A stretch of DNA of 64,000 nucleotides from assembly GCA_025917655.1 (NCBI GenBank), contig CP084611.1, forward strand, positions 930,001 to 994,000, read 5' to 3'. The notes beneath the pieces were generated by a model. It did no database searches. It had not been told where the DNA came from and worked only from the letters and a program-made list of their open reading frames with translations. The position numbers and the translations under genes are program-made. Shown here piece by piece: positions 1 to 64,000 of the stretch; within the stretch, counting starts at the first letter, position 1, and each line of letters opens with the position of its first letter. Source of the stretch: Chlorella sorokiniana (Eukaryota; Chlorophyta; Trebouxiophyceae; Chlorellales; Chlorellaceae).

Positions 1-230
1 CGGCAAAGTGCCAGGCCTGTTGGATATTCCAGGGTGGTGCAACAGCCGGCAGGAAAACCGACTGCAAAGCAGGCGGCTGCAGGTCAGGGCTGTCCTCATG
101 CAGCTGTGCCTGCCGCGGTGATGGCGGCGGCGGCAGCTGCTGCTGGCTCAGGTGCTTAGGTTGGGCCTGCTTGCGCTTCCCTGCTGAACCCCTCTGCTGG
201 TCCTTCAAGATCTGCTGTTGTTGTTGTTTC
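1..230 (-). repeat. Copy of the 5947-6170 segment
   Basis: This segment matches 5947-6170 closely in the same orientation. Both read, on the minus strand, a basic stretch with GSAGKRKQAQPKHLSQQQ followed by a Pro-rich linker. In gene B it lies directly after the N-terminal Gln run. In gene A it lies about 1.5 kb downstream of the N-terminus. Confidence 0.85.
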
Positions 231-2202
231 TGCTGGGGCTCAGGCTGTTCATGCTGCTGCTGCTGTTGAGGCTGAGGCTGTTGTTGCTGCTGCATTTCCT
301 GCAGGTGTGCCCCAGCCTCGCCGTTGCTTGCAACTTGCCTGGACTGCCGCATCCACTGCCTGCCCTTCACAAGAGCAAGCTGCAGCACCGACAATGCACT
401 CGCAGCGCTAGCTCGGTGAACCTGGCAGTTGGCTGCCTGCACCCCCGCTGCAGTCAGCGGCACCTGCCAGGCATGCGGGAAGCAGCCAGCGGCATGCAAG
501 GCTGCCAAGTCCACAGCTGCCGGCTGCCCATCTGCTGTGGGGGGTTGACGCAGCCCTCCAGGCTGGCACCAGGCAGCGCCCCCACTGCAGCAGCTGCTGA
601 ATGTACTGGTGCGGCTCCTGCTCAGCCGGGTCATACTGCGGCGGCTCGCTGCCCAACCATTCACGCAGCAGGTTGGTGTCAGCAGCAGCGGTTGCCTCCT
701 GGCCATACCTCCTGCAGCAACGGCCCGCCGGTTCAGCCGGCCAATGTCAGATGCACTCATCCTCGCAAAATCGATGAGCAGGCCAGGGGCTGCAAAGCAG
801 GGTTTGCAAGGTCTCTCACCGTGTGGCTGGCACAACTCGCTGGAGAGAGCTTGCCACCAGGCGCACCGCCTCATGTTGCCCGTCTGTAACCCTCCGCGGC
901 AGCGCCAGCATGCGAGCCTCGGGCGGTACGCCAACCAGCTGGCGTCTGGCCTGCTCAGCTCGCTGGGCGTCCAGCGGCGGCAGCGACCGGAAGACGACGA
1001 TCTCGCGAGCAAGCTCCAGAACCAGCTGCCGGCTGCTGTCATACAGGAGGGTGTGCAGGGGGTGGCCAGGCTGGTAAGCAACCACCGCAGCCGAGTCCCA
1101 CACATCATCCTCTACGCTGTAGTGCAGCAGGTGGAGGCCCTCGATGGCGGCGCCATAGCCGCGCCCCTCTCCTTTGCCGCCTGCTGCATCAAGGCCGCGC
1201 TGCGCACAGTGTTGTACGCAAGCGGCAGGGGCCACGCCGCGGGGTGCAGGCCTGCAGAGGCAAGTGAATGGGGCCAGCATCTTGCCTATGTGTTGCACGT
1301 GGTAAGCATGCCATCCCAGCACTGCGTTACTGCTTGTCAGAGTCGCTCATGGCCAGCACCGGGTGCAGCCGCCACTTCCCCCACCTGCCGCGTGCATGCG
1401 CTGGTAGTCGACTGCCGCTCCGTGGCCGGCCATCTGCTGCGGGAAGAAGCTGCAGGCTGCGCTGCGCGTCACAACCCTGCCAGAGGCAGCAGTCAGTAGG
1501 TCTGCCAGCCGCTGCCACTCGTCCCGACAGTCCTGCAGCACCGTTGAATGGCACGACAGGACATTAGTAAATGTTGCATGCTGTGCGTGCGTGCTGATAG
1601 AAGCAAGCAGGATGTGCCCATCGCAATCAAACGCTCTGGCACGCCCACCCGCAGGTCTCCGAGCATCGCAGTGCCTAGGCGGTCGGTCAAGGCGCTCGCA
1701 AGCTCATCCAAGGTGGCGCTGGGGGCAGGCGCGGGGCGGGCCGCCCGCCGTCGTCCCGGAACAGCGTGGCGCACAGGCCCTCGAAGCGTTTCAGCTGCTC
1801 CAGCCGTTGCAACTCATGGGCACGTTGGTCCGATGGTTGCTGCTGCTGCTGCTCCTGCTGGACGTCTGAACCACCATCTTCCGACTCCATTCTGACGTCT
1901 GAAGACGGCTCAGGCGGAGCTCGGGCCGGAGGCTGGCCTTCTGCCAAGCATCCCAAACCATCAAGCGAGCCTGCCTCTCCTGCCATGCTGCTGCCGTCAG
2001 TAGATCCAGGTGCCTTGACCTCGTGATCATCCTCCGAAATCACTGTGTCTGGTGCGCTGACAGGTGCTGTGGGCGCCGGCGAGGGGTGGCTTGTCGCTGC
2101 GCCGCCTGCTGCCGGGGAAACCCCGACTGGATTGCCTCCATCCTGGCTGCCCTGCTCAGTGCCTTGGATATGCTCTGGCGTTTTGATGGTCTCGCACTCC
2201 AT
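1..2202 (-). CDS. Gene A: repeat-family regulator with Tudor-like segment, 3' end outside window
   Basis: I do not recognise a named gene. The start at 2202 (MECETIKTPEHIQG) is chosen because gene B begins with nearly the same residues at 6624. In order, the coding pieces are an acidic N-terminus ending in a Gln run (about 2202-1840), a Leu-rich segment containing KRFEGLCATLFRDD (about 1835-1700), and a segment at about 1170-1030 containing VEDDVWDSAAVVAYQPGH and LHTLLYDSSRQLVLEL, which has the look of a Tudor/Agenet barrel. A piece at about 660-560 with PHQYIQQLLQW is shared with gene B, and a second Gln-rich basic part (300 to 1) continues off the left edge. Frames change between pieces, so introns and missing bases are both likely. 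A nuclear or chromatin role is inferred from the Tudor-like segment and from the relatives only. Confidence 0.4.
424..690 (-). repeat. First copy of a three-copy exon-bearing repeat
   Basis: The segment is repeated at about 3955-4150 and 4735-4985 with only scattered differences. On the minus strand it encodes the end of an AP2-like half-domain (PHQYIQQLLQW), then a likely short intron, then a reading with RWLLPACLAGAAD. Conservation extends over the intron-like part, so this is genomic duplication and not reuse of processed copies. Confidence 0.8.
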
Positions 2203-2375
2203 TCACCCAGGCTGCTCGCGCCTTCGCTACCACCTCGACCAGGCCGAACTGCGATCCGCTCAGCGACAGACTAGTAATCAGCGAGGGTGACCAAACATTG
2301 AAGCGTGTTGCACAATCAAGAACGAGGAAATGAGGACGCTGCAGAGCGTCGCTGCCCTGTCAACTCCCCAGCGCT
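1838..2375 (-). repeat. Copy of the 6255-6795 segment (5' end and upstream flank of genes A and B)
   Basis: The N-terminal coding part and at least 170 bases upstream of the start codon match between genes A and B. The duplicated unit therefore included the presumed promoter. Differences are scattered substitutions and one short in-frame addition in gene B (SHPSTSHPS). Confidence 0.85.
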
Positions 2376-2397
2376 GTCAACTCCCCAGCGCGCTGCG

Positions 2398-2955
2398 CTG
2401 CAGCGGCGTCCCAGTGCGCCGGCTGCCGCAAGGCCTGGTTTGGGTGGCTGGACCGGCAGCGCGCCGCCGTCGCGGCCGACCTCATGGCGGTGTGGCAGCA
2501 GCAGCTGGCTGAGCAGCAGCCGCTGAGCGCCGCCGCGCGGGCCTCCAGGTCGGGAGCGGCGTCGCCGGTGCAGCACGCGTCTTTGCCGGCGACCCTGGCT
2601 CGTGCTTCGCCTGGCTGGCCTGCGGGGGCTGCGCCTGTGTCGCGCCTCGCGGATGCATGGCGGCAAGTATGTGCCCTGCAGTGCAGCCACCATGTTCTGT
2701 ACTGTACAGCTTTGCTGCCCCCTGCTCCCATTTTGTACAGCTGAGCCTGCGGAAGCTGTTGGCCCTGGAGCGGGGAGGAGGTGGAAGACCCGGCCCCGCC
2801 GCCCAGACGCTGCCGGTCAGGACTCGGTCAGATTCTGAATCACGGATTTGCGGCAGCAGCCGCTGGCTGCGCCTCCCTGCTAGTGCCGTGCCATCCCTCC
2901 CCCTTACCTGCTCCTCGGCTTGCGGGTGGGGACGTGGAGCCGTATGTGCACCAAT
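2398..2955 (+). pseudogene. Inverted, internally deleted fragment of an E-like gene
   Basis: The plus strand reads an AP2-like piece with WLDRQRAAVAADLMAVWQQQ, which matches gene E (minus strand, about 9810-9690) almost residue for residue. The likeness continues through the following non-coding bases of E. It then jumps, without the roughly 1.3 kb that separates the two pieces in E, to a part that matches E at about 8110-7985 (ICGSSRWLRLPA, then GGDVEPYV against GGEVEPYV). Because intron-like sequence is included, it came from genomic DNA and not from mRNA. No start codon or continuing frame is visible, so I read it as a relic inserted in reverse between genes A and B. Confidence 0.7.
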
Positions 2956-3115
2956 CAAACGACACCTGCCTGGCTATGTGTATTTACAAGTTTACAGGCG
3001 CTACAATACAACATTTTTTGCTTTGTCTGTTCATAGGTATGTCTGTCCATATGTGCACAAATGGGTAAGAGCAATAGCATGCTTCGGAAACACTTGCCCT
3101 CAGCGGCCCTAGCAC

Positions 3116-3580
3116 TCAGCTGGCGATGTCCAACGCCAGGCGAAGCCCTTCCTCCAGCTGCTCCCAGCTGCCCGAGCTCAAGGTGACCACTGTCGCATCA
3201 AACACCTCCTTCTGCTGCCCAGGAGTCAGCTCGCGCCAGCGGCGGACGACATCCTGACGGGCAGAAAGTACGATTCAGTCAGCAGGAGCCACACGGCACA
3301 CCCATCGAATATGATGATCCCAGGCGTGTGTCACATTCAGTGATGTTGCAGCGCCGCACACCCGCAACGTCTCGCCACCCTTGCTTGCAAGCACGAGCAG
3401 CTGCAGGGGGCGCAGCATGCTGTTGACAGTGAGGTTGCTGGCTGCGGACACGACTGCTGCCCTCGCATCTTCCACTTTGCGCTCTGTGATCCCAGCCGCA
3501 AGGCTGGACAGGGCAGATGACACTGCTTGGCGGCTGGGCAGCGGCTGGGCGGCATGGACACCCGTGCCACCTGGCTGCTG

Positions 3581-3611
<31 letters not shown>

Positions 3612-6600
3612 CGCTGTTGTTGCTCCCGCTCCTGCTGCCGCTGCTGCGGTTCCTGGTGCTGCTGCCGCTGTTGTTGCTCAAAACGCTCCTCTAGACATTG
3701 CTGCTCGACGGACCCCTTGCGACGTCGACGCTTGAGGGGCGGCCTGGTGGCCTGCCCAAGAGGCTCTTCCACCTCCTCTACATCGCTCACTTCCCTGGCC
3801 CGCTTGGAACTGCCGCCATTGGCGTCCCCGACAGGCCGCAGCAGGTGCAGGCCGTGGGCTGCCTGCAGGGTGTCCCTGCGGAAGCGGTACATGCCCTTCT
3901 GCATTGCTTTTTGAAGCAGTTCAGCCGGGTCGGCGGCATACTGTGCCGCCATGCGCCGGTTGGCTGCCTGCACCCCGCCGCTGTCAGCGGCACCTGCCAG
4001 GCATGCGGAAAGCAGCCAACGGCGTGCAAGGCTGCCAAGTCCACGGCTGCCAGCTGGCCGTCTGCTGTTTGTCGGGTGACGCAGCCCTCCAGGCTGGCAC
4101 CAGGCGGCGCCCCCACTGCAGCAGCTGCTGAATGTACTGGTGCGGCTCCAGCTCAGCAGGGTCGTAGTCGGGGCCTCCCCCGCCAGTTCATGCAGCAGCA
4201 TAGTTGAGTTGGGACTGCTGGTGTTTCCCCTGGTCCTGCAGGTGAGACCGAGACAAATCAAGAGCTTAGTCCGTAGACAAAGAGCTCATCAGGCTGCTTA
4301 TAGTGTGGTGGCACACTCGCGTAAAAACATCAATGCCAATGCACAGGCAAAGCCTGACCTGAAGTCTGGGATGAGGCGCAGCAAGCAGCGGAAGACGTTG
4401 TGCGAACGGTGAGAGGAGGCAGAGGGTCCCACTCTCGGCATTGGGAGCAGGCCTGCTGTAGGCACCCTGGCAGTTTGCTGGTCTGCCGCTTTCCTGCGAC
4501 GCTTGGGCACCTGTGATGGTGCCTCGAGAGAATTAGCCTCCTCCTCCGGCTGCCCCTCCTCCTCCTCCCCCTCCTCACCGCTGATTGACAGCTCATCACT
4601 GCTGCTGCTGTCTGCCTCGACAGCCCGTCTGTTCAGAGCCTCCGCTGCCATCAAGGTGTGTTTGCGGGCACCATGCAAGCCCTTCTGCATTGCTTTCTGC
4701 AGCAGTCCAGCCGGGTCGGCGGCATACTGTGCCGCCATGCGCCGGTTGGCTGCCTGCACACCCCGCCGCAGTCAGCGGCACCTGCCAGGCATGCGGAAAG
4801 CAGCCAGCGGCGTGCAAGGCTGCCAAGTCCACGGCTGCCGGCTGGCCGTCTGCTGTCGGGGGTGACGCAGCCCTCCAGGCTGGCACCAGGCGGGGCCCCC
4901 ACTGCAGCAGCTGCTGAATGTATTGGTGTGGCTGCTGCTCAGCGCGGTCGTACTGCGGCGGCTCGCTGCCCAGATGGTTCTGCACGCTTAATCTGCTGCC
5001 ATTCTTGGCTGCCATCCTGTGCTTGGGTGAAAGAGCGCAGGGCTTATTCAGGTTCCAGTTGCAGGCAAAACAGCATGACCGGCTGCTGTCAACCAACTTG
5101 ACTTGCAAGAATGCAGCAGAGCAGCATTACGGTCACGCCTGCCGAATGTGCCGACACAATTTAGAGGGCTTGCCTGGTGTTGGGAACAAGGCGTCTTAGG
5201 CTGTTGCACAAGGCGCGTGCACGTTCAGAAGGCATCTGCCACCCGACAACCGCCAACGGCAGAATTCGGCTGGTTGCCTGCTGCCAACTCTGGCTGGCAC
5301 GCACATCTGGGCGGTCGCTCACTGAGCCCAACTGGGGCTGCAGCCGCCCCGTATGGGCCTCTGTTGCTGCCGTAGCTGCAAAGGCTGCGCCACGTCTCCA
5401 TTCGCCGGCTGGCAGGTGCTTGATGAGCACCCGCTGCCCCTGCTTCAGGCCCACCCAGTCACCCTCCACTGCCCCGCTGTCCACGACCCACCGGGTCCAA
5501 TCCGCGCCCTGCAAAGCATTGGAGCTGCTTGGCATGCTCAACAGGGTGTTAAGACGAGGTAGAGCTATGGTAGACCTGCCAGCCCGCGTAGTCTCGCCTT
5601 CAGCATCCACGCGTTGTCACTTCGCTTGCAGTACTCAAAGCGATACGAAGCACCTCCCGGCGCGGCAACCTCCAGCATCTGCCCACTTGGAATGGGCCGC
5701 CGCCCTGTAAGCCACTGGAACACTGAATCTGCATCGTGCAAACAGCACATAAAGTGAAGAGACGCTCGAGCAGTCCCCGCATTGCAGGACGGACAGTTTG
5801 GTGACCCAACCAGGGTTCAGAGCGTTGATGACGGCAGCAGCTCAAGCAATGCAGGCATGCCTGGCCCGCCCACCATGCAATCCGAGGTAAGGCCTGTGAT
5901 TCCGCGTGGCAGTGCTGGTGATGCTCCGCCAGATCCATCCGCCAGCGGCAAAGTCCCAGGACCTTTGGCTATTCCAGTCTGGTGCAACAGCCGGCATCAA
6001 AACTGACTGCGCAGCAGGCAGCTGCAGGCCAGGGATGTCTTCACGCAGCTGTGCCTGCCGCGGTGATGGCGGAGGCGGCAGCTGCTGCTGGCTCAGGTGC
6101 TTAGGCTGCGCCTGCTTGCGCTTCCCTGCTGAACCCCTCTGCTGGTCCTTCAAGACCTGCTGTTGTTGATGGTGCTGTTGCTGCTGGGGCTCAGGCTGTT
6201 CATGCTGCTGCTGTTGTTGAGGCTGTTGCTGCTGCTCCTGCTCCTGCTGCTGCTGCTGCTCCTGCTGGACGTCTGAATCATCATCTTCCAGTTCCATTTC
6301 GACGTCTGAAGACGGCTCAGGCGGAGCTCGGGCCGGAGGCTGGTCTTCTGCCAAGCAGCCCAAACCATCAAGCGAGCCTGCCTCTCCTGCCATGCTGCTG
6401 CCATCAGTAGATCCAGGTGCCGTGCCTCCATGATCACCCTCCGAAGTTACTGTGGCTGGTGCGCTGACAGGTGCTGTGGGCGCCGGCGAGGGGTGGCTTG
6501 TCGACGGATGGCTCGTCGGTGCGCCGCCTGCTGCCAGGGAAACCCCGACTGGGTTGCCTCCATCCTGGCTCCCCTGCTCAGTGCCTTGGATATGTTCTGG

Positions 6601-6624
6601 CGTGTTCATGGTCTCGCACTCCAT
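3116..6624 (-). CDS. Gene B: repeat-family regulator with duplicated exon pair and shared C-terminal module
   Basis: Unnamed gene. The start at 6624 (MECETMNTPEHIQG) matches gene A. Then follow an acidic part, a long Gln run (about 6275-6160), a basic Pro-rich linker, and an uncharacterised part at 5750-5450 with GQMLEVAAPGGASYRFEY and GDWVGLKQGQRVLI, which might be a B3-like or Tudor-like barrel. Next comes a duplicated pair: PHQYIQQLLQW plus AANRRMAAQYAADPAGLLQK at 4990-4400, and again at 4215-3370. The end is the family tail: SMLRPLQLLVLASKGGETLR, an intron (splice near 3355 and 3253), then DVVRRWRELTPGQQKEVFDA and WEQLEEGLRLALDIAS with stop at 3116-3118. One frame break lies at the GGGG run 4170-4173 and fits a missing base. 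One gene is the simplest reading; two adjoining genes are possible. Nuclear location is inferred. Confidence 0.45.
3955..4150 (-). repeat. Second copy of the three-copy repeat
   Basis: It matches 424-690 and 4735-4985. In gene B it carries the second PHQYIQQLLQW and RWLLSACLAGAAD readings. Confidence 0.8.
4735..4985 (-). repeat. Third copy of the three-copy repeat
   Basis: It matches 424-690 and 3955-4150. It lies about 780 bases from the second copy in the same orientation, as expected from a tandem exon duplication inside gene B. Confidence 0.8.
6160..6275 (-). repeat. Gln-coding CAG/CAA tract in gene B
   Basis: On the minus strand this is an almost pure run of Gln codons broken by His and Glu-Pro. 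Similar tracts lie at about 1838-1860 and 225-300 in gene A, where about 1.5 kb separates the two halves. Confidence 0.85.
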
Positions 6625-6795
6625 TCACCCAGGCTGCTCGCGCGTTCGCTTCCACCTCGACCAGGCCGAGATGCGATCCGCTCAGAGACAGGCTAGTAAT
6701 CAGCGAGGGGCGACCGAACATTGAAGCGTGTTGCAGAACCAAGAACGATTAAACGAGGACGCTGCAGAGCGCTGCTGCCCTGTCATCTGCCCCAG

Positions 6796-6999
6796 TGGCG
6801 TCCCGAGCTCGAGCGGCATGGAGGCCAGCTCATCAGTGCACTGATGCAGCTGCCTTGGCAGGGTGTGCCCAACTATTTAACTCACGAAAAGGATTGCAGC
6901 ATCAGGTATGGCAATGCCTGAACACCCATCCCGCTTGGTGTGCAACGTGCGGGCTTTGTGTGCGGCCAGGTGGTGCCGCGTGCCCAGGTTGGCTCCTGC
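6796..6999. other. Spacer between genes E and B
   Basis: No coding part is seen. It should hold the 3' end of gene E; the likeness to gene A's upstream flank stops near 6795. Confidence 0.5.
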
Positions 7000-9900
7000 T
7001 CACAGCGACCATCTCAGCGCCTGCTCCAGCTTGTCCCACGCAGCCTCGCTGCAGGGCACCACCGCCGCGTCGAAAATCTCATGCTGCTTGCTCAGCGGGT
7101 AGGCACGCCAGTTGCGCACAATGTCCTGCGGGGCGGCACGGGGGCAGGGTGAGTGCTGCATGGGTGGGTCTTCAGCAGAATGTGCCATGGAGGCACGCTG
7201 GCAATGCTGGTCTTGTTGACACAGTGGCCAGCAGCAACCGCTTGCCGTGCACAATTCAAAGAAACGGAGAAAGGTTCAATAGCGACAAGCATGCGGGTCA
7301 TCTGGCAGCTGGCATGCGGTTTCAGGTGCCGGGCTCACCCACAGGACCTGGCCGCCCTTGCCGCCGATCGCCAGCAGCTTCAGCGGGCGCAGCATGCTCT
7401 CCGCACTCTCCGTGTCTGCCGCCGCAAACGCCTCCAGCGCCTGCTGCACCTTGCGCTGTGCCACCTGGGTAGCAAGCTCTGTCAAGGCCGGTGGGGCCGC
7501 GGCGGCCCCGCCGCCGCTGCCCGCCGACGCCAGCTGGCCGCCGCTGCCGCCTGAGGCGGCAGCTTCGGACCCTCCTGGTGCGATCGACGGCTCCTGCTTT
7601 GCTGCAGGTGGCTGATGTAGCTGTCCGTGGGACATTTGCGACTGCGGCTGCGGCAGCGAGGGGGCCTCCTGCTTCAAGGCCGTCACACCGCCACCCTCGC
7701 CAGCGCCGCCAGCCAGCCCCGTCTCTTTGCCGGGGCCGCTGCTGCGGCATCCGCCAGCATGTCCAAGAGATCCAGCTGAGAGCCACCCTCAGGCGAGGAG
7801 CGTGGCACGGCCCCAGGCTGCGCGGGCGGCAACGGCGCTGCTGCGCGAGCGGGCTTGCGCCGGTGCGTCGGCTTGGGGGCGGCGCTGTCGGGGAGCCGCC
7901 GATGGCCGCAGCGCCGGCTGGCTGCTGCTGCGGCTGTGGCGGAGGGGGAGGGGGCAGCAGGGCGGCCGCCTCCTCGGCAACTACTTGCACATACGGCTCC
8001 ACCTCCCCGCCTGCAAACCGAAGAGCAGGGGGAGCATGGGTGGGAGGGATGGCACCGCACTGCAGGGAGGCGCAGCCAGCGGCTGCTGCCACAAATCTGC
8101 AAATCAAACTCTGACCGGGTCCTGGTCGGCATGAACGGGACCTCTTCAGGCGGGAATGGGGGTGTGCAGGGCGGGGGGGGCGCGCGCGTGCGTGTGCACA
8201 GATGTGCATCAGCGGCAGTGCACCTGCCAGCTGGCGCAGGTGCGGCGCCCAGCGCACGTAGAATGCCAGTGGGTGGTTGAGCGGCGGTGGCGGCGGGCCG
8301 GGCGGCGCCGCATCGCCCGCCGTGCTGCCCTGCCGCTCCAGCCCCGGGGGCGGCGCCGTGCCAGTGCCAGCGGCTGCACCTGCGGCCTCCTGCCCTTGCT
8401 GCTGCTGCTGCTGTTCGTGTTGCTGCTGCTGCTGAGGGGGCGGGGCCTCGGGCAGCCTGCCGCCAAGCGCCAGCCAGCCCCACACAGCCAGCAGGTCACG
8501 CGCAACCTCTGCCTGCTCCGGGGTGGGCAGGCCCTCCACACGCAGCTGCAGAGGGGGCGGGGCGAGCGGCGAGAGTTGGGGGAGATGAAGAGGCACAGGG
8601 CACGCACAAACTCCCACACCCTGCCCTGGATCCCGAATGCAGAGCGTGCGGCTCACACACTGCCAGGCCAGTGCCCGGCTAGAGGCTCACCGGCACAATC
8701 TGACCATTGCCGTCCCTGCAGGCTGCAGCCGCCGTCCAGCTGTTGTCGCGCTCCGAAAAGACAACCCCCACCCGGCGCCGCCCAGCCCCGTCTGCTCCCG
8801 GCGACGCCCTCACAACAGCCGCGCCCCGCGGCGGCGCCAACGGCGGGCGCTTGCGCTTGCGCTCGGGTGGCGTTGCGCCCTGCTGCGCCTGCTGCGCCAG
8901 CTGCGCCTGCTCCTGGCTGTTGCGGCGCTCAAGCGGCCGGGCGTGGCGAGCGGCGGCACCCCGCTGGCCGGGCAGGGGGTCCTGAGGGACCACCGCCGCC
9001 AAGAAGAGCACCATCTGCTGGGTGGTGTGAACCTGCCTGCGGGGATGAAAGCACGGGGCCGGCGGGGCAGCGGGGCGGAGGGAGCATGAGCTATGCATGG
9101 TGGCTGCCTCATACATGACAGTAACAGGCAAAGTTATGTGGTGCATGCAGTGAGGTGACCTTGCAAACAGCAGGAAGCAGCAGCCAGAGGGATCCCACCT
9201 CAGCTGCTCCAGCAGCTCCTCGTCGCCCTGGTACCCCGCCCCCAGATTCAGCTCAGCTTCCGCCGGCGCCATCTCGACGTCCCGCGGCTGCGCCCGCCCC
9301 GCCGCAGCTGTGGCGGCGCTGCCCGGTAGGCTGCCCGACCCCGCGCTGCCCAGCATGGCGGCGGCGGCAGCCTGCATGGCGGCGACCTCGTCCAGCAGCG
9401 CGGTGTCGCTGGCTGTGGGGGCGGCGGGGCCGGGTCTTCCACCTCCTCCCCCGCTCCAGGGCCAGCAGCTCCCGCAGGCTCAGCTGCACAGAGCGGGAGC
9501 GGGGGCGGCAAAGCCGTACAATACAGATCATGGTGGCTGCACTGCCCAGGTCGCAAACTTGCCGCCATGCATCCGCGAGGTGCCACACAGGCGCATCCCC
9601 ACAGGCCAGCCAGGCGAAGCACGAGCCAGGGTTGCCGAAAAGACGCGTGCTGCACTGGCGACGCCGCCCCTGACCTGGCGGCCGCGCGGCGGCGCTCAGC
9701 GGCCGCCTGCTCCGCCAGCTGCTGCTGCCACACCGCCACGAGGTCTGCCGCGACGGCGGCGCGCTGCCGGTCCAGCCGCCCAAACCAGGCCTTGCGGCAG
9801 CCGGCGCACTTGGCCTGCATCAATGTCCAGCCCACCGCGTCAAACCAACACCAGACGACCGCAGTTGGCAGGGTCTGCCACACCGCAGCACTGCCACAGC

Positions 9901-12900
9901 CCCCGCTAGTGTACTCCACCCGCCACCCGTAACCCTTGCCAGCCAAACAACGAATGGGGCCCTCCAGGCACTCACGTAGACGCCCCACTTGTGGCCGGTC
10001 CCAGGCGGCGGCGGGTGAGCCCCCACCACCTCGCCGCCCTCTGGCAGCTGCCGCGCGAGGGCCAGCGCCGCGCCGACGCTGGCGGTGCGCCGAGCCTCAA
10101 ACGCCAGCTCCGCCGCCTCCTCCTCCGCCATCATGCCGGAGTCCTGCTGGGCGGCGAGCCAGCGGGTGCGAGTGGTGGTGGGTGTGAGGGTGGGATGGGG
10201 CCGGGAAGGGGAGGGAGGACGCAGTGTGGCTCACCACTTGCAAAAGCAGCGTGGCTGTGCTGCTGGGATGGCGAGGCGGCGTTTCGATTAGGCAGCAGCA
10301 GGAGGAGAGCAGCAGCCGTGGCGGCTGGAGGGCTGGCGGTGGCCCGCGCATGCATGAGCAGCTCGTCACGGGCCTGCGCCCCGCCCCACGCACCAGGTCC
10401 GAGGCAGCGCCATCGCCGTCCTCCCCTCCCTCCGAGTCGCTGCCTGCCGCATCCTGCACCCGGGCGCCTCCCGCCGCAGCAGCGAGGCCAGGCGGCCGCC
10501 GGCGCCGCGCCGCTTGGAGCGCCCTGCGCCGCTGGGCCTGCATCACAGGTGCAAGGAAACGATGGAGGTGAGGTGGTCTGTGGGCGCGCGTGTGTGTGTG
10601 TGTGTGTGTGCGTGGGTGGGTGGGGGTGGGTGGGGGGGTGGGGGTTGAAAGCGGCAGGACCAGCTGGGGTAGCGAGGCAGAAAAAGCATCCGCGCTCTGC
10701 TGGAGAAGAAGGCCGACTTGCACGCGACTGGCAGCTCGCGAGGGGTGGCATGACAGCCAGGGCCACAGCACCACATGGAACCAAGCGCCCTTGTCTCCGC
10801 ACCCGTCCAGGCTCTGCACGCTGACCGCGCTGAGCGCCACGTCGCCCTCCGCCTCGTCGTCCCACGCCTCGTCCCAGCCCGCGCTGAAGTCGTCCCGGGG
10901 CGGCGCCGCCTGGCCGTGGGAGCCCTTGCGCTTCTTGCTGGCAGCCAGGCCCGCGGCCGCGGCTGCGCTGCGCGGAGCACTCAAAGGCTCGCCGGGCAGC
11001 TCTGGCAGGGGGCTCGCCCGCTGCGCGTGCCGGGACGGGGGGGCGCAGGCTCAAGTGCAGCTTGGTGGAGCCAGGGAGGCAGTCTGGGAGGCGGCTCGAC
11101 AGTAGCCGCATGCCAACCGCTGGCTGGGTGCCCCCACAACGCAGCCCGGCAGCGAGCACGCCTCACCCGCCCACCGCGCGCACGGTGCAGTGCAGTCGCT
11201 GCGCGGAGCAGCGGTCTGGCAGCAGGCAGAGCAGGAGGCGGCTGCCGACACGCGCCCCCAGCGCCTCCAGCACCGCTCGCAGCCCCGCCGGCTGCAGCTG
11301 CATGCCGTCGTCGGTGTGGAGCAGCTGCACGTCCCAGCAAGGGCCCGTCCCCTGCTCGCCCGCCTCGGAGCCAGCTGCAGGCGCCGCACCGCTGGCACCC
11401 CGTCGCCCGCGGTGGCGGGGGCGGAGGGCGGCGCGCGCGTCATGCGCAGCACGCGCGGCACGCCCAGCTCCGCCGCCTCGCCCAACACCTGGTCCACCCA
11501 GAACCAATACACCCCGACTGGAAAACACGAAACGCAGCGGGGGAGGGGCATGGCGGCAGGATCAAAGGAGGGGCTGAGAGCAGGGCTCGGGCACAGTGGG
11601 TAGCCAGGACAGAGCACTGACCTGTACCCTGCCCTATGGCTCAACAGCAAGCCGCCCTTCCCCGCATTGCAAGTGATAAAGTGCACTGCTGCGCCTCACA
11701 GGGCAGGTAGACACGCGGCTTGGGGCCGTTGGAGGGGTCCAGGTTGCCCTTGGTCAGCTCCTTGAGCCACGCGCGGCTAGTGGCCTGGAAGCGCTGCGGC
11801 AGGGCGGGCGCGGGGGCAGGGAGGAGGCGGGGGGGCAGGAAGAGGGAGGGTGGTGAAGGGTGCAGAGAGAGCTGCAAGCGACGTTGCTGGTCAAGGTTGA
11901 AGAACGGCAGCGACAGCCTGGGCGCTCGGTGGGCGGGTGCAGGGATGGGATCGAGCGGCGCGCGGGAGGGGCAGCAGGCTGCGGCCGACGCTCACCGCCC
12001 GCCCGCGATGGCTGCCCGTGCTGGCCGCGCTGCCCGGCCGGCCCGCTGCAGCGCCGCGCCCCTGCCGGACGACGCCCGGCGCGGCTGCTGCTGCGGGGGG
12101 CGCGCTGCTGCAGCCGCTGCTGCTGCAACGCCAGCATGGCGCCCTGCACCTCCTTCCAAGCTTCCTGCACGACAGGCAGGAAGCACAGCATACGCCCAAT
12201 CAGGCAGCACAAAGCAGTCGGGCTCATCAACTTCCAGGCATAAGATTGCATGAGGAGCTGCCGTGCCTCCTCGTTGTCGAGCTGACAGGCAGACTTGCCA
12301 TGTCTGGGAGCCAGGTGGGAGTAAGCGGCATCAGCCGGCCCAGCTGGGCCAGCGAGCATGCGCTGCACACAGCCATGTGAGCGGGCGGCCCATACCCTGC
12401 GGCGGCAAGCAACATAGGAGTTGGGCAGGAGCCAGCGGCGTCAGGGGGTTGGAAGGGCCGCGAGCGGCAGGGCGCCGCGCTGCGAGCCGCCGCCGCGTGC
12501 AGGGAGGCATGCAGGTGAGCGATGGCATGCCCGCCCGACTGCCTGCTCGGGGTGATGGCATGGAGGTGAATCGGCGCTCACCTGCATGCGTCGCAGCTGG
12601 CCGGCGTCCACTCGCTTGGCGCACATGTCACACGTCAGCTGCCCGCTGGCCTCGGCCGCCGGCGCCCCGCCCTCCGCCTGCCGCCGCTCCAGGAGCTGCA
12701 GGTACCGCCGGAGGTGGGCCAGCAGCTGATCCCACAGCGCGCCGCTGTCAGGGAAGACCCTGGTGCGGCGTAGCGCCTCCAGCTCCGACAGGCGGGCACG
12801 CAGCGCGGCGGGCTCGGTGGGCTGGTCAAAGAAGAGCTGGCGCAGCGCCGGCAGGCCCAGCTGCTGCGGCTGCTGGCGCGCTGGCGGCGAGGGCGCCGCT

Positions 12901-13380
12901 GCGCTGGGCGGGGCCTGCGGCGGCCGTGCAGCCGGGCGCCGCTTGGTGCAGCCGTGTGGGCGGGCGGCTTGGGCGGGCCCGGCATGGTTGGCACCCCTGG
13001 CTGCCCGTTTGCTGCTGCTGGCGCTGCTGCTGGCATGGTCCCTCCCATGGAAGGAGGTGGGGAGTGCGTGGCATGGCTGCTGCAGCTCCCGCCCTTGCAT
13101 TCTCAGTGCTGGCTGCGGAAGGCAGGCCTGCAGCTGATGCCCGGGGTGGGATGGCGTCCAACACCGGCCTGGAGCTGGGTGGCTGTGCTGCTGCCAGACG
13201 CGTGGAGGCAGCCGCCAGGCCGTTGCTAGGTTGGCCAGGAGGGCCTTCAGGGGCCACCGCGGCAGTCGAGGCAGGCGCTCCTCCTGCTGTTGCCCCCAGG
13301 GCTGGGACTTGCTCAGGCACGCGCAGTGCGCCTGGCGCGCCGGCGCTCTCCGCGCCTGCCGGCGCACCAGCCGGCTCCAT
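7000..13380 (-). CDS. Gene E: large protein with degenerate AP2-like repeats and family tail
   Basis: The start at 13380 (MEPAGAPAGAESAGAP) is the first Met with sustained coding composition and is uncertain. Visible parts in order: a Leu-rich segment with LPALRQLFFDQP (about 12850) and a CxxC pair, TCDMCAKRVDAG (about 12620); WLKELTKGNLDPSNGPKPRV (11770) and WDVQLLHTDDG with LRAVLEALGARVGSRLLL (11330-11220), perhaps B3-like; an acidic low-complexity stretch (10980-10800); AP2-like repeat a, with HKWGVYV, WFGRLDRQRAAVAADLVAVW and ELNLGAGYQGDEELLEQLR (10010-9200); FLAAVVPQDP (9010); AP2-like repeat b, with RRVGVVFSERDNSWTAA, then QAEVARDLLAVWGWLALGG, a Gln insertion and HPLAFYVRWAPHLRQL (8780-8210); GGEVEPYVQVV (8005); and the tail, MLRPLKLLAIGGKGGQVLW, intron, DIVRNWRAYPLSKQHEIFDA, stop at 7000. 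Two frame changes near the start fit missing bases. DNA binding is inferred from the AP2 likeness; several AP2 consensus residues are lost. Confidence 0.55.
10590..10650. repeat. GT repeat followed by G-rich tract in a gene E intron
   Basis: A run of GT units passes into GTGGGTGGGGGTGGG-type sequence on the plus strand. Four or more G-runs in close order could fold as a G-quadruplex. It lies between coding pieces of gene E. Confidence 0.8.
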
Positions 13381-14217
13381 TGGGTGGGCAAGCGCGGCTG
13401 GCAGACGCTGGGAGCCTGAGTCGTTGCCTGTAAAGAGGAAGGCCGAGGAGGCGGGTGCCGAGCAGGGTGGCAGGCCGCGGTGGGAGAGTCAGCACCTGCA
13501 ACAACCCTTGAACAGGTGTCAGAAAGACAAATGAGGCTGCATCAGGAGCGAAAGATCCCACACCCGGGGCCCCCTTTGTCCCCTGCCTCCAACCTGCTCA
13601 GCTGCTGCCACTGACGAAGGAAGGCCGCTCACAGCGCTCTGCAGAGCATTTGGCGGCGGGAAACCACTAAATGAAGGAGGGCGCCCGTCGCGCCGCAGCG
13701 TCATCCGTGTTCTCGTGCTGCGCCCCATGCAGACACCCAATGTCCTGCACCAATTCTGGAAAAAGTTGTCTGGCAACATAGACTATGCATGTTACTGCAA
13801 AACAGCACAAATACGTGGAAGTAGCGCGGTCAATAGGCGCAGGACCCCTCCTTATAATCCCCGCTGTTGCGTTGTCTGGCGTGGCGGCGCCCGATCGTCT
13901 GTGGGTGTTGCAAAGTTGGGAGATGTTGCGGTGTTGGCCTGTTGCTTACGCAACAGCAGCCGATCAGCTGCAGTGTGGAGGGCATCCACGGGCATTGCAA
14001 ACGCCCAGGCCCATCCGGTGCCATGCTCAAGCCGCTGTCCTGCTGGGAACGGCGGGAGGAGGGCCCTTGCATGCCGCCATGACAGGGCGATTTGTCGGTT
14101 TTGCGTATCGTGTCGCCGTGAAGTGTCTTCCAAAGTCCCACGTGATTCTTGCAAACAGGCTCCGGCTGTTGGATATCGGCAACCTTTCGAGAGTTTCAGT
14201 GCGCTCTCCCACGCAGC
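13381..14217. promoter_or_regulatory. Divergent intergenic region between gene E and the PHD gene
   Basis: About 840 bases separate two divergent starts. No TATA box or clear motif was recognised. Open frames here lack family likeness. The base composition is less biased than in the flanking coding parts. Confidence 0.4.
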
Positions 14218-16210
14218 ATGGACGCAGCCTCAGTCGGGCACGTGCCAGATGCGACAGTCGCGGTCCACGGCAGCCAGTCAGGCCCGCCGGACACCACCCC
14301 GCCACCCTTGCGCAACGCCGTGCCGCCGCGGAGTCGCGCGACGAGCTGGTGGCGGTGCTGGGGGACCTGGCATGCAGCGACCTCAACATCCTCAGGAAGG
14401 TACTGCGGCTGCACAAGACGAGGATGGCAGACCAGCCTCCTTCGCCCTCAGAGGCGGGCTTTGCTCAGCACCTGTACGTCGCGCGCCTTGAGCTGCTCAT
14501 CCGCCTTCGAGAGCAGGAGGAAGAGCAGCGGCAGCAGCAGCCAGCGCCGCAAGCAGCGGAGGTGAAGCAAGAGCAGATCGTTGAAGTGACCAGCGACAAT
14601 GAGCCTGCGGACCCTCCTGGCAAACTTGATAGCGGAGCGTGCTCGCAGCTTGCCGCGGCGCTGCCGCCTGCTGGGCAAGAGCAGCTTGAACGGCCCAGCG
14701 GCAGCAGCGACAGCGTCGAAGCCACCGTGCTGGCGGCACAGCACCCGAAAGAGGCGCTGCTTACCGCCCTGTTGGTGCGGTACACGCTGCGTCTGCGCGG
14801 TGGGGCCACCGCGAGCCTCAAAAAAATGCTGGGCACTCACCATCTGGCCGACCAGCCCGTGCGCCTGGTCGGGGCCGGCGGCGCTGTGATGGGCAGCGGG
14901 CGCCTGGATGCAGGCGGCGGCATCCTGTGCGCATGCGAGCCCTGCTGCGGGCGCCGGTTCAGGCTGCGAGCCTTCTTGGATCACTGCGGGGCGGCTGGGC
15001 TGGAGCCGGGCGATGCACTTGTGCTACAAGGTTGGCTGCTTCTGGCTGCTGGCTGTTGGCTGCTGCTGGGAGGGAGGCTCCCGTGCCTCGGCATGCAACG
15101 CAGCCGACTGCGGCATACTGCGTGCATGCGTGCAGCTGTGCACGAGCCAGCGTCCCATCTTGCGTGGCCTGTGCAGAGACCGGACGCAGCTTGAGCCAGC
15201 AGCTGGCCCTGGTGAACAGCCCGCACCTGGCCTCCGCAGCGGCAGCCGCCGGCGTCGATCTGAACAGCGACGTCTGCCGGGCTTGCGGGGAAGTGGGCAC
15301 ACTGCTGTGCTGTGACAGCTGCACCAACGCTTACCACGAGGGCTGCACACAACTGAAGGCGAAACCACAGGTGACCGGGCGGCAGCATGCTGACACGGCT
15401 CTCTGTTATGAAGGGCGGGCAAGCTGTGCCTGGCTTGCTCCGGTCTGCACAGTTCGTTTTCCGGCCCTCTGTAGAGCGAATGGCTGTGTCCAGAATGCGT
15501 GGAGGAGCAGCAGGAGGAAGCTCGCAAGCGCCCAAAGATGGAGGTTGCTGCCCCCTCTGCGCAAGGCAGCCAGCATTTGCGGAAGCCGCTTGTGGCGTCG
15601 GTGGCCCCCGGAGGCACTGCTGGCGGGATCAAGCTGCGATTGATCATAAAGAGGGAGATCAAGCAAGATCCTGGGCCTGTCGAGAAGAGCAGCAGAGACG
15701 ATGCCGCAGCCGGCTTCACAGGGGCAGACCAGCCCTTGAACATGGAGAGCACCGCTTCTCAGCCCGCCCCCTTGCCAAGCCCTGCACGCGAGCAGCAAGC
15801 GCGCCAGCTGGCACCAGGCAGGCCAGGCGGAAGCGAGGTGGAGCCGCAGGAGCAGCAGCAGGGGGCGCAGGCTCCCTTGGCCACCGAGAGCGCTGGCCCC
15901 GGCCTGCAGAGCCGCTTCTTCATGCTGGTGCTTGGGCGGCTGAGGACGGCAGGGCTGCCGCCAGACCGCGTGCAGGTGAGCCCAGCCCACAGGCATCGGC
16001 GCCTGGCCGGCCTGCACACCCCTTGCTGTGCGGTGCCAGCGCCTTGACCGCAAATCGATTGTTGCTGCCCTGCCGCTCCTGTGCCAGGCATTCATGCGGC
16101 GCTATGCGCGCCTTGCGCCGGCAGACCGGCAGCGGGCGGCGGAACAGCTGCAAGCACACAGCACGGCGGCAGAGGTGTGCACCTCGGTAGCGGCCGTCTT
16201 GCATCTATGA
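14218..16210 (+). CDS. PHD-finger protein with upstream Jas/SAND-like Cys motif
   Basis: A likely nuclear reader of histone tails. Four exons fit: 14218-15030, 15177-15370, 15475-15975 and 16088-16210, giving about 543 residues after adding one C in the CCCC run at 14297-14300. Exon 1 carries a Gln/Glu-rich part and GGILCACEPCCGRRFRLRAF with FLDHCGAAGLEPGDALVLQ. That Cys/His arrangement is like the short motif that precedes PHD fingers in plant IDM1-type proteins. Exon 2 has the PHD finger, VCRACGEVGTLLCCDSC and AYHEGC, completed in exon 3 by SEWLCPECVEEQ, so all eight zinc ligands are present. Exon 3 continues with KLRLIIKREIKQDPG, a sumoylation-like site. Exon 4 has RRYARLAPADRQRAAEQL. No acetyltransferase domain is seen, unlike IDM1. 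The start depends on the frame correction. Confidence 0.75.
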
Positions 16211-17328
16211 TGAATTGTCAATCATGGGCATCGCTGCAACCATGCAACTGCATTGCTGAGTTCAGAGGGTTGCTGGAAGGGACGGTCTGCTGAAGCTACT
16301 GTGGATCCGGCCCCGCAAAACTTGAATACCTCGTCATCCTTAATCCACCGAGCTCCATTGCTTCCATGCTACTGCGCTGGGCCGTGCCTCAAGGTCCTCT
16401 CTTGCCTCGCCGTGAGCTGCCAGCGGGGCTTTGGTGGGATCCAGCAGCTTGCTTACCCCACACAGCAGCTGCCGGCCGGGGATGGGCGCGTGGGGCGGTG
16501 ATGGCGCTTCCACGCCAACAGCCCCAATACCACCCGCTGAGTGTGCATAGGCAACGCCAGCAGCCGGCCCTGTCGAACATGCACAAAAAGAATGGTGGGG
16601 CGACGCTCGAGGCCAAACTTTGGCGGAGAGTGGCGCAGGGGCGGAGGCGGGGGTGACAGCGCACCCCGCCTCTGCAGCCTTTCACACTGTTCGCTTGTTC
16701 GCTTAATGAGCATTTTCGAGGGAAATAAAATGAAAATTACGAAAGCAGTCCCCGCATAACCCTCACCCTGCTTTTTGGCCTCTTGTCCGTCTGCTAAGAG
16801 GCTGATAATTGGCTCTTGTGGTTTCGAAGAGCCAAGATGTTGGGGTCCATTGCTGGAAGTTGAGCCTTCCATGGTTGCCTGTCGCCAGTTCACTGGTAAT
16901 CGTTATCGACAGTGATGTTCAAAGCAATTAAGGTTGTTTGACAACGCTCAAGGGGGTCAACAGCTCAAGCGTGGCACGCAGTCCCCCGCTGGACCCTCTT
17001 TGCATGGCGCCATGTGGCAGCGGCTGCAAGCAGCGCTCTCGACCCATGGAGAAGATGGCAAGGGAAAGCCTGCTATCAAGTTGAGCTCAGGCTGCCTTCG
17101 TTATGCAAAGTTCAGGTTGCAATAGAACATGACAGCGCCGCAGCCGCTAGACGTAGTGCTGTGGCCGCGCTGCAGCGCTCAGCGTGGCGGCGGGAGCAAG
17201 GTCGGTTGATTTGTCACGCCATGCATGTCAGCTTACGCAAGCCAAAAATTTAATCCTTTCACAATGCACGACACCGCTTTGTGGACCGCATCCAACCACG
17301 ATCATTTCCCGCAGCAGTGAGGGCGACT
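16211..17328. other. Intergenic region, about 1.1 kb
   Basis: It holds the 3' end of the PHD gene and the upstream region of the next gene. No coding part, RNA gene or repeat was recognised. It is less GC-rich than its flanks. Confidence 0.5.
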
Positions 17329-19787
17329 ATGTGGCGAGGAGACTCACTTTATGATGATCATCATGAGGTTTCAGATTCTTTAGAAGAAGCGGACGACTTC
17401 CGTGTCGTCTATGGTGAAGCGTCGCAAGACGGAGGCGCAGATGCTGCACTGGAGCAGGTCTGCATAAACAACTGCACAAATGTTTGCCGGGTGTGGGAGA
17501 TGGTTGCATCCTGCTTCAGACTCAGGCTTGTCAGAGCTGGCGCTGCCTCTCAGTGTGCTGAACCCCGCTCCTCCTCTGCAGCCTGGTCGGCGTCGGTACG
17601 CGCTTCCACAGGCCAGCAGTGCCATTAAGGCCCCAGGCAGAGGTCCAACGCGTGAAGTCTTAGAAGCAACAGCTGCACCACATCCTGCAGCAGCCTCACC
17701 ATCGGGCTCGGAGGGTGGGCGCAACGGCAGTCAGGATGCCTCGCCCAGGCTAGCCACGCAGGCGGCCAAGCAGCTGCCGCCCCTGAGCCTTGCCCAGGAG
17801 CTGCACACCGTCTTGAACGATTTCACACAGCAGCAGCAGGCTTTGCAGCAGCAGCACCCGGATGAGGCTGGCAGGGGCGAGGCAGCGCAGGCTCGGCGCA
17901 GCGGCAGCCGCCGCATCATGCACAACAGCCCTGTGGTGCCGCCCCTTCCGGAGCCGCCTCCGGCGACAGGCACCAGCATGCACGGCAGCAGGCGGCGCTG
18001 GCGGCCACCCGACCTGGCAGCCCATGCGCAGCGCTCGAGGCAGCAAGATCTGCCAGCTCAGCATGGCGCTTCCGGCCAGCACAGCAACGCTGGTGCTTTC
18101 TTCTCTGTGGATGAAGATCTGCTGCAGGCTCACGCTCAGCGCCAAGCGCTGAAGGGCAGTGCAGCACGTACAAAAGAGGCTGCAGCACCGCATCGGCGGC
18201 CTCGCCAGCGCACCGTTGGTTGGGACTCCCCGCAGGCAGACGCCGCAGCAGCGCCGCAGCACGAGCAAACCCCGCAGCCATTCCAGCGCGTGAACCCCCT
18301 GTCAGCCCTGCTTGGTGGCGGAGGTAGCGAATCACAGCGGCCTGCCACCACGGGCGGCAGGCTGAGGGGCCGGCACCCTATTTATGGCGCCTCAGCCACG
18401 CCGGCCGCAGGGGGCGACGCTAATGACAACCTCTCTGGCTGCAGCCGGTTGAGCCAGGCACCGGGCCTGCGTGACGCGCCCCTCACCTCCTCGCGACATG
18501 CGGCTGGGCAGCGCCGTCATGCGCGCCACCAGCACTCACGCCTAGCCACCCACGCTGCTGTTGCCGCTGACTCACATGTCGGGGCAGCTGGAGGCCAGGC
18601 GGACATGCCGGGCAGTGCTGGATCCTCAGCAGCAGCTCTGCGGCTGATGCTGGGACGCGAAGCGGCAGCGACTGAGCGGCATCAGCCCTTCCAGCCCCGG
18701 CCGCAGCGGCCTCCCCCTCCAGGGGACGCGATCGAGGACGCAGCTGAGGACGCCGTGGAGGAGGATGAGGACGAGCAGCAGCCGCGGCGGCAGCAGCAGC
18801 AGCAGCAGCAGCAGCAATGGGCGCCAGACGCCAAACAGCAGCAAGTCGGCCCTTGGAGCCCCGCCGGTGCCACCGACCCATTTCGCACCCCGGGACAGCC
18901 GCTGCGACAGCGGCAGCGTGGTGCAGGTCCTCACGATGGGGAGACTTGGCGGGACAACAGGCTGTCATCGGAGGCTCGGGTGGTGCTGGCGGCGCCGCTA
19001 CTCAAGCAGGCCCCCAGGGTCCTCCCACGGCAAGAGCCTCTCCCTGCAGCGCCAGTTCATCGCGCAACTGCAGCCAGTCAGCCGCCCTGCCGCCGCCGCC
19101 ACCATTCTGGCGCAGCGGCAGCGGCTGGCGGGTGCGGCGGGGCTTCACGCGCGCATGCAGGCGCTGCTGGCGGCGGAGCGCGCTGAGCTCGCGGCGGCGC
19201 AGTCGCCTGCACGGCGTGCGGGCGGCGGGGCTGGGCCCCGGCTGACAGTACTAGAGAAGGTTCTGGAGGCGAGCCTGACCAAGTGTCATTGCAGGTGAAG
19301 GATGGGGGGGGGTGACATGTGATCGTGGCACAAAGTGTCACAAGAGAAGGGAGGAGACGAGCGAAGTGCCCGGGCGGCCTTGAACAATGCCTGCTCGCTC
19401 ATAGTGTCAAGCGCCTCGCCTCTGTCCGTCCCTGATATGCCACAGGTGTGATGCCACCGCTGCCGCCGCCCTGGGCGCCGCGGAGGTCGTCGCTCTGCTG
19501 CAGAACCGAGTGGCTCGGGAGGTGGACACGACACCGGGCAGCGTGCTGGCGCTGCAAGAGGTGCGGCGCAGCCTGGCGCAATGGCTGGGTGCTAAGGTGT
19601 CGGGAATGAGGGGTGTGGGAAATTTTGTTGGATCTGTGACGAAGTGTGCAATGGGTGCGGTTCAACTGCCCGTCGGTCACAGGTGCCGCCGTTTGCCCTC
19701 CTCTGTGCAGCCGTGGCGCGTGATTGCCGTGGAAGGCAGCCGCTGGCCGGCGGTGCTCTGCTACGCTGTGACCAACCACACATGTAA
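17329..19787 (+). CDS. Unrecognised low-complexity protein with short coiled coil
   Basis: I do not recognise the family. Exon 1 (17329-17457, phase 0) encodes an acidic start, MWRGDSLYDDHHEVSDSLEE. Exon 2 starts at 17582 after a good acceptor in matching phase and runs for about 1.7 kb, mostly Ala/Gln/Pro/His-rich and probably disordered, with a pure Gln run near 18800. Its end is more regular: LQRQFIAQLQPVSRP, then ILAQRQRLAGAAGLHARMQA and LLAAERAELAAAQ, likely a coiled coil. Further exons add AEVVALLQNRVAREVDT and VLALQEVRRSLAQWLGAK, then a final exon ending at 19787. A frame change near 18990 suggests missing bases. The helical C-terminal part is the best piece for a distant homology search. 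Confidence 0.55.
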
Positions 19788-19999
19788 TGGATGATTATGG
19801 CTCGATCGCCGATGTGTGTGCTTGTTGAGGAGCACTCACAGTGGAAGATTGTGCACGAGATGCGTGCGGCCATGCTATGACGGCGGCGCCCTTCACTGCA
19901 TAACCCTAAGTAAGTACCTGAAGGATGCGATCACGCAGCCTATAGAAGCAGTTTGTCCAATTCCGACTCCTCTTGTGGCAGAGGCAAGCAAAGCGCAAC

Positions 20000-21353
20000 A
20001 TGGCCGAAGCGAGTCGGCCCCCACTTCCCCTTTCACGGAAGAAACTGCGAGGCAAAAGGTGCTTGTGTACAATCCATCGATCGCAACGCCGGAGACTCTG
20101 GCCAGCAGTGTTCCTGCCGCCTGCCGCCGCCTTCACAGCTTGCAAGCGCCAAGACGCAGCCCACCCAGCAAAGCGCAATAAAACATGCCTGCGGCCTGCC
20201 TGCATGGTGCAGGTGAAGGCGGCAGAGGATGCATGGAACACACGAGACCCTGACCGCGTAGCGCTGGCGTACACCGAGGACACCGAGTGGCGCAACCGTG
20301 CAGAGTTCGTGAAGGGCCGGGAGGCTGTGCGGCAGGTGATCCCACAGGGTGTTTTTGCGCTTACCAGGAAAATTGTGCAAGCCATGGCTTGCTCACTGAG
20401 TTTGGCATCACCGTTGCCGCTTGCATGCACCCTGCCTCGTCTGCCTCCCCATCTTCATGGTCCCGCCTGCCGCCCCTCCAGCAGTTCCTGCGCCGCAAGT
20501 GGGAGCGCGAGCAGGGCTATGCACTGCGCAAGTACTACTGGGCCCACCGGGAGAATCGGATTGCGGTGTGCTTTGGTGAGGCCCTTCCCGTGCCTGCTGA
20601 CGTGCCTGGCACCCACGCTAGTGCTGGCGTAGCAGCCGGCTGCCTCCAGCCATCGTTGCCAGCGGGCATGCTGAGCTGTGCAGGGAACGCCCGTATCTTG
20701 AAGGCGCCTACCATCACACACATTTTGCGCCGCCCCTTCTTCCCCAGAGTATGAGTACCGCGATGCAGGCGGGCAGTGGTACCGAGCCTACGGCAACGAG
20801 AACTGGGAGTTTGATGAACGGGTGGGCAACTCCTGCACAGACTTGGTACCAGTTGTCCCATCGCTCGTGAGCCCGCTGCCTGCTCTGCTTGCAACCCCTG
20901 AGCATCAATGCAAACCAAGTGCTGCAGGGGCTGATGAGGAAGCGCATTGCTTGCATCAATGAGGCCCCCATCAAGGCCAGCGAGCGGCGCATTTCCGTGT
21001 CACAGCCTGTGGACAATACCTGGCTTGGGGAACAGGTGTGCTGGGGCGCAAGCGGCTGCATCGCTGCACAGCAGCAAGCAGGACGCTCGCCAACAACAAA
21101 TTGGATAAGGAGCAGTGCAACGCACATGTTCCTGACGCCATGGCTGCTGGCGCACGCTGCACCGTGGTGCAGGGCGTTGGCGGCAGCGAGTTCCCTCTCA
21201 GCGGCGGCAACCTCCCCGCATACTGATTGGGCTGCCATGGTGTTAGGGGTGCCGTGTGCAACAGCACATCGTGCATTCACAGGGTACGCAAGGCGGTGTC
21301 ATCAAAAAGCCAGCGCGTCGGTACGTGTGTGGGCAGCCATGCCCATGCAATGA
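20000..21353 (+). CDS. DUF1348 family protein (NTF2-like fold)
   Basis: Members are small proteins of unknown activity with an NTF2/SnoaL-like fold, common in bacteria and fungi. Exons: 20000-20058, 20213-20335, 20485-20575, 20748-20821 and from 20928. Visible motifs in order are FTEETARQK joined across the first intron to [20 protein letters not shown], then [66 protein letters not shown] and [20 protein letters not shown]. The family N-terminus (RPPLPPFT) appears only if one C is added to the run at 20027-20030, which joins [10 protein letters not shown] to the rest. Everything else is intact. The 3' end is uncertain: the exon may read through to 21353 or splice from 21035 to 21283. Confidence 0.85.
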
Positions 21354-21477
21354 GCAGCATGAGTGCAGGCAGCATCACATGCATACCAAAATTGTAGCGG
21401 GGTTCTGCAAACATAATGTCGACCAAGCATGATACTTTGGACGAAAAGGTGGCGCTCCGGCCAGGCACAGCTGCCCC

Positions 21478-22573
21478 TCACTCGTCCTTTTTCGCCATGC
21501 GGTCCTTGCTGGCGCCAGCCGCCTCCCCTGCCTCGTCGCTCCCGGCTTCTTTCCTCCCCGCAGCCTGCTCTTTCTTCTCTAAGATGTACTCCTTGGTGAG
21601 GTACACGATGAGTGCGCCGGACACGATGCCCACCAACTCCAGCCCACGCTCAAACCACTGCGCAGCAGCAGCAGCACGGAGGATTCAGCAGCCGCCTTGT
21701 GAAGCCAAACATGAGTTGTGAAAATGTATGGATGGCAGCATGCTGTGCTCAGCAGGACGCGCTGCGACAGGCTGCCGCCCGCGGTGCACACCTCCGCAAT
21801 GGAGATGACCGTGGCGGCGCTGAGGCCGAGGCGGCCGGCAAAATGCTTGGCCAGCATCTGAGGGTACTGCCAGCCCGCCCCGCGCCCCATCATCTTCATG
21901 TCAACGTGATACATGTAGAAGATGATGATGACCTGTCGTGGAGAGGAGGGCAGATGGAACAGGTGACCCGTCGCTACAAAACGCGAACACAACAAACAAC
22001 AGGAAGAGCAGAACTCTGCAACACAAAAGCATTGCGTGCCATGCTTGCTGCCCACCTCGGAGAGACACAGCATGGACAGCAGGGAGTAGAGCATGATGGC
22101 CCACAGCTTTTCTCGGTTGGCCTTGCCAAAGCCAAAGGCCCAGGCGCGCAGCAGGAAGAGGGCCACGCCGGCATAAAAGATGTACTCTGTGCTGATCGTC
22201 AGCGGATCCTCTGCACAGTCATGCAGATAATACAGCTTCTCGGATTTAACGCGCGCGTGCGGAAGAGCCAAGCACAGCGTGTGCAGGCGAGCGAGCAGGC
22301 CTGGCGGTGGTGGCGGCAGCGCACCGCCGGTCAGAAAGGGCACCGAGTGCCACAGCGTGCGGACGCAGATGTAAGCCAACTGCACCAGTGCTGAGAGCTT
22401 GATGCCCCGCCGCATCACCGCCAGCCGCTTGTAGCCTGCAGGCAAAGAAGTGGTGAGCGCCGATCCGTGCTGCCCAGCGGCGCGGGTTCTTCAGCATGTA
22501 GAAGCGGCTTACGATCTTCAATTATCATGCGATAGCTCCAGTCTGCGCCCTCCACGCCAGAAGGCCTCTCCAT
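21478..22573 (-). CDS. Small multi-pass membrane protein, family not assigned
   Basis: I could not name this protein. Joined exons give about 215 residues beginning MERPSGVEGADWSYR. Hydrophobic segments are ALVQLAYICVRTLWHSV, YIFYAGVALFLLRAWAF, LWAIMLYSLLSMLCL, VIIIFYMY and LVGIVSGALIVYL, so four or five membrane passes. Between them lie TGEDPLTISTEY and a loop with DMKMMGRGAGWQYPQMLAKH. The tail is highly charged and ends KDRMAKKDE, close to but not an ER-retrieval KDEL. The pattern of an Arg before an aromatic pair, followed by Glu and Tyr, recalls RTA1-like proteins faintly, which I would not rely on. Intron junctions agree in phase. An in-frame Met upstream at 22642 is an alternative start. 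Confidence 0.6.
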
Positions 22574-22871
22574 CTTGATGGCTGTGAGTGTCCACTCTCT
22601 TCTGCGTTTGATACGGGGTGGAAACGTCGTCGCAGTGCGCATTCAAACCTATGGTTCCTCCTTATTCCATCGGGAGGCATGTACTGCTGGCGTCCTGAAA
22701 CAAAACGAATGAAGTGAATTCATGGCTCGTCGCCAGGAAGAGCAGTCTGCGCATTGTTCACAGGACTTCGTTTAGGGCTTCGCAAGCTGGGTCCGAAACA
22801 GCAGCCCTTGTCCGCAGTCTCGTCGAGCATCCAAGTTCGCTACAGGCCTTCGATAACCCTCCAAAGCCGCA
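22574..22871. promoter_or_regulatory. Divergent spacer between membrane protein and trigger factor
   Basis: Only about 300 bases separate the two start codons, so both promoters must lie here or overlap the first exons. No TATA box was seen. Confidence 0.5.
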
Positions 22872-25800
22872 ATGCAGCTTGTACTAGGCCCCACACACGC
22901 CGTGGTGGCATTCACCGCCGAACCCGTCAGGGCCGCAAACCGTGCAGCACAGGTTTGTGGGGCTACAGCATGCAATCATCCTTTTTCGATGTCTCTGATA
23001 TAATTCGGTCGCGGCAATCGCCGCAGATATGCATGCATGGGCTTATCCGCTTGCCGCCGGCGTGCCGTCCGCTGCCTGGGAAGCGTTGGACGAGCACCTT
23101 GCGTTCATTGCTCTCCCATCTGCTCTGCAGGTCACCAGGGCCCTCGCCCCGCGCAATGCCAAGCCGACAGTGCATCGCCCACAGCCCCGCGGCCGTGCTG
23201 CCCGGGCCGGCGTCGTCGCCGCCGCGGCTCCGCCTGCAGCAGAGGTTGCGGTGCGGGAGGAGAACCTGGAAGGCTCGGCCACGCGCCTGCACATCACCGT
23301 GCCCGCCCCCATGTGCCAGGCAGCCTACAAGAAGATCATGGCAGACCTGCGCAAGGGCACCACCGTGGACGGCTTCCGCAAGGGCAAGGTGCAGGGGGTG
23401 CAGCCCAGGCCATTGCGACTGGTGAACTCCTGTCCCTGGCGATGCCAGCTGCGCCCCCACGTGTCGCAGCCCGCAGGCTGCACGCTTGCAGCAACCGGAG
23501 GGCAGACAGCTTGTGCGACCGGCTGTGAGTGACCCTTGCCAAGCTCTCTGGCTTCTCCACTGACAGCGCACATCCAGGCGATTGACGCCCGGTGCTCCTC
23601 GCCGCCGATGCCCCTGACCCCTGCGCAGGCCCCAGACGCCGCCCTGCTGGCGCATGTGGGCGGCCAGGGCCGCGTGGTTGCCTCGGCGCTGGCTGAGCTT
23701 CTGGAGCCGGCCCTGGCGGCGGCCATGCGTCCGTACGAGGGCGTGGCGGTGCCCGACTCCGAGCGCATCGAGCAGGAGGCGGAGGAGCTGGAGGCGGCCT
23801 TCAGGTGGGTGCCTGGGGGAGGGCGGGCAGCGCAGGGCACTGGCGGTTTCACACGTACAGGCGCGCCCTTGCTTACTGCCTGCGTGTCGTCCTGCTGGGG
23901 AACCTGCTCCTCCAGCAGAGCGGAGCGGCGTCTGGGCCGGCCCAGGAGCACCCTCCTCAATGTCCATCCAAACTTCCCCGGTAGCCTGGATGCCGGCCTG
24001 TCCTTCTCAGTGGTGTTTGACGCTGTGCCGGAGTTGCGCTGGAAGCTGCCCTACCGCGACCTGGCCGTGAGCGTGGAGGCGGCCGGCGACGAGTCGGGCG
24101 ACGCAGCGGCGGCGGAGGAGCAGCTGCGTCAGCTGCGCAAGGGCAAGGCGGAGCTGCGGGTGGTGGCGGACCGCGGCCTGCAGGTGGGGCGCACTGGCGG
24201 AGGGCGGTGGCACATGCGTGTGCCAGTGAAACGTAGCAGGGAATGGGCTCGTCGGCCAGGCAGCTCCTAAGGCTGCTGTGCTGTCTGCTGCCGCAACACC
24301 TCCTGCCTTCCTCCCGCCCAATAACCTATTCCGTCCCCTTTTGCTGCGGCATCTAATTTCGGTTCCCGCCCGCCCTGACTTTTGTCCCCCTCTGCATGCC
24401 CCTCTTCTCCGCCCTGCAGCCCGGCGACCTTGCCATCGTGGACTTCAGCGCCAAGCGCGCCGACGACGGCGAGGAGCTGCCGTATGCCGCCCGCACCTCC
24501 ATGCGGCTGGACACCGACGACGCAGACAGCACCTTCCTGCCCGGTGAGCGGCGGCGCTGGCCGGGGCAGGGAAGGAACACCCTTAATTTGGGGAACCCCC
24601 AGCCTCTGATGCTCACCCTCGCCGCCTGTTGCATCTTCTTGCGCGAGTGGACTGTTTGCTTGCCTGGCTCGCACCGCTGGGGCCCACTTACCCAGGCGGT
24701 AACAAGGGAGGGGTGGGTCACCTTCGCAGCACAATGCACCCCCACCCCCGCCGTGCTGGGCAGGGATTGTGGCTATCCTGGAGGGCATGCGGCCGGGCGA
24801 GGAGAAGGAGACTGCCATGACCTTCCCCACAGACGGTGAGCCCCCCGCCAACCCCCTCCCCCGCCCTTGCTCTCCTGCTGCATCTGCCGCCCCGCTGTTG
24901 CGCTCTTGCAGGCCCTCCTGGCTGGAGCGCTGGGGGCCGCAACAACGATGGAGACGTTGAGGGAGCATTGCTGTGCAGAGATGCCAGCAACCTTGGCGCC
25001 AATCCCCCGCCCCCGCCCCCACACCCCGGTGCAGAGACCTTCCAGCCTGCCACACTGCGTGGCGCGGAGGTGGTGGCACGGGTGAAGATGGTGGAGCTGT
25101 TCGCCTTTGAACTGCCCGAGGTGTGGGTGGGTGGGTGGGGTGCGCGCGGCAGCGCCCACCACAGGGAAGGGAGGGAGGCGCGCTCGTTATGAAGTTGCAG
25201 AGAAGGTGGCAACTGCCTGCGCCCACACAACGTTTGGAGCGAGACGGCCCTAGCTGTACTGTGGTGGCCGCCCACGCTGCCAGCGCTGCGACCGATCCAC
25301 GCTCCTTGCATCCACGCTCCTTGTCCCCTTCCCACCCTCCTCCCCTCCAGCTCACCGATGAGTGGGCGGCCTCGGTGATGCCTGGCAGCGACGTGGCGGG
25401 ACTGCGGCAGCAGCTGCTGGCCGCCAAGCGCTCCGAGCGCGAGGCGCAGCAGCGTGAGCGGGTAGCGGACGCCTTCATGGCGGCGGTGGGGCAGGCGGTG
25501 GACTGCGACATCCCTGACTCGCTGCTGGCGGAGCTGGGGGCGCAACAGTACAGGTGCGCGGCGCCGCGGGAAGCTGAGGGGCAGGGCGATGGGGCAGCAG
25601 GGCAGGGGCGCAGTGCATGGCCGCGTGGCTGGATACCGGCGCTTTCAAGTGCAGCCTACCAGCACCCAAGTGCACCCACGCGTGCCCGCCCGCTCACTTA
25701 CACCCACATGCCCGCACGTCAAGGCCCAGTGCGCCTGGCAGCGTCTCACCAGCATCTGCCCACGCCTGCTTGTTGCCCTGCCACCCCCGCAGCGTGACCC

Positions 25801-26533
25801 TGAACCGCCTGCTGTCCGAGGGGCAGCTCAACTACGAGACGGTGCAGCAGCTGGCCACCCCGAGATGGTGAGACGGGTGCTGCCTGTATGGCTGCCACGG
25901 GCAGCCGGACCTGGGGGCAGGCTCCCGCCCTGCATGCATGCTGAACCACTGAGGATGCATGCCCGGGCGTGCGCGCCCATCCCGTTCTCCGCTTCCCGGC
26001 TTCCCTTTCCCCCTGCCGCACGCGGCGTGCCACTGCGCCCTCGCCACCGGCTCCGCCGCCCGCGCAGGCCCAGCAGTATGTGTCGAGCCGGCGAGAGGAG
26101 CTGCTGCAGCTGCAGCGAGCGCTGCTGGGGATGGAGGACATTGCGAGGCGCGAGGGGCTGCAGCCCAGCGAGACCGAGATCGAGGTGGGCGGCTCTGCCA
26201 GGAGCAGTCATGAGGGCAGCGGCGCCGGCCGGCACCTGCCAGCGCCTGATCAATAGTTTGGCCCAGCTGGGCGCAGCTGGGTGTGGGTCACCGGCCTGGC
26301 ATCCCTGCCGCTGCCGCTGAGAGACACCTGACCAGATCCCCCACCGCCCCACTTCCCATCATCCCCAGGCCGAGTTCCGCACTGCCACCAGCGACTTTGC
26401 AAAGTACGGGCAGGAGTATGATGCGGAGCGGCTGCGGGAACAGGTGTACGAAACCCTGCAAGCAGACAAGGTCATGGCCTGGCTCATTGAGAACTGCCAA
26501 GTCACCACAGTGGTGCCACCAGCGGCAGCATGA
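22872..26533 (+). CDS. TIG: Plastid trigger factor, TIG type
   Basis: A ribosome-associated chaperone and peptidyl-prolyl isomerase of bacterial origin, acting on nascent chains in the chloroplast. Eleven exons fit: 22872-22952, 23131-23388, 23629-23804, 23985-24183, 24420-24543, 24764-24835, 25035-25120, 25351-25553, 25793-25867, 26068-26184 and 26369-26533, about 518 residues. Exon 1 and the start of exon 2 form an Arg/Ala-rich transit peptide. The ribosome-binding domain has YKKIMADLRKGTTVDGFRKG, the usual GFRxGK signature. The isomerase domain includes GDLAIVDFSAKRADDGEE, FLPGIVAILEGMRPGEEKE and MTFPTDETFQPATLRG. The C-terminal domain has LTDEWAASVMPGSDVAGLR and a helical end. Summed exons lack one base; it belongs in the CCCC run 25858-25861, restoring the reading LATPEM before the splice. 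Confidence 0.92.
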
Positions 26534-27992
26534 AGTTGAAGGGCAGCCCTGCAGCCCCGCGAAGTGAGCACTTCAGCATGGCATTGCGCTGTTCTCCAGA
26601 TATCAACACCACATCTAGTTTTCCGGCTGTCTGCTCTCATCATTTTGCTCTCCTTTGCTTCGCTGTGTGCGGCTGCCTTCTGTGCCTCCAATGCCTGATG
26701 CGGGCACAGCAGGAACAAGGAACCGCACAGAGATGCTTCTGTAAGACTGGGTTGCCGTTTAGGTGATGTGCAAGTGCAGGCATCCCGGGGGCTGTGCACA
26801 GCCTAACAGCGCAGATTTAAGTCTCTTCTCATGGGGGCCAACCACTGCCGCCGTCCAGCAATAGTTGCGGTTCAAAGACGAGCCGTTTGCGCTACAGCGA
26901 TAAAGCATTCACATATGACGTGGATAAATCATGCGTCACGCAGACAAAGCGCAATGAAGTTATTCAACCCCGGCTATCGAGGTTGGCGTACCTCAAACCT
27001 CCACGACTTGCACCGGGTTGGCTGCTCTTGGAACGCATTGACACACCTCCTTGGGCATGTTAGAAGCCTGGGAGGGCCTCAGCGCACACCCGCTGCATCT
27101 TGCCATCCTGGCACACGGTTCCGTCGCACCCTTGCATTGTTCCTCGCGTCTTCTGTACCTTGACGTGTCGCAATTCAAGCCTTCGCAACTTGCAAGGCAT
27201 TCCTGACAGCCAACAGAGAAGCAAGCCATCCTGGTTAGCGCGGTGCACGGCGGGCGGCTGTGTTAGCGGGCGCCAGAGCATCTTGAAAGAGTTTCCAACA
27301 TCGTGGTCTGCCTCGCGGACTGGTTGAGGGAGCTTGTGGGCGGCGGCCCAACCTTCCAGGTTTGTGTCGCTGTTGATTTGAGTCCAAGAACGGCTTCCCC
27401 GCTCCAGTTGGAAATATGCAATGCTTCATGCAAGTGCCGGGGCAGCTAGGGAGCTTGCCAAGGGCGATCCATTCTCGGAGCGGGTTGGGGATGTGCCTTT
27501 TGCTCCTTGGCTTCTGGGGCCAGTGAAGAGGTGTCCGGGTGTGTTGACACGCCGGGTGCCCGCTGGAAGAACAGGGCGGAGGCCCTGGGGTTTCAACGGC
27601 GGCTGCCGTGGCACCATGGCGCCTCAACGCTATCCACGCACCCAGCAGTGTGGCGGCGCTCCTCTCTCTGCTTGCAACCCCTGCCATTGAAGCACAGGAT
27701 GCAAGCTATGCGCTGCCTGCGCACCTTTCCTGTCCTTTGCAGGCTTGAACCTTGGAGGGGTTGCATGCCCTTTGCTTCCCTCCGGCCACCCCTCATCCGG
27801 ACGCCCAGCACCTGCACGCGGGCCACTGCCCACCCGCTACAACAATGAACGGCCTTGGTGCGGTGCTGCTGTATCCTGGTGCTGCGTAAATGGCGGCCAG
27901 AGGCGCTGGTTGCAGTGAAATGCAGCAAGTCCATGACAGCCTTGGTCCGACGGTCGCCTAACTGCCGACTTGCATCTTTCCGTCCCCACGCA
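26534..27992. other. Intergenic region upstream of gene H
   Basis: About 1.4 kb with the trigger factor 3' end and the presumed promoter and 5' exon of gene H. Open frames on both strands show no family likeness. An upstream coding exon of gene H may be hidden here. Confidence 0.4.
26740..26744 (+). terminator. Putative TGTAA poly(A) signal of trigger factor
   Basis: TGTAA lies about 205 bases after the stop codon. TGTAA is the usual signal in many chlorophyte algae; assignment here is by position only. Confidence 0.4.
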
Positions 27993-30900
27993 GAACTGAC
28001 TATCGAGGTGCCCGCGCCCGACATGGCCCTGCTGAAACAGGACGAAGAGGAAGCACTGGACAGCAAGTTCTCTGCGGCGGCGCGCAGGCCGGCGGCGGAG
28101 GAGGCCGAGCCTGTGGCGCCCTTGTCTGGCCAGGGCAGCGACGCCCCCGCACCCAGCACCCAGGCCGACCCCACCCCTGAAGCCGCAGCCGCGCTGGCGT
28201 CTGCGCCTACTGCCGCGTCCGCTGTGGCTGCCCACCTGGGCCTGGCGGGAGTGGAGGCTGCTCTGGCCGGGAGGGCGAGCCGGAGCACCCGCCACTGGGG
28301 CCCCGGCGGCGCCCACGCCCGCCGTGGCGCCGCCGTCGGGCGCGGCGGGCACCCCGCGGGGGCGACGGCGAGGAGGCCGACGAGCTCGCCGCCAACCTGC
28401 TGTCCAACATGGCGGCCTGGCAGAGCGAGCTGGATGCGTTCCAGGCGGCGCTGCGGCACTGCATGGAGACGCGCCGCCCCAGGCGCCGCGGGCTCCCCCT
28501 CCACCGTGGACGAGTCGGGCGGGGGCCGCGCGTCTGCAGCACAGCGGGCCCAAGGGCGTCACCGGCTTCCGCGGCGTCACGCAACACAAGTAGGTGGCTC
28601 CGAGTGTTGTGTATGTGTCGGGGGAAGGGCGCGTGTGGTTGTGGGTTGTGGGTGGCGTCGGCGGTTTCGGCAGTGTGGAAGGGGGAGGTGAGGGCACGTG
28701 TGGCCACGCAGGGAGCTGCTTCCATGTTTTCCCAGCGACCATTAAGCTGACACGTGAACACGCGTGAGGTCACCGTCCTGCTCATGCGCCCACCTGTGCC
28801 GGCTGTGTTCCCGCCCGTACCGCAGGCGCACCAAGCGGTACGAGGCCAACGTGTGGATGGACCACAAGCAGATGTACCTGGGTGAGCACACCATGCCGCT
28901 GCTGCCCTGCACCTGCCCGCGGCCATCTTGTCACAAGATGAGGGTGCTGAACTCCCCACCACAAGGCACTCCACCTCGGACGGCCGGGCCCCCTGTGGCA
29001 CTCCTTTTGCATGCCGCGTGAAAACCAGCCAATCATGCCACCACGTATGTGTGGGGTATCCCCCACACCCCCACCCACACTCACCCCCAAACCACACCCG
29101 CGTGCGCAGGCGCGTTTGATGTGCCCGAGCAGGCTGCCCACGCGCACGACATCGGCGCGCTGTGCAGCGGCAAGGCGCGTGCCGAGGCCCTCAACTTCCC
29201 CCTCACCGACTACGAGTCGCTGCTGCCCATGCTGCACACCCTGCCGCACGTGAGCGCGTTGTGTGCTGTATTCGTTTTTGGGTGGGGTGGTGGGGGGCCT
29301 GCAGGGCGGCGGCGGAAAACTTGGGGCCCCACGCTCCTGAAGCCTGCAAACCGCCCCACCCTCTGCACAGCTTCGCTGGTTGCGGGGTTGGTATGGGGCG
29401 GCATGGGCAGGGCGGCCATGAGATGGCTGGCCAGGCAGCGGGCAAGCGGGGCCGCTGCTGACTGGTGCTGCTGACAGGCTCGGCGAGGCCTGCCACCTGG
29501 GCGTGCAGCTGCCCGGTTGATCACTGCTGCAGCTTGCATCACCGGCTGCTCCCTCTGGCCCGCACCCACTTCTGCAGGCTCAGGTGGTGGGTGCACTGCG
29601 CAGCTACGGGCGCCTGCCCACCGCGCGGCCCTCGGGCGGCGTCAGCTCCGGCCGCCTCTACAGCTCTGCCTCGGCACGCGCCTCGTCGGCACGCCGCAGC
29701 CGCGACGCCGACAGCGAGGACAGCGAGGAGGAGGGGACGGTGGTGGCGCGCGGCCGCGGCCGCGCCGCGCACGCAAGCCCTCTGCGAGCGGCAGCCGCAG
29801 CGCGCCTGCGCTGCCGCCGCTGCCGCCCCGCTGGCGGCGCAGGCTCGGCTGCTGCCTCCGCCCAAGCACGAGGCCGTGGAGGTGGCCGCGGGGTGGCAGG
29901 GCGCAGCCGCCGCTGCGGCCAGCGCGCCAGAGGACTCTGGGGCAACGGGTGGCACAGACTCCCAGCCCCTTGCCTCCGATGCTCAGCAGGCCGACCTGCA
30001 GGCGCTGGAGGCTGCTCTGATGGGCAGCGCGCTGGCCTCGGTCCTTGCGGGGGCGACGAGCCGGAGCCCGCGGAGGTGCCGCTGCCGCGCCCGCCGCCGC
30101 GGCCCAGCAGCGGCGCCTCCCTGGCGGTGTTTGAGGGCGCGCTGTGCCAGCTCATGGCGCGGTCCCACACGCTGTGCCGCCCGGCGCGGAGGAGGACGGC
30201 GCTGTGCCGCGCCCGCTGCACAGCGGGCCCAAGGGCCAGAGCGGGTTCAAGGGGGTCACCCTCTACAAGTGAGGCACCTCGACGCGCCAGATATGATGAT
30301 GTCCCAGTCCTGCCTCACCCCTCTGCGCGTGCCCACAGCCGCAGCGCGTGTGTGCCGCCCCCAGCCCGCAAGGCCCCGCCCGCCTCGAGCACCTTCCCCT
30401 GTTCCATGTACCGCAGGCGGTGCCAGCGGTACAACGCCCACATCTGGCTGGGCAAGCAGACGCACATCGGTGAGCCCAAGCGGCGGCAGCGCTGCCACCC
30501 CGCCTCAAGCCCTTGGGGCAGCTTTGTTGCGCCAAGCTTGTCCAGCCACTCGCTCCCCTCCCTGGCCCCTTGCGTTGCAAGCGCGCCCCTCCCTACCCTG
30601 CCTCCTCTGTCGCCGTCCGCCCCTGCAGGCACCTTCCACACGGCGGCGCAGGCTGCTGTGGCGCATGACGTGATGGAGCTGTGGCGCAACCCCGAGGCCC
30701 AAGGCCTCAACTTTGCGGCGACGTCGTACGAGGAGCTGCTGCCGCTGCTGCGCCAGCTGTCAGAGGCGAGCGGGGCGTGGGGAACGGGGCAGGGCTGTGG
30801 GGCTTTGAGGGGCAGAAGCGCTGTCGGCGGGGAGGGCCCTGCAGCTGGCCCCTCTGCCGCAGGCGCCGCACTGGCAGGGTGTCTTTCTTATGCTCATGGA

Positions 30901-33194
30901 ACTAGCAGCAGAGTTTTCAAGTTCCTTACAAGTTCCTTACTCTGGTCCTGCAGGCCGACGCGCTCAATGCTCTGCGCAACTACAGCCGTTCGCCAAGCTC
31001 CGCCGCCGCCGCCGGCACCGTTGGCGGCGGCTACAGCAGCCGGCCCCGGCCGCCTGCATCACGCGGCGCGCCACCTGCTGCTGCCACTGTCAAGCCGGCA
31101 CCGTCGGCTGCAGCGCCGACGGCGCCCTCCCTGCGTCGGCGGCAGCGCAAGCCGCAGCCCAGCGGCGGCACCAGCGCGGGGCAGCGCAGCGACGACAGCA
31201 GTGGGGGCGCCATGCCGCCTGCACGGGTCAGCGCCGGCTCCCGAATGTGGTACATGCTTGAGCAGGTGGGCCCCTCTATTCCCCCCCCCTGTCCCCGCCA
31301 AGTCGCAGGCGGTGCACATGGCTCTGGCTGGAGCGGGGCTGGGTTACTGTGCAGCCCCTCACCGCATCCTGCTCGGCAGCAGGACGCCGTTTGCCCTCCC
31401 TCCACCCCCTGTCTCCCACCCTCGCCCTCCCCAACCTCCCGCAACGTGCACTACCTGTGCAGGAGAAGAGCGCGGACCACTCTGGAGACGACTTGATGGA
31501 AGAGGAGGGGAAGGGGGCGACTCCGACTTTGCGCCGGAAGAGGCCGCCGAGGACGACCCGCAGCAGGTGGGGCTGCGCCTTCCTGCGCCGTTGTTTGCGT
31601 CGTGTGGACGAGCCAGGCGTGGCGGGTTGCTTTGCAACGGTCACCATGTTGTTCAAAGGTGTAAGGTCCACGATACTGGTGTTACGGAAGCACTGACTCG
31701 CCATGTGGCATTTTAACGCACGGCCCTCCCCCCCAGCCGCCCGCCAAGCGCCGCCGCTCGGAGTCGCCCGGCGGTGACCCCTGGCCTTCCACCCTCACCC
31801 CACCCCCAGCGTGGCGTCAGCCCTGGCCACCCCCTTCCTCCTGACCAACAGGTGGTGGGGTGCGCCCGCCACGGCCCGGCAGCAGCCACCGTTGGGGCCT
31901 GGCGGTGAGGCATCGGGTGTGGGTGGGCTGCAGTGCATCCTAGCAAGCTGTGCCCTTCGCGCCAGCCACCTTGCGTCTCGGTCTTGCCGCATCGTTTCTG
32001 CGCCCCAGCGTCGCGCCCTCCACAGCCCGCGTCCCCCAACCCTTCCCCCAAACAGATCTCGGTGCGCGGCCAGGCAGCCTGGTTCGGGCGGCTGGACCGG
32101 CAGCGGGCTGCAGTTGCAGCGGACCTTGCCCTCATCTGGCGCCGCTGTCTGGCGGCTGCGGCAGGCGAAGAGGTGAGCCTTGTAGGTTTCATTATTTTGG
32201 TGGGTTGGGCCGCCACAGGCTGGCGCCTGCCCCAGCAGTCGCATGTGCCCCGCCCTGCTGCTGCTCGTCCTCTGCTGCCTGGCCAGCGCTGCTGTTGCTC
32301 GCGCCGGTGCGCTGCGCGGGCTCCAGGGCCCCCCACCCATCCGTCCATTCCACACCTGCCTGCTGCCGCCGCCCGCATCCGCAGCCCGATGCCAAGGACG
32401 CGGGCGCCGCCTTCAACGTGCCGTCTGCTGGTTACGAGGAGGATGCCGCCCTCATGGACCAGCTCAGGTGGGTGGGCGGATGGGGTGTATGAAAGCCGGG
32501 GGCGGGCTGTGAATGTGAGTGTGTGTGGTGGGGTTAGGGGGCGGGGTGAGCGGTGCGGAGGCCGTACTGCGCAGGTGGCGGCTTGCATGCTGGGTGCGCT
32601 GCTCCACCCTCCTCTGCCCGCTGGCACCCTCCCCGCAGGCGCATCCGCTCCGCCCCCAGCTGAGTCAGTTCCTGGCGGCAGTGGTGCCCCAAGACCCGCC
32701 TGCCGCCCCGGCACCGCAGCGGCGGCCGCGGCCGCCTCGGCCCTCGTCAACGTGCCGGGCGGCAGGGCGCTGCGGCGCTGGCGCCGCCGCCGGTGGCCCC
32801 CGCGCCGCCGGCGCCTTCGCTGCTGCTAGGGGCCCGCAAGCGCAAGCAGCAGGCGCTGCTGGAGGAGGCGCGGGCGGCCAAGCAGCAGGGCGACGGCGGC
32901 GCCGCCGCCGGAGGGGCGCCCGCGGCGGCCACCGGCCCGCTGGCCCAGGCTGCGGCTGCGATGGAGGCGGCCGACACAGGCGACTCGGCTTCCATGCTGG
33001 GTGCGCTGCGCCAGCTGGCGACGGCGGGCGTGGGCGGGCGGCTGCTGCAGGAGGTGGTGGCGGGGTGGGAGGGCTACCCACTCATGCAGCAGCAGGACAT
33101 GTTTGGCGCCGTCACACTGCCGGCCCGCAGCGGCGACTGGGACCGGCTGGAGGAGCGGCTGCAGGTGGCACTGGACCTGGCCTCCCTCTTCTAG
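27993..33194 (+). CDS. Gene H: multi-AP2 transcription factor with family tail
   Basis: A likely DNA-binding transcription factor. The first supported exon follows an acceptor at 27992; the true start may be Met 28024 (MALLKQDEEEALD) or an upstream exon. AP2 domain 1 spans three exons: GPKGVTGFRGVTQHK, RTKRYEANVWMDHKQMYLG, and AFDVPEQAAHAHDIGAL with ALNFPLTDYESLLPML (28548-29249). AP2 domain 2 has the same two intron positions and phases: GPKGQSGFKGVTLYK, RCQRYNAHIWLGKQTHIG, and TFHTAAQAAVAHDVMELW with LNFAATSYEELLPLLRQL (30219-30765). A weaker third repeat has WFGRLDRQRAAVAADLALIW and AFNVPSAGYEEDAALMDQL (32056-32470). The end has FLAAVVPQDP, basic stretches (GARKRKQQ), MLGALRQLATAGVGGRLL and WDRLEERLQVALDLAS, with stop at 33192-33194. 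At least six frame changes fit missing C or G bases. Confidence 0.85.
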
Positions 33195-33745
33195 CCAGGA
33201 GCTTGGGCGGGCACAGCCCCTTGGAGTCGCGCGGCCCTGCCCATGACAGCCGAGCGCTGCCGCTCCCGCCCTTTTGCCTTCCGAACCGCAAATCAACCGC
33301 CGGTGCTCTGCTGGATCGCGGCGGAGCAGAGCCAGCCGCATGCAAGCAGCGCCATTTAACGCTCGATGCCCTCTTCTCTCTAACTTATCGCCTCCACAGC
33401 ATCCTCGGAACCGATTGAACCCTGTGAGACGCAGCAGATGTTTGTGCTGTCATGAACCTGCCCGGAATCACCCCTTGCTTGCCCACACCCTGCTTGTGTC
33501 TTTTAATTGCTATGCTTGCGCATTGCTGCAATGACTGAGGTTCCTTTGTAAATGTTAATCTTGAGGATGGCAAGGGTGCAGGCCAGCGCTTGGAGAGGGC
33601 TGGCATTCCTGCATTCCACGGCTTGGCCACTTGGGTCGGTGGCGGAACTGTCGTACTTCTGGCAGGGCGGCACTACTGGAGTCGCGACACTCTCACACTG
33701 ACGGTGTCCATAGCTTTGATTGGTCGCATTCGCCGTCCGAAGCTC
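33195..33745. other. Spacer between gene H and TAM41
   Basis: About 550 bases that must hold the 3' end of gene H and the promoter of TAM41. No other coding sequence was recognised. Confidence 0.5.
33547..33551 (+). terminator. Putative TGTAA poly(A) signal of gene H
   Basis: TGTAA about 350 bases after the stop of gene H and 195 bases before the next start. Assignment is by position only. Confidence 0.3.
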
Positions 33746-35383
33746 ATGGATGGCGCACAGCAGCCCCTGGAAGTGCTGCACTCGGTTTTGAGCGAGTTTC
33801 CGCCAGTGCAGCACGCGTTTGGCTATGGTTCGGGGTCTTCAAGCAGCCAGGATTGTACGAGGTTCAATCACCATCGAGCGAGGCAGCAGCGATCGCAGCT
33901 GGGGCTGCAGGCGGGCGCGGCAGCAGCGCAGCAGCTGTTGACCGTCCGATGCTAGACTTCATATTTGCCGTGGAGGACCCAACTGCCTGGCATGCCGAGG
34001 TTGGCACGGCTTGATCTGGATCTCTGGCTTGCTGCATGCTTGTGGTAGCCAACAAACCGCTTGACCCGTCTGCAGAACCTGGCGCGACACCCGCATCACT
34101 ACTCCTGGCTGCGGTGGCTGGGCCCTGCCGCCATGACCGCCACAGCCGAGGGCCTGGGTGCCGGCGTGTACTTCAACACGCTGGTGCCCTGGAGGCCACA
34201 CCAGGTGATGGCTGGGGGAGCGAGCCGGCAAGCGTGGGGGCGCCTGTCGAGGCGCAAGCTGCCGGCCGTCGCCCGGCGCTCTGCAGCGCACCAGCGCACC
34301 CCGTTTGCGTCCCTGCCCTCCTCCGCCGCAGCTGATCAAGTACGGCGTGGTGCGGCTGGCTGAGCTGCAGCGCGACCTGCTGCACTGGGCCACGCTGTAC
34401 TGCGCGGGACGCATGCACAAGCCGGTGGCCACGCTGGCGGCGCACCCCGCCGTGGCAGCCGCGCAGCAGCGCAACCTGCGGGCGGCGCTGCGTGTCGCGC
34501 TGCTGCTGCTGCCCCCGCGGTTCAGCACCCGGGTGAGGGTGAGGGGCTGGCTGCAGGCCTGCACACAGGGCTGCGCCCGCGGCACCTGGACCACGTGCAT
34601 CCACTGTCAGCCAGCTGTCGCCCCCTGCCTGCGAGCCACCAGACAACCTCCCCACCTCTCAGCCTGCACCCTGACCCACCACCGTCGCTCTTGAAAACAT
34701 TCGCCCCATGGCTGGCCTCCTTTGCCACCCTCATGCTCTGATCCGCTCGCCACACCCGCGTGTATGTGGCCTCATGCATGCCACAGCCTCCCCCAGCACC
34801 CGCCGCGACACGCGCATGTCCAACCCTGCAGGACCTGCTGCACTCCATCTGCGCCCTCAGCTACAGCGGCGACGTGCGCATGGGGCTGGCCGAGGACAGC
34901 GCCAAGGTGCACCGCATCGTGGCGGGCAGCGAGGAGGGGCTGCGCGCGCTCTACGCGGCGCCGCTGCGGGACGCTCAGCGCGAGTGGCGCCTGCTGGAGA
35001 GGGCAGCAGGCAGCGGCGGCGACGCCTGGGCGCGCGACGACTCCCCGCCAGCGGCAGAGGCGCTGGCGACGGCGCTGCCGCTGAGCGTGCTGCAGCGGCT
35101 GGCGCGTCTGCTGGGGCTGCCGGCGCCCGCGGGTGCACTCTCCGCAGCCGACGCGCAGCAGCAGCAGTGGGAGGCAGCAGGCGGGCATTCCGGGCAGGTT
35201 GCAGCGGTGGCGCGCGCGCTGGCAGCAGCGGACCTGCGGCGGCGGCAGCAGCTGCTGCGCCAGGCCATCCACGCCATTGTGGCTGCCTCCAGCCGGCGGC
35301 AGGCAGCGTCGGGGCTGCTGACCGCAGGGCTGGCCAAGTCGGCGCGCTACGGCTGGGCCAAGCTGCGCAAGGCCTGGCGTTGA
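33746..35383 (+). CDS. TAM41: Mitochondrial CDP-diacylglycerol synthase TAM41
   Basis: It converts phosphatidic acid and CTP to CDP-diacylglycerol at the mitochondrial inner membrane, the first step towards cardiolipin. Four exons: 33746-33999, 34076-34204, 34332-34532 and 34832-35383, about 378 residues. Family motifs appear in order: HAFGYGSG joined to VFKQPG, RPMLDFIFAVEDPTAWHAE, NLARHPHHYSW, GLGAGVYFNTLVPW, LIKYGVVRLAELQRDL, LYCAGRMHKPV, LLLLPPRFSTR, and LSYSGDVRMGLAEDSAKV. The GYGSGVF nucleotide-binding motif needs one more G in the run 33832-33835; summed exon length then divides by three. The start at 33746 leaves little room for a presequence, so import may use an internal signal, or an upstream exon is missing. 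Confidence 0.92.
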
Positions 35384-35848
35384 GTGCGGGCATGGGATGC
35401 GCCTCTGCTGCAGGAGTTCAGTCATGACCCTCCCACACATGTAAGGACGTGGCTGGCTGTGCAACAAGGGTCCACGCCAAGATGCATGGCGGCCGCAGCA
35501 GAAGGCTCACATCGTGGCTCACAGCGGCGGCGGAGGAGATGAAGCAGCGGATGAGGTTCGACTTTACGCAGATTCGGGTCTTTCATTCGGTTGTGGTTAC
35601 CGATACTATATTCTGACCCACCATCGGGCTGTGTCTCGTTGCTGGCTGCAAGCACAGTTGAGTGGCGAAGGTCTGTCGTCCTTAAGCCGTTTGGCTTGGC
35701 ATCCTTAACAATACTTACAGCTGTTGGAATCGGCTGAGGAGCCGCATTGCTGCAGCGGATGTTGGCAAGCGGGCCGCTGAGCTTGCGGCCTCCCGGCTCC
35801 ACATGTTGGCACAGGGCCACCATTAAAGCGCTAGAAAGAGCCACAGCA
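35384..35848. other. Spacer between TAM41 and the Cu-ATPase gene
   Basis: About 465 bases. The only signal recognised is a TGTAA near the start. The rest must contain the promoter of the downstream gene. Confidence 0.4.
35440..35444 (+). terminator. Putative TGTAA poly(A) signal of TAM41
   Basis: TGTAA 57 bases after the TAM41 stop codon. Its spacing makes it one of the better candidates. Confidence 0.45.
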
Positions 35849-38800
35849 ATGCACAGCGCCCGCCTCCCTGCAAGGGCGGGTCCCGGCTTGAGACAGCGTC
35901 CGCTGGCTGCCGCTGCGGCGCGAGCGGCAGCCTATACGAGGGCCAAGCCGTGCTGCGGCACCAGCAGCGGTGCGCGTTGGTTTGGAACTGCCATGCTTGG
36001 GTGTCTGATAGGCAGGCGTGGCGGTAGTGGCCTGTCGCTGGCTGCTCCCGGCGGGTGCCATCGATGCCGGGTGTGCGCGTCTGCGGGCGGCGGCGGCATC
36101 GGCGGCGGCGGCAGCGACGGCGGCGGCGGCGGCGGCTCCGGCGGCGACGACAGTGCTGCAGAAGGCGGCATCGCCGCCGCGTTGACAGCAGCGCCGCCGC
36201 TCAGCGGCAAGGAGGACATCATCCTGCTGGATGTGACGGGTGGGGGAAGCGCCGCGATGTCCCGTTTCGCCGCGCGCCTGCACCCCTCCCCCAACTCCCG
36301 CCTCTGCTGCCAAAGCCCCCATACCTTGCCTGCTGTTGACAATGGGCAGGCGGGCTGGCCTGGTCTTCCTCTGCATGCTCAGCCCTCCCCCGCGGCCATC
36401 CCCCCCCGGCGCTGTGCAGGCATGCGCTGCGCTGGCTGCGTCAGCCGGGTAAAGGTGTTGCTGGAGCGCGAGCAGCCGGTGCAGGCGGCCTCTGTCAACC
36501 TCGCCACCGAGACGGCGGTGGTGCGGGTGCTGCTGCCAGCGTCTGACGGACCCCATGCGGCGGCGCAGTCAGCAGGGGGCGGCGCCGTGGTACCGCCTGC
36601 ACAGGGTGCCGCCGGCGGCGGCGACGGGACGGCGGCGGTCGGGAGCACGAGCTTGCGGGCGACGTGGAGGCGGGGCTGTCCCCGCACGCGCGCCAGCTGG
36701 CGTCCACGGGCGCCAGCCTGGCACGCATGCTCACCGAGGCCGGCTACGCAGCCAGCATGCGCCAGCAGGGCGGCGGCTCCTCCGCCGCCGGCAAGGCGGT
36801 GGCCGCCAAGCGCGAGGAGCGCCAGCGCCGCCTGCGGGAGACGACGCGGCGCCTGGGCGTCGCCTGGCTGCTGGCCTCGGCATGCCTCCTGCACCACGCG
36901 GCGCACTGGCTGGGCGCTGCCGCCCCGCCTGGCTGCACGCCCTGGCCCACGCCACCCCCATCCACGCCGCCCTCTCCGCCCTGGCGCTGCTGGGTGCGGC
37001 GCTGCCGCTGCCGCCCTGATGCCTGCCGCCCCCATGCCTGGCGCTGCTGCCCCGATGCTGCTACTGTTTGTGAAGCCGTCCACCCCCCGCGCCTCCACAG
37101 GCCCCGGCCGGCCCATCATCGCCGACGGCTTCCGCGCCCTGGCCAAGGGCGCCCCGACATGAACAGCCTGGTGGGGCTGGGGGCCACCGCCTCCTTTGCG
37201 GTGTCGGCGGTGGCAGCGCTGCTGCCCAGGCTAGGTGAGTTGGGGGGGAGGGGTTGTTTCAGGGGGGTCGGGGGCATGGACGGAAGAGTATTTGGGGGCA
37301 TGGATGGGGCTCTGGGCGTGAGGGAGTTGCTGGCAAGGGGAGCTTTGTGCGGCCGCTTTGTGTCCTGTCGGTCGGCTTGCAGTGACGGCGCGCTTGGGGC
37401 CAACCCGCGCAGCCGCTGCCTGTTGCCACCATCCAGCCTCCTGCCCTGCCCACTTGCCCCCACCCACCCACCCAACCACCCAACCACCCCGACATCCATC
37501 CGCGCGCGCCCCCCCCCCCCCGCCAGGCTGGCGCACCTTCTTCGAGGAGCCAGCCATGCTGCTGGGAGTGGTGCTGCTGGGGCGGGCGCTGGAGGAGCGG
37601 GCCAAGCTGCGCGCCTCGGCGGACATGGCGGCGCTGCAGGCACGTTGTTTTGTGTGGGGGGCAAGGGTGGTGGTCGTGGTATCTCTGGCGTGCGTGTGTG
37701 CGTTTGCGTAGGGCGGGGGTGTACAGTTGTCAGTCATGAGGCTCCTGCTGGTGGCTACGGCGCTGCTGCTGTGCAGAACCAGCGTGCGTGCCCCTCCCCG
37801 CCGCGCCGCCGCAGGGCCTGCTGCCGCCCCGCGCGCCTGTTGCTGGGGACGGCAGCTGGCGGGAGGTGCCCTCTGAGAGCGTGGGGGCGGGGGAGCTGCT
37901 GGCGGTGCTGCCCGGCGACCGGCTGCCGGTGGACGGTGTGGTGGTGGCGGGCGCAGCAGCGTGGACGAGTCGGCGCTGACCGGGAGCCGCTGCCGGTGAC
38001 CAAGGCAGAGGGTGAGGCGCTGCTAGCGACAGGGGCTGGTGTGTGTTTTTATTTATTTTCTTTTTATTTTTTGGGGGGGGGGGCGCGTGAACGGCGGTGT
38101 TGAAGTGCGACCTCTGAGACGGGCAGCGGGACTTGTCCCCGCCGACCTCCTTGCTGCGCGCCACTCACAGCCACTCGCAGCCACTCACAGCCTCACAGCC
38201 ACCACCGCACCCGTTGCTGTGCGTGCCTGCAGGCGACAAGGTCACCGCCGGCACCGTAAACTACGACGGCCGCATCACGGTCCGCGCGACGCACAGCGGC
38301 GGCGACACAGGTGCAGCTTGTCGCCGGTGCAGCACGTCGCCACCTTTAGCCCGGGGCAGCCGTTGCCGCGCCTGCATGCCTGCCTGTTTCAGCCCGCCCC
38401 TCTCCGACGTGCCCTCTTGTCCCGGCCGCCTGCCTGCCCTGCAGCCGTGGCGGACATCGTGCGGCTGGTGGAGGCGGCGCAGGCGCGCACCGCCCCCGTG
38501 CAGCGCTTCGCCGACGTGGTGGCGGTGGGTGCCGCTGCGCCGCCCAGCCGCCCCTCTTGACGCCCGGCCCTGGCCCTGCAAGCTGCGGCTGCAGCCCATG
38601 TTCGTGGCAGCCCTTATGATTCTGGCCTGCAGCCCTTGCCCAGAGCTGTGTGGTGGGTGTGGCAGAACAGAACAGGCAGCAAACCAGACAAAACAATAAC
38701 ATCCCCCCCCACTCCCATGAAAACACAGGGCAAGTTCACGTACGGCGTCATGGGCGCTGCGGCGGCCACCTTCCTGTTCTGGGGCGGGCTGGGCACCCGC

Positions 38801-41450
38801 CTCTTCCCACACGTGCTGGCCCCCTACGCCGCCACCGCCGCCTCCCGCGCCGCCGCCACCGCGCTGCTCAGCCTGCAGATGGCCTGCAACGTGCTGGTCA
38901 TCGCCTGCCCCTGCGCGCTGGGCCTGGCGGCCCCCACCGCAGTACTGGTGGGCACGTCGGCGGGGGCACGCCGCGGGCTGCTCATCCGAGGCGGCGACAT
39001 TCTGGAGGTGAGACGTCGTGGGGGTGGGGTTGGGGGCAGCGGGGAGAACTGGGTGATGAAGGGTGTGGAGGTGGGGTGGGGTGGGTGGGGAAGGGTGAGG
39101 GATTGGGATGGGGCTGAGGCAGAGACAATGGAACGAGTCGCGGGGCCAGGCAGATTCAGAATGGGAGAGGGGCAGGCCCTTCCACGCCAAGCCCCGAGCT
39201 CGTGCTGGCATGCTGCATCGCCCCCTCACACACACACACCCGTTTCACCGATGCCCTCGAGACTCCCTCCCCCAACCCCGCCCCGCCGCGCGCGCCCCCC
39301 CCCCGCAGGCTGCCTCCCATGTGGACACCGTGGTGTTTGACAAGACCGGCACCCTGACCATGGGCCGACCCACGGTGGTGGAGGTGCGGCCGCTGGAGGC
39401 GGCGGCAGGAGCAGGCCCCGGCAGCGGCCCCGGCCAGCAGGGGGAGCACGCCCGCGAGCCGGCCCAGCTGCTGCAGCTGGCGGCGGCGGTGGAGCGCGGC
39501 AGCACGCACCCCATCGCGCGGGCAATCACCGCGGCGGCGGATGCAGCCGGCGGCGGCGGCGGCGGCGGCGGAGGCGCGCAGGCTCAGGACGGCAGCTTTG
39601 TGCAGGAGCCGGGCAGCGGGCGGCGGCCAGCGTGGGGGCCGCCAGGTGGCGGTGGGCACCCTGGAGTGGGTGACACGACCGCAGCAGGCACAGCAGGCAC
39701 AGCAGGCACAGCAGGCACAGCAGCAGCATGCCCCCGGCGCTGCCCACGCAGCAGCAGGAGGCGGCGGCGGGCGCCCGCAGCCCGGCGGCGGCGCCGCCGC
39801 CGCGGCGGCGGCAGCGGTGGCAGCCAGCCGCCCGGCCACATCCTTGTCTACGTCGGCATCGACGGGCAGCTGGCGGGAGCGATCGAGGTTGCCGATGAGC
39901 TGCGGCCCGAGGCGGCGGCCACCGTGCAGCAGCTGCACCGCATGGGCGTGGCGGCGGTGATGCTGTCCGGGGACCAGCCCGCCACGGCGCACGCGGCGGC
40001 GCGGGCGGTGGGCATCCCGCCCGAGGTGAGCAAGCAGCGGACAGCATGCTGGTTGTTTCTGAGGAGCCGGCGGCGGTGGGAGGGCCTCCTGTGCGTCTGC
40101 TGAACCACGCTTTGGCGGCGGGGGGTGGGGTGGGGTGGTGGTGGTGGTGTGTGTGTGTGGGGGGGGTTGAACCCCTTCTGAAGATGTGCTGGCTCTCCCA
40201 GCCACGCTCTCTGGCCAGTTCAAGCCGCCTGCCAGCTTCACAGTGGCTTGGCCGCCTGGCTGCGCCGCGGCGCCCTTGCCGCCCTCCCACCCCAACACCC
40301 GCCCCACCCCCTCCCGCAGCGTGTGTACGCTGGGGTGAAGCCCGCGGGCAAGGCGGCGCTGGTGTCGCAGCTGCAGGCGCAGGGGCGGCGCGTGGCAATG
40401 GTGGGCGACGGCGTAAATGATGCTGCGGCGCTGGCGCAGGTGCGGCACGCTGCCTCGCTGTCCCCCTCCCCCCCCTCCCCCTTTTTGAAGCCGGGCACGC
40501 AGCCCGAGAGCTGCTGCACCTGCTGGGCAGGCCGGCAAGCCGCCCTCCGTCACCCTTGCTGGCTGCATGGCTGTTGGGCCCCCGGTCGCCCCCTCTCCCC
40601 CCTCTGCTCCCCTTCCCCCTTCCGCCCCACACACTCCCCCTCCTCCCCCTCTGCACACAGGCGGACGTGGGCATTGCCATGGGTGGCGGCGTGGATGCGG
40701 CCTCTGAGGTGGCGGATGTGGTGCTGCTGGGGGACCGAGTGCCGCAGGTGGGCAGCCTGCTGTGCGTGTCAGCTGCGGGGCCGGGGCCAAGGCTGGGGAG
40801 CGGAAGCTCAGGCGCAGTGCAACGCATGGCGACTCTGGGGCAGAGCGACGACGGGTGCCTGCATCTGCCTGCATGCCACGCTGCCTACCTAACCCCTCAC
40901 GCATGTTCGCTCTGCTCACTCTCTGCCACCCGCCCCCAAAGCAGGTGCTGGATGTGCTGTCGCTGAGCCGCGCCACGCTGCGCAAGATCCAGCAGAACAT
41001 GTGGTGGGCCGCGGGGTACAACCTGGTGGGAATACCGCTGGCGGCGGGCGCGCTGCTGCCCCTCACAGGACTCGCCCTCACCCCCAGCCTCTCAGGTGCG
41101 TGCGCCCCGTGCAGCGAGGGCAGCAGGGGCGTGCCGGACTGTCCTTTGTCCCCAGCAGCCCTGCCATGCCGGCTGAGCTGTCGCCTCTGCCTTCCAACTT
41201 GCTCTCTTGCACTTGTCACAGCCTGAAGTCTCCCCCCCCGCCTTGATGTGCTGCAGGCGCCATGATGGGGCTCAGCAGCCTGGCTGTGATGGCCAACTCC
41301 CTCCTGCTTCAGTTTGAGGGCCGGCCGCCGCCCGTCCAGCCACCTGCAGCCGCCAAGCAGCGGGCCAGAGCAAGCGGCAGCCCCGCCGGCAAGGCGGAGG
41401 CACAGCCGCTGGCCAGCGGCGGCAGCGACGGCCAGGTGTCCCCGGCTTGA
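35849..41450 (+). CDS. Plastid-type copper-transporting P1B ATPase (PAA1/PAA2-like)
   Basis: It pumps Cu(I) across a plastid membrane to supply plastocyanin. The start at 35849 opens an Arg/Ala-rich transit peptide and a Gly-rich linker. The metal-binding domain has [16 protein letters not shown] split by an intron at 36240-36419. Then come helices with [39 protein letters not shown] and [17 protein letters not shown]; the actuator loop with [10 protein letters not shown] and [10 protein letters not shown]; the CPC metal site [19 protein letters not shown]; the phosphorylation site [17 protein letters not shown]; the HP site [17 protein letters not shown] followed by a Gly/Ala/Gln-rich insertion; [18 protein letters not shown]; and the hinge [14 protein letters not shown]. 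Two C-terminal helices end at the stop 41448-41450. Frame changes at several C/G runs (36641, 36923, 37152, 37982, 39618, 39634) each fit one missing base. Member choice between PAA1 and PAA2 is open. Confidence 0.92.
39690..39726 (+). repeat. Short tandem repeat GCAGGCACA in the Cu-ATPase
   Basis: About four tandem 9-base units inside the nucleotide-binding domain exon, read as repeated Gln-Ala-Gln or Gly-Thr-Ala depending on frame. It sits where PAA proteins have a short loop. Confidence 0.8.
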
Positions 41451-41525
41451 GGCCAGCTGACAAAGCCAGACCGACTGTGACTGCACTGTTCTCTTCCTTG
41501 AAATACTTTGTCTACCGCTTACTGC

Positions 41526-43379
41526 TCAAATATTCCCGGTAACGTCCGACGCACCCTTTGTCATTGCATTGTTGGCTGTAACCCAACAGCTGCAAAGAAT
41601 CGTGTTACATCGCAAATTCAAACTGAGGGGGCCACCGTGCGAGCGCTGCGACAGGGGGCCTGAGCGAATGCACTCAGCGCTTGGCCCGTGGCGCGGCAGC
41701 CTTGCGTGCTGCCCCCACGCCTGCGGCCGCGGCATGCGCTGCTGCTCGCCTTCGCTCGGCTGCTGCTCCTGCGTCGCCTGCTGCTGCGCCTGCTGCGCCT
41801 GCTGCTGCGCCTGCTGCTGCTGGGGGTGTGCCGCCGTCGCCTCGTGCGGCAGGATGGACAGGCGGCCAGCCAGGCGCCAGCGGTTGGCGGGCGACTTGCG
41901 CAGCGCGTGCTCAAACACCCAGTAGTCTTCGACTTCCATCACCGCATCAGGGCTGCCCGCCAGCAGGCGCCCGCGCGGTCGTACGCCGCAAAGCGCTGCT
42001 GGCTGGGGATGCGCACCGTCAGCTGCGCATACCCAGTGGTCTCGTCCTGCGCGGACATGAGTGGGTGGGTGGGTGGGGGTGGAAGGCAAGCGCGCCAAAC
42101 CAAACAGGTGCAGCCAAGCGTCCGTGCCTGCCGCCATGAAAGCCCCCACCCACCCACCCGCCAAAGCCACCCATCCACATGAATATCTGTTTCCCGCGCC
42201 CCCCCACACACACACACACACACCACACCACCAGAAAGCACACCTTTGGGTCCAGCATGATCAGCCGGCCGTGGACCGTGGTCAGCTCCTCCGCGCTGGG
42301 CTCCTGCCCGGCACAGCGCGGCACAACGGGTGGGGTGCACTCAGCACGGGGCCGAGAGGCAGCGCCAGGCTGGCCACAGATGCAGCCAGCCCCAGCCGCC
42401 CCCTCACGACCTGCCCCGCAAGCTCTGCTGCATCTTGCTGCTCTGCCGCGCACCAGCGCATGCGATGCTGGTTCGCGGGCGAGCCAAGCTGAACCCCTCC
42501 CTCCTCTAAACACCTCGCTAACTTACCGTATCGCGCCCCGACCCCCCCCCCCCCCCACACACACACACACACATCCCCCCTCACCCTTGCCAGCTCCCAG
42601 TGCACCCGCGCCCAGCCGCCGTCCTCCCGCTGCTTCAGCTGGCGCTTCATGTCTGAGAAGACGGCGGGGTGACGAGCTGGCGCAGCGCCGACTTCTCGCC
42701 CGCGGCCAGCTGGCGGCACACGTCCCTGTACAGCGCCAGCGCGTCGCTCTTGAAACCGTGGCGGTCAAAGCCCGGGATGTACTTCCTGGGGAGCAAGGGA
42801 GGGTGGGGGCGGAGGCAAGGCGCACGGTTCAGCGGGATGAGTCTGCGCATGCCGGGTGTGGAGCTGACTTGCAGCCGATCACACGCCCAGCACAACCCGC
42901 TACGAGGCAAGCGGTGCTGCTGCCAACTCTCCCTGCTGCATCACACGGCCACCCGCCTCACTTGCAGCGCGCCAGGGTGTAGAGGGACTTGACCGATCCC
43001 AGGAAGCGGCGCCACAGCTCCTTCCACCCGGATGGCCGGAAGTAGGCGGCGGCCGGTAGCGGCGGCGGCTGCCCGCGGTACGGCTCAGCCAGCAGGTTGG
43101 GGGACACCTGGGACAGGCGCAGGTGCATGTTCTTCTGCATCTCCACGGGTGCCGTGACGCCGGCCCGGGGCAAGCGCGCCACCTGCGCGTAGCCCCGCAC
43201 GCTCGCTGCCCCCAAGAACCCGCGAAGGGCGCCTGCTTCAGCGCTGCTGCGGCCGCTGGAAGCAGGCTGGGCGGCGGCTTGCGTGCTGCGGCTGCTGCAA
43301 CGAGCGGGAGGCCGGCAAGGCCGCGGGATGCCGCCGCTGCCGCCGCGCTGCCGCCTGCTGAAGCCGCAGCGCTCAGCAT
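41526..43379 (-). CDS. MRPL45: Mitochondrial large ribosomal subunit protein mL45 (Tim44-like fold)
   Basis: It helps dock the mitochondrial ribosome to the inner membrane. The start at 43379 (MLSAAASAGGSAAAAAASRG) opens an Ala/Arg-rich presequence. Then follow MQKNMHLRLSQVSPNLLAEP, a linker, and the Tim44-like domain over several exons: KKYIPGFDRHGFKSDALALY, LAAGEKSALRQLVTP, VFSDMKRQLKQREDGGWARV, HGRLIMLDPK, GYAQLTVRIPSQQRFAAYDR, and VMEVEDYWVFEHALRKSP. The C-terminus is an unusual Gln/Ala-rich tail reaching the stop at 41526. Frame changes at 41970-41972, 42666-42669 and 43209-43213 each fit one missing base and restore family consensus, for example YDRAGRLLAG. It converges with the Cu-ATPase gene with only 75 bases between stops. 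Confidence 0.85.
41577..41581 (+). terminator. Putative TGTAA poly(A) signal of the Cu-ATPase
   Basis: TGTAA 127 bases after the stop. It lies within the last codons of the converging mL45 gene, so the two transcripts would overlap. Confidence 0.35.
42205..42225. repeat. C run followed by AC dinucleotide repeat in an mL45 intron
   Basis: About nine AC units after a C run. A second, longer C run with AC units lies at about 42542-42573 in another intron of the same gene. Confidence 0.85.
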
Positions 43380-44022
43380 CTCCTTGAAGCCCTGCAGGGA
43401 ATCGCGTTGGCTTAAATGTGCAATGCTGCATTGGACAGCTTCGGGTTTTAGGAATGAAGGCTGCGTTCCTGAAGCCTGGGCAGATAGCTCACCAATTCCA
43501 AGGTCGCTGCCCTACTTGCTGCCACCATCCAACTACTCCGCATCATGCTGGCAAAATATTAGCGGCAGCAGGGCCGCAAGTGGAGATGGAGTCGTCACAA
43601 GCACACGAGGACGTTTGCGACTGGCAGGGACGGCTTTGATCAAATGTAGAACAGGGAACAATGTGGGTGCGACCGAATGGCCTTCTTTTGCGCGACTGGG
43701 TGATGCAATGCTGACTTGGATGTCGAACTTCTGAGTCTGTGAGCCTGTTGCTGCTGATCTTTTCAAGCACCAAGCTTCAGCAACACTTTGCTTGTGTGGG
43801 ACAGTGTCAGAGCGCAAGGAGTTTGGGGATGCGATCGGGACAAAGGTTCCCCCAGGACCTGGGTGGCTTGGAGGCACTTCCTTAAATTCAGAGTACGATG
43901 TTCGCGGGCTTACAGCTGGTGACCGGGCTTCAGCTGATCCTGCCAGGTGTCCTGCTTTCCGTCGCTGCCGCCGATTCCGCAACCTGCCGCGCATCATGTT
44001 CCACGCATGCGCAGGGAGAGCC
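43380..44022. promoter_or_regulatory. Divergent spacer between mL45 and the DAG lipase
   Basis: About 640 bases between divergent starts. No TATA box or repeat was recognised. Part may be 5' untranslated sequence of both genes. Confidence 0.45.
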
Positions 44023-47000
44023 ATGCCGGCGCTGGTGCTGTTCAACAGGCGCTGGCTGCTGGCCAGCGACGACGTGCCGCTCCCGGCAGCTGCGTGCGCA
44101 CTGTTCCATGCGGTGGGCTCCCGCCGCCGCTCGCGCCGCCGACCCCGCCGCCGACCCCGCCACTCTTCCCGCCTTTCTGTGCTGGCTGGCTAGCCGACTT
44201 TGACCCGTCATGCACGTGACCCCTCCTTGCAACACGGTGTCGCCCGCTCCTGCCGCCGCTCCAGGTGTGGTGCATCCTGCTGATCGTGTGGTTTGCCTCG
44301 GTGCACGGCCCTCGAGACTGCGAGGGCGCCTGGCGGTACGACGTCGCCGTGGGCGGCCTGCTGGGCGCCTTTGTCCTCTCCTGCGGCGTGGAGGTTGCCA
44401 TGGTGCGGCACGGCCTGCGGGGGGCCTTTCGAGACGCGCAGGCGCCGCCTCATCCCCCGACTCATCTACATCGACTTCGTCAGCCACGTGGCGCAGGTGG
44501 GGGTGGCCTGTGTGCATGTGTGCTCGGGGGCGCCATGTTGAAGATCCAGCAGTGGGTTTGTGCGCCAGTTCGGTGGCCGATGAGGTGGCGGTAGCCACAG
44601 CAGGGCAAGATGGACGGACAGACGTTGCTGGGGTGTCCAGGGGCTTGCATGCAGCTTCCGCAGCCGTCAGCGCCACCCAGAACTCCAGGCTCAACCCGTG
44701 GCCCTCACCCCCTTCCTCCCGGCTCTGTCCTGCTGCAGGTGGCCTTCAACGGGTACGGCACCTGGCTGCTGTACGACGCGTCGCGGCCGGTGTGCGCGGG
44801 GGTGCCTCCTGGGACCCTTTCGACGCCATGCTGGCGCTGGTCTGGTGCACCTGGGCCTTCATCGCCGCCCTGCTGCTCCTGCTGGTGCTCACCTACAACC
44901 TCTTCCCCGACTACAGCGGTGCGGCGCCACCCCCAATGGTTGTGCAGCGCTCATGCAGAAAGCTGCAGCATGTTGTGCCTGCCGTGCAGCAGCGTGCTGC
45001 TTCGTGATTGGCCAGCTGGCGTTGAAAAGTGCTGCGTGCCGCTGGTTGCAAATCACAGCGCGGCAAAGCTGTCCGTCCAGCCGATTGCTGAACTGTTGCG
45101 CTCATTCTTTCCCCTCCCGCCTCCCCGCCGCCACCCTTCAGACCCTCGCTCCTGGGAGCGGCGCTGCAACTGCATCGGCACAATGTGCTGCTGCTGCCGC
45201 CGGCGCGACCAGCTGTACACGGATGCAGAGGGGCAGCCGCAGCGCATCACCTCCCGCCTGGGCAACATCTTTGCAACGGTGGGTGCCCACCTACAGGCTG
45301 GCGTGCGGGAGGTTGCAGGCTGGCAGATCACACGGGCAGAAAGGGTTGCCTACAGCGGTCAGTGCCTGCGTGCTGTATGGCAGGTGCCATCCAGAGGAGG
45401 CTGCGCCGCTGCCTTGACGTGCGCCCCACGTCCCCACCCAAAAAGAAACGCACACAACATCACTCACCAGCCCCCATCCACCCACCCTTCCTCCCATCAC
45501 GCAGCTCTTCTCCCACATTGATCTCAGCGCCACCGACGTGCTGCTGGCCTTCTCGCTGGCCATGACCCTGCAGCGCATCCAGCGCAAGCAGCGCAAGGCG
45601 GCAGCCGCTAAGGGGGCGGGGGGAGGGCGCCGGCGCCGGGCCGCCGCCGCGGTCGTACGCTGTGGGGTCGGCGCCGCACGCGGGTATCCAGCTGTCGCCG
45701 CAGCACAGCCCCGGCGCCGCCAGCAGCGTGTGCTCCGCGGACGACTTGCTTGCCTCGGATGCAGAGGGTGGACTGGTGGGCGCCAGCCGCAAGCGCCTGC
45801 TCCAACAGCAGGCCAGCAGCAGCGGCGGCGCGGTGGCGGCTGCGGCCAACGGGCGCGCCACGGCCAGCCGGGCGGCCGCGGAGGTCACGCCCGACGAGCT
45901 GCGCCGCACCTCGCAGTTTGGGCTGGCACACCCGCAGAACGGCGGGCTGCAGGTAGGTGCGGAGAAGCTGCAGGAGGACGAGCAGGGGGAGGAGGACGGC
46001 TGGCCGGGCGGCACGCTGCGCGGCACGGCGGGGACCTCGGCGCCGTGGACTCGGGTGAGCCTCGGGAGGCTGCGCCGCGGCAGCGCCCGGCAATCCCTTG
46101 CAGGCCACCCAGCCTGGGTCCGCACTCAACCTCTCGACTCGTGCCTCGCGTGCACGCCCAATCTGGGTGTCGCCTGCAGCTGGCTTGGGCTGGCTCCACG
46201 CCGCCCCTGCCCGCCTCCCCCTGCCCCTGCCTGCAGCGACGCTACAGGAGGCGGCCTGGGCCATGAAGTTTGCCTTTGCCGCCTACGGCTACCTGCTCTT
46301 CCTGTTCTCCGAACCCACGTGAGCAGCGGCGGCCGTGGCTGAAGCCGCTACCCGACTGCCCGGGGGGTGGGGGAGGGGGGGGGGGGGGTGTTCCCATGCC
46401 TCAGCTTAAGCCGCACAGGGTACCATGGCGCACAGCGGTATGGCTGTGGCCTTAGCCCCGCTGGACTTGCGTGCAGCAAGCAACCCGTCCCAGCCTGGTG
46501 TCCTCCCATGAGTCGGCCGCCCCCGCCCCTCCCCCCTCCCCCGCAGGATGGGCTGCCTGCAGCTTCTGTTTGGGCGCAACTGCGGGCTGCTGGTGGGCAC
46601 CGCCAACGGGCGGCGGGTGAGGAAGAAGCTGGACCTGCACCTGGTTAACAACCTGAACCGGGAGGCGACGCAGCAGGTGTGTTCCTGCGTGTGTGGTGTG
46701 TGTGTTGGGGAGAGGGGGCTGGTTTGACTGGCGGCTGTTTTGCCGGGCTTTGCCTGGCGTGTGCCTGAGCTCTGTGCCGTGTGTTCTCTGTGCCGAGGGG
46801 GCCGTGGGCCAGCACACGACCCAGGCAGGCAGTCCAGCAGCCTGCCCATAACCTCTCTTGCAGCAGCTCTGCCCGCAAGCATGGTGAGGCGGCTAGGCAA
46901 GCAAGCGTATCCCCTGCTCCTGCCTGTGCACCGTGCAGGCTGCGGGGCTGGCTGACGCTGACCTGCTGGATGTGCGGTACGAGGGGGAGGTACCGCACGT

Positions 47001-49459
47001 ACTGCCCTACTTCCTGGCGGTGGACCAGCCCTCGCGCTGCATTGTACTGGCCATACGGGGTGCGCGGGTAGTGGGCAACAGCAAGGGCGGCTCTGGCTGG
47101 GCGGCGGCCTGCTGCTTGCACTGCGTCGCTGCGCGGCCCGCCCGCCCGCCCTGGCCCCTGCCGATATCTCTCGCCCCCACCCCAAGACACCCGCCCACCC
47201 ACCCGCACAGGCTCCCTGTCCCTGGACGACGTGGTGCGGGACCTGCTGTTTGAGCCCGCCTGCCTCGACCAGTGGGTGGCGGGGCGGGCCTGGGAGGAGG
47301 AGCCCCCACCGCTGCGCCCCGCCTGTGAGCCGTGCTTGGGTGACGGGGCTGGTGAAGGGGCGGGTGAAGAAAGCTAGCCAGGGCGGCCTGGGCCCCCACT
47401 CACCCCCATTCCCACACCCTCATGCCAGGAAATCCATGCAATCTTGCTTCTAGGCTTGCTTGGGACACCCCGGTCTTCAGCTCCCTTCCTCACCCTTTTC
47501 CTCATACCCCCCCGGCCCCCCAGCCGCCGCAACGCGGTACGCCGCCCACGCTGGCATCCTGGAGGCGGCTCGGGCGACGTTCATCGACCTGCAGCAGCAG
47601 GGGGTGCTGCGGAGGCGCTGCTGGCCCCGAGGCGCGCTACGCTGGGTACCGTTTCGTGGTGGCTGGGCACTCGCTCGGTGCCGGCTGCGCTTTCCTCCTG
47701 GCCCTCTACCTTCGACACTTCTTCCCGGAGCTGAGGTGGGAGCCGCTGCAGCATGTTGTCTGTGGTGTGTTTGTGTGTGGGGTGGGGTGGGGGGCATGGC
47801 TGCGGGTGGGGCGGTGAGATGGTGGGGCAGCAAGGCGGTGGTGCTGCGCACGCGTGTCAGCCGCCACCCCACCACACCAACACTCCCACGCTACCCCATG
47901 TGCTGCTGTTCCCAGGTGCTGGGCCTTCTCGCCCCCGGCGGCCTGGCCTCCGCCGAGCTGTGCGCCGCCGCGGGCGACTGGTGCACGTCTGTGGTGTGTG
48001 GCAAGGAATGGATCCCGCGCCTCTCGTGAGCCCGCCGCCGCGCATCCCACCCCTCGGCAGTGGCTGCCCCCTGCCCCGCCCCACTCTCCTCGCCCTCCAG
48101 CCGGCCGACGCGGCACCCCGCACGCTGCTGACTGCCAGCAGCGCACTGCAACTCCCAAAATCTTGCACAGCTCCTGAACCAGGCGCTTCCTGTGAATGCT
48201 CCAAATAGTTCTTTTTGTCTTGCACCTTCCCCCAAGGCTCCTTGGCCCCCCCCACCCCCACATGCCCTTCCGTGTGCATTGCCCCTGTCCCGCAGGGTGC
48301 GCACCTTCCAGCGCATGCGTGACGAGATGGTGTTTGCCGCGCTGCGCTGTAAGCGCCCCAAGTGGGTAGTGCTGGCGGGGCTGCTGGCGGGGCGGCGCTG
48401 GACCGAGGCGGAGCTCTTCTACAGCCCAGACGAGGTGGGTGGGGAGGTGGAGCGCACTTGGGGTGCAGTCGGCAGCTGGGGGCAGCATGTGGAGGCAGCG
48501 CGTGAGGAGTGTTGGGAGCCAGCGAGTTCCAGGCCCTGCCTGCGCGGTGCGTGCCCCTGCTGGCGCGCTCAGGCTGCTGCACCCCCGCCGAACCTCCCCG
48601 TGCAGCTGCCCATGGAGGCGCGGGAGGCGCTGCGGCGGTACCACGACAGCGTGGCGCGCACCCTGCACGCGCGCTCCTTCATCCGCCTGGCTGAGGACTT
48701 CCAGCCGCCGGGTGGGTGGCCAGGCGCCTGTGTCTGTGTCTGTGTCTGTAGGTGTCCAGGGACTGTGTCCCAGCATACGCCATTGCACTGGGGCACGTCT
48801 TCAACAGCCCAGGCTTGCCCCTGTGCACACCCCCTCTCCGCCCTGCCCCCCCCCCCCGCAGGCCGCTGCTTCCAGCTGCGGCCCACGGGCGTGAGCAGCC
48901 GCACCGGCGGGTGGTGCCGCCGCACGAAGCTGCGCCAGTACCGCGCGACGTACGTGACGGGGCAGGCCATCATAGACCAGGGGGTGCTCATCGGAGGGCG
49001 CATGATGGCGGGTGAGGCTGGGTGGCTGGCACGGCACAGCTGCGCATCATGGCTGCGGTTTAAGGGTGTGCGCTGCTCATGCGCGCTGCGCCCTTGCGCC
49101 GGGACTGCCAGCTGCGCAGCATTTGGACAGCGCCTCCTGCCCCGACCTCTCCTCAACCCCCCATTCTGTTCGCAGACCACATGCCCGACTACTGCCTGGC
49201 CACGCTGCGCCGCATGGCGCAGTCGCTGCGGCACTCGCGCTCCACCGCCAACGTCAGCGACCGGGCGGGGCACCGCCTCACCGACGAGCTCATGGAGCGC
49301 GGCGAGGGCGATGCAGGCAGCGACGGCGCCGCCAGCGACGGCGATGCCAGCCCGCAGGGGCAGCGGCCGCGGCGGCGAGCGGCTGGCGATGCCACGATAC
49401 CGCCGGCGCCGCAGCGGCCGCCTCAGCGTGGTCTTTCTTGGGGCGGTTCGCCGGTGTGA
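44023..49459 (+). CDS. sn-1-specific diacylglycerol lipase (DAGL-like)
   Basis: It releases the sn-1 fatty acid from diacylglycerol at a membrane. The start at 44023 gives MPALVLFNRRWLLASDDVPL, very close to the animal DAGL N-terminus. Four membrane segments follow: FHAVWCILLIVWFASV, GGLLGAFVLSCGVEVAM, IPRLIYIDFVSHVAQVAF and LVWCTWAFIAALLLLLVL. Then a Cys cluster (RRCNCIGTMCCCC), FSHIDLSATDVLLAFSLAM, and a long Ala/Gln/Gly-rich insertion (45600-46080). The lipase domain has EVPHVLPYFLAVDQPSRC, SLSLDDVVRDLL, GYRFVVAGHSLGAGCAFLLA with the nucleophile Ser at 47671-47673, VVCGKEWIPRLS, and DHMPDYCLATL with the probable catalytic His. The position that is Asp524 in human DAGL-alpha is Glu here (48006-48008). 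About a dozen exons; several frame changes fit missing bases. The last exon may splice at 49448 into further sequence instead of stopping at 49459. Confidence 0.88.
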
Positions 49460-50338
49460 GTCCCCCCATCAGCTTGGCTTTGTGTGTGCTGCTCTCATCG
49501 CTGCCCTTCATTTCATTCTGTGATGCACACGCTTGCCACTTCCCTAATGGTGCACATGTCGTCCATGGCATCGTGTGCAATCTGAACGGTTGCAGGTTGT
49601 GCAGCGGCAGCCGCACAACGGGGGACGAGGCGGGCGCAGGTGAATCAGTTCTCTCGGTCCCATGCCCCGATCGGACTCATTGATTACTCGGCTCGCATTA
49701 TCTGACAGGACGTCACCGATCGATTTCTACTGCTGAGCGACACAGCTGGAGGCTTGAACACCGGCACATGGCAACCTCTTCCGAGTGAGCACGCCCTTTC
49801 AATCTCATACTTCATGAAGCAAACTCACCGCAACCTGAAAACTGCAGCCTGCGGGCGACAGTCTCCTCTGCTGTTCGGCCCATTGAACACCCGGACCCTG
49901 GCAGGGCGCCAGCACGCCCAAACGGCGGCTGGACGACCGATGCTGCCTTTTTAAAGCCGTGGCCGTGGGGTAGGAGTCGCTGGTCAAACAACACAACACA
50001 AGGTGCGCAAGCACGGCGGCAACTGCGTGCATGGGGGTGATGGGCTTGGGCGGCGTAGGCGGAGAGAGAGCGGCTGCTGCGTGCACCCATGGGATATTCT
50101 TGTTATAAACACGTTGTTTATGGTGCTGGCCGGCCTAAAGAGGAGGTGTCGCCTTTGCGCCCAGCCCGATGCGGCTCCTCTAGCAGGGAATTCCTGTGCA
50201 TTGTTTAACGGATCGTGCATTGTAATCATCCAAATTGCACAAGCACAGCTGGCTGGGGACGCACTGGGCCAGCTGTATGTGCCGCTGCCCGCCGTTCGCA
50301 AGCGTCAACCCCGCCGGTTCTTCTTTTTTGTTTTGCAG
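49460..50338. other. Spacer with the eIF5A promoter and a probable 5' UTR intron
   Basis: About 880 bases. A T-rich tract and acceptor (TTTTGCAG) end directly before the eIF5A start codon, so an intron in the 5' untranslated region is likely. It may also contain short terminal exons of the DAG lipase near 49597-49640. No RNA gene or repeat was recognised. Confidence 0.5.
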
Positions 50339-51787
50339 ATGTCTGACCACGACGATCATGGCCATGATGTTCACGTAAGTCTAGCAAATCGTCTATGCTT
50401 GGCCTTCATCGAATTAACAGAGTGACCTTCATCGGATTAACATTTGCTGTCGTCGAGCTGCGCACTCCTGCTCCTGTGTGCTCACAGCCCCTGTGCCTTT
50501 GCTGCCTTGTCTGCAGTTCGAGAGGTGACTCTTCTCAGCATGGTCGCTGGTGTTTTGGCTAAAACTATACAGCGCAGCACAGCGTTTTATCGTGAGGCGC
50601 ATGGCCATGGAGGAGCGGGGCAGCAAAAAGCGTGGTGGCACTGCTTGCCTTACACCCGGTTCCCTGCCCTTCCTTGCCTGCAGTGCCGATGCCGGCGCCT
50701 CGCTGACCTACCCCCAGCAGGCCGGTACCGTGCGCAAGAACGCTTACATTGTGATCAAGGGCCGCCCCTGCAAGGTGGGTCAGGCTGGCGCGTAGGCCAC
50801 AGCTTTGTGGCAAGAGTGCTGTGCCCTCTGCCCATCACAGCCTGCCGCCCGGCTCAGTCGCAGTGTGCAGCAAGCATTCCTTCAAAGCCTTGAGCTGAGA
50901 GAAAACTTTTGCCTGCACAGGTTGTGGATGTGAGCACCTCCAAGACCGGCAAGCACGGCCACGCCAAGTGCGCGTTCGTTGCTGGTGAGCACCCACAGTC
51001 GAGCCTCCCCTGCTGGGGGCAGCGCCTGATGGCCGCGCAGTCAGCCCGCCTGTGGCTTGAGGCGCTGCTGTGCAATCTCCTCTTGTGGTTGGCCAGGCTA
51101 TTGCGCCTGCTGCCACCCCCAAAAAAATCTGGCCCCTGCACCCCCCCCCCACACCCACCCACCCACCACAACACACACACACTCACCCCTCTCACCCCCT
51201 CCCCCTCACCACCACCGCCCGCAGTCGACATCTTCACCGGCAAGAAGATGGAGGACCTGTCCCCCTCCTCCCACAACGTGGACGTGCCCCACGTCTCCCG
51301 CACCGACTACACCCTGCTGGACATCACTGACGACGGCTTCGTGTCGCTCATGACCGAGGGCGGCGACACCAAGGACGACCTGCAGCTGCCCTCCGGCACC
51401 GATGAGGCCGACAAGCTGGCCATCCAGATCAAGGCCGACTTTGACGCCGGCAAGGAGCTGATGGTGTCGGTGATGAAGGTGGGGGTGCGCCCCAGCACCA
51501 TGCACAACACACGCTCTAGCTGCCCTGCTGCCCTGCCGCGGCAGCCACCAGCACCGCCTGGCTGTGAGGATCAACCTAGTACCATCAAATGCTGAGCGGC
51601 ACACCGCCGCGTGCTGACCATTTTCAGCCTTGTCTGAGCCACGCGATGATGCTGCGCGCGCGCGCGACGGTTTGCTTGCCTGATGCGTGAAGCCTCGAAC
51701 CATTCTGCTCATCCCCCAAACCAACCCATGCAGGCCATGGGCGAGGAGCAGATTTGTGCTGTCAAGACCACCGGCCAGGCCGCCTGA
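50339..51787 (+). CDS. EIF5A: Translation factor eIF5A with an 8-base microexon
   Basis: It relieves stalled peptide-bond formation on ribosomes and carries hypusine. Six exons: 50339-50374, 50517-50524, 50684-50774, 50921-50984, 51225-51478 and 51734-51787, giving 168 residues with no frame break. The N-terminus is MSDHDDHGHDVHFESADAGA. The hypusine loop is STSKTGKHGHAKC, with the modified lysine at about residue 56. The C-terminal OB fold has VSRTDYTLLDITDDGF and GKELMVSVMKAMGEEQICAV. Exon 2 is only TTCGAGAG, coding Phe-Glu and two bases of Ser, with good splice sites on both sides. Without it, the conserved FES/FETADAGAS join would be lost. No second copy is seen. Confidence 0.96.
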
Positions 51788-52093
51788 GCACTCGGCTGGC
51801 CCACATGGCGCTGTTGGCGGCCTTGCGGGGCGCCCTGCAGCAGCAGCTCCGGCACCAAGTGCAGCTCACCCACTTGGACATGCAAGCCCGCCAAACCCCT
51901 GACAGCGGCCCCCACTTTTGGCCGGGCGCGGCCGCTGGCCAGGCCCCAGCACTCGGTTGGGGTCGGCTCCGCCTTCCTCTGTCTTTCCCATGCTCGCATC
52001 TGTTTCGGTTCTCAGCCTTGGATGTGCGTTGCCCGTTGAATGCGGGCGCCTTGATATGTCACACATTTAATACACATCTTCTTACACATGGCA
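51788..52093. other. Convergent spacer between eIF5A and DRC2
   Basis: 306 bases holding both 3' ends. A TTACA at 52081-52085 would be a minus-strand TGTAA but lies too near the DRC2 stop to be convincing. Confidence 0.4.
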
Positions 52094-54504
52094 TCAGGAC
52101 GTTGTTGCCTTTGCTGCCTGGCCCCGCGATGCTGCTGCCCCTCCCAGCGTGCGCTGCAATCGTTCGTTCACCACCAGGAGCGTGCTGAGAGGGCCCTCCA
52201 CTGCTGCCCCACTCACGCCTGTGCCCTCCTGGACCGCCTTGATGACGGCGCGCATCGACGCGTTCTCAGCAGACAGCCGCAGCCGCTCCTGCTCCAGCGC
52301 AGCGCTGTCCAGAACAGCTGCGTTCATGCGGCGAGTGAATGCATCCAGCAGATGTTGTGCACCGCTCCCAGGCTGCAGCCCCAGCTCCTCCAGCGCATGC
52401 ACGGCCACGACGCCGTCGCAAGGAGCCTCGCTGGCGGCAGCGGCACAAGGGTGCAGCGGGCTGCATGCAAGGCGCTGCCGAGCGCTGCCGCTGCTGCTGG
52501 GACGACTGTTGTCTGCTGGCTGGTTGGTAGCCACAAGGCTTGATTCCTTGCCCCTGCCTTCGTTGTCGCTCGACAAGCCGCCTTTGACGCACTCAGCAGG
52601 ATCTGGCTGTGCGGTGGCAGCTTCCTTTGAAGCAGCCGCAAGCTCTCCTGGGCTGCCGCCTGCCCTGGCACCTGCCGCTGCCTCCCCAAGCATCTCGTGC
52701 TTGCGGCACAGTGACGCAACGCGCACGATGCGCTGCGCCGTGTCCAAGTGGCTGCGCAGCTCTGCCTCCACATCGGCACTGCAGCGCGACGTGCATGAGC
52801 ACTGCTTGTAAGCTACCAGTGATCAACGACTGCCGGACAGCATCGCGCAGGCAGCATGGCTTGTCTACTGCTGCCGTTTTCGCGCCAAACAGCTGACTGG
52901 AGCACGCCCTGCGCACGCACGGTTCTGCCCCTCCCACTCACTAGCTCACACACATCTTCTTCAGGCGCGCCTGCTGCTCATCCCTGGAGCGCGCCAGCGC
53001 AGACTTGAGGGCGGTGTGGTGCCCCAGCACAATCTCCTTCTCGCGCGCCAGCGCGCCCGTTTGCGCCGCTGCCACTCGTTCGAGTTGGCAACTATGCGGC
53101 CGCGCCACTGCGGCAGCAAACGGGAGCGCGAGGCGGGCATGGGGATCAGGCTGCAGGCGCTTGGATGACAGTTAGCTGACCGTGGCCGGGCGGGCCGCTG
53201 CCTCACCTGCACCAGCGCCTGCTGCAGGCCCCGCAGGCGCGCTGTGCGCTGCGCGATGGCCTGTGCTGCCTCCTCGTCGGCTGCTGCCAGCTGGCGGTAC
53301 GCGTCCTCCTGCTCCCCGGTTGCCTCGTGAAACCGCTGCGCGGGGCCAGCAGCGGCAGCATCAGCCAGTCGCGTGCAGGCCAGGTTGCGGGCAGGTTTGC
53401 GGGTCAGTGATGTCAGGAGCACATGCATGCAGCAGGCTGCAGGGGCAGAATCGTGCCCCTCGCTCATGGCGCTACCGGCAGAGAGGGTTGGGTGTTGCAA
53501 GCACCTGGTGCTGCTGCTCCACCGCCGCCTCCAGCTCTGCCACCTGGCCCTCCAGCCCCAGCTTGGTCACGTTGTGCGCCTCGGCAGCATGGTTGCGCAC
53601 CTCCTCCTCCTGCGTTGGCACCCCAACGAAGTGGGTCTCAACCACCCGATCACGCTGATACCCACCATGAGGCGCCAACTAAGTAGGTCAGTTGGGCCCT
53701 TGCCTGGTTTCAACGCTGACGGCACGCAAGGCCGCACCTGGAGGCGGTACGCCGCAGCAGCCTGCGCCCGCGTGTCTGCATAGGCCTGCTGCAGGGCTGC
53801 CATCACATCGGCCAGCTCCTTCTTGGAGCGGAGGTGCAGCTGCACGATGCCCGCCTTCTCCCTGGCGATAAACGAGGGGGTGCCACGTTCGCATGCAGCC
53901 CAAGCATGCAGCGCGAGTTGTCGCGTGGCAGGGCTGTCAGCATTTCCCAACGGGGCGGCCCGCACCACACTGAGCCAGGTGCAGGCTCCTCACCCCTCCA
54001 GTTCCTCCTGCATGGCCTGCAGGTCGCCCTCGAACTGGGCGTGCAGCGCCGCAAGCCGTGCAGCGTGCATGCCGCGCAGCTCCTCCAGCACACGGGCATG
54101 GGCTGCAGCAGCCGCATCGTGCTGCGCATTCTGCGCCGCCAAGTCCTCAAGCAAGGCCTGGGATTGGATCAAGGTGCAGCGCGAAGCAGCCATGTGAGCT
54201 ATGTGGCGATAACCGCGACCAACCAAGTTCACGGCATGCTCCGTCGTGGTGCACAAAGCTAGAGGAGCACCTCGATCAGGCTGTCCCGGCGATCCACAGC
54301 CGCATCATGCTGTCGTGAAAGCACCCCCGCCTCCAAGCGGATTTCTTCAAGCTTTGTGGCCCGCAGCCGCTGCACCCACTCGATGTTGAGCCGCCGGTTG
54401 TTGATGGCTGTCATGGCCTCCTCCCGTGCCGCCGCTCCCCGCAGGGCGGCTGCAGCAGCTGCTTGCCTCGCAGCCTCTGCCTCTGCAGCTACCACGGCCT
54501 TCAT
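52094..54504 (-). CDS. DRC2: Dynein regulatory complex subunit 2 (CCDC65/FAP250)
   Basis: DRC2 forms the base plate of the nexin link between outer doublets of motile cilia. This gene encodes a mostly coiled-coil protein with family segments in order: LNIEWVQRLRATKLEEIRLE, VLSRQHDAAVDRRDSLIEVL, ARLAALHAQFEGDLQAMQEE, LHLRSKKELADVMAALQQ, AHNVTKLGLEGQVAELEAAV, AYRQLAAADEEAAQAI, GRIVANSNEWQRRN, EIVLGHHTALKSALARSRDE, LDTAQRIVRVASLCRKHEM, and a C-terminal MNAAVLDSAALEQERLRLSA with LLVVNERLQRTL. Every DRC2 landmark I know is present, so the gene looks functional. The start is uncertain: the coding frame stays open upstream of Met 54504 (AWWEKKESLEQRHARLQ), and a 5' exon is probably missing. A frame change near 53060 fits a missing base. 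Confidence 0.82.
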
Positions 54505-54968
54505 TTGAAGGCGGGCATGTCGCTGCTCGAGGCTCTCCTTCTTCTCCCACCATGCGTCAAGGAAAAAAGGGGATGCAACAGTCGGTGTGCCGGAGTGACG
54601 GGTGTGAGCTATGGAACATCAAGACTTGTGGCCCGGGACAAGCCTCACCTTATTTGATTCTGGTTTTGGTGCCATTATTGTTTCGGAAGCAGATCACGCA
54701 AACCGGGCTGCTCCCTTTCCGACCGGCCTTTGACTTGTGGGTCTGTGCAGGTGCCGTGTCAGGGATGCCTTGTCTCTTTTTTTTGTTTCTTCAGGCTCAG
54801 CTTATCCCGGAAAACTATTCAGTCGGGCTGCCGAGAGGGCGTGCAGGCTTCGCAAGGACAGTCCAGCCTGGGTCGACGGAGGTCCATCGCCAAATTCGGG
54901 GCTCATGCCACCGCAGGCCTCTTCCGCTGCGCTGGCTTGTTGTGCTCAGACCGCAGCAACTCAGCAGG
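54505..54968. promoter_or_regulatory. Divergent spacer between DRC2 and eS19
   Basis: About 460 bases between a cilium gene and a ribosomal protein gene, two classes with very different usual expression. No TATA box was seen. The first 50 bases probably still code for DRC2. Confidence 0.45.
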
Positions 54969-56311
54969 ATGGCTGAGGACCGGCCGCGCAGTGTCAAGGA
55001 TGTGTCTGCGGACGCCTTCATTCGGGCGTTCGCGGCCTACCTGAAGCAGACCAACAAGGTGAGCGAGGCGTCAGTGGCGCGGATATGGGCCCAACCAGCC
55101 CCCTAGGCTGTCCTGCGTCGCATGATGGAGCATGCAGGCAGAAACAGGCCTCCTGCTGCCGGCTATCTAGCGCACCTGCGGCTCGATAATCATTAGCCGG
55201 CGGCGGAAGAGTCAGAGCAGCTGGCCCAGCCGCCCAGACCAAGCGCCGCCCGCACGTCCGGCGGCGGCAGCGCACCTGTTGCTGCTGGCATTTGACCTGC
55301 TGCTGCTGCTGCTGCTGTTGGGCTGCAGGTCCAGCTGCCGCAGTACGTGGACTACGTGAAGACTGGCGCCTTCAAGGAGCTGTCTCCCCTGGACCCTGAC
55401 TGGTACTACACCCGCGCAGGTGTGTGCGAGAGGGGGCCAGCAATGTTTGTTCAAACACTGCGTTTGCCTGCACAGTTGTGCTTCACCAGCGCCTGGCAGC
55501 AGGCAGCAGCAGGAGATAGCCTGGCGCAGCGGCAAACGATAGCGGGGCAGCACCAGAGGTCGGGTCACCGTCAGCAGGCGGCGGGGGAACGTGCCAGCCG
55601 TCGGCTTGCGCAGCTTACAGCGGTCAAAAGCCCCGCGCTGAGTTTTCCAGCCGCGCCGTGATATGCCGGCCACGCAAAGGCAGCCAGGACGTCACTAGCG
55701 GGGCAGGAGCGCCACCGCAACAGCGCGCGCGTTCCAGCCAGCCTCGCAGTGCAGCTCGTTGCCGCGCGGCTGCCGCGTGCCCGCTCCTGCCATCCGACCC
55801 CGCCTGTTGCTGCCGCTCCCCGCCTGGCTGCAGCCGCCATTGCGCGCCGCGTGTACATCAACCAGGGCATGGGCGTGGGCGCCTTCCGCCGCGTGTTTGG
55901 CGGCCGCTCCAACAAGGCCGGCAGCGTGACGCCCGAGCACCACGCCAAGGCCGCGGGCGGCATCATCCGCCACGCGCTGCAGCAGCTGGAGGCCATGGGC
56001 CTTGTGGAGAAGAACCCCGCCACCCGCGGTGGCCGCCGCATCACCCCTGAGGGCCAGCGCCAGGTGCGGCCGCGGCACGGCCCTCCCTCGGACTGGGCCG
56101 TCTGTGTGCCTCTGTTGTTGGAGGCCTGCTTGATGGCACAGCCCTCCAATGATGAACAGCTCTCTGCTTGAGGGGAGTGCAAGCTGTGTTGCTGGGCTGC
56201 GTGCGTGTCTGGCTCTTCACCCGTCGTCTGCCCCGCTGTCCCGCTGTTGTGGCGCAGATGGACCTGGTGGCAGGCAGCCTGCCCCTGGCCCGCTTCCACT
56301 ACCTGGGCTGA
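54969..56311 (+). CDS. RPS19: 40S ribosomal protein eS19
   Basis: A small-subunit protein needed for 18S rRNA maturation. Four exons: 54969-55058, 55329-55419, 55834-56063 and 56258-56311, giving 154 residues without frame breaks. Segments: [93 protein letters not shown] and [20 protein letters not shown]. The second intron contains an open frame that could be mistaken for coding sequence; the splice to 55834 restores the conserved [10 protein letters not shown]. Confidence 0.96.
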
Positions 56312-56417
56312 GCGCCCTCGCAGCGGCGCGCTGCTATGGAACGCACGTTGCGGCGGGGCGAGGCCAGCAGCGTGCACGTGATGCATGGAGCCAGACCCTG
56401 CTGCCAGCCGCCTGATG

Positions 56418-56422
56418 TGTAA
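56418..56422 (+). terminator. Putative TGTAA poly(A) signal of eS19
   Basis: TGTAA 107 bases after the stop codon, an expected distance for a chlorophyte gene. Confidence 0.45.
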
Positions 56423-56617
56423 GAGGACCCGCTAGAAGCACACAAGCAGCGGGGAAGGCTGCATGGGCAGCGCAGGCGGCAGCTGAGGGAGACAGCACCA
56501 AGCATAGCCACCATGACTGAGGAGCGTGTGGCCGGGGCTGGTGGGCACCTGGCCATGTGTCACAGCGGCCAGAAGAGCACTTCCCGGCATGCGCGTAATG
56601 CGTGTGGCTGGGGCAAG

Positions 56618-56622
56618 TTACA
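56618..56622 (-). terminator. Putative TGTAA poly(A) signal of SKA1
   Basis: TGTAA on the minus strand, 139 bases after the SKA1 stop. It faces the eS19 signal about 200 bases away. Confidence 0.45.
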
Positions 56623-56760
56623 GCACGAACGTGCAGCAGCCGGCTGGGGTCAGGGTGGTTGAGCAGCGCTGCATGCTAGGCGTCTGCCGTCCTCCTGCCT
56701 GGGCCCGCATGAGGCAGGAGGGCCACCAATAATCGCATGCTGCCAGGGAGGCCAGCTGCG

Positions 56761-57981
56761 CTACTGCTGCGCCCCCGGCACCAGCACGTAGGCCAGGTGG
56801 GTGGCGCCCTCCGCCTGCACCCGCACCTCCTGCAGGCGCCCCAGGTGGCGCAGCAGCGACAGCAGCATCTTGCCGCTCTTGTCCATGCGCACGGCCGTTC
56901 CGTTGCGTAGGTCTGCTTCCATCACCCAGCTGCGCCCTTTTAACTGCTCGTGGGGCTGCGGGTGTGTGTTGGGGGGGCATACAGGGCATGTGCATGCGGC
57001 AGAGGCCAGGGAGAGCAGCTTGAACAGATAAGGCCGCTGTCAGGCAGATGCATGGCGCCGTGGTTTGCGCGAGGCACTTGCGCAGCCCCGCCCCCTCACC
57101 CCCACGTGGAAGGCGAGCCACATGGCGCGCTTCTTGTCAGGCCCCACGGCACGGTTGCGCCGCGCGCTGGCCACCGCCGCCGCGTTGGCCTCCGCCAGCC
57201 CCGCCAGCTCATCAATGGCGGCGTTGACCTTGTCGGCGGTCAGGCGGCCGCGCATGTAAGAGGACACCGAGGACAGCTCGGAGGCAGCAATGTACCTGGG
57301 ACGGGGAGAGTGGCGGTATGAGTGTTTAGGGGTCGTTTCAGTAGAAACCGCTGTAAAGCGGGGTCGAGAGGGCTGAGAGGTTGCTGACGTCTGGCGTCAA
57401 AGCTGTTGCAGGCCAACCTGCGGGGCGCTGGGGGCCGCTTCTTGGGTCCCGCTGCCGCCGCCTCCATGCCCTGCGGTGCTGCTGCGTTTGGTGCAGCTCT
57501 GCTGTTCTCCTTTGATCCTGCCATATCTGGCGATCTCAGGGAGGGCAGATAGGTCGGCAGGTGACCCGCAATGTGCTGCAGGTGTTGCTGCTGCAGCTGG
57601 CAGGCCGCCACCACGGCCTCCACTTGCGGTATTGCCGCCGCCTCGCGCTGCACATACGCGCGAATGTCCCGCAGCTTGTGCTCCAGCGCCCGCACCGTGG
57701 CCTCTATGGCCTCCACGTCCTGGGTGTGCAGGCGGCGGGTGTTGTCTGCGACGGGGGAAGGAGGAGGAGCAGTGCTGTCGGCTCGTGGTGGCAGCCAGCT
57801 GCAACGCAGGCAGCCAGGCGGGCATCGCCATAAAGGCGAGCGGCAGTGTGGGGACGATCTCCACGGACTCTTGCAATTACGGAGGGCTCTAATCCTCACC
57901 ATCTACGCGAAGAAGTGTGGCCTCTCGCAGCTCCGCTACCTGTTGGCTGAAGGCGTGCACCACGGCCTCGAAACTACCCAT
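56761..57981 (-). CDS. SKA1: Spindle and kinetochore-associated protein 1
   Basis: SKA1 couples kinetochores to depolymerising microtubules in mitosis. Four exons: 57981-57900, 57745-57418, 57295-57100 and 56955-56761, 266 residues, no frame break. The N-terminal helices are MGSFEAVVHAFSQQVAEL and RRLHTQDVEAIEATVRALEH with the following coiled coil to HIAGHLPTYLPSL. A basic linker follows (GPKKRPPAPRR). The C-terminal microtubule-binding winged helix has YIAASELSSVSSYMRGRLTA, DKVNAAIDELAGLAEANAAA, HEQLKGRSWVMEADLRNG, VRMDKSGKMLLSLLRHLGRL and EVRVQAEGATHLAYVLVPG. The SSYMRGRLT signature is the plant form. Confidence 0.93.
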
Positions 57982-58659
57982 GGAATCCAAAGCAATTGTC
58001 ACCACAGTGGAATGCGATGCGAGACTCGGCTTGGGAAAGCGGTCCACAAACTTGAACCTGCACCGCTGCGTGTGCTGTGCCGTTCAAGAATGGCCCTGCT
58101 GCTTCCGTGTTGTTCCGGAATGTATATGGTTTGAGGGTAAGGTTGACAAACTTAAGAGCCAGCAGAAACAATCGCAATGAGCAGGGAGCAGAGTGGAAGG
58201 CCGCAGGCTCCTGTCCCGCTCTCGTCGGCTCCAGCGCACAATCGTGTGGGTCGACTCCAACAGTTGCAGGGCTCCATTGAAGGTTGTGCCTACATGAAGG
58301 CCAGATGCATTGATAGTTAATTGTGGCTTCAGTGTCCGCCAATCGCAAGAATGGCGCAGTGTTGGCGCCGGCGCCGCCAGCGAGGGTGCTTCCTCCGCCC
58401 TCGAGTCATTTGGACGACTGGGGTGGCAATTGTCCCTCTCTTTGCCTTGATGCCAGCCCTCTACTGATTAGGGTATTCTTGACAGGAGGTGCGCTGCAGT
58501 CAGCTGGGTGCTGGGTGTATGTGAGCCGGCTGAGTTCCTCAGTCAGGATCACAGGTGTTTGCCGCGATCGTCGCCGGGCATCTATATATAAGCATTGGCA
58601 TGCACCGGCTGATCACTGTGCTCTTCTCCTTCCTTCTGTGCCTCCCAGCAGTGACGCTT
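57982..58659. promoter_or_regulatory. Divergent spacer between SKA1 and pirin
   Basis: About 680 bases. The pirin side has a clear TATA box (58583). The SKA1 side shows none. Confidence 0.55.
58583..58590 (+). promoter_or_regulatory. TATA box of the pirin gene
   Basis: TATATATAAG stands out in this GC-rich sequence. Transcription would begin about 30 bases downstream, near 58615, which excludes the in-frame Met at 58600 and supports Met 58660. Confidence 0.6.
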
Positions 58660-60117
58660 ATGCCCAGCTCTCCCGTTGCCGGACGCTTTAACACCGCCTT
58701 TGCAAGCCTGTACAGCCGCTCTTTTAGCCGCCAGTCCTCATCCAAAGCTGCAAGCAGTTCAGCCGCGGTCGGCAGCAGCACCGCCGCCGTTGCCGACATG
58801 GGCCCGCCGCCAGTGCGCCACATCCCAGCGAGCAAGCTGCACGTCTCCAAGCCCACGCACTGGCTGGAGTCTCGGTTTCACTTTAGCTTTGCCGACTACT
58901 GGAACCCCCAGAACAACAACTTTGGTGCGCTGCGTGTGCTGAACGACGACCTGGTCAAGGCGCGGAATGGCTTCGGGTGAGTGCCGCTCAGCTGTGCTTC
59001 GCCTTGTCTGCTAAACCAAGCCTGCTGCCTTTTGCATCGATCGTATACATCTTGAGGGTCTATCCTTGTCCCAAGGCCTGCAATGGGTGTGTATGTTTGT
59101 CCCTTAACTTGCTGTGGGGTGCATACGCTTGTCCTAACACCTGTGTGGGGGTGACCCCTTTGCGCTACAATTCTGAAGGATTCCTGGCCCTGACGCGCCG
59201 GTTTCTGTGCTGTCCCTGTGCAGTGCGCACCCGCATCGGGATGCGGAGATTTTCTCGTACATTGTGAGCGGAGAGCTGAGCCACCGCGACTCCATGGGCA
59301 ACGGCGAGAGCCTGCCTCGCGGCTGCGTGCAGTACATGTCGGCGGGCACCGGCGTGGTGCACAGCGAAATGAACGAGGGGGACAAGACGTGCCGCTTCTT
59401 GCAGGTGAGGCCGCGCCGCTGCTGCGGCATCCTGGCGGCCGCTGCGCCGCGGAATGCTCGCGCGCCGGGTTTCCGGCTTCCTGCGTTGCAGCTTGGTGCC
59501 CCCTGCGTGGCCATTCACGCAGACCTGGGCTGACCCCGGTGCCTCGTCTCTGCCGCCCGCAGATCTGGCTGACGCCCGACCAGCGCGGACACGCCCGCAG
59601 TACGGCTCGTCGCGGTACGAGAAGCAGGACCGCCACAACCGCCTGCTGCACATCCTGGGCGGCACCGGCTCGGTGCCCAGCTGGGGCCACCGGGAAGGCG
59701 CCTGCATCCGCCTGCACCAGGACGCAAACGTGTTTGTGAGCGAGAGCGACGCGGGGGTGTCCCACGACGTGCCCCTTCAGCCGGGGCGCCAGGCCTACTT
59801 GGTGTGCATTGAGGGCAGCATGGCTGTGGGCACAGCCGACTCGGGTGGGTACCAGGGTCGCTGGCACGCTTGCAGGGCTGTGGTGTGCGGCTGCGGTTTC
59901 AGGGTCACCCAGCAGGCTCTGCCCCATGCTGCAGCTGGCACCCGTCACCAACTCCGGTTTTCTTCACCCCGCTCCCCCTTGCCCTGCTGCAGAGACCAAG
60001 CTGGCTGCCCGTGATGCCGCGGAGCTGGTGGCGGACAAGAAGCCGCTTTACCTGAGCCTCAAGGCGGGCGAGGAGGGCGCCCACTTCATGCTGATTGAGA
60101 TGAAGCGAGCACTCTGA
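58660..60117 (+). CDS. Pirin family protein
   Basis: Bicupin metal-binding protein; relatives act as transcription cofactors or quercetin dioxygenases. Four exons: 58660-58976, 59224-59404, 59563-59844 and 59993-60117, about 301 residues. The N-terminal 40 residues are Ser/Ala-rich and may be a targeting peptide. Metal ligands lie in AHPHRDAEIFSYIVSGEL and AGTGVVHSEMNEGD. Other family segments are SFADYWNPQNNNFGALRVLN, HRDSMGNGESLPRGCVQYM, IWLTPDQRGH, YGSSRYEKQDRHNRLLHIL and HDVPLQPGRQAYLVCIEGS. A frame change at the CCC run 59594-59596 fits one missing C and gives GHAPQYGSSRY. Substrate is not predictable from the sequence. Confidence 0.92.
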
Positions 60118-60306
60118 TCAGCCCCGCAGACCGACGGGCATTTCCAGGCTGGCCCACAGCAGCCTTTCAGTACTGACAGCAACCAGCAGCCTTGAACAGC
60201 AACGCATTGAGCCAGCACTTGCCCAGCGACAGCAGCCAGTCCAATAAGTTGTCCCCGGCCTGCAGGGCCTGTACAACCGTAACCACCTTCGCGTTTTGTC
60301 TTGTCT

Positions 60307-60311
60307 TTACA
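60307..60311 (-). terminator. Putative TGTAA poly(A) signal of galactokinase
   Basis: TGTAA on the minus strand, about 194 bases after the stop codon. By position only. Confidence 0.35.
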
Positions 60312-60404
60312 GCAGCATTGCCAGCCTTATGCCTCTTTACTCATTTTATCTTGCAGCGTGTTGTGCATCAGCTGTCTTCGGTTTCAGGGTCAGATGACTC
60401 TCGA

Positions 60405-60409
60405 TGTAA
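60405..60409 (+). terminator. Putative TGTAA poly(A) signal of pirin
   Basis: TGTAA 287 bases after the pirin stop, close to the galactokinase 3' end. Distance is rather long. Confidence 0.3.
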
Positions 60410-60504
60410 AACAGGAAAAACATGCGCACTCGGTGAGGCCACGAAAACTGTGCTGAAAAGTCGCACCAGCACTCTGCACGGCATTATTGCTGCCAGGATG
60501 ACTG

Positions 60505-63500
60505 TCACAAGCTGAGCGTCAGGATGGCGGCGCCGCTGGCCGGCTTGCTGGCAAACAGGCAGGCGCTGAGGTCCTCCTCCTTGATGCGCCCGCCTCGATC
60601 AAGCCCCGGAAGTAACCCTCTGTGACCTGCGGAGGGCGAGCGGGGGAAGCAGACGGGAACATGTGCGCCGCTGCAGCCGGCTAGCCAGCCCTCCGCAGGT
60701 CTGCGCGCAGCACAGCACAGCTGGGGACCCACAGCAGCGCGGGCAGGCTGTGCCGGCGGTTCTGCCACCCCGCGTTCGCACCTTGCTCATGAAGCCCTCC
60801 ACCTCGCCCTCTCGAACCAGTGACACCGTGCAGCCGCCCCAGCCGGCGCCGGTGAGGCGCGAGCCAATGGCGCCTGCACCCTTGGCCACCTGCACGCATT
60901 GGCACGACATGCCCGTGACTCGGGAATGCAGGTCAGCATGCGAGAGCAGCCGGGCGGAGCAGGCAGACGCTTCCTCCTGCGTGCTTCTTGGCCGGGCCAC
61001 CCAACCTGGAGCCCCTGCAGTGCTGCCTGCGGTTTTTGAACTCCACAGTGTATGCCATAGCCCGCTCTTTCTCAGCCAGCCAGCCAGCCAGTCAGTCAGC
61101 AGTCCTCCCAACCGCCCCCTACCCCCCACCCCCACCCCACACACACTTGTGGCGCGCCCCCACACACGCACCCACCCACCCACCCACCCACCCACACACA
61201 ACCCACCTGCACCAGCGCGTCCAGCTCCGGCGAGGAACACTCGTACAGGTCAGCGCACGAGGCGTGGCTCTCGTCCATCAGCCGCCCCAGCGCAGCCAGC
61301 TGCTCCTCAGGGCCCGCCCCGCCGTGGCACACGTCCCTGCGGCGCGGCGGCAGGCAGGCGGGCGGGCAAGCGAGCGTCGCTGGGCAAGGCTGGGCAGGGA
61401 CGGCAAACAGCGCGCAGGGTGGAAGGGGAAGACGTGCACTTGGCCCTGAACAGCGGGGTCGTGGTGGCATGCTGCAACACTATGCGGCGTCACCGCGAGG
61501 ATGACGGTGCCCTTAGATAAGGGGCAGGCAGCGGCGGACCTGAAGTCGGGCACACGCTGCTTCTCCGCGTAGACATGCAGCGCCCGTTTCTTCAGCTCGT
61601 AGCTGTCTGCAGCAGGGCAATAGCAAAGCAGCGCAATCGAGAGCGAGAGGCGGCGGGCGCACACCTGTCCCCGTCAGAGCTGTGAGGGAGCGCTGGGTTT
61701 TGCTGGCAAACGCAGAGCTTCCCCCCACCCACCCCCTCTCCCCATCGGCAGCGCACCGTTGGCGGCCAGCACACGCAGGGCGGAGGCGTTGTCATGGTAG
61801 AGGTCGGTCAGCTTGACGCCCAGCAGCTCCTCCACCTCTGCGGTGCTGTAGGGGCCTGCGGGGCAGGAGGGGAGGGGTATGAGGAGGAAAGAACAACGTT
61901 GCAGGTGCCCAATTCAGGCTAAGACGTTCCTGCCCATCAATCGGCTCCATGCGCAGACGACTCAGCCGGGACACGCAGGCAAGAGCTGCGCGGAAGTTGC
62001 TGCCAGCAGCCCGCCACGGCTGGCGGGCAACCTCACCGTCGTGCAGCAGCTCCTGCACAGCCGCCTGCTGCGCGCCGCTTGTGCTTGCCTTGGGGCCGCT
62101 GCGTGCATGGGCCCGATTGGGGCAGGTCATGGCCTTGTGGGCGGTGGGAGTAGATGGTAGGAGGGCCGCGGATGCTGCTTCAGCACGTCACGCTTGGCAC
62201 GCGCGTCCCAGCGCTTCCCCACCCCCCACCCCCCCCCACCCCAATCACACCACACCTGTACTTGGCCTCAATGAGCGGCTCGACCTCCTTGAGCGTGATG
62301 ACTTTCCGCGCCGCCTCCTGGCTCTCACCCAGCCGCAGCGCAAGCACACCCGACGCCAGCCTGCACAGCCGGGGGGCAAGCAGTGCACAGGGCATGCTGG
62401 GTTGTACGCTGCCCATGCCTGCCTCCCAAGGTGGCACCCCGCGCCACCCAAACATCCAGAAGGGCAGCTTGTCACCCGCTGTACTCCTCAGGGTTCCATT
62501 GTGCGCGTTCGTTGTGGGCTTTCCGGCGCCAGGCACAGCAGCCACCCGCCCCCGAGCCGCTGGCCCCACCTGCACTCCACCACCCGCAGGTTGTAGTGCT
62601 TGACCGCCGACTCCGCCTTGTTGCTGATGGCCAGCGAGTTGGCCACCACAAACACGGCGCCCTGTGGCAGCCGCACGTCGCTGGCGCGCACCTGCGCCCG
62701 TGTGGGGGGTGGGCCAGGGGGCAGCGCGGCCGGCAGGCCTGTTCAGGCATCGAGCACGATGACGCGCTGGCGAGCGCCGCCCGCCGTGCACAGCCCTGTG
62801 CAGAGGCACCGCTGTGCGAGGGAGGCCTTGCCTGCAACGCTCCAACAAACCGAGACCCTTATTTCCCCGGCAGACCGGTGAACTGCACGCACACACTCCA
62901 ACCCCGCCCGCCGAGGTTGGTGTCACCCAACCAGACATGCGCACACTTCCTCCCGCTCTCGCTCGCTCCCACCCTCCCTTTCCAGGCGACCCGCCCCACC
63001 AGCCCCGCCCGCCCACCGGGTTGAACTCCACCAGCTTGGCGATGCCGGGCATGCCCATCACGCTGATGGCCTGGTCCATGCCGCCGCTGGTCACCCCCAC
63101 GTAGCGCTCGGCGCGCGCCGTGAACTCCGAAACCTCCTGAAGGGGGCGGTGTGGCGAAGGGGGGCAGGTGGGCGCAGCGGCAGCACACAGCGCCAGCGCG
63201 GGGCCCCGGTGCAGCGCCACGTTTCCGACGGACTGCCAGCGCAGCCTGCTGCAGGCCGCGGCACGCGTTGCAGTCCCCCGTGAGATGGCCCATGCCGCCG
63301 CGCGGGGGTCGGCAGCCTCACCCCCTTGGTCAGCTCGATGCCGTGCATGCGCATGACCGCCAGCGCCGAGGCGCACACAATGGCGGCGGAGCTGGACAGG
63401 CCGCCGCCTGCGGGCATGGCAAGGCCAGCGAAACAGGGGTCCCTGCTGCTATTGTCCGCACTTAATGTGTGCTCTCATGCCGCCACCCACCAGCCAGGGC

Positions 63501-64000
63501 ACCAAGCTCCCTTGCAGCAGTGCGCCTCCCTCCCCCGTGCCTGCCGCACGGCCCCACAAGGCGCGTCAGCGAGCAGGGAGGAGGCAGGCAGCCCACCTGT
63601 GGGCACCGTGCCGTGAACCATGACCTGCAGCCCAGCGGGGACGGCGCCGCCACTCCCTTGCCCTCCAGGTGCTCAAACACGCCTTTGTAGGCTGCCAGGA
63701 AGTAGTTGCCCCAGTTGTGCTTGCCCACGTCCACCTCCTGAGCCGTGGCGGAGCCGGGAAAAGGTTGGGGCACGGCGCTCGGCAGGTGCACGCGGGTGCG
63801 TGCAAGCAGGGAGGCACCAGGGGAACCCGGCCCTGGCTGCCGATAGCCGTAGCCCCAAGCAACGGCCGCTCCAGCACCTGCTGCGGATCCACTGAGAACG
63901 TCTTCTCCGGGTAGGAGGCCGCGTCCACATTGCACACCACCAGCTGGCTGCCGCCGCGCCGCACCGCCACCACCGTGTCCTGTCCCGGCGGGGTGGAGGA
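60505..64000 (-). CDS. GALK: Galactokinase, GHMP family, 5' end outside window
   Basis: It phosphorylates galactose to galactose 1-phosphate with ATP. The first visible exon has [20 protein letters not shown], which follows the substrate signature (GxxNxxGEHxDY) that must lie beyond the right edge. Next come [20 protein letters not shown], the ATP-binding motif [40 protein letters not shown] with the catalytic Asp, [77 protein letters not shown], and GHMP motif 3, [17 protein letters not shown]. The last exon ends [10 protein letters not shown] with stop at 60505-60507. Exon layout and motifs resemble plant GAL1 and animal GALK2; substrate preference cannot be told apart here. At least nine introns, several with C-rich repeats. 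Confidence 0.93.
61126..61206. repeat. CACC-type simple repeat in a galactokinase intron
   Basis: Repeated CACCC and ACAC units on the plus strand give a G-rich transcribed strand. It lies just upstream of an acceptor for the exon with the [10 protein letters not shown] segment. Confidence 0.8.

Follow-up and report, generated by a model that had tools for sequence, protein, structure and literature searches.

A C-terminal module common to AP2, probable decayed-AP2 and apparently non-AP2 proteins of Chlorella sorokiniana

In algae, transcription factors are usually recognized by the domain that binds DNA. In the ANT lineage, the first AP2 repeat carries a 10-residue insertion. Its two AP2 domains are described as connected through a conserved 25-residue linker (PMC6361745), and 12 AP2/ERF proteins are reported for Auxenochlorella protothecoides, two with three AP2 domains and four with two (PMC7811268). 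We analyzed a window of 64,000 nucleotides (the whole stretch of Chlorella sorokiniana contig CP084611.1 from position 930,001 to 994,000) in which one gene, designated H, resembles these green-alga multi-AP2 proteins in having more than one AP2 repeat. H also ends in a tail module that recurs in the genes E and B; a conserved C-terminal domain goes unmentioned in the main text on the multi-AP2 proteins (PMC7811268), where "C-terminal" occurs 0 times, the comparison being one by description.

The first-pass annotation had assigned two AP2 domains to H, and these are upheld both by their Pfam scores and by their matches in the PDB:

28546-29610, plus strand: H AP2 domain 1 (28546-28587, 28827-28880, 29112-29249, 29578-29610; split codons omitted)
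30225-30986, plus strand: H AP2 domain 2 (30225-30266, 30418-30468, 30631-30765, 30954-30986)

The first domain scores 33.0 bits against Pfam AP2 (E 7.4e-8), marginally under the 33.3 cut-off, and the second 18.9 bits (E 0.0019). For both, the closest PDB entry is WRI1 (WRINKLED1, a plant AP2-family transcription factor, PDB 7wq5), matched at 7.8e-15 and 9.9e-7, respectively. Taken together, the Pfam bits and the WRI1 matches indicate, at the level of sequence, that H belongs to the AP2/ERF superfamily. A genome-wide Pfam AP2 search listed four places, H not among them, probably because its domains are split over short exons. H shares with WRI1 the LNFP-Y-L stretch that follows the domain; it differs from WRI1 in the spacing of its domains, which are about 200 residues apart (from 29610 to 30225, one exon stretch), and in having the tail and a third, probably decayed repeat. 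Where the first repeat of WRI1 has a 10-residue insertion, the first domain of H has a 10-residue gap. Hence, H has neither the short linker nor the insertion of the ANT lineage. The closest relative found of the first H domain is an AP2 gene in the same genome (L065, at C1:1590 kb; 56% identity), which passes the Pfam AP2 cut-off with 33.7 bits and, unlike H, has no tail within the 4 kb searched.

The tails of B, E and H are one homologous module of about 90 amino acids that aligns over its full length, 22 columns being invariant:

32916-33191, plus strand: H tail, a single exon predicted as a five-helix bundle (stop 33192-33194)
7339-7500, minus strand: E tail, first exon part, up to GGQVLW
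7003-7125, minus strand: E tail, exon 2 (stop 7000-7002; phase-0 intron 7126-7338)
3362-3514, minus strand: B tail, first exon part, up to GGETLR
3119-3253, minus strand: B tail, exon 2 (stop just below; phase-0 intron 3254-3361)

Identity is 46% between E and B, about 39-40% between E and H, and 38% between H and B. When the 38.8-Mb genome was searched in six frames, the H tail retrieved both E (7.0e-6) and B (1.3e-5), and the E tail retrieved H (1.1e-10). The alignment and these mutual matches confirm the common module proposed in the first-pass annotation, and its closure at the stop codon likewise holds, the stop standing at most five residues past the conserved LxxAL or LRWSL end in all three genes. 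So does the intron common to B and E and absent from H: it is in phase 0 at the same column (GGETLR|DVV in B, GGQVLW|DIV in E) with intact splice sites in both genes, and H reads an uninterrupted GGRLLQEVV. The proposed motifs are present but looser than written, since B has LVLASKGG for LAxxGxGG, E has KQHEIFDA for QQxxxFDA, and E ends in LRWSL. The span given for the family, 7000-33194, leaves out B, which we place at about 3119-6624 (minus).

Across the genome there are at least ten copies of the tail in eight genes, on contigs C1, C3, C9 and C11, and two of the genes have it in tandem. Ten copies from the eight genes align, all at or near a stop codon; those of E, B, H, the upstream copy B' (C1:928 kb), C11:228k and C9, and the second copy of C11:539k, were followed to the stop. 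At identities of 22-46%, the tails retain the same W, L and F columns. The intron position fits eight of the ten copies, so H has probably lost it. Simple local spread of one AP2 factor, as had been suggested, is not what the copies indicate: they are dispersed on four contigs, and the only close pair is B and B' (94%). The tails of E, B and H are 25-40% identical to copies on other contigs. The H tail is no closer to E (39%) or B (38%) than to the copy at C11:228 kb (40%), and a shallow tree pairs it with a copy on C3 at support 0.91. To call the module the tail of an AP2 factor is also too narrow. Of the eight genes, four gave AP2 or decayed-AP2 segments in profile searches, namely E, H, C3:2549 kb and, by a weak match, C11:539 kb; the remaining four gave none. 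The tail is common to AP2, decayed-AP2 and apparently non-AP2 proteins. The count leaves out C6:136103 (E 0.087 with the H query and not listed by the better profile), a partial tail at C1:926.6-927.3 kb that was noticed only, and a possible earlier copy within the C9 gene, seen by eye only. No relatives of the tail were found in viral or prokaryote collections.

Structure modelling predicts the tail as a five-helix bundle (pLDDT 85.9, pTM 0.75). Its input was five rows from three genes, two of them misaligned over four residues, and the fifth of the five models was poor (pLDDT 59.5); a helical fold is thus supported but not proven. The first-pass annotation knew no named domain for this tail, and within Pfam, NCBIfam, PHROGs, PDB sequences, and PDB and viral folds that still stands. 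No Pfam or NCBIfam family matched more than one of the ten copies, none of which passed the Pfam cut-off (best E 0.069; NCBIfam 0.014, one copy). PHROGs gave no match, a direct search of PDB sequences gave nothing meaningful, the best PDB profile match was a designed repeat (E 0.033), and neither PDB search listed WRI1. With the model as query, Foldseek reached E 1.4 in the PDB and 2.7 in viral models. Full-text searches of PMC gave no title or abstract opening that names an AP2-linked C-terminal tail, which is a statement about titles and abstract openings and not a claim of absence from print. A likeness of the tail to the TFIIS N-terminal domain found no support. Nor does the tail resemble AP2 by profile, as a decayed AP2 repeat would (score 9.0, best shuffle 11.9; model all-helical); against the decayed AP2-like repeat described next it scored 18.1, within the range of its shuffles (top 18.6).

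Upstream of their tails, E and H share a set of segments that we treat as one decayed AP2-like repeat:

32053-32698, plus strand: H decayed AP2-like repeat (32053-32172, 32385-32465, FLAAVV piece 32660-32698)
8976-9996, minus strand: E decayed AP2-like repeat (KWGVY 9976-9996, WFGRLDRQ exon 9707-9814, Y-x8-QLR 9201-9257, FLAAVV 8976-9035)
8219-8774, minus strand: E second, less certain AP2-like stretch (8691-8774, 8435-8545, 8219-8281)
2409-2804, plus strand: inverted fragment of E with a WFGWLDRQ copy, 91% identical to 9419-9813

The segment WFGRLDRQRAAVAADL occurs in E (9787, minus) and, without any residue change, in H (32080, plus); its 16 codons differ at eight sites, all synonymous (counted by eye). 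This sharing had been noted earlier and is borne out, as are FLAAVVPQDP in both genes and the intron dividing an Arg codon as AG|G in both. The tyrosine motif had been given as Y-xxx-QLR, which has 0 matches; its spacing is Y-x8-QLR. In H, QLR reads on into FLAAVV only if the frame is shifted by one base within a run of C near 32660. In profile-profile comparison, the repeat scores 39.7 against the genome's own AP2 set (best of 100 shuffles 16.0), 24.5 versus 15.7 when H's own domains are removed, and 26.8 versus 16.7 when H is wholly excluded (60 shuffles each); the reversed control scores 7.4. The score against WRI1 is weaker, 21.0 versus 15.0 for shuffles. The helix, LNxP, YE and leucine extension occur in AP2 order. 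Pfam matched none of the four members, and the PDB profile search gave no AP2 chain. The set leaves out C4:1669611 (E 0.12; no profile match of note). The second stretch of E lies above shuffles against the own AP2 set and below them against WRI1. Neither stretch of E has a Pfam AP2 match, so that by profile E does not class with AP2/ERF and its likeness is of the profile-profile kind only. That the WFGRLDRQ, Y-x8-QLR and FLAAVV segments form one decayed AP2 repeat is, from these comparisons, supported but not proven.

Gene B is of a different build:

3119-6624, minus strand: B gene, from ATG at 6624 to the tail (extent by eye)
3973-4964, minus strand: an unnamed N-terminal module, present twice (cores at 4761-4964 and 3973-4172)

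The N-terminal module recurs in the genome, once adjoining a decayed AP2 repeat and a tail; as an AP2 domain it was rejected, its score of 10.8 being below the best shuffle (15.8). The exons of B gave no match at E 1 or better to our own AP2 and decayed-repeat profiles, nor did the pieces scanned with Pfam contain AP2, and by these profiles B appears to have neither an AP2/ERF domain nor a recognizable remnant. The earlier suggestion that some copies had lost the DNA-binding consensus holds in so far as the repeat of E and H scores as a degenerate AP2 repeat, but no AP2 sequence is detectable in B. Judged by eye, one part of B had looked like a B3 domain and part of B' Tudor-like; Pfam returned 0 families for either, and a PDB-sequence search of the latter none, and we therefore discarded both likenesses.

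Quite possibly, the tail is a compact helical C-terminal domain with a docking or pairing role, belonging to a small and dispersed family whose members are probably nuclear regulators. The two AP2 domains of H would bind DNA, and its C-terminal bundle would dock a partner or pair with family members. E, with only worn AP2-like repeats, and B, with none visible, both retain the tail; since they keep it without an intact AP2 domain, they would be partners or competitors that bind differently or not at all and that use the tail to meet H-type proteins. That these proteins are nuclear, that the tail binds partners and that the paralogs cross-talk is here inferred only. A broader reading, tentatively held, is of a new helical domain marking a family of algal regulators in which the C-terminal bundle is constant and the N-terminal part can be swapped, being an AP2 pair in some, worn AP2 repeats in others and an unrelated module in others again, the bundle perhaps serving as an interaction hub that joins DNA-binding and non-binding paralogs. 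A common tail would expose relatives in which the DNA-binding domain was lost or never present and which would now be annotated as unknown; Pfam recognizes 0 of the 10 copies, and the present alignment can be used to search for more. The tail would also be a defined target in studies of how regulators are rewired in single-celled algae.

Small helical bundles are easily missed, and the tail could be a known domain diverged past recognition, only its combination with AP2 being new. The searches above, from Pfam and NCBIfam to PHROGs, the designed repeat in the PDB and the Foldseek values, make this somewhat unlikely. A related doubt concerns the shared segments of E and H, which might be a separate helical element beside the AP2 domains of H rather than AP2. 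AlphaFold indeed modelled the isolated H fragment all-helix, as one helix (pLDDT 88.2, pTM 0.56), so that the AP2-like fold anticipated for the WFGRLDRQ segment did not appear, and neither Pfam nor the PDB profile search reports AP2 there. This fragment of 44 residues, lacking the first strand and modelled from three rows, is however a weak fold test, and the scores far over shuffles against the own AP2 set, the margin over shuffles with WRI1 and the AP2 order of the elements render a separate element improbable.

It may also be asked whether E and B are decaying copies, with H the only working gene locally and the tail a leftover of ancestry. The reading frames of E, B and H appear broken, pieces of E are duplicated as an inverted fragment, and the B/B' tail changes are one synonymous to six other (a sample too small to read selection), all of which leans that way. 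A uS5 ribosomal gene on C9, however, has the same kind of frame break, and the assembly therefore contains indel errors. Moreover, 16 identical residues were kept in E and H through eight synonymous changes, the tail intron keeps intact splice sites in both B and E, and the W, L and F columns persist in tails of 22-46% identity. We consider decay unlikely.

A third copy of the WFG-LDRQ motif, missing from the first-pass annotation, occurs at 2436 (plus), inside the inverted fragment of E.

In this genome of 38.8 Mb in 15 contigs, of which the window takes up C1:930001-994000, three genes of the window (G+C 60-74%, measured per 2-kb step) end in a common C-terminal module of ~90 residues, here called the tail. 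The abundance of introns in the genes and the plant character of the AP2 domains would be in keeping with a green alga. The first-pass annotation had placed all three at 7000-33194, a range outside which B lies:

Window about 6624 to 3119, minus strand: gene B
Window 7000 to beyond 10 kb, minus strand: gene E
Window about 28.0-33.2 kb, plus strand: gene H

The proposed homology of these ends was borne out by their alignment, with 22 invariant columns over ~90 residues, and by mutual matches in genome-wide six-frame searches, in which the H tail retrieved E (7.0e-6) and B (1.3e-5) and the E tail retrieved H (1.1e-10). The motifs first described for the tail and the segments before it stood in outline but not in exact wording: the sequence gives LVLASKGG in B, KQHEIFDA and LRWSL in E, and Y-x8-QLR for the tyrosine motif. 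A census of the tail (searches with the three tails and one copy from contig C3, a 10-row alignment, and a profile run that covered the window plus 16 loci) gave at least 10 copies in at least 8 genes on contigs C1, C3, C9 and C11, the search tool itself stating that its match counts are lower bounds:

Window, genes E, B and H: one tail each
C1:928 kb, gene B', the upstream relative of B: one tail
C3:2549 kb: two tails in tandem
C11:539 kb: two tails in tandem
C11:228 kb and C9:1908 kb: one tail each

Searches of viral and prokaryote collections found no relatives, as expected. The B and B' tails are 94% identical, all remaining pairs are only 22-46% so, and in a shallow tree H pairs with a C3 copy (support 0.91), the other deep nodes being weak; these comparisons therefore indicate that the spread of the tail, B and B' excepted, is old and genome-wide. 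The local spread originally envisaged is at odds with such distant copies on four contigs. A tandem duplication occupies window 1-6795 (89% similarity between 1838-2371 and 6245-6795, 88% between 1-291 and 5946-6242), and the starts of B' (MECETIKTPEHIQG) and B (MECETMNTPEHIQG) match within it. The profile run also marked an extra partial tail upstream of B' (C1:926.6-927.3 kb, minus strand; E-values 1.4e-8 and 0.0013).

The tail intron that B and E were said to share without a counterpart in H was confirmed, and extends beyond the window. A phase-0 intron directly after GGxxLx could be traced in the tails of B, B' and E, in both C11:539 kb copies, and at C11:228 kb and C9, and the second C3 copy is compatible with one; since it is found in most copies and missing only from H and the first C3 copy, it is probably ancestral, with a loss in H.

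The two AP2 domains reported in H were upheld, both matching the plant AP2-family factor WRINKLED1 (WRI1). Introns interrupt each at the same three places, so one domain probably derives from the other. The last intron of the second (window 30766-30953, plus strand) has an apparent GC donor (GCGAGC...CTGCAG); the corresponding intron of the first has a GT donor.

The suggestion that E and H also carry degenerate AP2 segments fared less evenly. WFGRLDRQ, Y-x8-QLR and FLAAVV, together termed X, are consecutive in E and H, and keep their order at C3:2549 kb and at C1:804 kb, where X has no tail within the 10 kb examined. Against the genome's own AP2 domains X scored 39.7 (maximum of 100 column shuffles, 16.0), over the third strand, the helix and the LNFP-YE-L extension; the score was 24.5 without the H AP2 domains and 26.8 without H altogether (maxima of 60 shuffles, 15.7 and 16.7), and 21.0 against WRI1 (shuffles, 15.0). 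On the other side, Pfam matched X in none of four members, a PDB profile search with X returned no AP2 chain, and the isolated H fragment, which the first-pass annotation had proposed to check for an AP2-like fold, was modelled as one long helix (pLDDT 88.2, pTM 0.56). We read X as a putative AP2 repeat without the first strand and the YRG element; because these are lost, direct DNA binding by X would be unlikely. A second AP2-like stretch in E scored 33.6 against the own set (shuffles, 19.7) and 10.0, under its shuffles, against WRI1. In the profile run, AP2 or X was present in four of the eight tail genes (E, H, C3 and C11:539 kb, the last by the C-terminal part of X only, E-value 0.0079); neither was found in B, B', C11:228 kb or C9.

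B and B' each hold two copies of an unnamed N-terminal module, with relatives at C3:2551.7 kb, C1:429 kb and C13:282 kb. Because the C3 relative sits upstream of X and tail, that region appears to connect the B-type with the E/H-type proteins; module, X and two tails share a strand there, together span about 3.4 kb, and probably belong to a single gene. A Tudor-like stretch in B' (window about 1000-1140, minus strand) and a B3-like one in B (5480-5700, minus strand), noticed by eye, are both unsupported by Pfam.

Apparent one-base shifts interrupt B, E and H, an example in H being the run of C near 32660. Decay of single genes may be responsible; assembly errors are a fair explanation, since the uS5 (RPS2) gene on C9 breaks likewise (about 4355 of the locus examined), its halves, which are 2 residues apart in the solved uS5 chain 7qix, lying a few bases from each other in different frames. 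Over 16 codons with identical residues, E and H differ by 8 synonymous changes and 0 others, a pattern that fits selected coding sequence; the B and B' tails, with 1 synonymous change and 6 others, differ at too few sites for such a comparison.

AlphaFold, given the window rows only, modelled the tail as five helices (8-18, 24-36, 41-53, 56-72, 75-90; pLDDT 85.9, pTM 0.75), four of five models agreeing in confidence and the fifth being poor. Foldseek gave best E-values of 1.4 in PDB and 2.7 in viral models, and each Pfam family matching the tail did so in at most one of 10 copies (best E-value 0.069). The tail is most likely a protein-contact domain because it is constant, C-terminal, helical as modelled, sometimes doubled, and retained whether or not the protein has a visible DNA-binding domain. 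The two AP2 domains of H would serve to bind DNA, and E and B would use the tail to join or to compete; the anatomy is the proven extent of this account and the mechanism a proposal. Elsewhere in the window, two overlapping ORFs (13782-15640, plus strand) resemble a plant chromatin reader; they match TDBD weakly, at 19.0 bits under a cut-off of 23.6, and likewise a PHD finger, at 19.8 bits under a cut-off of 24.
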